Shown here: positions 1 to 64,000 of the stretch, piece by piece | Layout: every line of letters starts with the position of its first letter | Numbering within the stretch: position 1 is the stretch's first letter | From: Polytrichum commune | Taxonomy: Eukaryota; Streptophyta; Polytrichopsida; Polytrichales; Polytrichaceae | Length of the DNA: 64,000 nt | Reading direction: 5' to 3' | NCBI GenBank assembly: GCA_950295325.1 | Contig: OX485809.1 | Span: 24,862,001 to 24,926,000, forward strand | The notes under the pieces: model-generated | What the model was told of the DNA's origin: nothing | What the model saw: only the letters and a program-made list of their open reading frames with translations | The model's database searches: none | Made by a program: the position numbers and the translations under genes

Positions 1-99
1 CATACCTTTCCCTTCCTTTCTTTAACCTCAAAATTTGTGCATACTAGGTCAATGAAATAAATGTATCTGATATTGGTGTATGTCACATGGGGGTGCCAG

Positions 100-3000
100 A
101 ACTACACGGGAGACCGATTGAATTTTGGATCTGCTGCAGAACAAGCCAAGGCGGAGGGCTATAAAGTTGAGGTATTGCTGAAGTTGATGTTTATACTGAA
201 GGAGACCTGTGACATTGTCTTCACAAGTCTGATTAGAGAGGCAGTTCTATTAGATGGTCTATGCTTCATTGTCTTTTTAAGATCTCAACAGGCTCAAAGA
301 TTAGGTTAAAGCTATAATAAAATAGTTCACATACAGAATTACATAAAATATTACATACATTGAGAGGCATTTAGGTGGAGGGAGGGGCTTTAGGTATTTT
401 ATTCAACAATTTTGCATTGTTGTTGCACAGGCCAGAGGGATCTAATTTCCTGTTAAAAGTGATAAGTAGATGACTATAATGCATGAACCTGGCAGTGTAG
501 TGCACAATACAGTCCAATCCAGATCATTGTGAAGGCTGGTTAGGAATTCTTGAGGCTTATTTACATAATATGTAACTTTCTGACATGATCATTGGGTTGT
601 CCTGGGGGGAATCCAGATGGTCATTGTCGGAGACGACTGTGCTCTTCCCCCACCACCTCGTGGTCCAGTTGGTCGACGAGGATTGGCTGGTGTACTGTTT
701 GTTCACAAGGTGTGAATCTACTTATTTTAGATTTTCCTCACCCCATGTTGCCCATACAGCAAGAGCTTCATTCATGTGCAATGACACAACAGGGCTGTAA
801 CAGAATATGTTAGACAAATCTGAAACCAGGTAAAATCAAGTGGGTAAATTTCTGCTTCAATGGTTATTTTGTATTTTCTCTGTTTGGATGGTCTTTGCTT
901 CCTGGTCTAAACTTATACCTTGCTACAATTCCAATTCTCAGTCATCTGGGGTGGTGTGAGCACAAAATGCTGAAACTGCCCTGCACGACTTGATTCTGAA
1001 ATTCTGGATTTGTGTGGCATATGCTAGATTGCAGGAGCAGTGGCTGCTGCTGGTAAACCACTTGCAGAAATTGCAGCAGAAGCTAGACGGGTTGCAGGGA
1101 TGGTAGGAACAATGGGGGTGGCTTTGACAGTGTGCACTGTCCCGGGACAAAATACATCTGATCGTCTGGGGCCAGGAAAAATGGAACTTGGCCTTGGGAT
1201 TGTAAGTTGTCAGACCTTCAAAGTTGTAGATAATCAGTAAATGAATTTGATTTGGTAAAGTACTCATGTTTGCATTGCAGTTTCAATCACTATTTCTCTG
1301 ATCACTCTCACCATCAGATCTATAGTCTCAAGTGAGTTCTTATCCTCTCATTTATAGCATAAGAATAAGCCTCTGTAGCCATTGTGGTGGTGCCTTATGC
1401 TGACCACTTTGTTAATCTGCAATTTGTGGATTTTTTAGAAAATTGACAAGTCTGAAATTTGCATCAATGTTTGCAGCATGGTGAACCAGGGGCTATGGTT
1501 GCTGACCTCCAGCCTGTGGACACGGTTGTCTCACACATTCTGAGCCAGATCTTGTCTCAGGTATCTCACTTACTTTTTAACATGAATCATTTTGAATTTT
1601 TTATTGCACAAATACAAATGTCATGAGACCATCTATTGCTTTGTTTGATAAAGCAGAGTATTGACTCTGCACCAGATCTGTACATGTAGTCAGTGCAGAA
1701 GCAAAGTACTCTACTGTGTGCCATTTGGTCCACTAATAATTTCTTTATTGCATGCAGGAGACTAATTATGTCCCCATCAAACGAGGGAGCAGAGTTGCGC
1801 TTATGGTGAACAGGTAGAAGGTTTTATGCCCTCCGATCTCTTATTTGTGTTTGATTCATCTTGCTTTCCATTTGATTTATCTTGGATGAAATAGTTGTGT
1901 TCCATTTGCATTGAACTGTTGGACATATTTGGACTGATATGGTTGTTAATGTGTACACCATCAACAGGTTCTTTTTAATGTCCATGACTAATTTATTATA
2001 TTCTCTGCAGCCTTGGAGCCACTCCCATGATGGAGTTGATGATTGCAGCTGGCAAAGCAGTTGCCCAGCTTCAGATTGAGCATGGTTTAGCTGTGGAGCG
2101 TGTCTTCACAGGCTCCTTTATGACAGCTCTTGATATGGCAGGTACTTAATACTTTCCATCTCAGGTGGTTGCGCCTGAGTAGGTATCTCCAAGCATTATT
2201 CTATTTCTCCTCTCCTGCTCATCTTGGTGTGCTTTTATACACTCATTCCCATACACACTAGCTATGAATATACAAGTTTGTTGATCAATGACCTCACTGA
2301 GATGCTATTGTTGTATCTGGTGGACAGGGATGTCCCTTTCTGTGCTGAAGGTGGATGATGCCATCCTGAACTGGCTCGATTCTGCCACTCAGGCACCAGC
2401 ATGGCCAGTTGGAGTTGCTGGTACAGTACAAAAACCAGATGTCACAATGTCAACACCATGGTGTCACAAAATGTGGTCATGGGCAGCCCGTGGTTATGAT
2501 TGGTTTCTCTTAAATTCAAAGTCATCCTGAGAAAATAGGGAACTCTGGTGCCTTTAAGATAAATATACAAACTAAAATTCAAATTAGTGACCACACAGAT
2601 ATACAGTTTATCATGAAATCAAAGTCTGCCCCACTCATGAAAGGGGGAGTCTTTCAGACAGGAAGTTTTCATGTATATACACTTTAGGTTTAGGGAGTAC
2701 ACTAAATTTAGAGGTAGGACTAGTTTGCAGAGTTCAGCCTTCGGGAGCCTCTTTGTATTGTGATGCTGGAGGTGTCTGTAGAGGCTGCAACATAATACGA
2801 GGCAAGTTGTACTTATTTTTTCCCTCTTTATGGTGTCTTCAGGACCCCGTCCATCAACAACTCTGCCTGTTGCCCTCCCACCTGCACCAGCAAACCTCAA
2901 TCCGGTACTTAGCTCACATAACCTCATATTGGTTATCAAGAGACTTCTTGTAAGACTAGGTTGTCCAATCCAAAATTGGGTGTGACAAATCATATATGTA

Positions 3001-6000
3001 CAAGTCTCCTTACATAAAAACTCTATCTTGGAAACTCTATTTCCACTTCTATTGAGGAGTCAATTTAAATGGCTGGTTTTTTCTGTACATGAAGATCTGT
3101 ATGTATGTTGGTGCACACACTGTTGTGATTAAAGTGGCGTTTTATAACTTTACAAACTCAGAGGTCCAGTCAGTTGCTGTGTGCATCCAGTCAAAGTTCA
3201 CATAAACTTTGAAACTGGGACAAGAGGAGTACAAAATTTTCTCCAGAACATACTGGCTCTCTTAAATTGTGCATTCGAAGATAACTGTTTACCTGTTCAG
3301 CTATTTGACATGATGTCAGGAAATGAAACCACTCGCATATTGTTTTCATGTTCACACATCGTTGAGTTGAATTTTCACTGTGGTAACTTGCATTTTTTAT
3401 GGAAATTTGTTCCTCTGTGTGATCTTTCTCCAAGTTTGGTGAACCTTCTTCAGTTCATTGTTTCCCACCATTTGAAAAGGGCACTGCTATTCCATTTCCA
3501 TATTTAGCACATCTGCAGGTACCTTGACTATCTTTATTGTTATATTTGCATGCCGCAACTATATGGTAACGTTTGACTATCCTAATTGTCATGTATTTAC
3601 TGTTTTTCTACAGGATCCAGTTCGTCCACAGGAATTGAGCAGTCAAGGCCTTAAACTTGAGGCTGCAATTCGAGCTAGTGCACAAGCAGTGTTGAATATG
3701 AAGGATATGTTGAATGAATGGGACTCTATAGTTGGAGATGGAGACTGTGGTACAACGGTGAGAGCTTGCAATGTGTACTATGGACTTCTGTTTCTTAAAT
3801 CTCTTTTTGGTTTTGTACGATGCCACATATTCTTCTACATGTGGTGGCCTGGCCAGAAAATTCTATGCCTTCCCCAAGAGTTTTGCCAATGGGTATGATA
3901 TACTTAAAAAACATGTTTGCTGCATTCTTGGTTTAAGCGTTGGAAGCAATGCTGACGTGGTCCATCATGAGCTAGTTCTACAAGATCTTGCTTTTTCAAA
4001 TATTCATGTGGTTGCTTGCAATTGATTACCATTCCCCATGCCAAGTCTGGAATGTCAGAATTCCTTTTGTGAAGTAATTTGGGATCCTGGTCTGGACGTT
4101 TTTGTCTGAGTGGCCGATTATGATGTACAAATAATTTGATGTTTGTAGATGTCCACAGGAGCAAAAGCAATTCTTGAAGACATTGGCAAGCAGTAAGTAC
4201 TCCTACCATTAAAGGTTTGGTTTTCTCTAGAGTTGTTGCCTGTTTGCACTGTTCTTTCCTTTTGATATCTTAAATTTTCATATTAGGATTTCTTAACAAG
4301 TGACCAAATCTTTTTGAGTAAAAGTACCTATAAACAATGTACGTACAAAATGTCTCCCAATAATCTGAATCTTTGTATGGGTCTTTACTGCTAATATGCA
4401 ATCAATTGTGCACTCTCGTTGCACGTTATTGAGAAGTCTTCATTCCCCCCAGAAATTTTTCTATAGGAAGCAAGTATTAATGGCAAGATATCTGTTTCTT
4501 CCAATTTGCAGCTACCCTCTCAATGATGCTGCTGCCACTGTACATGAACTGGGGTGCTCAATAAGAAGAGCAACAGGCGGCACAAGTGGAATTCTGTAAA
4601 TTTCTCATTCCTTTTTATACTGTTCATTTGTCTTGGAAACTGAATAACCAGTGTTTACCACTGTATTTTGTTCCAAGTTGAAAACTTGCTCCCTTTTGAT
4701 CGTATTGCGCGTTGCCAGGGAGAGCTCAGCAGCTGAGAAAAGATAGCGATTATTTATGAATGTAGATTAAGTGATGTCAACAAATTCTGTGAGGTTTGAT
4801 GTTCTAACGAGACGCATAATGTGAATTTGCAATCCCGCAAAAAGAAACAAGTGCTCTTTGTAGAAGCATGGATATACGCATGTGTTGACTCTTACATAGC
4901 GTTGATGGTTTGGATATCCTGGAACAGATACGACATATTCTCCAGAGCAGCATATGTGATCTTAAAGGACAGTGGGAGCCCAACCACAGCTAAGAAATGT
5001 AAGTTTATACTCGTACGGGATTTATACTCGACTGATCACATCATTCTCTGGTGATGTTCAGAAATGCCTCTGGTACTTTCTAAATGGTCCAAGTTTTATT
5101 CCCTGATTGTGACAAATTCTTGTATAAATTTGATTCTCAGGGTCAGCAGCATTTGGGGCAGCAGTATCTGCTGTGTCCAAGTATGGTGGAGCCTCAGCTG
5201 GCCAACGTACTCTACTGGATGCCTTCATTCCTGCCTCAACAGCCTTACAAGAGGTATAGGAGTGCTGTGGTGCAAACTTTCTGACATTTTGACTGGCAGA
5301 ACAAATACAAAATAGCCCTTCCATTATTTGTCATGTTTATTTTTTTCCTTTTTCCTACAGCATGTGGTGGGTGGTTCTTATGGGGGCATCATTGTCATTG
5401 TGCAGAGGTTAGCTGCCGGGGAGGATCCAATTCAGGCTTTCAAAAATGCTGCAGATGCAGCTCTTGCGGGTGCTGCAGCTACGAAGAGCATGCAAGCACA
5501 GGTAACTTTTTATATGCATGGTGTAATAATGAAGATGATGTAACCTGATGTAACCTGATGTCTCTGAATGTATCTTGGCTCTCTTCATCTGCAAGTCTTT
5601 TTGGAGGAGCATAAGGTAGATGGTGCTCAAACCAACAGCCCACCCAAAACGAACTCCCTAAAATCTTGCACAATAACTACATATTGATTCTGAGAATGTC
5701 CATCACCTCAACCTCAGGCTCCTGTGTTGGTTTTGGGTCAATAAAAGTTTGAATCCTTATAGACAGTTTTGCATAGAGAATTCAAATAAAACCTACTTTG
5801 GTGCATTGAAACTCCCTGTTAATTCTTAACAAGAATTTTCCATCATCTCATAATAGTCTCTAAGCTTAACTCAAAGTGATGGTTTTAGCAGTGCCATTTA
5901 CCTTAGCACAACAGCACAGCAGAGAATGATGTAGAATTAGTGTGGCTCTCTTGTTTTCTCTCTCAATTGGATTGTTTGATGTCCAAATGTGCTAAGAAAA

Positions 6001-6132
6001 GTTTGTGTGTACAATCTACAGGTTGGGAGATCAAGTTATGTACGTCCCGAGGAAGTTGCCAAGACCCCAGATCCAGGAGCAATGGCAGCTGCACAATGGC
6101 TAAGAGCAGCTGCCCAGTCTCTCTCCACTTGA
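100..6132 (+). CDS. DAK: Dihydroxyacetone kinase, 5'-truncated by the window edge
   Basis: ATP-dependent kinase that phosphorylates dihydroxyacetone (or glyceraldehyde), probably in the cytosol. Fifteen exons join in phase at GT-AG sites: 100-171, 617-709, 1028-1201, 1477-1560, 1758-1813, 2011-2141, 2328-2420, 2843-2904, 3614-3757, 4149-4192, 4512-4595, 4928-4998, 5141-5253, 5406-5501 and 6022-6132. They give 475 codons plus a stop; about 100 N-terminal residues lie upstream. The DhaK part shows NYTGDRLNFG, VGDDCALPPP and GLGI-HGEPG, whose His matches the family's substrate-binding His. The DhaL part shows GDGDCGTT (Mg-ATP aspartates), GGTSGIL, GASAGQRT and the C-terminal DPGAMAAA. A Pro-rich linker falls at about 2843-2904. 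For exon 14 I chose the acceptor at 5405, because the alternative at 5360 adds 15 residues foreign to the family. The frame is intact and the gene looks functional. Confidence 0.93.
5612..5905. mobile_element. MITE in the last intron of the kinase gene
   Basis: A ~294-bp non-coding element whose ends are inverted copies of a motif close to TAAGGTAGATGGTGCT, flanked on both sides by GCA (possible 3-bp duplication). A diverged second copy lies at about 6690-6947. It sits in intron 14 and leaves the splice sites untouched. The superfamily is not clear. Confidence 0.6.
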
Positions 6133-6689
6133 AAATGCAATTGTAAAGACCCATGTCACGTCATCAACGCCCCTGGGTGGGACTCTTGGAAGGACCCATT
6201 TTACAGCTTTGAGATGAGCAGTTGACGCAGTTTGTCAGCGTGGTTCACCAGGCTTTTGAAGCTACTACACATTATGTGCAAAATAACATTCATGATAGAG
6301 TTTTAGAGAAGAGGTGGTTTAGATTGTCACCCTTCCCGAAAACCCACGAAGACTCCCATACGCAACAACTTCTCCCTTGCAATTGCATCTTGTGGCATTT
6401 GTGCAACAATAATCTGCTCAAAAGCTATAGCTATTTCACGCATCTGGGTCTCCCACCAAAGCTGGTGGCTCTTTTGAGAGAGGTCACATAAAGGTAACTT
6501 GTTCTGCTGACCTGCAACTTTGCTAACTGTTTGAAGAGGATGAGTGAGTGATGGTGTGATTTTGTGCGACATTCATACCATTTGAATCTTCAAATGTGTT
6601 TTGTCCGCTTCTGTGGCATTGCTAAGTTTTTGCAATATATAGATGGTGCTTTTTACATCCACCACGTAGGAAGTATTGGTGCCATGCAA

Positions 6690-6947
6690 GGATGTCGTTA
6701 TAAGTTTGGACGGTGCTAAAGCCAACACCCTAAAATCTTGCACTAGAAGTACATATGGATTTTGAGAATGTCTATGGACTTAACATTAGGCTCCCATGTT
6801 GGGTTTGAGTCTACTAATACAACTTTCTCCCTTACAACTTTTGTGTATGAAATTCAAGGAAGACATACTTTGGTGTGCTGGAATCCCCTTTTAAAGTTTC
6901 ATCTAATAATAGTGTCGATGCAACTGTTTTAGCACCATCTACCCTAA
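6690..6947. mobile_element. Second copy of the intron-14 MITE family
   Basis: It shares with 5612-5905 the blocks CCCTAAAATCTTGCAC, TTTTGAGAATGTC-type and CATACTTTGGTG-type, in the same order and orientation. The ends again resemble GGTGCTAAA / TTTAGCACC inverted repeats. It lies ~560 bp beyond the kinase stop codon. Boundaries are approximate. Confidence 0.55.
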
Positions 6948-9900
6948 GGTGATGTGGTGAGCTTGTTTTTGACTGAGAATGTGAGGATTCGACTGGTGCA
7001 TGGGCTCAGAAAAAACAATCTTGGCGATTAAGATCAGGCTTCTGGCAAAGCTCAGTAGGGATATGAACAAAACCTGGACACCCAAAAGGGTTAAGATGTG
7101 GTAAATGAGTTTACATTTAAATTTCAAATGGGGGTTACATCATTGAGAAAGGGGGTTGAAGGATGATGGGATGTATCAACAAGATCTGCAACAGGTTTGG
7201 AACCTTTGAAACCTGAGAGTGATGAATGACATTTAGAATACCCTTTGTGGGGAGAAAGCGGATTATTGCATATGAGTGTACCTCTCATTAATCCAACATC
7301 AAAGCCCTGAATTAGTATGCAGTCGAGAATTACACATATAAAGCCACGAAATTCACCCTCAATGTGTAAGGTCTTTGGGATTGGCAGGATGAGTACGAAA
7401 GTAATTGTTCAGAAAGGGCATTCTCTGTGCTCTTACTGGATTGACAGGGGAGACAAAGACTGATGAGTAACTCATCATCCTTGACAAACTCACAAGAGCC
7501 AATGAAATGTATAGAATTGTGTTGTTTAGCAAGGAGTGTAGTGGGAAAACAAGTTGCAGGCTAAGCTTGGTCAATTTGAATCAGAGACTGATTAAGAGCA
7601 TTTATCATTCTCAGAGTCTCATAATCTTGGAAACTTTGTTTAAAATATCAGTGATCACACCAACTACAATAGCAGTGAATGGCTTCTTGGAGGAGATACA
7701 GTTTGTTGGCGAGTCCATTGCTTCTCTGACCTACCTTCTTAATTGGAAATTTGAACCAGGTAAACTGAATTAAAAAAGGTTTACTAATTTTTCCAAATGT
7801 ATGATACGTTGGTAAGATGACTTCACATAAGTGCAAACTCTATTTCATGAAGGTTCCAATCTAGTTCATGAACCATTTAAAGTAGTTCATAATTCTACTA
7901 AATTGACTTGACATGTGGTACACCTCAATTTCATGATAGTGGACCATTAACTCTAGCAACTTCATGAATCTTTTTGCACCATGTGGTTTTTGTATTCTCA
8001 CACTTCTCAACTTCTAGCCTTCTCGTTTCACATTCTTTACCTTCTTGTTTTTCATTGGTTCCTCTTTGTGCTACGTTCACTTGGAAGCCTCTAGCCTTGA
8101 CATTGAATTTTCTTTGGTCTTTCATTATAACACCTCAAAGTTGAAAGCAAGCAAGTGGTAGTTCTTCTCTAGTCTTTGAATATTGTACATCAAAGCAATC
8201 AACACAAATTACTAGTCTGGGGAGTGATTAGGAGAATCTTATGCATGATGTATTCTTCTTTGTGACATAAAGTTATACAATTCATGAAATTGATTTTGTG
8301 AAGTTATGAATATGGGTACCAAATCATGAAATTGTTCACAACATGTAGTGAAATTGGTTGAAAGTTCAAGTTAAATTGGTTGTCTATATAGTGAACTTGG
8401 TTCACAATTCTGATAAAATTGGTAGAACCTATTGCTATATTGGTTTGTAAAATCATGAAATTGAGTTTGCATTTTTGTGAATTCATCTTACTAAAGGAGT
8501 AAGTTGATCCGTTGTCTAGCTAATTACTTAATAGGCAGAATGTGGATGGATTCGTTCACTTGCCAATGCATCAGGGTACACTTTAGGGTATGTAATTTGG
8601 TTATATTTCTTAATTAGACACCTATATTTGATTGGTGTGTGGTCAAGTGGGGTTCAAAGAACATAAAATATAAAGCCACATGTTTAAAAGAGATTGGACT
8701 ATATCTTCAAATTCATTTGAACTATTCACAACTCAACATTGAACACGATTGGGGAGAAGGTATATATTGTGTTAAGAAATCAACAAACATGCACTTCCAA
8801 TAACCATATATAAATCAGGGGATGCCTGATTTTCAATCTAATCTATCCCGATGCTTCATTGTAAATTTGCTAACACAACAAAAGTTTCTTCACGTAAATC
8901 TAATCTGTAGAAGTTGGAGAACATGAAAAAGGAACCGAATAACACCCACATACCTTAGTTCCTGATATTGACAACAAAGCTGCTTGATCTCAGGGCATGC
9001 ACTTGAGAAGACAACAAGCCAATGTTCAAGGTTCAACCCATTTTTACATTTCATACTGGCCCCATGGCCATCCCAATTCTAAACATTGTTGCATGGACTT
9101 GTTCAACTCATCCTATGAAAATGTGCTCAACTATTACAAGCCATACAGCAACCCTGAGTCTCGAGGCTGCTGCATATTAATTGTGGCCTTGGCCTGATTG
9201 ACAAATTGCAATGTCCACAAGATGCTTCAAACTCATAGCATCATCGCAGCATCGCAACCTTAAACCCAAGCCATCATTTATACTACAATGCCATGGCGTC
9301 CCATGGAAGAGCTAATGGTAAGTCTGCAGCAGGAAAAAGAACCTGCTAAAGTCACGACATGAGGTCAATGGATCTAATGCTTGGATTGTGGACGATGTGT
9401 TGCGTATGAATTAATTGAAATCGATTTTGAAGTCCGGGGAAGCCAAAAGCCTCGTGGGTCTAAGTACCCCAAGATAATGTCAGAAGAGGCTAATTCTGTA
9501 AATCGAGGCCAATATCAGCTTATGGACAATTGGAGGACTTGAGACTTCCAGTTAGTAGTTCATTACCAAATAGTGAAGAGAACTTATCTCTGATAGAGTT
9601 GTAGATAGAGGGGACACTCCAACACAATCTGTGGATCATTTCAACTACATTGCAAAGAATCCCGCTTTCCGAAGAATGGAAGTCAACATCAAGTGTCAAT
9701 CTAATGTGTTGTTCTGGGCAAAATTTTGCATTTCAACACAGGTTGTCTCAAGCACGGTAATATGTCCCAACCAAAACAGATGAGTGGGTTGGGCCTGATT
9801 GGAAAGATTTTCAAAGTGAGGAGTTTATTCTCCATAGATAGCTTTCATTGCCGTGCGAAGTGATTCAAGATGCTTCTTTGTCCCATTGAACCAGAGTTTT

Positions 9901-10758
9901 GGCAACATCATTCTTCACCTCACCTTTGGCACTCATTAAATATACGAAAGGCAAGCATTCATCAACACAACCCATTTGTAAACAAGTTTCCGGAAAACCA
10001 GCACAACTTCATTACTTTCACATCTCACCTCCACAAAATTTGACATGCATCCTTCACTGACTCACTACGAAAAGATGCTTATCAGTTGAGTAATTATGCT
10101 ATAATTCTTCCCTCTGTAATCTGACACTCCCAAACTCTGTATCTGTACTGTAATCTGAGTCACCCTGAGCACAAAGGGCGGCACTATCAACCTGTCTCTC
10201 CAATGCTGTGTGATAATTGTGAAACCAAAAATTATCATCAGATACATGGGAGTCAGATTGAGCAGGCCATGAATAAATTCTATGTCAAAAGCGGAGCGAA
10301 GTAAAAAGAATTTACAGATTATTCTTATTCCAGCTGCCACCGCCGCACGCACACACACTGTTCGCAAGTATGAAAGGCTATAAAGCCCAAAACATCATCA
10401 GTAACTCCGGAGTAGAAGTTCCTGAATTGCCCTCCCTCCCCTTTCGTCCCCTCCCCTCCATCCATCCATCAACAACAGAATTTCAAGCTTGGCACACACT
10501 CAATAGTGACGACTTGCGCTGAGGAGTCGAATTCTTTTTTATCTGGCGGCGACAAATATGGCTGCTGGTACCGCCGGGTTGAATTTAGGTTTTATTTGCT
10601 AACAAAAACAAGCCTCATTCTACGAGCCGTTCCAAGAAGTCGAGTCACTAGTCAGTCAGGTATAGGTAATCAGGGTTGGTTGGATCAATGTGTTAATGAA
10701 TTGGCACTTGTGACATCTTGAACGATGTCAACGGGCCACATCCAGTCGCAGTAGCTCC
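6948..10758. other. Intergenic region, no gene recognised
   Basis: AT-rich sequence with only short ORFs lacking family motifs. It spans the space between the two host genes, which converge here (kinase on +, metallothionein-like gene on -), so it should contain both 3' ends. I see no repeat array or RNA gene. A C/T-rich stretch occurs around 10430-10480. Confidence 0.5.
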
Positions 10759-12114
10759 CTACTCCTTGTCGCCGTTACCCCCCCAGTTGCCATTACCCAT
10801 ACCGACGCTACTGCTTCCCTCCTTTGCGCAAGTTCCTACCAAAGCACACAGACAACAAGGTTTCAGATATAATTGCAGTCACCAAGAAAATAAATCTATT
10901 CATTTGCAATTTCTTCATTTTGCATACATGTGCGTTGCTTACTTCCAAACTCAACCATGAATGATTGAGAGTTAGTGACAGATTGAAAGAAACACCCAAA
11001 GTTAAGACCCAGGTAGGCGTCCAGTGACATTCTTAGCTTTGTGGTTTTTCCTAGCACAAAAAACCATCAAAAGTTTCACAAGGATATTGTAACATTTGAG
11101 AGTTTTGGAGTTGAGACATACCTGCTGGGCAATCGCAGTTAGCACCGCACTTGCCATTCTCGCCAGCGACAGAGAATGAGTAGTCGCTTGAGTCTTCCCC
11201 AGCGCAGGTGCCAGACTCCGGCTTCATGGAGAAGTAACTGCAATCCGTTGGGAAGATTATTCATTAGAGATTTGGACACCATTTCGCAGGAGAAGTAGGA
11301 TGACTCTTCCATGAATGTGATACAAGACTTCATGAATTCTGAATTTAACCAACTGTGCAATATTGAACTAGACTGCCATCTTGGCAGTAGATTGGGTACC
11401 TGAACTCCTCATCCCTGCTCTCCAGAGACCAGATGTTCCTGTTGCACCTGCGCACCACAAGAGCGTAACGAACTTTTAGCTATTGAGGACCAGAAGAGAA
11501 AACCTGAGTTGTAAGCACTAACAGATCGAGAACTCAATTATTCAAGCAACCGAGTCGATGTGGACTCGGAAACCGCAGGCAGAATACTAAAAAAAGCAGG
11601 AGTGACCTCCTGGCGTGCGATTCATCCGACAAAACAATCCCACATTCCGCGGAATATTCATAAAGTTATGATCCTTAGAACATCAATTACAGAACTCTAA
11701 ACTTCAGATTCGTAAGTCACACAAGGCTAAACTACCGCCAGCAGGGAGCCTGTGTCTACTGGACAGGTTCGCTCCCATGACAGCACAATTGCAGATTGCT
11801 AACACCCCTCTACCATAACCTCAGACGGAGAGCTCTCTTCCTCTCTCTCTCCCTCTCTCTCTATGACTGGATCAGAAAGACTCGCCATATATCTCACTTG
11901 TATCACTTTCGGAAACTCAAAGACTCCCAACAATTTTATCAAACTCAGTTTGTCAATTTAACCAGTCACCCACAGACAGCAATAGATCGAACAACTCCCT
12001 AAAGCCTGATGATTCATTTCTAAGTCTGAAACCCTGAGGGGCTCTGGGCTACCCTTACGTGCAAGTTGCACGGCATCCGCACTTGGGGCAGCATCCGCAT
12101 CCACCGCAAGACAT
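10759..12114 (-). CDS. Metallothionein-like Cys-rich protein, four exons
   Basis: A small cytosolic metal-binding protein by inference. Exons (minus strand) are 12114-12059, 11447-11400, 11237-11122 and 10835-10759. They join at GT-AG sites in phase and give 98 aa. The N-terminal domain (residues 3-20) has eight Cys: C3, C6, C8, C9, C12, C14, C18, C20. A middle spacer of about 25 residues is followed by C46 and a second cluster at C65, C69, C71, C76 (CGANCDCPAGTC). A Gly/Asn-rich tail ends at a TAG. Two Cys clusters around a Cys-poor linker fit plant metallothioneins. The C-terminal cluster is sparse, the tail is atypical, and four exons is more than usual for this family. No frame damage is seen. 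Another small Cys-rich metal-binding protein is the main alternative. Confidence 0.75.
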
Positions 12115-12400
12115 GATGACAACAAGTATTGCTGGAAGGAAGTAAAGGAAGCAAAGGAGCAAAGAGAAGAAGCTGACAGTGGTTAACTAAGTTAACAAGA
12201 CTTAAGTGATGACGGTGATGATGATGATGATGAACAAAGTGATGCTAACAAACAACAGTGGATTGATTCACAGTAGCGAAGGCTGTGATGATGATGATGA
12301 TGCTGCTGCTGATGCTTAAGTAGAAAGCAATGAGGAGCAATAGAAGAGATGAAGCAAGAAGGAGGAAGAGCAGAGTCTTTATGGGGGTGGCTCCTGCCCT
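12115..12400 (-). promoter_or_regulatory. 5' leader and core promoter of the metallothionein-like gene (inferred)
   Basis: Just upstream of the ATG (minus strand) are imperfect (GAT)n runs at 12205-12305. About 265 bp upstream lies a TATA-like CATAAAGA at 12375-12382, followed by a pyrimidine-rich stretch that would suit a transcription start. It is inferred from position only. Confidence 0.3.
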
Positions 12401-12429
12401 AGAACCTCCATCGTGGCCCTTCATGAGGG

Positions 12430-12525
12430 AAGGGAAGGGGAAGGGAAGGGTAGGGCCAGTAGGCTATCCTATTGCAAGCCGGTAAGGAGTAGGGTAGGGT
12501 AGGGTAGGGTAGGGATTCGGGAAGG
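12430..12525. repeat. GGGTA/GGGAA-rich tract
   Basis: Runs of AGGGAAGGGG followed by at least five consecutive GGGTA units at about 12489-12515. It is not the plant telomere repeat TTTAGGG. It lies ~350 bp upstream of the metallothionein-like ATG and could form a G-quadruplex. Confidence 0.7.
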
Positions 12526-13069
12526 AGGGCAGTTGGTTAGTGGTGTTGTGGCATAAGTATGTCTGTCTTTTCAGGAAGCCTAGGGATCCGGATCAACTTG
12601 ACGTCATGTAGGTTATGAGTCTGCATGCCCCTCCTCCGCTAATTCATGAGTCTTGTGAGTCGGATGATGGGATATTAGATCCATGCTAGGCAGGCTAGCT
12701 AGGTAGGAGGGGAGCCATGGCCAGGATGGAAGTTGTTATTCGGGAAGCAGCACCATGCTTCCGCTTACTAACTTTGTCGAGGCAAGACGCGGAGAGCTGG
12801 CCCACCTGCAGGCTAATCGGGCTGACCCCGCAGCGAACAAGTTTGTAGTATCTGCCTACCTTGCTTTTGTCGCTTTGTTTGCAAAAGGAATTCGTCACGA
12901 CTATTCTTACCAAAGCCGAGCAGCCAGCAGCCAGGAATGTGAGAAGCCACTGGTCACTGCTGGCTGCCGACCCCGATTGGCACACGCCGTTTGAAAACAG
13001 CAAGCTGGGTGGGCCGCCCGTGTCGACTGTGTGACCTCTGGAGGTTTGTTGTCACTCGGCCATGCTAAT

Positions 13070-14510
13070 TCTGTTGACTACTGCCATCGCAAGGCGGCAG
13101 GGTTAACGATCATGATGCAACGGCACGCACTCATCGTGTTCATACTAATCAAGTTACTTAGACGTTAACACTTGATTAGAGCACATGAATCAGGGACTAA
13201 ATACTAGCCTGTAAGCTTGAACTGGCTACACCATTAAACATCTGGGTTTAACGTGACCCACATTTTTCATCATGGACGCACATTCTCTTGACTGCTGGCA
13301 TTGCAAGGTTAACGGTGATGCAGCGGCACTTTTTTCATTCAAATTAATCAAACTATATAGCATCAAGACTTGATTAGCACATTTGAATCAAGGACCGAGT
13401 GCTAACTTGTAAGCTTGAACTGGCAACGCTATTAAACGTCTGGGTTCAGTGTGGCCCAAAATTTTCATCATCGACCTACATTCTCTTGATTGTTGGCATT
13501 GCAAGGTTAACGATGATGCAGCGGCGCACTTCCACTCATACTAATCCAGCTACTTAGCATTAAGTATTGATTAGCATATATGAATCAAGGACTAAATATT
13601 GCTTTAGCAGCTTGAAACTGGCTACACTAAACATCTGGTTTAGTGTGACCCACACTGTCTTGCAATTCTAATTCTGCTAATTGTTGGCATTGCCAAGGGC
13701 AAGGTTAACGATGGCGAGTACAGCGGCACTCATCCATTCAATCATACTAATCAAATTATTTAATTAGCATCAAGTCTTGATCAGTGCATGTGAATCAGGG
13801 ACTAAGTACTAATTTGTTAGCTTGAATTGGCTACACTGAGCATCGGATTTAGTGTGTGAACGACACTTTTTAACATCGACCCACATTGTCTTGCAATCAC
13901 TGGGTGGCAACTAGAGAGGGGTACATGTTTTTAAAGAGAAGGGAACACGCATACATACATCCAGAGAGGGAACGCTCCCTTTAAGAACAGGGATCTGGAG
14001 GTTTGTGTCAAGGCTCAACAAATTCCAATTCTTACACTGTTCACTACTGGCATTGCAAGACAGAGTTGATGATGATGCAGCGACTCCTAATGTACTCATG
14101 GTTAATGCTAATCAAATTACTTAGCACAATCTGAGTTGGATTGGTATCCGATTAGTAAGACCTAAGTAGGGACTAAGCACTAACTCATTAACTAGCTTGA
14201 ACTGGATTCTCATCCTGTTGCTCGTTGACATGGCAGGATTGACGATGATGCAGCGACACTCAATGTACTCATGATTATTACTAATCAAGGTACTCAGCAC
14301 AATTTGAGTCGAATTAGTATCCAGATTCTCATCCTGTTGACTGTTGGCATTGCAGGGTTGACGATGATGCAGCGACACTCAATGTACTCATGATTATTAC
14401 TAATCAAGGTACTCAGCACAATTTGAGTCGGATTAGTATCCGATTAGTAAGGCTTAAGTAGGAACTAAGAATTAACTTATTGATTAGCTTGAACTGGCTA
14501 ATTGCTGCAA
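13070..14510 (+). repeat. Degenerate tandem array, period about 200 bp
   Basis: Seven diverged units are anchored by a block like TGGCATTGCAAGGTTAACG + ATGATGCAGCGGCAC, at about 13081, 13289, 13490, 13678, 14041, 14217 and 14337. Each is followed by ACTAATCAAG, GATTAG, AGGGACTAA and AGCTTGAACTGGCTA blocks. Units 4-5 are spaced wider and units 6-7 closer, so units have been partly deleted. No coding potential. It lies 1-2.4 kb upstream of the metallothionein-like gene. Confidence 0.85.
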
Positions 14511-16635
14511 CTTGAAGTTCTATAATTCGGCACAAGATTATTGCGCTGGTAAGATGTATGGATGATCGGTGCGAGTAATTACAATTATGATAATATCGAT
14601 CCGTGCCGAGATGTCCAACACATGAGCAGCAATATTTTTGTCGATCGACCCAATTCTTCGTCCCCTCCATCGGCACATTCTGTGCACCGATGGATTCGGA
14701 AAGGGGCAGATTAGCTTCCTTCCATCCATGCCGGATTCCAAGGCTTGATCTACTCAAACCTAGACAAGGCCCTGATTCAGGGCCGACATCGTAAAGAATA
14801 TTCTGAATTTTTATTAGGGTATTGAATCTGGATGAGGACACTACCGCAGATCCCTCTCCGACCTTAAGAATAACTTACACAGACTGTCGTCCGTTCAGGT
14901 TGCGAGAAAGTGATGAATCAGTGCACAAGGTTAGGGGCTGAGTTGCATTTAGTGAAGATCAACTGCGCACTAACCTTGCTTAGAGATCAGCCAACACTTT
15001 GTATGATGGAGATTACAGTCTAAGGGCAGCTTTACACATAGAGGCCGGGGCAATTCGTTATGTAAGAGGCTTGAAATCCTCACTTGTGAATCGTCAAAAG
15101 GCTGAAATCGGCCCCAACTCCTGTACACCTCGAGGCCGGGTGGATTTGGTGGTATGAATTTTTTTAATCAAAAAATGCATGGTCTGACATGGTCTTTGTT
15201 TGTTGAATTGGGTGTACTGAAAATGAAAGGTCAATTCTTGGCCTCAGGGCCAATGTCAAATTTCAATTAAAAAAAAAAACTTCTTTCAATAAAATATGAT
15301 TTTTTCAGCGAACCGGATCCGTCGAATTATGTGAAAATATGAACGGCTCTTATGGTTCATTGTGGTTTTTTTTTTCTTAGGATTTCTCTTGTTGATTTTT
15401 TTTGCGCTTGTGAAATTATTGCTATCATTTGTAGGGTCAGCATACATAGGTGTTTAGAGTGAATTGGATGGATTTCTAGTGAAGTGTATAAGGCGATGCA
15501 AAGATATCAAAGTGCTCAAGCTCATGCTTACTAGCTCTTTCAAACTCCTTTACAAGAACATGTACGTAGTGTAGGGGTTCCCGAATTTTTTCAACTGCCT
15601 CGTAGAAATCATATTCATCTTTCGCCTCCGTTGATTATGGACAAGTATACAAGTAACTTGAAGAGAAAGGCTATGAAAAAGATTAAGAATGATGATGGAT
15701 ACATTGCGCTTCACTAGCGCCGAAGAAGAAAATAGCGCAACCTCAAGAAAACATCGGAAGAAGACCGTGAAGGATGTAAAAAAAAATGAAGAATTTGGCT
15801 TAAAGAATTAGAAGGACTATGATGTGGAAATGGTGATTTCGTTGCATAGTGAAATAAAACCAACCTTATCAAAATTATGACACCTTATAGATTTTCGATG
15901 GGATCTTAATCGGGAATAAGTGGTTCTACTCTATGTTGCATGATAGGTTTCACGCAAGTTGAGTAGAGCCCCCCCCCCCCATAATTAATCATTTAAGAGA
16001 TTATGTGTCAGATTTGGAGAAGTATAAGGTGGTGCAAATTTGTCCTGTGTGGGAAAGATAGGAATCAAGAGGGCTACAAATTTCTTGATAATTTTATTCC
16101 TTATGTTGAAAACATTGTGAATTTTTGAAGCCAAAAGTTGGCCGAAACATATTACCAATATCTAGAGTCTATCATAACCGCTCATTTCAACTGCTCGTTC
16201 CTCCTCACTTTAGCACTCAAAACCAAGTCACGTGTCATGACACTATTGGTTCCGGCATGATCGAAATTCGGTTCGAAAGTTATAATCTGCCAATATTGGT
16301 CCATACTTCGAAAGTTGGCTTCCCAATTCATGAGGAATTTTCTCTTGGACTAGGATCCACAACATTCTCCGCCGAACAGGTGCTACATTCAATTAATATA
16401 CCATCATTGGTGATGGACATTGATATACTAAACTCCTTGGCCCACAATTTAAGTACTTTATTTAATCAGATTATTTTATTTAAAATTCTTTGACCTTCCA
16501 CTCACATTTTAATGTTATAAAGTGACAAGTCCCAGATGGATTTATTCCCGTGAAACATGACACATGAGTTACAACTTGTAGGAGTAGTGAGGGTTGACCA
16601 ATGAAATGAAATTGATTTAGAGTTTGGGAAGCCAA
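14511..16635. other. Non-coding region with an unclassified repeat
   Basis: No gene is recognised. From about 15990 to 16260 the sequence matches 20715-20930 in inverted orientation (blocks such as GAAGCCAAAAGTTGGCC and ATAACCGCTCATTTC). This copy carries ~75 extra bases near 16047-16120. A run of 13 C lies near 15969. Confidence 0.5.
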
Positions 16636-17215
16636 AATGAACAGTGACCATGACCACCGCTTTCTGAAATCTCTCGTTAATTGAGAAGTGAGTAGTGGTC
16701 CCACCTCTTTCTTACAAGGTCACCAAAACTAGAAGTGACCATGGATGAGTATGTCAAAAAAATAAATGAGAAAGTGACATGAAATCCTACATGTCTATAA
16801 TTAGATCATGTTTGGTGATCATCAGATTTTCGGCAAGATAACCCAAATAATGTCTTAGTAGAGAACAAGGTGATCATGTCCAAAGAAGAAGAAAATCAAA
16901 ATAAAAAACAAGTAAAATCTTTTTTAAATAGGAAATGTGTCTCTTTGGTTATTTTATTGTTTTGTTTTGCAGATAGATAGATGGATAGATAGATAGATAG
17001 AAACTCCGGTCCCTTTTTAAAGTCCGGTCCCTTTTGTTTTGCATAAAATAACACTACGTCCTAATCTAAATCTGCTTTACACTATGTCTTGTGAACAAGG
17101 CTTTTAAAAAGTGATGTAGATTTCTCTTGGTCATGGTCTTCAGACCACTGACCAATACCACAAGAATTCTTATTCGTTTTTTCTCTCAGCCCTTGGTCAC
17201 GTGTGTAGAACGGCT
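16636..17215 (+). repeat. Dispersed non-coding repeat, copy 1
   Basis: Shares ordered blocks with 27790-28260: CTTTCT-type followed by TTGAGAAGTGAGT, AGTATGTCAAAAAA, ATCATGTTTGGTG and TTTACACTATGTC. It contains a GATA microsatellite at about 16973-17002. No ORF. It is probably a non-autonomous DNA element; its ends are not fixed. Confidence 0.6.
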
Positions 17216-17269
17216 CTAAGTTGCCCTACGTTCGGTAGTCTTCAACTATAACATACGAGAGATCAAATT

Positions 17270-17760
17270 GCTATCCTAGAATTCATTTCATAGCTAACAA
17301 CATGAAGTAAAATTTAACAATCAACTGCGTACAATTTGACCTCCCTGATACCACACCCGTGGCAACCAAAGTGCACGTGTTATTAAAGAGGTCTACAATG
17401 CTAACATGGATGCGTAACAAAATGAGAATCAATTTAGCATGTGACACTATGGAATAACACAAAGTCAACATTGCAATAATGACAAATGATGACAACGTGA
17501 TGCGTGGGAGTGTGTGATTTGGATTCTTTGGTGGATTATTTTAATGTCAAACCCCATGAGATATATGAGAGGGAAATGTGACAACAAGGAGGGAGGAGCA
17601 AATCCGTCCCCCAAGGTTTCTGGATATAAGAGAAGGAGTGACATTACATAAGGAGACATTATGGAGGTTAGGGTGTATTACTCCCCCCCCTCCTATATGT
17701 TCATTGAGATCACTAAGCGTCTTGAATGTCATGATAAAATCTATGTAACACACTATCAAG
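17270..17760 (-). mobile_element. MITE-like element related to 29085-29535
   Basis: The sequence here resembles 29085-29535 in the opposite orientation, with shared blocks such as TGTGACACTATGGAATAAC and GGCAACCAAAGTGCACGTG. Non-coding. Ends are approximate. Confidence 0.5.
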
Positions 17761-18296
17761 ATTTATGAACTCAATTGCGTTGCCGTTTTATGATCTCCTC
17801 CAACATTTGCTAATTGATTGATTGCTCACAAAGTAGAAGAATGTTAATTTTTACCAGTGTCCAACGTAGGCCAACACAAGGTATGTGGCCGTAGTGTGGG
17901 CACTTCCAACTTCACAATTATTTATGATCGTTGGATCGGATCGAGAATTGAATCATTTGGTTAGCAATTGCAGACCACCCGAATTTCAAATTAGAGTTCT
18001 CATATGTAGAGGTTATAAGAAGTCAAAGACTTTTTCTTGTTTTAAGTGATCACACATGCTTAGTTCAAATAGTTATATATATATATATGCGTGTGTGTAT
18101 GTTCATTGTGAAATCTACTATGGTTGATGATCTTAAAACCATTTAATGGAAGAGAACCATTGTTGAGACCATGTGTTCCCTATAGTGACATAGTCCCTCC
18201 AAGTTGAGTTCAGTACTGAAATTAAAATGGTTAATATGCATGAGCATGCCATAGTCCAATCTCATCACAACATGCGCCTTTTTGGTTGTCATTCTT

Positions 18297-18988
18297 GAAT
18301 CTAAGGTAGATACATGGAAAACGGTGAAAATAAGCTAATTTGGCCAAAATAGTAGCTTGAAATTTGTGCAATAGTTTTTAAAATGGAGTAGAGGAAATGA
18401 GGAGGAATGAGGAGAAATTCTACTCCTTGTAAATAGTTACATTATTTTGTCTAAATGGTGTGGGTTATCTTTTGCATTGTTGTAACATTTTACTGAGAGT
18501 ATCATTTTTTACCCAAATAACATAAGTAATTAGTATGCATAAGTAATTAGTATTTGAAGAAGATAAAATAACCGAAGTTGGTAAAAACTGATAATGCCGA
18601 TAAAAAGTTCTAGCAACATGTACTCTAAATGGTAACCCACACTAATTAGGCAAAATAGTGGATTTACATTTTTCTAATGAGGCAAGTGAGCCAAACCTCT
18701 ACTTGTATAGTAGAGTCTCCTTACTTTGAGAATCAAAATATCCTATTTTGCATAGTAGGGTATTTTGATGCTCAAATTAGGGAGACTCTACTGTACAAGT
18801 AGAGGGTTTGACTTACTTGCCTCTTTGGGAAAATGTATCTAATTATGTTCGTGGGATAAAATTATGAACCAACTTGCATTCCTTATCATTTCCTCTATTC
18901 CGTCTATGAAAAACACTGCACAGATTTCAAGCCACTGTTTATGGCCGAATAAGCTTCTTTTCACCGTTTTCCGTATATCTACCTTATC
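18297..18988. mobile_element. Fold-back MITE with long inverted arms
   Basis: The outer ~130 bp at each side are inverted copies: AAGGTAGATACATGGAAAA on the left pairs with the complement of about 18965-18985 on the right. The centre holds a second, nearly perfect hairpin, arms 18668-18745 and 18756-18834. Between them a smaller inverted pair (18458-18480 / 18618-18650, GTGTGGGTTA) suggests a nested insertion. A one-armed relative lies at 32497-32700. No ORF. Confidence 0.75.
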
Positions 18989-21527
18989 AATACATCCTTT
19001 TCGGGTCATCACTTATACAATTAGCCATTTTGGGTCCACACAAGAATCATTCTACCCCTAGTCTAATCCACCAATAGTCATCTTTCACCGCTTTCAGTTT
19101 TTCTATGTTAAGGCCCACATCCCTTGGCTGATTTAATCTGTGACTGTGTGCATGAAGCGGCTCCGAATATCAAAAATTCATGACCATGTGCATAAGTCCT
19201 TATAATCTATACACTGTGATTGATACCGGATCGTAGCTTCACTCGTGCTTGACTCGGACTTCGTCGTGTGGCATGCAAACTTAAGTATTTAGCACAGTGA
19301 CCGCTTCTTCAAATTTTCGTTTTCGAAGAATAAGTGACTGCTTCTCCATTGGAATCTGGACTGTAAAGGGAAAGGAAAAGACTTGCAGGTACCACACCGC
19401 TTTTTCAATATCCATGCAGTCCGTATCCAATCTGCAAGTAGAAGAATTCAAGGGTGGTTAATAAGTTGCTGACAGTTTCAAATTATCAGTCCCAAACGAT
19501 AGCATAAAGGATCGCCCGGATACGAAGCGAATAAGTTAAAACGAACTCCTACTCAGAGAGAGAGAGACATCGATCGCATACGAGTGTACCTCTCATCCAT
19601 CCAACATCAAAACTTGACTGCCTACAAGTTTGTTGCCGATTCATCTTGAATGACTCGGACTAGGCTAATTCCGGTGTCGAATTCACTGCATCATATTTCA
19701 CGGCTTTTTATGTTGGATGAATCCCTCCCTCTCTCTCTCTCACTCCATTACTAAGTAAATACAGAAATTACCCAAGCCGCAAGTCTTATGTAACTTAGAA
19801 GATCCTCAAACGGAGGCCATATTGGAGCTCAATTATGGCACTCAATCTGATTTATGGGTCACGACACCACGTTGGGAAAAGAGCGCTTAGGGACACTGTT
19901 TCGTAACAGGAATGTAGAATGGCGTCGAACTGCCAAGTCTTTCAAGAATGGAAACGGGAACTGGATCGCGGGTTTGAATGCGTGCGTTCAGGAGGGAGGA
20001 TGGGTCGGGGTTTTGTCCTTTCTTCAAATTGATGGTGCTATTTGTAGGCTTGAAAGGCCGCCGGAGGGGAGCCTTTGGGGTTGGTGTTCATGTGGCCTAG
20101 CTACGTTACACTAATTAAGTTAAACCCCACCACACCCGAAATACTATACAAACACTGCTGCTGAGGCATCACCCGATGTTGATGAATTGCACGCACTCGC
20201 TCGCTAGCTCACTCACTCACTCACTCACCACTTGTCACTCACTCACCACTTGGCTAGCTTACTCGAGCAAGCAACCACATGTGGTGATCGAAGAGATTCG
20301 TTGGCCCCGAGGCCTGGCACCCCCTCAGCCTTAGCCTCAGGTTTATGGGGGTGTAATAAACTGTTGAATATTCCACATGTCGGCCCTCTAGAGCTTATCG
20401 CTGACCCTTCAATTTAACACTTCCCCTGCCACTGATAAATAGATAGTTATATCTACAGGTTTAAATATAGAAACGCGCGTGTTAGTACCGATCGTTCTTG
20501 AGAAACTTGGGAGGGAGGATGTAGAGGCAAACCTTCTATTCCCGATTAGGATGCCATCGGGAATCTATAGGGTGTCGTCATTTCGATCAGGTTGGGACTG
20601 ATTTCAATCATTTCTTTTTTTGTGTGGGTGGTTAAAATAAGGTTTCACGTTTCACGGTTTTTTGAAATCTAGTGGGCGAGTGGTGTACATGACGACTAGC
20701 TTCGGTTATGGTATCACTAGGGAATCGATAGTGCTATGACACATGCCCTTGGTTTTGAGTGTTAAAGTGAGTAGAAATTCGTCTCGAAATGAGCGGTTAT
20801 GGTATACTCGAGACATTGGTAGCGTGTTTGGGCCAACTTTTGGCTTCAAAAATTCATAATTTTGCACCGCCTTATATTTCTCCAAATTTGGCGCAAAATC
20901 TCTTTAGTGATCAGTTATGGGTGCCTCTGCCTTAGGTAAGGCCATATGGCCTATGGCTGGCCAAGGGCCATGACTTTGTGATTGTGAGGGGCCCTTGAAA
21001 CTCCTCTAACTAGTGTACTATGCAAAATCGACATCGAATTTTGTGTGGTCATGGGCCTTTAAGCTTAGTGTAAGACACACGTGACCATGTTCTCAACCAC
21101 ATCTTATTTTGTTGCTATCCTATTAATGTGGATGGACCCTTCAACATAACCGCTTCAAACAAACAAGGGGTGTGAGATATTGAAATATCTTGTTCTTTCA
21201 AGTTTAATTTGGACCCGTGTCGTCTTTGATGCAGAATATGGTAGAACATAAAACCTTCTCCATGGCATGCCAAATATGAAGACAATAAAATGTTGATGTG
21301 GAGCAATTAGCATGAAAAAAAAACCATCCGCCATGAATTAATTTAGGACTCGTGCCCTAAGGATTGGAAAGAGATGAACTCCCTATGTTCTGGTAGGTGG
21401 GCTCTATATATAGAGGGAAGAGTGCATGGAAACTAGGGGGAATATAGTTTGTTTGATTCATTATTTTATTTATTGTCTAGCTTCTAATATTAAAAACAAA
21501 GAAGGTCGTGCTTTGAAGGGAGATTTA
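18989..21527. other. Non-coding region with simple repeats
   Basis: No gene is recognised. It contains AG/CT microsatellites near 19555 and 19728, a CACT-type tandem run at about 20195-20255, and at 20715-20930 the inverted counterpart of the repeat at 15990-16260. Confidence 0.5.
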
Positions 21528-21959
21528 GGGGCGGTTTACACTATGGACCATGAAGTCGTCCCACGTAAGAGGCCTATTTTGCGTGGGACGACTTCCATGG
21601 TCCGAGTTACTAAAATATTAGTTTTCATGGTTCATGGGCCCTTCACTAGGTGTAAACCGAATGTGGACCATGAAGAATGACCATGCACCAAAAAGGCTTA
21701 AAACGGCATTTTTCTGACATGGGCCCTTGCTCTTTTTCCCGGACCACCTCTTTTGCTTGTCCCAACGGAAAACCCGTTGGACCATGGCAGTGGATAGAGT
21801 AGGCTTAAAAAATAATATTTTGTGGACCTCAACCTCCGTGATCACTCTGCCATTTTTTCCTTGGTGTAAACCCAAGTCGTCCCGGGACGACTTCAACGTC
21901 CAATCACATCGCTTAGACGGCCGTGGGACGACTTCATGGTCCATAGTGTAAACCGCCCC
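21528..21959. mobile_element. PIF/Harbinger-type MITE, copy 1
   Basis: A 432-bp element with near-perfect ~40-bp inverted ends beginning GGGGCGGTTTACACTATGG, flanked by TTA on both sides (21525-21527, 21960-21962). A TWA-type 3-bp duplication and a GGG start are typical of PIF/Harbinger. No transposase. Copy 2 is at 61466-62012. Confidence 0.85.
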
Positions 21960-24900
21960 TTAGTATAACGAGTCCATGAGTTTCTTGATGTGTGTGGTAG
22001 TGGGACTTGGAGATGTTCTAAGTGTTCAAATGAGGCTATGTGGATGGCACCACAAATTATTGCGGTGATGGTAATTCAACCATTTGCTATAGGTAGTAGA
22101 CGAGTGTTTTGTACTAAGTTGATGAGTTTGGATTGGATAGTTGTGTTTGCAAGTCGAGCATTACAATAGATGAATTCAATGAATTGTATGGTAAAGGTTG
22201 GGGAGGGGTTGGGGGAGATTATTATGGGAAGTGCTCAAGGCACATAGTTATCAAGTCATAGAGGCATTCGCATCTCGGAACAAAGCATGTGCATGGGAGT
22301 GCCCATGAGGGTGGTGTGTTGTCAAGGTGGCCCATGGCTTGGGTGCCAACATTTGTTTGATTGTAACATGGAGTGTGTGGGTGGTAACAACAAATGTTTG
22401 ATTTTGATGCATATTCAATGGTGTGCTTGGCTTTGTTATGTTTGTTTGTGTGGAGGATACTGAGACATTGGTTAGCGCATGTGGATAGTAGGTGGAGTCA
22501 AATGTCGTTTTGAATTGAGATGGCAAAGTTGACATGTGGGAAGATGTTTAATCTACGGAAGATTATAGATGTACAAATATTTCCCCACCTATTGTTTATG
22601 TTTTAAATTTAAGAGTTTGTGAGAGTTGTGCTTTTGTGCGAAGGGGAGTCCCATAAAGAGTTAGCCCACTTGTGATGAATGCCATCATGGGGGAGCCACT
22701 TGCATACATGTTTGTGGTTGTTATTCGCTTTGTTGGTGGTTACATCATGATGTTCATATTCAATACTACGTTGGAGATTGTGAAGGGGGCCATCATGGTG
22801 AGTAGATGTGTAGTGAGCAGTGTGCCAATATGAGGTGGCATAGCCAATTAGATGGAATGGGATATTTTGGATTACGGGTTGTTGCAAGCATGCTTCGGCT
22901 AGTTGATTTGCTTCGTCACTACCAAAAATATTGGTGTGTGCTCACACTTATTGTAAGGCAATGTGGTGGGTGCATGCTTCAATGTGAAAAATGATGGCGA
23001 CTATGAGAAGCTTGTGTAGGTGATTGTGTGATGAAGTAGGGCGTTTGTGCGATTGTAGACTATTAATTTGTTTAAGAATGTCTCTTTGAAGATGTTGTGT
23101 GGTTTGAAGTGCTAGGGGAAAACTTGGAGCTTTGCTCAAAAGATATTTAAATAACATGGTAATTTGATGGTTGTTGATTTGTGTGAAGTGTTATATACTC
23201 TTTAACCAATTGAGTTGTCATTGTCATCACTGTCAGCATGAATATTAAATGAACCATACGTGTATTTGCATTGTTGTGGGTTGTATCTAATGATAAGGGG
23301 AAGTGGTGTTGTTGGAAATTGGAGTCCATTGCATGCCATGTAGGACTCCGTGTGGGATTTGCATCGTAGCAAACTTCCTTGGTTCTTACAACCCTTGAGC
23401 TTTAGTGTAAAGTGGAGTGAAACGATCTTGACATTTTCCACCAATGAGAAACTAAAGAGAGATTTTAGATAATGGGCTAGTGTGAAGTGCCCCTAAATGT
23501 CCAACACCTTTATGATGAACAACAAGTTGATATTTGTGCTTTAGAAGGTCGTTATGTTATTTGCTACTTACTCATCAATATGATATTGGTCACGAAACGC
23601 GGTTGTTTCCAAGGTATAGAACATATCTTATGAGTATATTTAAAGGAGATTACTTATCACTTTGGGCCTTGGAGTTGGCGTTACTTTTGCCACTCCCAAA
23701 ATTAATAGGTGTTGTACTAATTAGTTGGGTAGCAGGCGAGAGTGCACATTGGTCGGCACAACAGTCAAGACTCAGGCTCCATTAGTTAGGTACTACACAT
23801 CTCCTTGCCGTTCTTTTCTCTACATCCCAAAAGAGTACAAACTTGTACCTATTGTGCGGACCCAATTGACATTTACTTAGTGGCCCCACCCATTATACTT
23901 GACTATGCACTAAGTGATGCAAAAGGGAATGGGATGGGCTCCAAAAGTCATCCCAATATGATAGCCTCGTTATTGGGAAGCCATAATAGCCATATGCTCA
24001 ATATCCGACTCTAAAGTTCCCCCTAGGGCCTACACTCTAAAGTACCAATGTTGCTATGCAAATGAACTCAAGCTTACCTAATGTGAAGGTGCTTGTCTAG
24101 TTTGACGCAACATAACTATTGTTTTGGAAGAAAGCCGCCATGTGTCATACTTACATTGGTCTAGACCTGTTGATTCCACTTGGAAATTACTTCACGGCAC
24201 TTTGAGTGTTGTATGTGTTCCACCATTCAACACTCTATGTGTTAGTGTTACAAGAGCTCATATGGGTCTCCCTCTTCCAAAGGTCTTTGCTCATGAAAAC
24301 GAATATATATTTACAAACGCCACCCTACTTTTTGTGCTTTGTACGTAAACATATCCATACCCCTAACCTTAAATCAATAATATATATGACATTCATACCT
24401 TTTTGGGGGTTTCAAATGTATGACATTGGCACAAAGTGTTGGTTTTGGGTATATGACTATGCCTATCTTACATATAGCACATAAAGTACATGATGATATG
24501 TGAATGATATGCTCAACATATAGGAGATTTAACTTATGACTTGTCTCAAGAATCAAGACATTTAAGCCGTCTACACAATGCACCGTTATATATATATATT
24601 TAAAAAATTCAATAAGTTTTGGTCCTTATCCTCCTTTGTCCTTCATACTTTCTATCCATCTAATTGATTACCAAGATAAAGTTTCACAAAACATGACCAA
24701 TATGTTCTCGACTCGCAAAAATGTTTTTACATTTAATTGCAAGTATGCATCCGGTGTTGATGAATACGCAGGCAGTCTAGAATACAAAAAGGAGGATCAA
24801 GCAACAAGTTTGTGTTTCATAACATTGTTAAAATTGGGTATACTAACTCTTGTGCTTAAGTAGATAGCCTAGACAACCTAACACATTATTAGTAGGTGCA

Positions 24901-25507
24901 AACCCGGGTAGACTAGATATTTACAACTTCAATGTGTATGGAATTTTCGTGGGTTCTGGAATCGGTCCGCTATTCTCGTTGCAATGGCATACTGAATATG
25001 AGCTGAACCATTTTGCTCACCACATGAGCAACCATAGATATAGCCTAAAACCGAGTCAATTCAGTTCCAACTGCTTTCGGTGCCCGCCCTCCTGTGCTTT
25101 GCCAAACTCGATTGTTATGGGCCGATGTTATTGTTTTCAGGTGACAATTTCTTGCACAAATGCGGCTCACTTAGTTTTCTTTTCGGAGGAAAGCACCCAA
25201 GTACACACTTGGGTTCGACGATTCACATCCCCCCCCCCCCGCCTGCACATGGAAATGTGTGCAAAACGTACCAATTAGACAGACAGGCTGCTCCAAAGCC
25301 ACCAAGTGTTAGAAAGGCAACAAATTGGAGGGGCCTCGGTTTCCACTTTAGTTGTCCCTCAAAGTTAACTTACTGACATTGCAGCCAGACGCAAATAATA
25401 ATGTGTCGCGCTTCACATCACACTCCGGTCCTGTATGATTGCATCGCTCCTTGGCTTTAGGATTTTTATTTGTGAGGCCCGTGAGCAGGTACACGTCTCT
25501 GTTCTGA
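21960..25507. other. Non-coding region
   Basis: No gene, RNA or clear transposon boundary is seen. Short ORFs of up to 114 codons show no recognisable domains. A TA-dinucleotide run lies near 24590 and a run of 10 C near 25231. Confidence 0.45.
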
Positions 25508-26254
25508 GGGCCACTTCACACACGAGACTGATATGCTAGCCACACCGGCTAGTGCGGGCCCCCCGGAATGGTGCCGCCCATCCAGGCAGGATAGGACAAG
25601 CACCCAAAGCCCACCAGATGGATGTGCAGCCATTCATCCAGTGGGCTTTGGGTGTCTGTCCCGTCCTGCTTGGATGGGCGGTAGCATTCCCGGGGGGGGG
25701 GGGGGGGGGGGGAGGGGACCTGCACTGGCTGGGTTGGATGGGGGCCGGCACGATCCTCCAGTGTGGCTACACTATGAGAGCCCGTGACCGTTACACTTCA
25801 AACACTCTCGTTGGTGGAAAAGGCGGAGCTGGTCCAAGATCGTTTACACTGCGCTTGAGGGACCAATGGAGTGTGTGAATGCGAGATGGATGTAGAGTCT
25901 ACATGGATTCCTACATGGCATCGAATGGATCATGTTTCATGGCCACTTGGATTATTTTCGAAAACCATCTCTTGGAGGTAGGCCTAACACAAAACCGGGA
26001 GATCATGGTGCTCCGAACGCTCGCAACTGTTGGTTTATTCTATTTTTATCATGCGTAAGGACCCACATGAATAGACATTCATTGAAAAAACATTTAATTG
26101 AAGGCCCGGTCACATATGACTTCACACTACACTTGAGGATCCGTGACCGCACTACATGATTTTGGAGGTGTGTTGGGACGGCCTTTGGACACTTTATTTT
26201 GGGCTCTCGCAATCTCATGGTCACGGCTCTTGGCTCATGTGTGTGAAGTGGCCC
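25508..26254. mobile_element. Non-autonomous DNA transposon with poly-G tract
   Basis: Terminal inverted repeats start GGGCCACTTCACACA at both ends, flanked by TGA (25505-25507 and 26255-26257). The 747-bp interior is non-coding. It carries a run of about 21 G at 25692-25712 within a GC-rich inverted segment (25560-25740). The 3-bp duplication suggests a Harbinger-like element. Confidence 0.7.
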
Positions 26255-26257
26255 TGA

Positions 26258-27789
26258 GTGTGATGTGCACTCTCCTTGGGCTTTGGTTCTAACTTACGTG
26301 GAGTTGGTGCAAACTAGATTAGAGGATTCAAAGTTACAGACTAGGGTAACCATCTCGAGGGCAAGGCTTAGTAGAGTAGTAGCTGGGCCTAATGAATGGC
26401 ATGCAATCGATACGGCTGAACTATTGAGACCGATGAAACTGTGAGAGGGTGAATTCTATTAACGAAGGTAATGGTTTCGGGTTTTTGTTAACGCAGGAGA
26501 TATTGACACATCTCTCTGGCAATGAATTCGTTAATTACAACATTATGTGAATGAAGGCGTGGATTATGGAATTCTATCAATGAAAGAGGTTTTATGACTG
26601 TGTGGGATCTTCTTACTCTGGACGAACGAAAAAATGTCACGTTGTCGATGTTTTTAGCCACAGTTGGTTTATGGATCCTTGTCCGCAAGCCCACCCTCTC
26701 TTCTTCAACCAAATAGTACACTCAATTTCCCTATTAGTGAGGGTGGTACTAATTCGATACACACACGCAATCTAGTCAAAATCTCAAAGTTACTGAGGGC
26801 CAAAGTTGTATATGAGTGACACTAAATTAATGACTACGGGGTAATTATGTGCTCATTCAGCATAGATTTCAAGAATATTAGTGTGTGCTTGTGATTCGTG
26901 TGTGTCACATGCTTGTCAGTGAATAATGCCAAATGCTTTTTAGTGATTTGTGCCAAGTGCCGGTACTTTTAGTGCCAAGCGATGGTACGTTAAGTGAATA
27001 GTGTCAAATGCCGAGATGAACAATGCTTCCTAGATCTTTTGGTGGCATTGATTCATAGCGTAAAGGAATTTTAGTATCACCCTCATTGATGTCCCACCCT
27101 CGTTAACTTCCCACACTCAGTAATTGGTATATTTAGTGTAGTTTTGACTCAAATACTAACATAATTCTGATGATGCTTGGTCCAAAATTTATGCCAGTTT
27201 GAGGAATATTCATCCTGCTTGACTCGAGAACCTTAAGACCGCAGGGACAGAATCCCCGAGTTCCATAATGAACGCGAAGCACTAAGCAATCTTTTATGCC
27301 ATTCCTTTGCTTTGACCCAACTAATATATAGTTGTTGCTGTTGTTTTCTCAGACTTGACTGGCCAAGAATCATACATTATCAGCATTATCTTGTTCGTTT
27401 TTGGAACGTATATGCAAATGGCCCGGCAAGCCAACACTTCCTCAGCATTATCAAGAACAAAAAAGTCTGAAAGCCAGTGTTGACGAGATAGGGCTAGGGC
27501 CGATTTCCAAAGCCTACTTATGTGAAGGCCATATGAAACATGGACCTGGCAAACTGGCTCGCATGCAGTGGTTGTGGCCTTGGAGGCGGCCCATGGTGTG
27601 CGTGTGTGCGACAGAAAGCAAAGGCCAAGGGGACAAAGAACCCTTCAAGCTATGAATTAACGACAAGCCTTGCCATATACCACTCCAACCATTCACGGCA
27701 CCTTGGCATTAGTTGACAAAGCCCCCATAATTTTGTCCCATCATTCATGTTTTGTGCCATGAGGGCCTATTTACACTAGTCTTTGGTGA
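26258..27789. other. Non-coding region
   Basis: I see no gene or bounded element. Only short ORFs without motifs are present. Confidence 0.4.
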
Positions 27790-28260
27790 TCGATGACCAT
27801 CGTCGCTGCTTTCTAGAAGCTCTCATTGGTTGAGAAGTGAGTGGTGGTTCCACTTCATTTTTGCACACAAGGTCATCATAAATAAATAAAGGTGACCATG
27901 GGTGAGCATGTCAAAAAAAGAAATGAATGAGAAAGTGATATGGAACCCTATATGTCTAAAAATGAATCATGTTTGGTGGTCACCCAAATTTTGTAACAAG
28001 AGAACCCTAATAGTTTGTATTAACGGGAAATAAGACAACTATATTGGGAAAAATATATATATTTCAAAACCATCTAAATTTAATAATTTTTTTGAAGCAA
28101 AATTTTATCTCTAAATTTTTTATTTCATTTTATTTCAAAACACTATGTCCTGGATAAGCCTGTTGTACACCCACTTTACACTATGTCCTGTGACCAAGGT
28201 TTCATACCGACTACCATGACCACAAGAAATACTAAATTATTTTTACTCACAACCCTTACT
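27790..28260 (+). repeat. Dispersed non-coding repeat, copy 2
   Basis: Direct-orientation relative of 16636-17215 with the same block order, including the TTTACACTATGTCCTGTGA block at about 28176. No coding capacity. Confidence 0.6.
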
Positions 28261-29084
28261 AATTTGCAAGGAACTTAAAATATGTTGCTTTATTGTGGAC
28301 ACTTCCTACTCTACAAACAAATTTTGACATTTGGATTGGACCATGAATAGTTTTCATCCAGTTCTTAATGTTATATCGTGAAGACTGTTATTCAAGTTTC
28401 AAAATTGGAGTTGAGATGCAAAAGTTATGAAAGGTCAAAACAAAGGCCCTCTTTCTTTTTAAGTCATAACATGAGCCTTTCCAATTGTATTCATTATTGA
28501 ACTTAGAATGGTGTCTATGTTTTGGCCACAATGTCCAATCTCATCGTAACACATGTCATTTTGTGTATGTTTTAAACTTAAATTAAACTATGAACCATGT
28601 TGTATACCACTCAAATATAGGTGTTTGGTTAATAAGAGTGACCACATAAGACAAACGTACCTTGCAAACGACCTCACATGTTCTTCATGAATATGTCGAT
28701 TTCCACATAACTTAGAATGGGCTATTAGTGTGGGTAATATTGTTTGAGTGGCTGGTTATCACATCTCATACTACTATGAGAATTATACAAGGTTGTAATC
28801 TAATAATTCATTTATGGAATACAATTGGTGGATGTGAAAGACAAGAAAATTGAAGACTACAATGTTGGGGGCCCAAGATCCCAATGCCATGTATGGCATA
28901 TGTTGTGCTGATTATAAGAAAAAAAGGAAAAATCAAGCTTCCAATGGTCAAAGATCTCCAATGGTATCAAGGTGAGCATGTGGTATACATCATTGTGAGA
29001 CAAAAGGCATTAAAATGGTTGGATAAAGCCATTATAGTGGTTGCTTTTAGCATAATTATGATAGATGTAATACAGTAGTTGCAA

Positions 29085-29535
29085 GTACACCCTAAACTCC
29101 GTAATATCAACCCCCGTAATGTCACTCACTCTCTAAACCCTAAGGAACACATGTTCGTAGTTCAAATCTCACTCCATACTGTCACATTTCTCTCCCTTAT
29201 ATCACGAATTTTGTTATTAATGTAAACCACCAAAGAAGTCAACACACACCCTTGTATTGCGCCATGTGTCAATATGTGGAGTGTCACCTTCTTCTTCTTC
29301 TTCTTCTTCTTCTTCCGTCACTTGTTAAATGTTGGTGTATGCATATGCCACATTGCCCAAGTGGAGTGGACCACACCACACCATTAAAATGTTGCACTTT
29401 ATGTTATTCCATAGTGTCACATGCTACACTAATTCACTAATACCACGCATCCATGTTACCACCACAAAACTCCGTAATATCACGTGCACTTTGGTTGCCA
29501 CAGACGTGATACTACGGAGTTTAGAGTGTAGTTGT
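29085..29535. mobile_element. MITE with CTAAACTCCGTA inverted ends
   Basis: Left end CCTAAACTCCGTAATATCA (about 29093) and right end complementary to CTCTAAACTCCGTAGTATCA (about 29507-29527). The interior contains a (CTT)n microsatellite at 29288-29318 and blocks shared with 17270-17760. Non-coding. The target duplication could not be fixed. Confidence 0.65.
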
Positions 29536-30419
29536 TGTGCTAGATAGTAGTATGACTTGGCATATAATAGATGAAAACTCTAAAACCGGATACAGTCTAA
29601 CCTTGATAATGTCACCCTTGTTAATAGAACACCTTGATATTGTCACCTAAAAGTTTGAAACCGATTTTCATAGTGTAAAACTCCCTCGTTATTATCCCTA
29701 TCACCCTTGGTAATGTCACTATTTTTTTCCAAAATCCGTAGTGTAAATGTGATAATACCGAGTATGGATGGATTGTATGTGATGGTTGGATGGACAAATT
29801 GTAGTAGACCCATTGATTGTTGATAGCAGTGATGATGAGTCTAAAGTAGTGAAGCTAAGCGTTGCACAAAAATATCCTAAAGACGTTTTGAATTTTATGG
29901 CTAGCCAAGGTTCTCAGATTTTCAACACTTTGGAGTTGTTAGGAATGGAAAAAAATCCATGACAAACTCATTAGAATTGGTGTTGCACATTTACACGGGT
30001 AGATCACTCTAAGGCATTTTTGTGCACCACGTGCGGCTGGGGTTTTTTTTGTTTTGGGGCTATTTACCTTCAAGGGCTAAATTAAAGCCTCCCTATAATT
30101 ACTTAAATTTCAAAAATGGTCCATTTGTTTGCACCCTTCCATTACTTATATTGTTCAAGTCACTGCAATTTTTTGTACTCTATATTTCTTTTAAGTAATT
30201 TTGGACAGATGGAAATCCCAATTATCATCCATCCCCGTGAGTCCTAAACCCATTTACATACCATACTAAACATACCTTCTAGGATCCTTATCTTCAGCCC
30301 CTATATTAATTTTACAAAAAAACAATGGCCCACATTTTATGTCCATCTAACTTACTTATAATGGGATTTTCTACATTTAATGGCCCCTTCATTATTTGGA
30401 ATTCTTCACACCTTTTATA

Positions 30420-30690
30420 GCCCATTAGCTAGCTGGGCTAGCCCATATTTTTGAGGCCTTAATCTTGCCATAGCTAGGCTAGCCCATATTTTTTGAGGCC
30501 TCAATCTAGCCATAGCTAGGCTAGCCCATATTTTCTAAGGCCTCGATCTAGCCATAGCTGGGCTAGCCCATATTTTTTGAGGCCTCGATCTAGCCATAGC
30601 TAGGCTAGCCCATATTTTTGGGAGGCCTTGATCTAGCCATAGCTGGGCTAGTCCATTTTTTTCGGGTACCATTTTTAGCCATATAGCTGG
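30420..30690 (+). repeat. Tandem array of ~58-bp units with GGGCTAGCCC palindrome
   Basis: About six units of CTAGCCATAGCTGGGCTAGC + CCATATTTTTTGAGGCC-type sequence. Each unit contains the palindrome GGGCTAGCCC or AGGCTAGCCC. It lies inside the hAT element. Confidence 0.85.
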
Positions 30691-30785
30691 ACTAGCTGAC
30701 CTAATAAATTAATTCATGTAGCTCATATAATGAATTCAAGGAGACATTGTCTCATCAATACAATTATATTTCATATCAGTCAAAA

Positions 30786-31079
30786 TCACTCATTGTCATC
30801 AATATCTAAAACATGTTGCTCATCATTCTCTACCAACAAATTGTCATCATCCTCTATCTGCAACTCCTCATCGAAAATAGGGCGTTTGGGAATGTGATTC
30901 TTCCAATCGGAATTATCCAACAAGATCAACTTTTCAGGATCGTACGGCATTAGATGTTTGTTCAACTTCAACATCATTGATGCCTCTGCAAATCCTCCCC
31001 CAAGCGATGATCTCTTTGGAGTAATGATATCATTTAGACTGCCAAAGTCACATTCTAGCCCACCCGACCCATCTTTTTA
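30786..31079 (-). pseudogene. hAT transposase C-terminal remnant (dimerisation region)
   Basis: The minus-strand reading frame runs from about 31079 to a stop at 30786. It shows ECDFGSLNDIITPKRSSLG, which fits the conserved core of the hAT dimerisation domain (small residue-F-S-x-hydrophobic ... T-x-K-R-x-x-L), then an acidic tail. No DDE catalytic core or BED finger remains, so it cannot act alone. The assignment is supported by the 8-bp target duplication around the element. Confidence 0.65.
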
Positions 31080-31244
31080 GAGGAATGTAGAGAATTTAGC
31101 CCACTTTGAGTAAAGACATATCAAAAGATGTAAACATGTAACCGGTTGCACTTGGAAACACTTGGATATGGATAGATGATCTCAACCCTAAATTTTTTAT
31201 GGTAGTGGTAGGGATGACATGGCTGGGCCTTAGTTTGAGCCAAT

Positions 31245-31500
31245 TGAGTTACATGACTTATCTTTAGCTAGCTAATAACTAGCTGGGCTAGCCCATATTA
31301 TCTGAGGCCTCGATCTAGCCATAGCTGGACTAGCCCATATTTTTTGAGGCCTCGATCTAGCCATAGCTAGGCTAGCCCATAATTTTTCAAGCCGCGATCT
31401 AGCCATAGCTGGGCTAGCCCATTTTTTTCGAGAACCGTTTTCAGCTATAACTGTTAGCTATGAGGTTAGCCGCTAGCCCAAAAAGTCCGTGGGCTAGCGG
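31245..31500 (+). repeat. Second array of the GGGCTAGCCC unit
   Basis: About four units of the same ~58-60-bp repeat as at 30420-30690, same orientation, about 550 bp further on within the same hAT element. The two arrays flank the transposase remnant. Confidence 0.82.
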
Positions 31501-31933
31501 CTGTACAAGGTCTGGAATTCTTTTATAATTTTTATTTCAAATGATTTTAATCCTCTCTATATTATGTCGCACGTCATTTTTAAAATGCGCTAAGTGATCT
31601 ACCCGTGCACATTTAACATCAACAAAACAACATGACATTAGAAGCTTCTTTGTCTCTAGTGAGAGGTCTTTACCTGATCTCAATGACACATTATGATGTG
31701 CTCTTGTTGTTATTCACAAATTTGAATAGATTTTACATTCAAAAACATTGAAGTCTCGTATTTGTTATTTTCTTTTTACATTTTAATTTAATTTTGATTT
31801 TCTACCTATTTTTTTGATAATAGCACATTATGCACAAATCTTCAAAATATGACATTATCAAATATGTCACACCTTGTTTATATCACTCTTTTTGGTGAAA
31901 CGGATGGTGTGACATTATCAAGGTTAGACTGTA

Positions 31934-33071
31934 CGACTATCACAACAGATGATGGATAAACTATGACGATATTCTGAATTTCAGCATGTGAACTGCCATC
32001 TCCTCTCCTGGGTTCAGTAAGATTCATTCATAGGGTTTGTTTTTTTAGCATAATATGCTTGTGCCTGGAGACTTGTGATGGTTCCCTCATGTCGAACGTT
32101 ACAAATCCTTTGTCGACCTTCCGTTATCCTGAATACACTTATGTAAGAGAATGTAGCACAGGCCCCGACTCAAAGACCTTCGATGTCAGCAAATCAGTCC
32201 ACATACACCAGAAACAGGGACACATGACCTCATTCCTTTGGAAATGTGGACAAACATTTGCAGTGTGTTACAATGCACCCCGGCAGAGCTTGCCTCAAAG
32301 GAATCCCTCCTGGAAGTAAGCAAGTTGAGCCTTCAAAAGCCTCGGCCAATGCACCACTTATTTTCATATCAATAGTATGTATGCAACATGTGTCGGATCT
32401 TTAGAAGTTTAACCCTTGAGGTAAGCGGGCCTTGTTCTGTTACTCATCTAAATGATCATTCATATTTTAGTGGTGTGTGTTTAGGGTGTGGATCTAAGGT
32501 AGATATAGGGAGAATGGTGAAAATAAGTTGATTCGGCCAGAGAGAGTGGCTTGAAATTTGTGCTTTTTTAAAAAAAAAATTAAATTTTTAGAGATGGAGC
32601 AGAGGAAATGATGAGGGATGCAAGTGGTTTCGTAAATTTATTCTATGTAAATAGTTAGTTACATTTTCCCAAAGAGGCAAGTAAGTCAAACCCTTTATTT
32701 GTTAATAATCTCGCATTGATTGCATGTTTCACATCCTACAAGATGTGGGTGTAAAGCTAAAGTTATTTGTTGGAGGCCTACTTACCATAAACCTAACATT
32801 TTTAATTTAGGTGAGCCGTCTCTCCTTGTCGGTGAAAAAAAAATTGATGCTTGCATGATCGAATATACATATGTGACAAAGCAAGAATGTTGACCCATCC
32901 ATGATTTTGTCACATCTGTCATTGTTGGTCATCATTCGTCGGTTGGGGATTGAGTTTGGTGGGCTAAGATCTAGCCCCCCATATTTTAGCATCTTAAAAA
33001 AAAACTAAATACGTGGTCATTTCAATCTGAATAGAAAATGGGGCATGGGAGATAATATTTGGGGAGATAAA
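31934..33071. other. Non-coding region with one-armed fold-back element
   Basis: 32497-32700 matches one arm of the fold-back element at 18297-18988 (outer TAAGGTAGATATAGGGAGA and inner CCCAAAGAGGCAAGTAAGTC). An 86-codon ORF at 32059-32319 has no recognisable domain. Nothing else is identified. Confidence 0.5.
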
Positions 33072-33190
33072 GGGGAGCGCTATCATATGAGCTGTGAGCA
33101 ATGAGTGATGAGCAGTGAGCAGTAAATAATGAGCGGATAAGGGTGAGAAAAATTCAAGAAATATACCCATCACCGTGGGTTTGGTATCCT
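33072..33190 (+). repeat. Left candidate terminal inverted repeat of the large MULE
   Basis: Begins near GGGGAGCGCTATC, then CATATGAGC and several TGAGCARTGAGC-type units (33081-33135), ending with CACCGTGGGTTTGGTATCC (33171-33189). The complement of 59518-59646 shows the same order: CTATCTTATGAGC, TGAGC repeats, CACACGGGTTTAGGGTAC. Confidence 0.6.
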
Positions 33191-33877
33191 ATTACCACAT
33201 ACTTGTAGCTCAAACATCAACACATGTTACATGCCGAAAACTAACTTGCTAATTAATTGCTCCAATTCATATGAAAAATGAAACAATGATGGAAGCTATA
33301 AAACAATGATGTTGTGGAAATCATTAGGGTTTAGGGATTTTAGATAATGGTCACACAAATCAATGTCCACTCTTAGTGGTTAATTTATTAAAACAAGATA
33401 ATTGCCATAAAAAAAAACATGTGCACATATATACCAAGTCATGTGTAAGACCTCTTCATGCACCTATATTCTATTTTATTTTGTTATTTATTATTCTCCT
33501 TATTATTACAAACACGAACATTACATTCCTCTGCCTCTATATCCATGTATGTCAAGATACGAAGATCGTAATGTTTAGGTCTACTTCGCCTTGGAGGTGT
33601 AATGACGGTTGCTAACCGTATCACCTCAGACTCGGCATACACAGGGAGAATAAATTGATGAGGGGGGGACATCGCTTCCTTCATTTTTCTACACACAATA
33701 TCCAAAAATGTTAGGAACAATTGGTGGAAGACTAAGTAGTCCACAAGAAAAACCAAAATTTTAAAATCATTCAAACCAACAAACTTACGTACTCAAGCGA
33801 GATTTCCTTGGAACTTTCCGAATAGGCTCGTCATCATCTTCGCATGCCATGCTAATTGATTGCAAGTCATGGACAAT

Positions 33878-34286
33878 CACGGGTAGATCACTCCATTGTC
33901 AAGTTGAACACCACGTGCGGCCAAAAAAAATCTTCTTTTGGTAAGTTGCACCACTAAAATGGGTAAAATTTTTATCAATTTTTTTTCATGAGTAGATATA
34001 CACAGTACCTATGACATAGTTAAAAGTGGTAACTAAATTTGATGATTTGTTTTTTTCATAAAACATACCATTTCTAACTAGAATGACACAGAATTGAACT
34101 AAAACAATTACTAAAAAAAGTAAAGATGACTAAAAATTTCAAAAAATATACAAAAGATACTATCAATGGTTATGTATATGTAGAAAAAATATCATAAATT
34201 TTAAAATTATATATGGCATGTAATATAGGGGTAGCAAACTTTGTCCGCACATGGTGTCAACTTGACAATGAAGTGACCTCCCCGTG
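33878..34286. mobile_element. hAT MITE inside exon 12 of the methyltransferase-like gene
   Basis: A 409-bp element with inverted ends starting CACGGG and sharing CATTGTCAAGTTG (about 47 bp paired), flanked by a perfect 8-bp duplication TGGACAAT (33870-33877, 34287-34294). The ends match the hAT element at 29994-31607. Removing the element and one duplication copy rejoins the reading frame exactly. Confidence 0.92.
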
Positions 34287-36865
34287 TGGACAATAGGAGG
34301 TGGCAACGAATCACACAAAGGGGCTAATATTGCGTCAAAAATTGCCGAGTCTTTTTCGAATACAACAAGGTGTCGGCCACTACGACGGCAAGCATGAATA
34401 GATGCACATGCAATAAATATAATCATGCACATCATAACATTATTTTCATGTACAAAAGACTTAAATTCTAAAACTTACAAAAAAAACAAAAAGAATATGT
34501 GTCTAACTTGTAGATGCATAAGCATCAAGGACAACATCTCCTGATTTAATCAATGCTTCAATAAGAAATTGCAAAGACTCAGGGTCTTTCTCACGTGCTC
34601 CTCTCCATGGAATATTTCCGTGCATCAATTGAGCCTTGGACGTAGTACGATTGAAGAAGATATCTAGGGCCCCCACTTCCATTAGAGAAAGACCACCCAC
34701 TTTGTTGAAAACAAATTGTGGACGGGGCTCCAATCGAAAGAACATCATGACCCGAAACCGTCGAGTCTATATATAATGTTGTATTCTTAGTATTAGAGAA
34801 TAGTTATTTGTCATGATATCAAACAACAAATATAATGCACACATAAACAAAAAAAATACTTGAAGATTTAAGATAAAAGTGTACCGTAAGTTTTGTATCT
34901 ATTGGCAGACACAATGACAATTCATTTATTGCCCACCAATCATTTGCCAATGCAAATCCATATGAAGCAGCATATGCCCTAACATCATTCTTGATAATTT
35001 TGAACTCTGGAAGAAATAATAACAATGGAGCATCATCTGTGAGAAAACCATCTGCAAACTCAAACAAAGCCTCTATGTCTTTTAAATTGTGTACATTCCA
35101 AGAGGGAATTAAATCTGGAGGAGAAGACACATTCGGAACAGGTAGACCCTCTGGCAAATCCGCAATGATAAGATCAAATCCACCAAATTTATAAAATTTG
35201 GACGAAACACGAGTCTTGCGAGCATGGCCAACCTATAAATCAAAATGAAATACAATAGAATTCCATAGACAAGAAATAATTATTTTAAAATAAAAAAATT
35301 GCAAAAACATAATAAATTAAATAATGTTGTTCAAGCTTACTAACCTTTATGACAAATTCAAACGCAACCATCAACACTGGGTTGTCGATTGTATCATTCT
35401 CCAACATATTGGAGATAGATTTGTTCTTCACAAATGTAGAAACCTTGTGTATATTAGATCCATCAGAAGCTTCAAAAATCACATGTTGAAATTGAAAGAC
35501 AAAATTTGAAGGTGTTATAGCAATAACAATTTGGGGTGGACTAAGAGTTAATACAATATCATTAAGGTGCAAATCAACATTGCGTATATTGTTTTGTGGC
35601 ATTGATGCAGATGGTAGCGGTGGCGGGGACGGTACAACAACTTTCGTAGGTACATAAGGATTTGGTGTAGCATGCACTTTATGTTTACGCTGACCTCGTC
35701 TCCCAAAATGTTGTTGCTTTTCATGAGGCTCTTCCTCTATTGGTTGTGATGGCTCCATTGACAACCTAAGAGTTTCTTATTCGGAGGGATAAAAATTTGT
35801 TGGACATTCAATAAACCATGGACAATGAACCAATAAATCATAAGTCCACAATGTTAACTGTAAGGCTGAAAATACTGATTGGTCACTTGACCTATCAGCC
35901 TATGAGTTCAAAAATGAAGGCAATGCTTGCAACGTAATTGCTTTCCGGGATTGAAGCTTCTTTGTGAGGTACTTACACAAATTCAATAAGCAAATTCAAT
36001 TCGATATCACCAATAGAGATAAAATTTACTACTTCAAAATAATCAAGTGTAGCAAAATACCTATATATCACACGTTTCAGTGTCAAGTCATCATTTTGAT
36101 TCTTTATCAATATTGTGAATTTTGCAAATGATGGTGAACCGCGTAAAATTGGAGTATACGCTTTGTTCCAGAGAAGACAACGCCATTTCTTTATGTAATC
36201 TCCAATTTGGAGGACATTGTCTCAAACTATATCACCCAATTGTAGTAGAATGCCATGAAATTCATTGATGGCACCCTCCTCCAACTAAAAATTAGAATCC
36301 ACACATGAAACGTTATGTCAAATAATAATCTTAACAAATACAAACTCTATATAAAAATTATGATGTTTTCTTAAGCATAAATGCATTTACAATTATAATT
36401 CATAATATTACCTGAGCCCCAAATAATGCTTTCACCAACCACAAATCAATGTCATTGTCTATAAAATTGGGAGGCAAAAAACACAAAACCTCGCGTATCA
36501 TCGGAGAAGAATTCCACCACTTCAAACATTTCACTTTATATTTGTCATTCACCGGAGTTGTTGCAATTTTTTTGCAATTTCTCCAAGTTCATTTCTGGTT
36601 TAGGATTAGAACTCCAATGCCCATTTACCTAAAAATAATGAAAATAATGTTAAATACTAAATACACAATCTAACAAAACATAGTACATAAAATAAACGAA
36701 TAATGTAAAGACTTACCTCTTTCATAAAATCAATGCCATTTGCGGGATCCGTAACTGCAAAGAGTTTATCAAACTCCTTTGACCTATAAGCCCTCACTGT
36801 TTTTCTCACCGCATTTGCTATAGCTTGCAATTCAAGCCTAGGAGATCTTTGGGCCAATAGAGTGT

Positions 36866-39331
36866 TGTAGATAGGTTTTTAGATTGGGTTCCAATTAAGA
36901 AAACCACACAGGGAAGACCAAATGAGTGTTAGGTGTTACATCGAGGGATCACCATTGAGTTAATTGATAGATTACAAGAGAATTAAGATGTATTTAGGAC
37001 AACAAACACAAGGAAAAAAACTTCTAGAGTGAGTTTTAGGATTGATTCAATTAAGGTTGAGGGTCACTCACAGCAGTACATGCAATTGATCAGTCACTCC
37101 CTCACAACCCACTCTCATTAGTAACATCACTCTTATAATGTGTTTTGCAATTTAGGGAGTCACAGCTCAGCAATTGTCATTTGGTTACGCCATAGTCTTA
37201 GAAAACCCAAGGCATGAACTCCTTGAGTGAACCATAGTCTCTTCAGTAAAGTAACCAAGTACCAAAAGGCCACACCACAATTAGTAAGGATATCATGTTC
37301 ACAATTGACTCCTCCTATGGTTAAGTGATTGATTTAATTAAATTAGATAAAGACCACATAAATGAATTATTTCCTTAGTCAGTTCTAGACTTAACACTAT
37401 CACAGTGGAATTGAATGCATTAAAATAAATTATTGAAATTAACAAAAGTCTAACGTGTGACAGTAACCTAGTGACCGAGTCTAAGCGAAGCGAACTGAAC
37501 CGGACCGGGACCATAAGAGTCTAATCGGTAGGACCATAGTCTGCACGGCACGGCCATAGTCTAGTCACTAGTAACAGTCACAAGTAACCAGTGTCAAGTC
37601 ACGTCTCATAGAGAGGGCCATAGTCTTAGTAACCAGTAACCAGTAACAAGTAGCCATTCACCAGTAACCAGTAACCAAGTCAGCGTCAAGTTCTCGAATG
37701 TGATGCTAGCCACTCCTCCTTTTATGCTTGCCCTGTTAGCCTCACCCAAACCATATGGGTTAAGCTGTTGCTTAGCTCGCTCCCGCGGCTTCTTCTCTTT
37801 CGTTAGAACGCGTCGACTCCGTCACGATAATTTGCAGGGTAATTTCTCCAATCTCCCTTCGACTTCGTTACTGTCATCACAGATTCCATGGTCGGGGAGA
37901 TTGCTGGGTATAATCAATCGCGATCCTATAATCTGCAAACCCCACCAGTTATAGAGTGACCTCCTTCTATCTCCCTCTATTGAATTGGTATGTATTCGGC
38001 GAATCCCTCCGGAACGTTCGGTGATTTCCCTGCAGTCTTGAGCTTCAACCCGTTATTCCTCAAACTCAACTGGATCATTGGTAACTCCATACTGGTTCTT
38101 CCCAAACATTCTTCCCGCTGTATCCATCTCTTCCCGAGAATTAAAGCACACAGCAAACTGGTTAGGATTCCTCCTTTTTGAGCCACTCAACTGGGCATTC
38201 CTAAAGACTCAATCTTCCTTTCACAGGATTTAGATCTCAATGTGCTCACTTATTGGAATTGCAAATTGTATGAAAAGTTGGTGCTTAAGCATTTGCTCTG
38301 ACTTCACGTCAGATAACTCACGTTTACCACAGCCAAATCACATGGCCGATCACACCCACAGAGAATTAGCGTCACTCCCACAAGTTTCATTCACTTCACT
38401 ACCAAAGGAGACGTCACACAACACGACATTACTTCTCACCGTACTCATAAGATTAAGGGGTGGTTATTTTCACTCCTTTCTCAAGTGGAATTCATTGCAC
38501 CATCATACTCGGACTCAAACAGGTGTTAGAATTCTACACCTGAGGTTCCCTCAGACTTATTCTGCAAGACCACTTCAATTTGTGGACAATTCTTCTCGAC
38601 TAAAGTAGGTGTTCACACTTCTGAAACCTACGAATATGTTGCAACATCAACTGCAGTAGCACTGTGACAGAAACTCCCTCTGACATTTTTTGCACCAGAC
38701 AGAGGGACACTTACAAACTATCCCAATTTCCTTTGACAGGATTCAAGACACAATTCGTGTATCTTTTCAGACAAACTCCTTTCACAGGATTACATTGTTA
38801 AAGCACCTTCTCGTACTTAGATACATTCACAACACGACCTATTACAATTAGGGCTTTCAAGACAATTCATGGAATTCAATTCACTTTGATGAACCCGGAA
38901 GGATCTCTTCCTTCTCAGAAGAGACTCAACATTCCCACAAGCAATTACTCTCAATTCCCTTGAGAGAAACAACCACACAACAACTTCAATCTTCACACAC
39001 AGAATTGACAAAATAGCTTCACGCTAATATATTATGTAGAATAAAATATACAATCAGAAAGGGTTTCACACCCAAGCTAGGATGGCTCGAAAACTACGAG
39101 ACAAGGGAGGCTCTCTTCTCGAGAGGAACTATTTTTTCCTCCCCCTCTTCTCCTCTATATCCCCTGAACTAGCTACCTTGTCTCTTGGGGCCAGATTTCA
39201 TAAGGCTCTTCGACTTGGTCACATGTCTATTGCCCTACCCAAAAGACTCTTCCTCTTGGAAACTGTTTCATATGAACTAAATGTCTCACCCTTAGCTCAT
39301 TTCGGATAATCGGTCACTAATGACTTACTGT
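36866..39331. mobile_element. 2.5-kb insertion of unknown class in exon 6
   Basis: Flanked by AGTGT on both sides (36861-36865, 39332-39336), a 5-bp duplication. The + strand starts TGTAGATAGG and ends GACTTACTGT. A 5-bp duplication and a TG start suggest a solo LTR, but no second LTR, primer site or coding sequence is seen. It contains GTAACCAGTAACC-type tandem copies at about 37550-37680. Removing it restores a 62-codon exon. Confidence 0.7.
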
Positions 39332-40479
39332 AGTGTCCATTTCACATTTTGAGTATCGATATGAATTCACATCCTATCAAAATCCTAAAATGACTATTAT
39401 GAGACCAAAAAGTTGTACCACAAGTGTTGTCCCTATACTCTAGACATACCTCTTATGATGCTGCCACAACATTACGCTGAATACAACATGTTCAAAAATT
39501 TAGTTTAAAAGAATAATACAGCTTAATGTAAGAACATGAAATTGATGTAGACATTGAGATATTAAAGACTCACCTTATAGATGAAAGCTGTAAAAATGTC
39601 TGCAGTAAGAGGATATCATGTAGTCAATGGGCGTTTCTTTTTGCACTTAGCATAATCCTCAGGGGACAAAAGATTTTTATATTCTTGTAGCTTCAAAGAT
39701 CCAAAGCTCTAAATGCGATGGATTTTATGAACCAAATTGGTCTTCACGTGATCATTTTCCGTGGATCTGTCACTCCACAAAATAAATTTATAAATATAAG
39801 ATTCAATTTAACAAAAACAAAAGTGCATTTGATCCAAAAAAAAAATCAAATTAATGGATTTTAGGCCTTACCTATTGACGTCATTCATAGCATCCAAGAG
39901 AACGCCAGTGGCATCCATCGCATTAAGGCATATACAATCCATAATATAATGCCATTCCGCCTCATCAGCATGAACTTTATCTATATGCCGTCTCCATGCT
40001 GTAACTCTGTGGTTACCCTCCCATATCCAAAACATTTTACCTTTAAAAACCTTCAAATCCTCATCTCGGGAAAATGACTGTTGAAAAACATTGTTCATTT
40101 GTTACCATATTGGATCCCAAGAACTCAACTTGTCCTATGTTACACATAAACTCTCCCCACGATCGTTGACGATAGAAACATACAAGACACGATCACCTTC
40201 TCTATACCCATTGAGAAATTCATTCTCCAACAACTGAACATCAAATTTTATAGTTGGCCTAACCAAAGGAAATGGCTCCAAGCGGTACATAGGAATGGAT
40301 AAACAAGATTTAGAAAGAGGTCGAATTCGCAAGCCATTGATGACAGAGTTGAAATTTGTTTTCTCCAACTTTTTTTTTGATGCTTTTACAATGTCGGTGT
40401 CCGCCAAAATGTTATCCTATATATGAACAACCAAATCAAAACTTAGAATAAGTGAAAAAATCATCCACTCTACTTTCAA

Positions 40480-41400
40480 GAAATAGGCAAAAAACAAAAA
40501 AACAAAAAAAAACAATTATGATATAAACATGAAATTAGTGAAGAAGAAATTTCGGTACCGAAACCCCTATTCCACAACTTTCTTTCAAGAATAAACATAG
40601 GAAAAAATAAGGACATTGGATATGGTATCAACATGAAATTATTGAAGGAAAAATGTATTGTTTGAAAGAAAAGTTGTCGAATAAGGGTTTCGGTACCGAA
40701 ACCCTTATTCAAATATTTAGTTTGAAGAAACAAACATGAAAGATAAAGAGGGCAGCGGCTATAGTATGAACATGAAATTGATGAAGAAAATTTTGATTTT
40801 TTAATGGAAGTTGTGAAATAGGGGTTTCGGTACCAATACCCCTATTGCAGAACTTTCTTTCAAGAATAAACATAGGGAAAAATGAGGACATTGGATATGA
40901 CATCAATGTAAAATTATTGAATGATAAATGTATTGTTTGAAATTTTTTTTGTGAAATATAGCTTTCGGTACCGAAACCCTTATTCCACAACTTACTTTAA
41001 AGAAACAAGCATGAAAGATAAGGAGGGCAGCGGTTATAGTATGAACATGAAATTGATGGAAAAAAATTTGATTTTTGAAAGGAAGTAGTGGAATAAGGGT
41101 TTTGGTACCGAAACCCCTAGTCCATAACATTATTTCAAAAAAAATTCATAGAAGGAAATCAAATCAGCGGCCTGACATGGACACGAAACAGAGAAGGAAG
41201 CGGTAGGTTTTTGAAAGGAAGTAGTGGAATAGGGGTTTTGGTACCAAAACCCCTATTCCGCAACTTCCTTTCAAAAAACATCCATAAAAGGAAATCAGAA
41301 CAACGGCCTGACATGGACACGAAACAGAGAAGAAAGAGGTAGGTTTTTTAAAGGAAGTAGTGGAATAGGGGTTTCGCTATTACAAACATTTCTCTCAAAG
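40480..41400. repeat. Tandem array of palindromes in intron 2 of the methyltransferase-like gene
   Basis: Seven units, period about 136 bp, each centred on a palindrome related to GGTTTCGGTACCGAAACC, near 40556, 40693, 40830, 40966, 41103, 41240 and 41370. The spacers (ACATGAAATT, GAAAGGAAGT-type blocks) are also repeated, and alternate units are more alike. AT-rich and non-coding. Confidence 0.88.
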
Positions 41401-44400
41401 CATTTACAAAAATAATTATGACCACTGATATTTGAAAAATACTTACAGATAGAATGAAAAACAAACTTACATGTTGTTCTGGAGACGGGTCTGATGAAGG
41501 GGTTGTCAACTCGACGTCCATGCCAACCGTCGCTTCATCATTATAATCGGACGTTGTGTACATAGTAGCGGATGTGGGTGGTTTGTTCGCCGCTTGATGA
41601 AGGAGCTCGTTGGTTGAAGCAAACGCACTGGCCATTGTTCCTCCGCTTGGTTTCTTCATTGGCGCTCCACTTGGAGCATTCGCCTCCCTTTGCACTCTGT
41701 ATGTCACAACTAGTCCAACTTGAACTACTAAGAACCCTCTCTCTAGCAAAACCTATGAGGAAGAAAAGTGTCTAATGGCATGAACCACCCCACTATAGAG
41801 CCATGAGGAAGATGACCCCTTGCCATGCAAACCTTCCTCATGCAAAGTGCTCACCTCCATGCCACTTTCCTAAGTTAAGAGGAGTTGCTACTAGTTAACT
41901 CCCACTAGTTGGATCGCCACCAATCCTTACGGCTAAGGCTCCTTGATAGCCTTGCTCACACTACTAGTGGTATTATGGCTTTATAATAGCCTTGTTCATA
42001 CTACAAGCGCGTTATATTCCTCCCCTTCCAGATTTGAGCGTCTCTGCTCAATACACAAGTAAACCCATCAATTATTTAGGTACAACTTGTTCAAAGATCT
42101 AATGTCAAGAAATTTACAACCTAAGATCTCTTTCGCCTCTTCTTTTTAGGCAAAATATCGGGTAAACTTTCACATCCAACACTATGACGTGATAGTCGCT
42201 GTCGTAATGTAAATACATACACTATATAGATGTGTACGTATTTAATATTGCATTGTGATTCTTGGTCTTGGAGAAAAATAATAAAGAATAAAAGTAGATT
42301 ACCTTTTTATTACTCATAGTTTATTTTAGTTATCATTACCTAAGGATAGAAGTGGATAGAAGTTGCTTACCTTTTTATTACTCATAGTTTACTCTTAGTT
42401 ACCTTTACTAAAGGATAAAAGTGGATAGAAGTGGATAGTTACCTTTATCCTTTTGTTTACTCACAATTTACTCTTAGTGTTGCTTTTACTTTACCTTTTT
42501 TATGTCTTACTTAGTTTATCTTGAGTTACTTTTTGGACCAATGGGTGATTAGAAGCCATGTGATGAGGATAAGAGAAAACTTTATCTCTCGCATGGATAG
42601 AGAGAGGTGGTGAAGGAAAGATGTTATGTGATTATTGTGGGAGAGAAGTTGTTGAGAGAGAGAAGTGGATTCGAAGCTCACGGTGTGAGTTGTTTTGAGA
42701 AGAATATGAAATAAAATACGAGGGATTTATGATTCATGAGAGATCTTACTTGTTGTTTTGGAAGTTAGCAATCAAGATTTGTGCTTGTTTGAGTGGAGGG
42801 AAGTCTGTTGGTTCTTAAAAGAAGAGCTGAGACTTTGACCGACCATAGAAGACGGACAGATTGAAGAATTGAAGGCTTCAAGACTCGAATGTGTGGTTGC
42901 TTGTGGCACGTTGTCTTTTTCTTGTGTGTGTGATTCCAAGCCGGTTTTGGAGGCTAGTTGCATTTCATTTTTGCATCGTAATTTGTTTCCTGTGTGACAA
43001 CGAAGTGGGATTAATGACCCACAAGGTTGTTTGTGACAACGAAGTGGGATTGATCACCCATAAGGTTGTTTTCTGTCGTTCCCACTGGTGAGGCGCGATT
43101 GCTGGTCACCGTGGGTTTGAAAGTTTAGGAGCCAATCTTTCGGATGTCAGCTCGTGTTCTGATGTCCCGTTTTACCCGTCCGAAGCCCGTGGTTTCTTAT
43201 CACACTATCCATACCCTTTACCCATATAGAGCCGCAACAGGATAGGTCGACGGGAAAGAGGTTGAAGATTAGAAGAAATTTAAGAAATTTAAGACTAGAA
43301 GACCAGAAGACTCGATTGAAGACCAGAAGATTCGACGGGTCCGATAAAATCTAGTTTCAGCCAGAAGCCCAGTGCTTTCCCAAGGCGGAACCCTCTCTAC
43401 CCGACATCGTTCGTTAGCGCGGACTACAGAATCCCAATATTCTTTGAGTACTTCAAGACTCAAATTAGATTCAGGCTCCCAAGAGTTATGTTCAAGCCCA
43501 TAACCGAGCCACTTGATGAGGTAGAATTTAACGGGACGGGAACAGCTCCCTCTAACCTCATGTTGTAAAACACGTTCCACTTCATATGATATATCATGAT
43601 TTTCAATGACTGGCGGTGGCGGAGGCTTTACCCTGCCATTAGCCTTGTAAGGCTTCAACAAAGAGACGTGGAAAACATTATGAATTCCCATGGTCTCTGG
43701 AAATTTCAAACGGTATGCTACGACGCCAATTCTCTTAACAATCTCAAATGGGCAAATTCATCGAGGAAGTAATTTCCTCGCACCTGGGGTTTTCAACTTA
43801 ATGTTGGAAGTACTAAGAAGCACCTCAGATCCCACCTCATACGACACATCACGTCGTTTGGTGTCAGCATAAGATTTTTGTCTTTGTTGAGCTGCCAACA
43901 AATGTTTCTTAGCTTTGCTAATAACATTACTCATGGCCAAAGCAAAATCTTTTGCAGCCTGAACTTGAGAACCGCTGATCCTTCTATTCACAGGTGTTGA
44001 AGGATGCTGACTTTAATTCAACAGAAAAGGTGTAGTCTTGATAGATTCTTGCCACAAGTTATTGTAGGCAAATTCAACTATTGACAAATACTCATCCCAG
44101 TCATCTTGGGAAAGACTCACATAATGCCTAAGCATATCCTCAAGGACTCTATTTAACCTCTCTGTTTGACCATCGGTTTGAGGATGAAAAGATGTAGACA
44201 TGGCCAATTGAGTGCCTAACAAGTAGTGCAACTCTTGCCAAAATCTACCCGTAAATCTCGCATCTCTATCACTGATTAACTTAAGGGGGATACCATGTAG
44301 CTTATAGACATGATCCCTAAATAATCTTGCCGTCTCCTCAGCGGTCACAGTTGTTGTAGTCGCCATAAAATGAGCCATTTTGCTCAATTTATCGATACAT

Positions 44401-45202
44401 ACAAAAATTGCATCATGCCCTTGCTTAGTTGGCGTAAGTCCGACAATAAAGTCCATGCTTACACATTCTCATTTCCTCTCAGGGATTTCAAAGGGTTGTA
44501 ACAATCCACCGGGTTGCGTAGTAGGGGCTATACTACGTTGGCAAACATGGCAAGAATTTACATATTTCTGAACATCCTCCCTCATTTTTGGCCACCAAAA
44601 ACGAGTTTGAATCTTCTTGAGCGTCTTAGAAATACCCATATGACCACTATACAGCGCATCGTGATGTTCATGGAGTATATACTCTCTTAAAAACCCCAAA
44701 TTAGATTCACCAACTACCACATTTGGTACCACAATTGCATCATGGTGCCACCAAAGGTCATCCTTAAAAATCAATTGGAAAATATTAGTCAGATCCATAA
44801 ACCATGGATTGTGAGCGTATCCTGCAATGATGGATTGAAAGAACGATTGTTCCTTAACAACCAACTGTTCATTGACGCACTCAGGATCACTACACACTTC
44901 ATTTGCCGGTGCTCTGGGAGCACCCTTTGAGATGTCTGCAGCCATCTCTCCGGAGCTCAGTATAGAACAACTCATAGTCAATAAGGCTCTTAACTTGACA
45001 TCTCTACATCCCAAAGAGTCATGGCTCAAGACATCAACATAAGCATTTCCTCCTAGAGGGTTACGACTCAAAGGATCGGCAATATTAATTAATGCGTCCT
45101 GGCCTATATTCCCATCTGTATGTAAAGTTTTGTTCTAAATACTCTAACCATTGGGCCTGACGCCTTGACAATACTTGTTGTGACTTTAAATAGGTGAGGG
45201 GA

Positions 45203-46270
45203 TGTCACCAAAAAGCCTCCACCCTTCAATTTCATCCTAGCCCGAATGGAGAAGTTTATAATGACATGTAGAGATTTCTCTCTTTGTAACACAATGTATG
45301 ATTCCAATCTATCGTTGGAATATATGCAACTTAGCCAAGTCTATACTATGTCTTCTTACACTCCTTAATCTCGAAGTTTGGAAGTTTGGACATAGTCTCG
45401 GTTTTTTGGCTCTCAAAAATTCATATGAAGTCCAAAAAATGAGTTCTTGGTATCTATGGATAGGTAATGAAGTCCTCTACATGAATATGCAATAATATTT
45501 CTATTGCCACAAAGTATATGGTTGCAATTCTACGCTGTTCCCTTTGAATCTATACTTTTTCACTAGTTTTTGGAAGTTTGGACATAGTCTCGGTTTTTTT
45601 GGCTCTCAAAAATTCATATGAAGTCCAACAAAACTAATGCTCCAATAAGAGACTTTGCACATCCGCATAAGTATAAGGCTAATCAATGTAAATCCAAGTA
45701 CTCAAACAAAGCCATAAATTGAACTTTAAATCATTCACGCCCAACTATTACTAACAAGAGGTCAAACCCTCTTCAAGGCCAACTAGCCTTGGCTCCTAAC
45801 CTTACACCCATGCACACACACGTGCTCCTATCTTGCTTCCCACGCACCCACACTTATAACACGTGGGGTGTCAAGGAGCACGAAGGAAAGAGAGGATGAG
45901 TGAGGGAAGAATGAGGGATTATATAGTGAGTTTGAGGGGGTGAGCACCCTCAAGGCTCACGATAAGCCCTCGAGATTTCCTCCTACTTTGTAGACTCTTA
46001 TCCTATCTCCTAAGCCTTCCTCCCTCAAATGATCAACAAGGATTCTAATTCAAACATTTAACTAACCTTGGTTTTCTACCTACTACACTTTACCAAGGTT
46101 TGTCCTTCTCCTACTTAAATCCACTCCACAAAAGCCTAATGATTCAAACTAAGCTTTCTTCAAGCTTCACTCTTTTTATATTTTTGTGAATAATCATAAA
46201 TCACCAAAACACCACTTGTAATGTTTTACAAGTGTTAACAACCAATGTGGGCATCAATTTTGGGCTCACA
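45203..46270 (-). mobile_element. Solo LTR in the RNase H region of the Gypsy element
   Basis: A 1068-bp sequence starting TGTCACC and ending GGGCTCACA on +, flanked by GGGGA on both sides (45198-45202, 46271-46275). In its own sense it starts TGTGAGCCCAAAA, like the solo LTR at 55533. No internal domain or primer site. A ~50-bp block (ATAGTCTCGGTTTTTT-type) is repeated at about 45388 and 45582. Confidence 0.85.
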
Positions 46271-46655
46271 GGGGATTGTGGTCTGTCACTACCACGCAAT
46301 TTGCACCTTCCAAATAACAACGCCAAGTGCACAAGGCGTGCACAACCGCTGTAAGTTCTTGCTCTCCAGTGGTATAATTCTTTTCAACAAGAGAAAGCTT
46401 TCGACTTTCAAAAGCTATCGGTCGTCTTTTTTGTAAAAGAATCGCACCAATACCAACAATGGAGGCATCGCAAATGACCTCAAAAGGTTCAGCTAAAGTG
46501 GGCAAGGCTAACACGGGAGCGTGTGTTAGCGCATACTTCACTTTGTCGAATGCCTCTTGGCATTCAACCGTCCAATTGTACTTAGAATCATGCTGAGTTA
46601 AATTGGTAAGAGGCGCTACAAGGGTTGAATATCCTTGAATAAAACGTCTGAAATA

Positions 46656-48729
46656 CAGTAGAACCTACCTAAACTGATAACCTCGGGACCTCCAAAATTT
46701 ATCAGTTAACGCAGGTTATCAGTTTAGGCAGTGGAGGTCGGGAGTAGTGAAAAAGAGCATAACACACAAAACCGAAACCACGTTGTGGGTTTAGGGTTTG
46801 CTTGTCGACGGAAACGGGGGTTTCGCCCTAATCTGGGTTGACTACTAGGCTTCCACAACCCATTCAAACACACCGACACACCGACACCCGGCTCACAACC
46901 ACAACACACACACACCGCAACCACATCACATCCATACGATGCCGCAACGTGGCGTTCAACACACGACAATGACGGATGAGGTCCGCATTGCTCTGTGCCA
47001 GTACAAAAAGGACAATCCCAAAGTCAGGCAGAAGGACCTCGTGGCATGGCTCGAGAAGGAACACAACACCAAAGTTGCCCAGTCAACCATCTCGGGCACC
47101 CTCAAGCGCTCCGCTGAGCTGCTCCAAATGACAAACAACATCAATCTCAGCCAGAAACGCCAGCGCACCGTTAAGTATCCTGAAATGGAGGAGGCTTTGG
47201 CGGAGTGGTTCCACGCCAATCAGGACCGCATCAACATGAGCGGTGATCTCCTCAAAGAGAGTGCAAAGAAGATCATGGATCGTCTGTATCCCGACCACGC
47301 TACTTTTGAGTTTTCCAACGGCTGGCTCGAGTCCTTCAAGAACCGCCATGGGATCAGGTCTTACCGCCACTTTGGAGAGAGCGGATCTGTCAACATGGAA
47401 GTGGTCGAGGGCGAGAGGCCCAAGATTCGGGAGATCTTGGATAAGTACGAGCTCAAGGACATCTACAATATGGACGAAACAGGATTGTTCTACAGGATGC
47501 AGGCCGACCATTCGCTTGCGACCAAGCAGCTGGAAGGTCGAAAACAACACAAGGAACGCCTCACGCTCGCCGTTTGTTGCAATGGTGACGGTTCAGACAA
47601 ACTTCCATTGTGGGTCATTGGAAAGTCTAAGAATCCACGCTGCTTCAAGAACGTCAACCTCAACAATCTAGGTTGCGTTTACCGCGACAATGCAAAGGCT
47701 TGGATGACATAGATTGTGTTCCTTGAATGGCTCAAAGCATTTGACCTTCGGATGGCTAACAGAAAAGTTCTTCTCATCATGGACAATTGCAGTGCCCACG
47801 TCCTCCTGGCCGAGCTTCCTGATCGCATCCAACTGAGGAATACAACAGTCTTCTACCTTCCGCCAAACACCACGTCTAAGTTGCAGCCTTGCGATGCTGG
47901 AATCATCCGGAACCTGAAGGCCTACTATCGGCGCTCCTTCAACCGCCTCCTATGGCAACACATGGAGGACAATGTGGCCAATCCTGACAAAATGGACATC
48001 CTGCAAGCGATCAGGCTTGTAGTTCCGGCTTGGAAGGATGAAGTCAAACCCGCAACAATCGCCAATTGCTTCGGACACTGCCGAATCCGAAGTGTGGGCC
48101 ATGTCCTAGCTCAGGATCAGCAACTACCAGTTTCTGCTGCAGAAGATGTCGTTGCCGAAGAGAATCTCCTGGACCAAGAGGTCATCAAGGACTTGGAGTC
48201 ACAAATCCGGCAGTTCCGGTACCGCAACCCGATGGACATTCGGAACCTTCTCAACTATCCAGATGAGGAGGTGGTCTCATACCTGCCAGACCTGGACGAT
48301 ATCATTCGGGAGCATATACCAGTGGAGACTGACAATGCGATAGTTGACGAAGACGACAATGAGGAGCTTCCTCCCATTCCGGCCGCAGAGGCGGATAGGA
48401 TAATCCAGTCGCTAGAGACCTTCTGGATGCAGCAGGCGGATACGGAGGACCACTTTATGACAAGCTTACAGCGCATGAGAGACAAGGTTAGGGCTATCAG
48501 GACTCGCCAGGTGGTGCAAAAGGACATTCAGAGCTATTTTATGCGAGCTTAAGTAGCACGTATGTAGGGCAAATTAGTTTACAAAAGTTGTGGGACCAAG
48601 AGAAATGATCAAATAACAAATTACGGAGGTTTATCAGTTCTAGTATGGGGACATGCTCGGGACCGGAAATATTTATCGGTTTAGAGGGGTTATCAGTTAA
48701 GGCAGTATCATTTTAGACAGGTTCTACTG
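46656..48729 (+). mobile_element. Tigger/pogo-type (Tc1/mariner) transposon, almost intact
   Basis: A 2074-bp element with inverted ends CAGTAGAACCT, flanked by TA (46654-46655, 48730-48731). Subterminal TATCAGTT motifs recur at both ends. It encodes one transposase with a single in-frame stop. It interrupts the Gypsy pol gene, whose reading frame rejoins exactly across the TA site. The coding part is visibly more GC-rich than its surroundings. Confidence 0.95.
46939..48552 (+). pseudogene. Tigger/pogo-type transposase with one TAG stop
   Basis: Cut-and-paste DDE transposase. One open frame of 537 codons plus terminal TAA, broken only by TAG at 47710-47712. The N terminus has a helix-turn-helix (VRQKDLVAWLEKEHN ... 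QSTISGTL). Residues ~75-140 form a CENP-B-type DNA-binding region (LAEWFHANQ ... NGWLESFKNRHGI). The DDE_1 core has YNMDETGLFYR (first Asp), LLIMDNCSAH (second Asp) and TSKLQPCDAGIIRNLK (third Asp). The C terminus is acidic. The stop lies between the first and second Asp, so translation would end before the catalytic core is complete. It is consistent with CAG to TAG. Confidence 0.93.
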
Positions 48730-50599
48730 TAATTACATAACTCCAAAAATGAGCGCAATTGCCCAACATCACGAGGCGTATTCCATTTCATGACAGTTTC
48801 GATTTTAGCCGGATCAACTTTAACCCCATCTTTGCCCACGACATGACCCAAATAATGGAGCTCGTCCTTTGCAAAGTGACATTTAGACAACTTTGCATAC
48901 AACCGATGTTTACGAAGAATTTTGAGGACTTTGCTCATGTGGGCTACATGTTCCTTTTCATTCTTCGAGAATACCAATATGTCATCAAGGTACACCAAGA
49001 CAAACTTGCCAAGGTACTTGTGAAAAATTCGATTCATCACACCTTGAAATGTTGCCGGTGCATTAGTCAATCCAAAGCTTAAAACTTTAAATTGATAATG
49101 GCCGAACGGAGTTCTAAATGCCGTCTTAGGGGCATCCTCATCCGAAATTAGAATTTGGTGATAACCTTGTGCTAAATCAAGAGACGAAAAAATTCGAGCA
49201 CCCGCCAATTGATCAAATAAATCATCAATTCTAGGCAAAGGGTATCTATTTTTTATTGTCTGCTTATTCAACGCGCGGTAATCGACCACCATTCTCAAAG
49301 TTCCATCCTTCTTCTGTACAAAAAGAATGGGAGATCCATAAGGCGAGGCACTAGGTTCAATCCAACCTTTTTCTAAGTACTCTTGTACTTGCCTCTTCGC
49401 CTCTTCCAATTCTTTTGGACTTAGGCGGTAAATCGGCCTAAAAGGCGGTTTACTACCTTCCTCCAAAGGAATGGTATGAGCCATTTCCCTCTCAAGGGGT
49501 AGCCCACTTGGCAAAGGTTCAAAAACATCTTCGAACTTCTCTAAGAGTGCAGCTAAGCACCCTGTGTCAACAAGTTGGGACGAGGTTTCTTCATCATCAA
49601 CCTTAGTCAATTGGAATAAAATAGGCATGGCCCCTTTTCTTACCGCCCTCTTAAACTGCATTGCCGAGAGGCATTTTGTTGAGGACTTAGGTGGCCAATG
49701 CGTCAAAGGATTGGCTTGCAATGAAATTTTTCGCTTGCCCTTTTGAATGACACATGTTTTGGATTCATAATCCACATGTGCCTTATACTTGTTCAACCAA
49801 TCATCACCAAGTATCAAATCTATGCCGTCACTAAGTTTTGTGACCACGCATGTTAGGTGACCATAATATTGTTGAATTTTGACACGCAATTTCACATATC
49901 CTTCAACTTGAACTTCCTCTCCATTTGCCAATTGCAAAACACTGGAATCCTTAACATATTGCAAATCCAAAATTGTCAAGGTAGCTAGAATTGACAAAAC
50001 AATCAGTGGCCGCAGTGTCCAATATCACATGAGCATTAAGTCCCGAAACTTGACCCAAAAATTGCATTGCAAGTCTCCTAGTCCCACCAAAAATATTCAA
50101 ATTTTTTGGTCTAGGTGCATCATAATAAACTTGCAACGTGTGGGGTTTGTTGTCTTTCAAGACTTGAAACTCAAGTAACAATTGCAATCCTTTCAAGGCC
50201 CTCTTTACAAACACACTCTTGTGCTTTTCAATCAAAAAGCAAGCTCTTGTATCAAAAGAATGCAACCTTTTACCTTCTCTATAAGCCAATAGAAATCTTT
50301 CCATCATGAGAGAAGTCAAATCCACAAACATACATTTGCCATAGATTTTTGAATGAAAATTCATCAACAAATTAAGTGAGCGTTTACATGGAACAGAAAG
50401 TGTTTCCTCTTTATTATTTGGATATGTACAAATGAGGAAATCAAAAGAATGCTCTATCTTGGCCTCTATCAAAGAGATCAAAGAGCTATCAACAAAATTA
50501 ACACATTGTTCCTCTTCACCAACAGGGAGCCCACTAGTCAACTGTTGGCGATTCAAAAATCCTTCTTGGTTTTGAACTTCGACTTCTCAGAAGGTGCGC

Positions 50600-51527
50600 C
50601 ACCATCCTTCTTCTCCCCGGTGCAGTCCTTGGCTTGGTGCCCTTTTTGTTCGCAGAGGAAACATTTTCCTTCATGACGAAGTGCATTCGCCTAGAAATCC
50701 AATGATTTCCCATTGGACAAAGTCATGGCCTTGCCACGTGCCTTGTCCTTGCGGATAGGACCACTAAACTTAAGAGGGTTCTTCCGCATCTCTTTGGGGC
50801 AGGATTGCTCAATGGTGGCATCCATTGCTACCGCGTAGGTAAGCAATCGCTTAAAGTCATCCCAACCGCCACCCTCGTTGAACGGGTCAACAACAACTCG
50901 CTCGCGGATTTCTGGTTTTAATCCACGGACAAAACGATCAATTTTGTCGCCCACGCTCAACTCTAAGTTTGTAATTTGCGCACAAAGGAGTTGGAACTCG
51001 GTGGCATAAGCCTCCACCGACCCCTTTTGTGTCAAATTCCACAACTTATTTCGGGCAACTTGCTCGGGAAGGACATTCCCATAAGCCCGAATCAATGTTT
51101 GACAGGAAATTTTCCACAAACGGTTATCTTGCCCGGTAGCCTCAAGCTCTTTGGCAAGAGTTTGCCAATGTTGGGCCACACGCGGCTCGAGGTAAGTCTA
51201 AGCAACTTGGACTTTTTCCTCTTCAGCGACTTGACCCGCGGTCAAGTAGCGCTCTATACAGTCTAACCACTGTAAAATATTGGATCCCGGCTTATCCTTA
51301 AAGCACTCGGGTTCCATCAACTTAATGCGTTGGGTAGAGGCCCCTTGGGCATTTCCACCTTGCGTTCTCAAAGCAAGCAATTGTTCTTCCAATAAAGTCC
51401 ACTCGACAGTTTCAGTATTGAGTAATTCATCCAATCGATTTACCTCTCGTAAAATAGGACCCAATCTTTCATCTACATACCTCGTAACCCGCTCTTGGAG
51501 CTCATCGACGGGTTCTACACTAGCCAT
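50600..51527 (-). pseudogene. Gypsy gag remnant
   Basis: Capsid-precursor gene of the surrounding retroelement, starting at the ATG at 51527 (MASVEPVDEL). It continues through a retrotransposon-gag region with coiled-coil-like N-terminal heptads and FVRGLKPEIRERV, then a CCHC zinc knuckle (CFLCEQKGHQAKDC) near 50630-50680. In-frame TAG codons at about 51196 and 50690 make it non-functional. Confidence 0.85.
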
Positions 51528-53014
51528 TTGCTCTAAATTTTGCAACTTTATGGAGGAAGTTTTGATGGAGAATTCAACCCCTACAAAGTTCAAAACAATC
51601 AATGGAATCTCACCCACGCCGAGATTCGTTAAAGCTCTTATACCAATGTCACAACTAGCCCAACTTGAACTACTAAGAACCCTCTCTCTAGCAAAACTAT
51701 GAGGAAGAGAAGTGTCTAATGGCATGAACCACCCCACCATAAAGCCATGAGGAAGATGATCCCTTGCCATGCAAACCTTCCTCATACAAAGTGCTCACCC
51801 CCATGCCACTTTCCTAAATTAAGAGGAGTTGCTACTAGTTAACTCCCAGTCTCCCACTAGTTGGATCGCCACCAATCCTTACGGCTAAGGCTCCTTGATA
51901 GCCTTGCTCACACTACTAGTGGTATTATGGCTTTATAATAGCCTTGTTCATACTACTAGCGCGTTATACTGTGTGTCTCCTGCGCACAACCCCTACGAAA
52001 TGGTATTCTTTCCTCTTGGCTGTTCCAAAACGTTCATTTTCCCTAAAGCTTCTGGCCAAAACGATGTATATTTTTAGAAATTTTTCTTCGCCCCAAAGAA
52101 TGGATCGAATCGGAAGAAAAATCTCCCACGCGAGTGAATTAGGGTGGAAAAATTTCCCAGCAAATAGTTGTTTCAAAATGGAGAAAAAATCCCTTCTGAT
52201 TTTTCGGATTTAGGTTTTCATGTTGCCTTATCACATTGCTTTGGACGTGGTAGCCACTAATCTGCATACAATGTTTTTTATTGACAACAATCTCATTTTT
52301 TATGTGTTTTTTTGTTTTCAAATCACTTACAATCAGTTATTCCGTAAGAAATACAATTTCTATGTTTGGTAGTTTACAAGTTCAAGAGGTAATATCTCGG
52401 GGGAGGGGTAGTCATTGGTTGGAGTAGCAATATACGTGCGAACAAATGATAGGGTAGTTTAAAAAACATGGGGGCAAAAAATTATAAATGGACTTAAGAG
52501 TAATATAGGGTATCAAAAATGGCACTGGACATCTTTAAAGTACTATAGGATATGGAATAATAGATAATTTGGAATTATAAGTAATGCAAGCCATTTTTCT
52601 ATTAACCCAAAGTAGAAAATCACATAATGATAGCATGTGAAAAAAAAAATTGAAAGTAATACACCCCTATAAAATAGTGGTTGTTCGCACCTATATCCTT
52701 AATTTTTTAACACACTGCCCCCCCCCCCCCGAGGGTGGTATCAATTGGAAAATTGCCTCATCTATACATAAAAACCATCAAATACTCACCGGTGGATTGT
52801 AAATGGAAGTGCATTCTTCTTCTTGGTCTGCGTCAAACATATCGTTGGCAGTGTTGTTCACTCGTTTGTCATCATCATTTCCAAAAATGAGGGGTTGTTC
52901 GTTATCTTGCGTCTCGATTTTAACATTCTCATTCTCTTCTATTGCAGGAAATTCTAGTACGCGTACGGTGTCTTCGATGTCACATAAAGTGATCCTACCT
53001 ATTTGTCGTTCCAT

Positions 53015-53401
53015 TTTGGCCCTATGTAATTGCTTCGTGCTAGAAAACTTCAAACCCTTCTCCTTCTTCTCCTCTTTGCCAAAGTCGTGTACCCTTCTTT
53101 TTCCATGGCTAAATCATTTTATGTGCACACTTTGTCTTGTTTAAAAAGAATGTTATGATGAAATTATAATCCACACCCCACTAGTGAGTTGGGTTTTGTA
53201 TGATTAGGTTTTCAAATGAGATATTTGTTAGGGTTTGTTTTAGGGTTCTATGTTTGGTCTATAAATATTTTTTGGTTGTTATTATGTGTTGTCTATCTAT
53301 GTATTATTAGATGTTATGATGTCATGTATTTCAATTTCATTCAATATTATATTATACACCATTCAATATAAAGAGCCCGTTACGTTCAATAATATTGTAT
53401 A
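53015..53401. promoter_or_regulatory. Divergent intergenic region of the large MULE
   Basis: It separates the start of the methyltransferase-like gene (ATG at 53014, minus) from the transposase frame (open from 53402; first ATG 53465, plus). A good TATA box, CTATAAATA, lies at 53259-53267 for the plus gene. A weaker minus-strand ATTATAATTT lies at about 53162-53171. Both are placed about where core promoters of the two genes would be. Confidence 0.5.
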
Positions 53402-55532
53402 GTGCATCTATTGCATTCCATCCCTACGGCTACCATTAGAGCTCATGGATCCTTTGTTCCATTCATGTTGCCACTTCAAGATGATGGTCACGTAGGTGTC
53501 TTAGAGGATCTTCTCAGTTTGAGGTTCAATTTCCAGACGAGAACCATGTACTTAGAGCAGGAGATGTTTTCTGCGGATGGACAAATCTGTGAAACAATCC
53601 TGGTCCAAAAGAATAGAACTTACGATGGTTCAATGTGGATTCTAGGGCCTGGTTCGTTCAGAGTGATAGGTATTTCTGAGTCCCAAATGCAAGCTTCAAC
53701 TGTTGTATTGACAAACCAATCTGGCGCATCCACAGTTCAAATGCCAAATGTTAAATTGAAGCCTGCTGATAATATTGTGTGTTTATTATCAGATTCTGAT
53801 GATAATATTTGTGCAACTGTTGATCTATCGGACACATCGTCATTTCCTTTTAAAAATACTCCTTCTCAAGTCCCTTTGCATGCATCCAAATCATCATGCA
53901 TTCATTTGTCCAAGAAGTTTGCTTGTCGCGACACACCTTCTCAACGTCCTCCACTACACCCTTCGTCTTCATCTATAGGATTGACTATCATTGATGCCTT
54001 GAAGTTCACTAAATCTAGGAAAATGTCAAAGTCGGATCTTGCCTCAATTGATTTTGAGAATATAGTGGTTCGCTATGTCAAGTACTTACCATCTTCTTTC
54101 GATGGTGATATTTTATTTGTCTTACCCCCTGTGCCACTTGGAATTCCAAGTGCATATGGCCGCTCAATGGATGGCATGGACAAGATGTGCAATAGTCACC
54201 CTTGGTGTACCACCAAAACCACGAATATCCAAAACGACTTTGGATTGTCATTTCGATGATCTACTTGTGCATGTCATCTCCAATGTCAGAATGATCACTG
54301 CGATTAAATGCATCACAATGGAGGTGTGCGCAATACCACCGAGTGGGCAAATTCAACTCATCTCCCATTTGTTGTGGGTGATGTAGCCCCTGCTAGATCC
54401 ACTTTTGAATGTAAGGTATGCTGATCACCACCTGTGTGTATTGCTTTGTGTCATGCTCGCATACTTTATGTCCACTCCACATCTTCTGAAATGTTAAGGG
54501 CTTGCATTCATCTTGGTATGCATGATCACCATGTATCTAGTGGTATATGCCGTGAATCATTAGATATGGCATACCACTGCGTTGCAAATGAAATATTGAA
54601 AATACCCACCGCAACAAATTCAGCTATAGTTTTGGGTGCAAGCAAGCAATTCTTGGCCGATTATCTTATCAAATCTGCCACTATTGGTGAAGGGCATCAC
54701 CTAGTTGGTTCATCATTAAAGGTGGTCATGGACAAGTTCAGTACTCTTGCATCTCCAAATTGTCGTAATTTTGCATCTGGATCAAAACGCTTTGTGCGTA
54801 GTGGAATGGGAATTATGAATAGTATTATGGCTCTTAAAGACCATTCTACTTTCAAGTTTATTCATGGCAGTCGGTTCCCAGGGCAATCAAAAGACAAAGT
54901 GTTTGTTTTCAAGATGTCCGTAGATCTTCCGGGCAGTGGTGTGGAGCTTGTAAAAAGAATACAAGTCGGGGGGGACATGGAGAACTCTTGGATTATGTTT
55001 GACCATGTTAAACGTCTGAAAGATTAGACAACAATGGCTTGTCATGTGTATGATAGTCGATATTGTAAAGTGTTGACCATTGCGTATTGTGACATGCAAT
55101 CTGAGGATGGTACAGCACAAACTCTCTTTTGGGAAAATTTGAATGTTGTAATGGCAGAGAATGGTGTTTCAAAGGTGAACTTCAAAGGGTTCATGGCAGA
55201 CAGTGCTCAAGCTAATTGGAATGCGGTGAGGATGATTTACGGTGATGGTGATCCAACTTTGCCCATGGTCGCACATTAACGTACATGTCTTTTTCATTGG
55301 TCTGCAATTTTGGATAAGGTGATACAAAAGTATATCAAACCATCCTTGCAATTTCAACACAAACAACTCTGCAAGGATTACACAGATGCAAAAATAATGG
55401 ACGATGCTGAGACTAAGTACTATGTCATTTGTTCTTGGTGGTTGTCATCCGGAGCTGCCACAGAAGAAGGCATCCTCGGCCTTTCAGAGTGGTTGGGATT
55501 TTGGCATTTCCGTTATAGACAATGGGGTGGTC

Positions 55533-56748
55533 TGTGAGCCCAAAACGGTGCCCACATGTGTGGTTAACCTCAAAAGTTATTAGGAATGTTCATTTTTTAT
55601 TATGATTACTATTTTAAAACTAAAAAGAGTGTAACCCGTGGGTTTGGTGTGTTTTTGTGTTAACAAGGGATTTACGTCATTTGTGTGTTGAGAGAGGGTT
55701 AATGTTAATTAGATTTAGTTAAAGTGATTGTAGTTAGTACTTTTGTTATTAAGAAGGGGAATGTGAGCTTGAGGCTTAAGGCTGGGTTAGGTGCCCGAAT
55801 TGGGCTTAGAGGCTATCCACATTGGGACCAGGGGCTGGTGGAATTGGGTTGTAGCTTTGTTAGAATCAGGGGGGGTAGGCCTTGCAATTTGGAGCAACGC
55901 TGGATTCTCGGATGGATCAGCTGCGAGGCAGCCAGAAGCGGCAGCTCGCCGCAAGGATCACACTCTCTCAATGTTCGAAGGCAGGGGAGGGGCCGACTGC
56001 TCAAGGTCGTCGAACCTGGTTGAATGCCGAAGGTTGAACCTGGGTTGAATGCTCAAGACTGAGCTGGGTTGAATGCCGAAGGCCGAACCTGGGTTGAATG
56101 CTCAAGACTGAGTTGGGTTGAATGCCGAAGGCCGAACCTGGGTTGTATGCTCAAGACTGAGCTGGGTTGAAGGCAAGGCCGAGCTGGAGTGAGGGCAAGG
56201 TCGCCGAACCAGGCAGAGACGGCTCAAGGCCAAGCCTGGGATACCGAGATGGAATGGAGGTTGAGATTCGTCGCAACTGGGCCACCTGTGCCGGTGATGG
56301 GCAATGACGGGTCTGACCCCGAGCCCAAACAGCGTAGAATGCCGGAGTAATGGGGGGAACTGAGATTGAACTAGGGGTAGGGGCTAGTAGCATTTAGGCT
56401 AAGTTATGTTGTAGGCTAGTTAAGTAGGCTTAATATGAAGTATTCAGCTAGGGAATTATTTTAGTTAGGGAGCAAAGGCCACAAGGTGTTAGAAGGTGGC
56501 ATTAGGGGGTTGAACTTGTGGTTGAGTTGTGTGGGGTTGTAATAGAGTGTGCTAATAGGGCCATCATAGAGAAGAGTGTTTTTTTAACACTTGTAATCTT
56601 ATCGTGGAATGAATTGGTGTGCCAAGATTGATGTGGAATGCAAGGGAGGTTAATGACGTAAAAAAAAATGGAATTAGACAAGCAGGAATGTGAGCCCCAT
56701 GCCCCCACCCGGACTACAACGCATAAGGGTGGGTGGTTTGGCCTCACA
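55533..56748 (+). mobile_element. Solo LTR in the MULE transposase gene
   Basis: A 1216-bp sequence starting TGTGAGCCCAAAA and ending GCCTCACA, flanked by TGGTC (55528-55532, 56749-56753). Excising it with one duplication copy restores the transposase frame. It contains a ~60-bp tandem repeat (GGGTTGAATGCCGAAG / GGTTGAATGCTCAAGACTG, 56015-56170). Related at its 5' end to 45203-46270. Confidence 0.88.
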
Positions 56749-57574
56749 TGGTCACATGTTACTTGTAAGTTCATATTATTCTACATTATTCAATGTCATT
56801 GAGTTTTTGTTGCTTTATTTTATTTCTAATATATCTATAACTCATTTTTACTAATCCTATACTTGTGTATGTTTCATAGGATATGACAATCGAAGAACGT
56901 GCAGAAATGCCAACATGCAACCTTGCAGAAACTGTACACAACAAATGGCTCCAACAGTCCAGCAACAAGATGACTTGTTTATATGAAGCAACAGTGGATG
57001 ACATGATTCGTATTTTCATGCAAATTGCAAATTATCGGGCATGACTGAAAGGAGGATTAGATGGTAAAGGCCTGGATTCTGCGTCCTTGAAACTCAAAGC
57101 TCCTCATGGTGTGGCTCATACTACATCCGTGTTAGAGACTGATTGTATTGCTTCTAAGTAGTACATTGCAAGATTGTCACCCAACTCAGCCAAACGCTGT
57201 TGGGCATTGCAGGCCATTACAGGGACTATGCGCAATGCCAAAATCAGGACTGGAAAACATGGCATACCTGCTCCAACATACAAAGGGCTTAGGAAGGAAT
57301 TTTGCTCTCCCAACAACGTGGAGTATGAATTTTGGTTTTGCCCTGACGACATCAAGCGTTGTGTGAGTGGCAGTAAGAAGAAATATGTGTTGGATTGGCC
57401 TATAGTACCCAACACGTGGCCAGTGAAAATAAGTACCAATCTATCGAGAGAGGACGTTTTGGCACTTGAAGATGTTGGATTTCAACTACAGCAGAGGGAG
57501 GCATTGTCCCCTCGTCGTAGGCTTTCAACAATCACAACTCTCCCCATCCCTCGCTTGCATTTTTGTATGCCACC

Positions 57575-58316
57575 CAGGGTTGTCTATTGTGTTGTGACGG
57601 AGGCTAATCCCGACATAATGTCATGGCGTCACGACACGTATCTGTCACGACATTATGCCGGATGCCGTCTTTATCCTGACGAACTTGAATTTTACCGTAT
57701 TTTTTTGTGTAATTATATTACCCCAATCAGGACACGTAGGATTTACGATATCCACGTATGGTGCCATGTCAGCAAAGTAGAAGTAAAGTGGGAAAAAAAT
57801 TACTAACGCCCGTCCCCCCCCCCCCATCCGAACCCGGCCCCCCCTAATCCGAACCCCCTCCCCCCCCTCCCCCCCATCCGAACCCGCCCCCCCCCCCCCC
57901 CATCCGAACCCGGTCCCCCCTAATCCGAACCCCCTCCCCCCCCAATCCGAACCCCAATCCGGCCCCCATCCGTACCCCATCCGACCCTCCATCCGGCGTT
58001 CCCGCCCCCGTTCCCGTCCCCGTCCGCTCCGTTCCCCTCCCCCCCACACCCTCATTTGTCATATTTTACTACTTTGATTTTAACATAATGATAAACACAA
58101 AGGCAAAATGATTTACCTCGCAAGGGAAATATGCACATCCACGTCGGATTTTTTTGCCACATTGGATGCCACCTTGGCAAGAAGGTAAGTATTTTACCCA
58201 CCATACTAGCTTCCCCCTAGTATGACCCTACGTGGACCCTATTATGTCGTGACGGAGGGGTTCGCCCCGACACGACACGTCATGACGGTGGCAGGACGTC
58301 GCGATAGACAACCCTG
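57575..58316. mobile_element. hAT MITE with C-rich tandem core in the MULE transposase gene
   Basis: The inverted ends start CAGGGTTGTCTAT on both sides, flanked by a perfect 8-bp duplication ATGCCACC (57567-57574, 58317-58324). The 742-bp interior is non-coding and dominated at 57808-58040 by poly-C runs alternating with ATCCGAACCC. The end sequence differs from the CACGGG hAT family. Confidence 0.92.
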
Positions 58317-58676
58317 ATGCCACCATACCCGGACATCCACCTTACGTTCAGGTTTGGGAAGACAGTGCGTCGTAATCCAACAGCACCGCTAGCGGATCAC
58401 AAAAACAAATGAAAGAGCGCCGGACTCATGGAAAGTTACTATGTGATTGGCATCACTGCCATTCCATATCCGGGCTTTGGAGTGATAATCAATATTGTCT
58501 CCAAGCATGATATCACCTACCATGTCACAACTGGCGACATCCCGCATTGCACATGCCCGGATTTCACAAAAATGTCCTCTCATGCATTGGGAAAGAAAGG
58601 AAAATAGGTGTATTGTAAACATCTTTATTATGTGTTTAGATTTTTATGCAAGGTGGATTACGAGAGTGACAAGTTC

Positions 58677-59440
58677 ATTCATGCACCTACATATACCTAT
58701 AATGAGGTCATGCGACTACTTGAACTTGCTGGTATTATAGAATATGAGTAGTATTGCAAGTGTTCTATTAAGCAACATATATTTGAATGTCAATAAATGA
58801 CATGTTTTGGTTTGGATTATTATAATAAAAATTAGCAATGGACTGAAAGTATTTCAAATGATTTAGTAATTTCATTTCTATTTAGACTACGACCCAACCG
58901 TGAGCAGTTTGATTGATTCACACGGATAAATAATAACAAGTTTTTTAAAATAAAAAATAATTGAGAAGATTTTACGCACATCCGCGTAGTAACGTCTTCT
59001 TGGTATCTGCCTATAGATTATTCTTGCTTTATCACTAGCTCAATTTGGGATAGCACCAGTCAATGTAACCAACCGGATTCGAACCCGGGTTGATCCAGAC
59101 CTAATACCAATCTCTTACACAACTCGCATCCACAAGCAAAACCTAATAACTACCTATATATTGACAATTTCTAATATCTAATTTCCTTGCTTTTGTAGAT
59201 TGTGGGCCTTAACTCAACCCATGAGCGGTTTGAATGGCTCACAGTTATGACACCTACATATACGTATAATGAGGTTATGCACCTACTTGAACTTGCTGGT
59301 GTTGTAGAATGTGAGTAGTTGTGCAAGTGTTGGTTGTAACTACATGTATAAGGATGTCAATAAATGACATGTATTGGTTTGGATTATTATAATAAAAATT
59401 AGCAATGTATTGAAAGTGCTTTAAATGATCCATGGCAATA
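58677..59440 (+). repeat. Duplicated 3' end of the MULE transposase region
   Basis: 58677-58870 and 59248-59440 are direct copies (ACCTACATATAC, ACTTGAACTTGCTGGT, TCAATAAATGACATG, GGATTATTATAATAAAAATT blocks). They cover the last ~22 codons of the transposase and the 3' flank. A second, shorter direct pair (TGAGCRGTTTGA) occurs at about 58901 and 59224. Confidence 0.75.
58930..59190 (-). repeat. tRNA-related fragment, possible SINE
   Basis: The minus strand contains CCCGGGTTCGAATCCGG at about 59075-59092, a perfect internal B box of a tRNA-type pol III promoter. No convincing A box, cloverleaf or anticodon arm was found, so it is not called as a tRNA gene. It lies between the two direct copies of the transposase 3' end. 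Confidence 0.35.
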
Positions 59441-59517
59441 GGGCCCTTTCACTTATGCTTCATTTAAAATACTGGCAATTTACAATTGAAAATATGCAAT
59501 TAATTTGTCAAAATTCT

Positions 59518-59646
59518 GGTTGTGTACCCTAAACCCGTGTGTCTTTACTAAATTTGGATTCATTGTTCATATGTTACTGCTCATTGCTCATGTGTTACTG
59601 CTCACCGCTCACCGCTTACTGCTCATCGCTCATAAGATAGGTACCC
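59518..59646 (-). repeat. Right candidate terminal inverted repeat of the large MULE
   Basis: Inverted counterpart of 33072-33190, with GCTCA-type repeats (59578-59635) and an outer end at GATAGGTACCC. It starts ~770 bp after the transposase reading frame ends, a normal distance for an autonomous MULE. Confidence 0.6.
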
Positions 59647-61465
59647 TTCATGTGCAAAAATGAAAACAAAAGAATCTTGTATGACATAACATATATTGTG
59701 TAGCTTCCTTTTTTATTATAGAACCTTTAGTCATGGGAAGTTCATAATTTGAGGCTCATCACTCATATGTTTCCACTCATGTCCTAGCTTCCCTCCTAAA
59801 TGTATTTGGGGTTATATACGACCCTAGGTTTCATACAAACTTTTGTGTTGTATAGTATATCTATCAAAACTGGTACAAATGTTGGTCCAAAATATGATTT
59901 GGTAATTCAACATTTTCTCCCATAACCGTATTTGATTGGCCTAGGGAAATTTTCAATGTGGGAGGGGCATTGCATTGTCCAACCATGCCATGTGCTTGGG
60001 CTAGGAATAATCGACAAGTCAACAAAATATGCAACAACACCTCACCACACCTATGGCAATGTGGGCGGAGGTTTTTTTGTTAATATTTTATTGGAACCTA
60101 ATTCTACATGGCATATCTTGGTCAATTGAGCTAGATTTTTGGAGTGATAGTACAAATTGGCATAGAAAGAGCATTAGCCTTTGGGATTTCCAAAGTCATG
60201 TTTTTAGTCTCCATCCAATTAAACGAAGTTTAGGTTCATTTCATGCAATATTTAAGGTTTAGGCACTCCACTTGCACAATTGAAAATATATATAATCGCA
60301 TTAATTAAAGTGACTTAATTTTTTTTGTAATGCATTAACAAGCCATAGCTTTTTGATTCCCAAAAAGATTTTCCAAGGTTGCACATTTCATATCACCTCC
60401 TATAGAAAACCGTTAAAAACTACCTAAGAATGACCACGGTGAGGCGGGGGGAGGGTTGTATAATTCGGTCAATTGGGAAGCATATCATGGGGGTATTTTA
60501 ATGGCCCAGACTAATTGAATGGACCATTTAATTACCTAATAATCTAGCTTGTGGTATTTTGAGGGTCCATATAATTAATTATAATGAGGGGGGTACTTTT
60601 TAAGCCCTTCATTTATTATAATAAACTAAAGTACATTAAAGAAATGAAATCCAAAGACTAATGAAAAAAATATCTTTAACAATTTGAGTGCCAAAACTAG
60701 GACTAAGTTATCAAGGAACGACGTTGTGAACCGTCGAGTTCCAAATGGTGGTTGCTTTTGAATTGATGACCATTAATTTTAAACTTTGAAATCTTAGGTT
60801 TTAGAAATGTTGACATTACACATTCAATGGCACAAACAACACACAAATGCTCCACTATCAACATAAAGATGATTCATCCCACATTGTATATCCCACATAT
60901 ATCAAAGACACCAAATTAGATATGTTATGTAGGACCTTATATTGGTTTTAATCCAATATGGAAAATTCTTTCCATCATATATTACGTGTAAAAATAATAA
61001 ATAATAAAATACAACATATCTTTGGTCACACCATTCCATCTAATTTTTTAAGTCACCCCCCCCCCCACGCGTGGTGGGGAGAATGACACTTAGATGACCA
61101 CAAAAAACAAGGTTTTAGACTACAAACAACTCATGTATGTACGATTATATTTTGTTAAATGAGCGTTGATCTCCTTCAAAATATTTCCAAACCCAAGTCA
61201 AGGAGTTCACCCAAAAATGCCCAAGTGCATCCACGGGTTAACCAAGGGTGTACTTCTTCAATATAGTCTTACTACTTTAAAAGGTATTTAAACAAACCAT
61301 ACCCAACTTGAATGCTTCTCAATCAGAAGTAGGATTTCTCAAGTTTAAATGTCTTCAATAATAAACTTAGTAGGACCTCTGAATCACATGGAAAAAAAAA
61401 TCTTCAAATCTTTGTGCCTCAATAAGAAGTTGGATTTCTCAAGGAAAGTCTTCAATAGTAACTTA
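59647..61465. other. Non-coding region right of the large MULE
   Basis: AT-rich sequence with only short ORFs and no motif. A run of nine to ten C lies near 61059. No bounded element is recognised. Confidence 0.4.
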
Positions 61466-62012
61466 GGGCCGGCTTACACCATGGACCATGAAGTCGGACC
61501 ATGGAAGATGGTCTTTTTTCATGGTCCGATTTCTTAAAAAAATCAGTTTACAAAGCCTTTGGGCCCCTCAATAGGTGTAAACCGAATGTGGACCAAGAGG
61601 AATGACCATGCACTCAAAAGTGAATGTGTTGATTCTTTACTATGTGTCTCAAGAGGATGGTTTTGGAAAAAATTCAAGTTTGACCATTCTTTTGTCTTCT
61701 CTTGTCTTCAACTTCTCTTCCCCCAAAAAAAAATTGATTAAAAATTAATTAGAAGGATATTTCTCCGCCATGGGCCCTTGCCTTTTTCTACGAGAGCACC
61801 TCTTTTGCCTCTCCCGCCGCAGAATCTGTTGAACCATGTCAGTGGATAATGTAGGCCCTAAAACATGTCTTCTGGAGACCTGGAACTCCATGGTCACTGT
61901 GACATTTTTTTCCTTGGTGTAAACCAAAGTGGTCCCGGAACGAGTTCAACAGCCAATCACACATTTTACGGGGCTTTGGGACGACTTCATGGTCCACGGT
62001 GTAAACAGCTCC
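61466..62012. mobile_element. PIF/Harbinger-type MITE, copy 2
   Basis: The ends resemble copy 1 at 21528-21959 (CACCATGGACCATGAAGTCG-type, inverted at the right end) and are flanked by TTA on both sides (61463-61465, 62013-62015). The interior shares TTGGTGTAAACC and CAGCCAATCACA-type blocks. It is 547 bp, longer and more diverged than copy 1. Confidence 0.8.
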
Positions 62013-62015
62013 TTA

Positions 62016-64000
62016 GCCTTTGCATCCCTTGGGGAGAAAACTTGGAATCTTTGTGCCACTCCCAAGACTCCTTGTGCAGATCTTTTGGAAAAGTCACACC
62101 CAAGCCGGTGTGGAGATTAGGAGAACTAAGTACTTTCATCATTAAAATCTCAAAGGTTTCGCCACGTATGCTGCTAGCAGCTACAGTCTCAAAAAGTGCG
62201 TTGTAATCCCCTTGCCTGTAGACAAGGAAGCTAACACTCGTACTTGCTATGTATGTATGTAGTTGATGGTTCTAATTTACACCATCTTCAAAGTTCCAAG
62301 TGTGTGCCCACTTTCCTATTCACCATACTAGATGTGTATACGTAATGCAGAGTTCATTAGAATATGGGACTAACTGCATCACAATTAAGTGCTTGACAAT
62401 TAACATTGAATCACAGTGCACCTGTAGTATCACAATGGAAATTACCACACTATTTATTGTATGTAGTGTCACTTTCTATTTGGAATCACGCAATGCTTTA
62501 TGTATTTATTGTGTATCTCATGTTTTACCAACAAATGGCTAATTGGTTGTTTGGACATTATAGAACCTTAACCACATTACTTGGCAACAAATTACATTAA
62601 TAGTAAAAATATACAGCATTTTGTAACTCCAAATAGTAAGTGACAAACACTATTTGGTCAAACATCCGTGCTATCATCACAAAATAATACTTGTCTTTCT
62701 AAAACATACATTATGGGTTACATTAGACAAACTCTTCTCCCCCAAGTTTATGACCAATAAAGTTCCGTTTGGTGAACCCTTAAAAGTTGAGGCAGACGTT
62801 TTTATCCGAGCAAATATCGTTGCCCAACAAATTTACCAGCATCCACATGCATGGTTGAACATTTGTGTAAAAAATCTTAGCTACAACAAAGATGCCTTCC
62901 GTACGGTCATATTATCATTAGAGGTGCCGATTTTGTTTAATAACCTACTTAATTGGCCTATGTGTGTTGTAGGTGGCCTTTGCAAATCTTTCAGGTGTGT
63001 TGTCGTCTTTCTAGGTCAAGCTTGAATAGTTTCTACAAACAATCAAGGGATGGTTAGGACTCTATAGGTTGGACTTCATATCTTCCATATTGAACTGTAC
63101 TTATAGTCGTGGAACTTGACAAAATTTGGGGGTTACAACCCAACGTTTATTGCGGTGTTGAGAGCTTGGGTTCAAGCCCGGTTGAAGGCCCCAATGCACA
63201 AGTACCATGTGGGCACCCTAGATTGTCAGGGAGTATGAGATTCCGTGTTGAACTCCACCTACATGTGCTTGTTGATGAGCCCACCATTGTACAAATGTGT
63301 AGGTTGAAACACCATGGTCATAATTACATAACCTACTAGATAGATTGGTGAGTTGCATCTTTTGTTATCCCTAAAAGAATCTCTTGCCCTCTCCTACACA
63401 TTTGCACTTGACTAGTAAGAACAAGATGGGAGTAAGACAAGACAATAAGATCAACTAAGAAGGCACCCAGTAAGAGCACTGATGAGAGACACAAGGAAAC
63501 TATCAAGAGCAACTTGATCCTTTTCATAATATTCTCACATTGCACAAGTCTATATATGTACACTATAGCTCCACAACGGCCAACCTTCAATCCTCTTCCA
63601 AAAAGCTTCGGCAAAAGTTTGGAATCCTCCATAAAATTCCCCAAATCACAAAGCAGATGCACATCCCTACCCTCGCAAATCTCCAATACCAAACCCTACA
63701 TACCTCAAACAACTGCCTCATAAGGATCAAAAAATGAATTCTCCTAACTCAAACCTTAGCTATGACTACACACCCATCCCCTTCTCCTCAAGTTGCTCTA
63801 CTCAACCATCAATGACCCAACTTCCCCTACAAAGGTCACCACCCTAAACCCTAATTCAAGTTAGCTCCTCTTCACTATAAAGATACAACCTATAAAATCA
63901 CAACATGGCACCAAAAATCAACGCACCACAAACACGCCAAACTCCACAAAAACCACACCCAAGAATACCACAAATCAAGGACCTAAAGTTGCATATACCA
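62016..64000. other. Non-coding right edge of the window
   Basis: The longest ORFs (123 codons at 62654-63025; 118 codons on - at 63336-63692) have no recognisable domain or homology cue and no supporting splice pattern. No RNA gene or element boundary is seen. Confidence 0.4.

Follow-up and report, generated by a model that had tools for sequence, protein, structure and literature searches.

The question raised by this locus is whether two divergent genes, one for a transposase and one resembling ParB and DNA methyltransferases, belong to a single mobile element, and what the second gene might do there. The window analysed was a 64,000-nucleotide stretch of Polytrichum commune contig OX485809.1, and further copies were sought in the 408 Mb genome. 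The probable answer is that the window holds one copy, decayed and heavily nested, of an autonomous-type DNA transposon ∼11.5 kb long, whose second gene encodes a SAM-binding pseudo-methyltransferase acting as a helper.

The ends of the element were located by comparison of genomic copies. Homology among five copies, that of the window included, starts with GGGGAGCGCTATC or a variant of it at base 33072 of the window and continues inward; outside this point the five have nothing in common. The position is accurate to a base or two, owing to runs of G. The right end of one further copy, copy A (C2:1.34 Mb; ...AAGATAGCTTCCC), is equivalent to base 59646 of the window (...AAGATAGGTACCC), and with the shared left start it follows that the end coordinates of the preliminary description hold. 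The left terminal inverted repeat, on the methyltransferase side (33072-33190, + strand), consists of GGGGAGCGCTATCATATGAGC followed by TGAGC repeats and CACCGTGGGTTTGGTA. Its partner on the transposase side (59530-59646, - strand) was delimited from the end alignment, the GCTCA count and the genomic copies. Alignment of the two inverted end sequences gave a score of 75; among 500 random segments of the window the highest score was 45. The left end carries 5 TGAGC and the right end 6 GCTCA, each in a single orientation, with at most 2 and 3 per 100 bp, respectively, elsewhere in the window. The same left end was found with differing flanks at 14 of 30 loci.

Terminal inverted repeats, one criterion of the MULE superfamily, are present in the element. 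An 8-11-bp target-site duplication, also a criterion, was absent from the window copy and copy A, the only copies with both ends read, and the 9-10-bp duplications anticipated earlier were not recovered at either. A candidate duplication, TATTTGGGG (33056-33064 and 59803-59811), which would place an outer right end at 59802, was rejected. Its matched-offset chance is 1.3e-4, yet a 9-mer is shared somewhere in 11.5% of random flank pairs; the rejection rests on this, on the alignment score of the outer segment to 59802 (42, at background and equalled at several unrelated places) and on the copies, which place the ends at 33072 and 59646. One Mutator clade is listed with 'No TSD' in the published tabulation (PMC6446971).

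The transposase gene runs rightward from 53465 to 58748 in two exons. Exon 1 (53465-55532, + strand) encodes the N-terminal domain, a WRKY/GCM-like segment, the first two catalytic D residues and the C(2)H motif, and its terminal part, assigned by comparison with P0001, lies past a solo LTR at 56754-56764 (+ strand). Exon 2 contains CNLAETVHNKWL (56880-57574, + strand), which from its motif we take to be the third catalytic region, and the C-terminal SWIM-like motif CTCPDF...YCKHLYY (58325-58748, + strand). Five in-frame stops interrupt exon 1 in the window copy. A DDE RNase H-like core of the Mutator/IS256 type is present together with the C(2)H motif, and the best fold match was ISCth4. The CxC..CxH pattern of a SWIM zinc finger, which many but not all MULEs have, is also present; Pfam SWIM returned E values of 0.3 (window) and 0.076 (P0003), both below cut-off. 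By its transposase the element would be classed as Mutator-like, with no target-site duplication found and with no match to a curated Mutator profile that passed its cut-off (P0001 matched none; Transposase_mut was matched by 2 of 50 members, at E 0.034 in the best case). Searches of PDB sequences with the transposase profile and of NCBIfam with the transposase gave no match, and scanning viral contigs with P0001 and A2 yielded nothing useful.

The methyltransferase-like gene runs leftward from 53014 to about 34257, with all exons on the - strand. Exon 1 (52790-53014, MERQIGRITLC...) was also found in copy A and in a further copy, copy B (C4:3.36 Mb), and exon 2 (41471-41696) was placed by copy comparison. 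The ParB-like exon (39872-40416), which carries EGNHRVTAW, is interrupted in the window copy by two in-frame stops, a TAG and a TAA, and is open in copy A; the exon that follows (39573-39771) has two stops in the window copy. Four central exons within 35343-36875 (∼36717-36875, 36413-36637, 35980-36283 and 35343-35760) were assigned no fold; in the window copy they are broken by one stop and one frame change. The methyltransferase region comprises an exon with motif IV, FDLIIADLPEG (34885-35232, identified by motif and genomic copies), another carrying motifs X and I (GDVVLDAYAST; 34508-34766, matching PF01555), and a final exon after motif I, ASIHACRRSGRHLVVFEKD (34257-34407). The splice acceptor before 34407 reads CAT in the window copy and CAG in most other copies.

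The order of motifs, IV and then X-I, is that of beta-class N4/N6 amino-methyltransferases, and PF01555 matched the domain with E 1.2e-5 and 25.9 bits, under the curated cut-off of 26.7; judged by these motifs, the end of the gene is a beta-class N4/N6 methyltransferase domain. The ParB-like label was drawn from the motif EGNHRVTAW and from matches to PHROGs ParB-like entries that fell short of significance (E 0.36 and 0.14). Searches with this exon of Pfam, PDB sequences and NCBIfam, and by tblastn of phages, gave no match; NCBIfam methyltransferase matches were far below cut-offs. No homologue of the whole second protein was found at E ≤ 0.01 among 8000 scored. The predicted product of ∼1100 residues would combine a probable ParB-like DNA-binding part with a beta-class amino-methyltransferase domain of the kind seen in bacterial DNA-methylating enzymes.

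Several sequences foreign to the element interrupt both genes in the window. A Gypsy-type LTR retrotransposon occupies 41701-51968 (- strand) in the first intron of the methyltransferase-like gene, and a Tigger/pogo-type element is in turn nested within it. The solo LTR in transposase exon 1 (55533-56748; TG...CA, duplication TGGTC) and a hAT-type non-autonomous element in exon 2 (57575-58316; CAGGGTTGTC ends, duplication ATGCCACC) have no strand assigned. The span from 33072 to 59646 less the insertion lengths gives ∼10.7 kb, some insertion ends being approximate.

Both genes lie between the same kind of ends in copy A, a complete cassette of ∼11.5 kb, as expected of the single ∼11.4-kb element proposed earlier. 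Copy B repeats the arrangement, with one end found. These copies bear on the alternative of a chance or secondary association, in which an independent methyltransferase element, or a captured host gene, lies beside a transposase element or is nested with it. Copies A and B agree with the window copy in exon order and divergence; in copy A and the window copy both ends lie past the 3′ ends of both genes; and divergently oriented transposase sequence occurs in three more copies. Of the 15 copies tested, 6 have the divergent transposase. A chance or secondary association would be compatible with the 9 copies that have no divergent transposase in the stretch read, with copy D, in which transposase and methyltransferase exons share a strand and are separated by a GCTCA cluster, and with a second subfamily of the methyltransferase-like gene (L021-L026, L028-L033) that lacks this left end within 1.5 kb. 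Copies A and B largely refute it and it is very improbable. Neither a methyltransferase-like gene standing alone nor the ends as an unrelated repeat was seen in the copies read fully. A pattern search of right-end windows in 10 further copies matched no right end.

The window copy is a decayed member, with nested insertions, of a large multi-copy family. The first genome scan, with one exon, listed 1169 candidate sites, of which 150 were scored, so material is plentiful for testing selection, target repeats and methylation marks. A relative with the two-exon transposase was present on a contig of 4.1 kb that had been binned with a cyanobacterium; no second gene was found on this contig, which is probably eukaryotic contamination.

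The function of the second gene was assessed from its catalytic motifs. In motif IV, DPPY is replaced, mostly by D-L/I-P-E: [DNS]PP[YFW] occurs in 0 of 38 genomic copies, and the fourth-position aromatic residue and the first proline are absent from all 38. Motif I keeps its D in most copies and, when read from the exon junction, its second Gly in 13 of 21 loci with a locatable junction; it is mostly YAST, against FAGT-like sequence in phage enzymes. The second protein could be an active methyltransferase, for N4-cytosine or N6-adenine, that binds and marks the DNA of the element itself, a role suggested for an Ectocarpus Sola1 gene; the altered motif IV would then be unusual and still catalytic. 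The likeness to the Ectocarpus gene in domain pair, size and opposite-strand placement, the retained motif I residues and a conserved DLPEGLPVP..S.PP..IP.WN-like sequence, suggestive of a selected function, speak for such an enzyme; the motif IV losses and the YAST form speak against it, and we consider it unlikely, though the strongest of the rivals. Because motif IV is altered in every copy examined, a pseudo-methyltransferase that binds SAM is the likelier reading, ahead of an enzyme that writes N4mC or 6mA. The altered motif argues for a helper or pseudo-enzyme, and the 'DNA-modifying' role in the preliminary description, which had offered a chromatin- or DNA-modifying accessory, appears doubtful. 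A functionless relic captured in the manner of Pack-MULEs would agree with the lesions in the window copy and in copies A and B and with stops in some exons of others. It is improbable, given that the exons are mostly open and that motif-like positions are conserved between subfamilies sharing 40-55% identity with the window exon, which is unexpected of a passively carried fragment.

For the pseudo-methyltransferase helper, the following scheme may be envisaged. The transposase, which has an RNase H-like DDE core and C(2)H and C-terminal SWIM-like motifs, presumably binds the terminal inverted repeats and their TGAGC arrays, and mobilises the element. The second protein would bind element DNA, perhaps subterminal repeats, and might serve as a sequence-specific factor acting on chromatin or against silencing, or else as a transposition helper; its DNA target, SAM binding and function are all predictions. 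More tentatively, at somewhat under even chances, a Mutator-like family may have taken up a bacterial-type ParB-methyltransferase and kept the rebuilt motif (mostly D-L/I-P-E) across the 40-55%-identical subfamilies. The product would then be a transposon-encoded pseudo-methyltransferase that responds to SAM, binds DNA at specific sequences and acts as an anti-silencing or transposition factor, an analogue of VANC that arose independently.

VANC is not known to have a methyltransferase or ParB domain, in which it differs from the Polytrichum second protein. VANDAL elements with VANC likewise pair a Mutator-like element with an accessory protein, and VANC is described as binding specific VANDAL copies at noncoding regions (tandem repeats) and removing silent marks (PMC10398659; PMC13317346). 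The Mutator clades tabulated in PMC6446971 have SWIM motifs, often 9-bp duplications and, in some clades, extra ORFs or motifs (FAR1, PMD and, in 14 oomycete members, SET); no DNA amino-methyltransferase is given for these clades, the word methyltransferase being absent from the main text, and no non-seed plant clade was seen among those tabulated. ISCth4, of the IS256 family, shares with the Polytrichum transposase an RNase H-like DDE core with a helical insertion and a C/DxxH motif but is described as a bacterial insertion sequence with a single ORF and no accessory gene (PMC7780238). The partner gene, at first thought to be without precedent in a described MULE, was found in no open-access report on a Mutator-like element; ParB-methyltransferase accessory genes have, though, already been described in algae, where they belong to transposons of other kinds (PMC12477816). 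As described there, Sola1-1_Ec32 of Ectocarpus resembles the Polytrichum element in being a giant DNA transposon that encodes, opposite the transposase strand, a protein of ∼1100 residues with ParB-like and N4C/N6A-methyltransferase parts. It differs in being a Sola1 element of 21.5 kb, whereas the Polytrichum transposase is of the Mutator/IS256 type; the section on the Ectocarpus protein gives no motif to set beside the altered motif IV (PMC12477816). A Mutator-like element thereby joins the algal transposons as a carrier of ParB-methyltransferase accessory genes. That the usual catalytic motif is lost from every copy examined offers a testable alternative to 'transposons that methylate themselves', namely that a methyltransferase fold has been reused as a binding factor.

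The assembly (408 Mb, 64 contigs; window at G000:C7:24862001-24926000) was searched with one exon of the leftward, methyltransferase-like gene. A single copy is insufficient as proof of a transposon; the proof lies in the genomic copies. The exon search yielded 1169 candidate sites; 150 of these were scored and appear in the list of matches, and four of the best-matching copies (A-D) were read over 12.5 kb each. The leftward gene was traced as eleven exon pieces in the window, all of which were recovered in copies A and B. In copy A (C2:1335576-1348075) these pieces all share one strand and the two transposase exons occupy the opposite one, with a TGAGC cluster past one gene and a GCTCA cluster past the other. 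The divergent gene pair between inverted ends at 33072 and 59646, as proposed in the preliminary description, was found complete in a second place, with all exons and both end clusters. Copy B (C4:3352913-3365412) has the same divergent gene pieces in the opposite orientation; its transposase exon 2 is damaged and its right end was not found within the 12.5 kb read. Copy C contained only the later leftward-gene exons, from the ParB-like exon onward, within its 12.5 kb. In copy D the final leftward-gene exons and a transposase share one strand, separated by an end-like cluster; this is a rearranged or neighbouring element.

Ten further copies were sampled by one 1.6-kb stretch each, near the expected right end. 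Divergent transposase sequence was present in three of these (L012, L014 and L008, the last called from a 16-residue match only), giving six of the 15 copies tested (with the window, A and B); it was not seen in the other nine. Lesions are present in the window copy and in copies A and B. At loci L009 and L030, transposase sequence lies no more than 1.5 kb from the methyltransferase exon with motif IV, a spacing unlike that of the window. Many of the places returned by the exon search at ∼46% identity shared identical scores, suggesting that the gene was amplified recently, perhaps within element families other than this one.

The window ends at 33072 and 59646 aligned with a score of 75, against a maximum of 45 among 500 random window segments. 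TGAGC occurs five times at the left end (methyltransferase side) and GCTCA six times at the right end (transposase side); elsewhere in the window a 100-bp stretch holds at most two TGAGC and three GCTCA. Both the similarity and the repeat content of the ends exceed chance. In an alignment of the left ends from the window and from copies A-D, homology started at GGGGAGCGCTATC or variants of it, corresponding to window base 33072, and the flanks outside were dissimilar. The 12-base core of the left end (≤1 mismatch, differing flanks) was located at 14 of 30 loci from the exon search; the window's own locus is missing from the 14 because these loci extend just 1.5 kb past the exon. Further subfamilies of the methyltransferase-like gene comprise L021-L026 with L028-L033, and L053-L060; the left end was not found in the former, second subfamily within 1.5 kb beyond the exon. 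A target-site duplication, expected to be 9-10 bp, was found neither at the window (GGAGATAAA / TTCATGTGC) nor at copy A. The genomic copies refuted a 9-bp candidate that the window on its own had suggested.

Transposase exon 2 is interrupted by a hAT-type non-autonomous element (57575-58316) with CAGGGTTGTC ends, an exact 8-bp duplication ATGCCACC and long C-rich tracts. A solo LTR (55533-56748) is flanked by a TGGTC duplication, and its joined flanks read QWGGHMLLVS as in the comparison transposase P0001. A Gypsy-type LTR retrotransposon (41701-51968) has closely similar LTRs and carries a Tigger/pogo-type element (∼46.66-48.73 kb) with CAGTAGAACCT ends. Within the methyltransferase-like gene, an intron holds a tandem array (40476-41400) of 275-bp and 136-bp units around palindromes like GGTTTCGGTACCGAAACC. 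At 58684-59429 a tRNA-like stretch (GGATTCGAACCCGGG), which may be a SINE insertion, lies between the two copies (85%) of a duplicated 179-bp segment from the transposase 3′ end. Tandem repeats with a 42-bp unit form two clusters at 30387-31470.

The last three exon pieces of the leftward gene encode a beta-class amino-methyltransferase (PF01555, E 1.2e-5 with the window's exact letters; 25.9 bits, slightly below the cut-off of 26.7). Three phage methyltransferases were colinear with the window protein, motif IV being followed by X and I (query approximate at the junction). Weak matches were obtained to 92 phage records; the 20 listed cover the motif X-I part, with a best listed E of 0.002. 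The ParB-like exon contains EGNHRVTAW, and its only profile match was a ParB-like PHROG (E 0.36 for the window, read through; 0.14 for the open copy A); a ParB assignment is probable.

Motif IV of the window protein reads FDLIIADLPEG, where two of the three phage enzymes have DPPY and one DPDY. Across 38 copies (the 30 loci and eight from subfamilies 40-55% identical) the fourth position is E in 32, K in four and N in two, and in none of them Y, F or W; at the second, L, I and F occur and P is never seen. A few copies differ at the D or the later P, and the pattern DLPEGLPVP..S.PP..IP.WN around motif IV recurs throughout. Among 33 database homologues, 24 span the fourth position and none has an aromatic residue there. 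The altered motif is not decay of one copy. The motif I aspartate is retained in most copies. Of the 21 loci (among 38) whose exon junction was located, 13 code for the second glycine of motif I, which is serine in the window; the first is mostly serine, with alanine, threonine and cysteine also present. Known catalytic motifs described in PMC8885841 include SPPY, DPPY, NPPY and DPPW, and changing SPPY to APPA abolished activity. The inference drawn is that the leftward protein may bind SAM and DNA but is unlikely to be a methylating enzyme of the ordinary type.

A two-exon transposase of the element's family is also present on a 4.1-kb contig (L004, CADCWO010000080.1) of the cyanobacterial genome AVDCRST_MAG81, followed by a TGATACC-like repeat array; this contig is probably eukaryotic contamination.

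An accessory gene of this kind is already known, ParB + N4C/N6A-methyltransferase accessory genes having been reported in algal transposons such as Sola1-1_Ec32 of Ectocarpus (PMC12477816). An open-literature search found no report of a Mutator-like element with such a gene; a Mutator survey (PMC6446971) describes accessory FAR1, PMD and SET, among others, and its main text nowhere contains the word methyltransferase. VANC of VANDAL elements is described (PMC10398659) as binding tandem repeats in noncoding regions of specific VANDAL copies and as removing silent marks, and VANC proteins are the closest functional model for the leftward protein.
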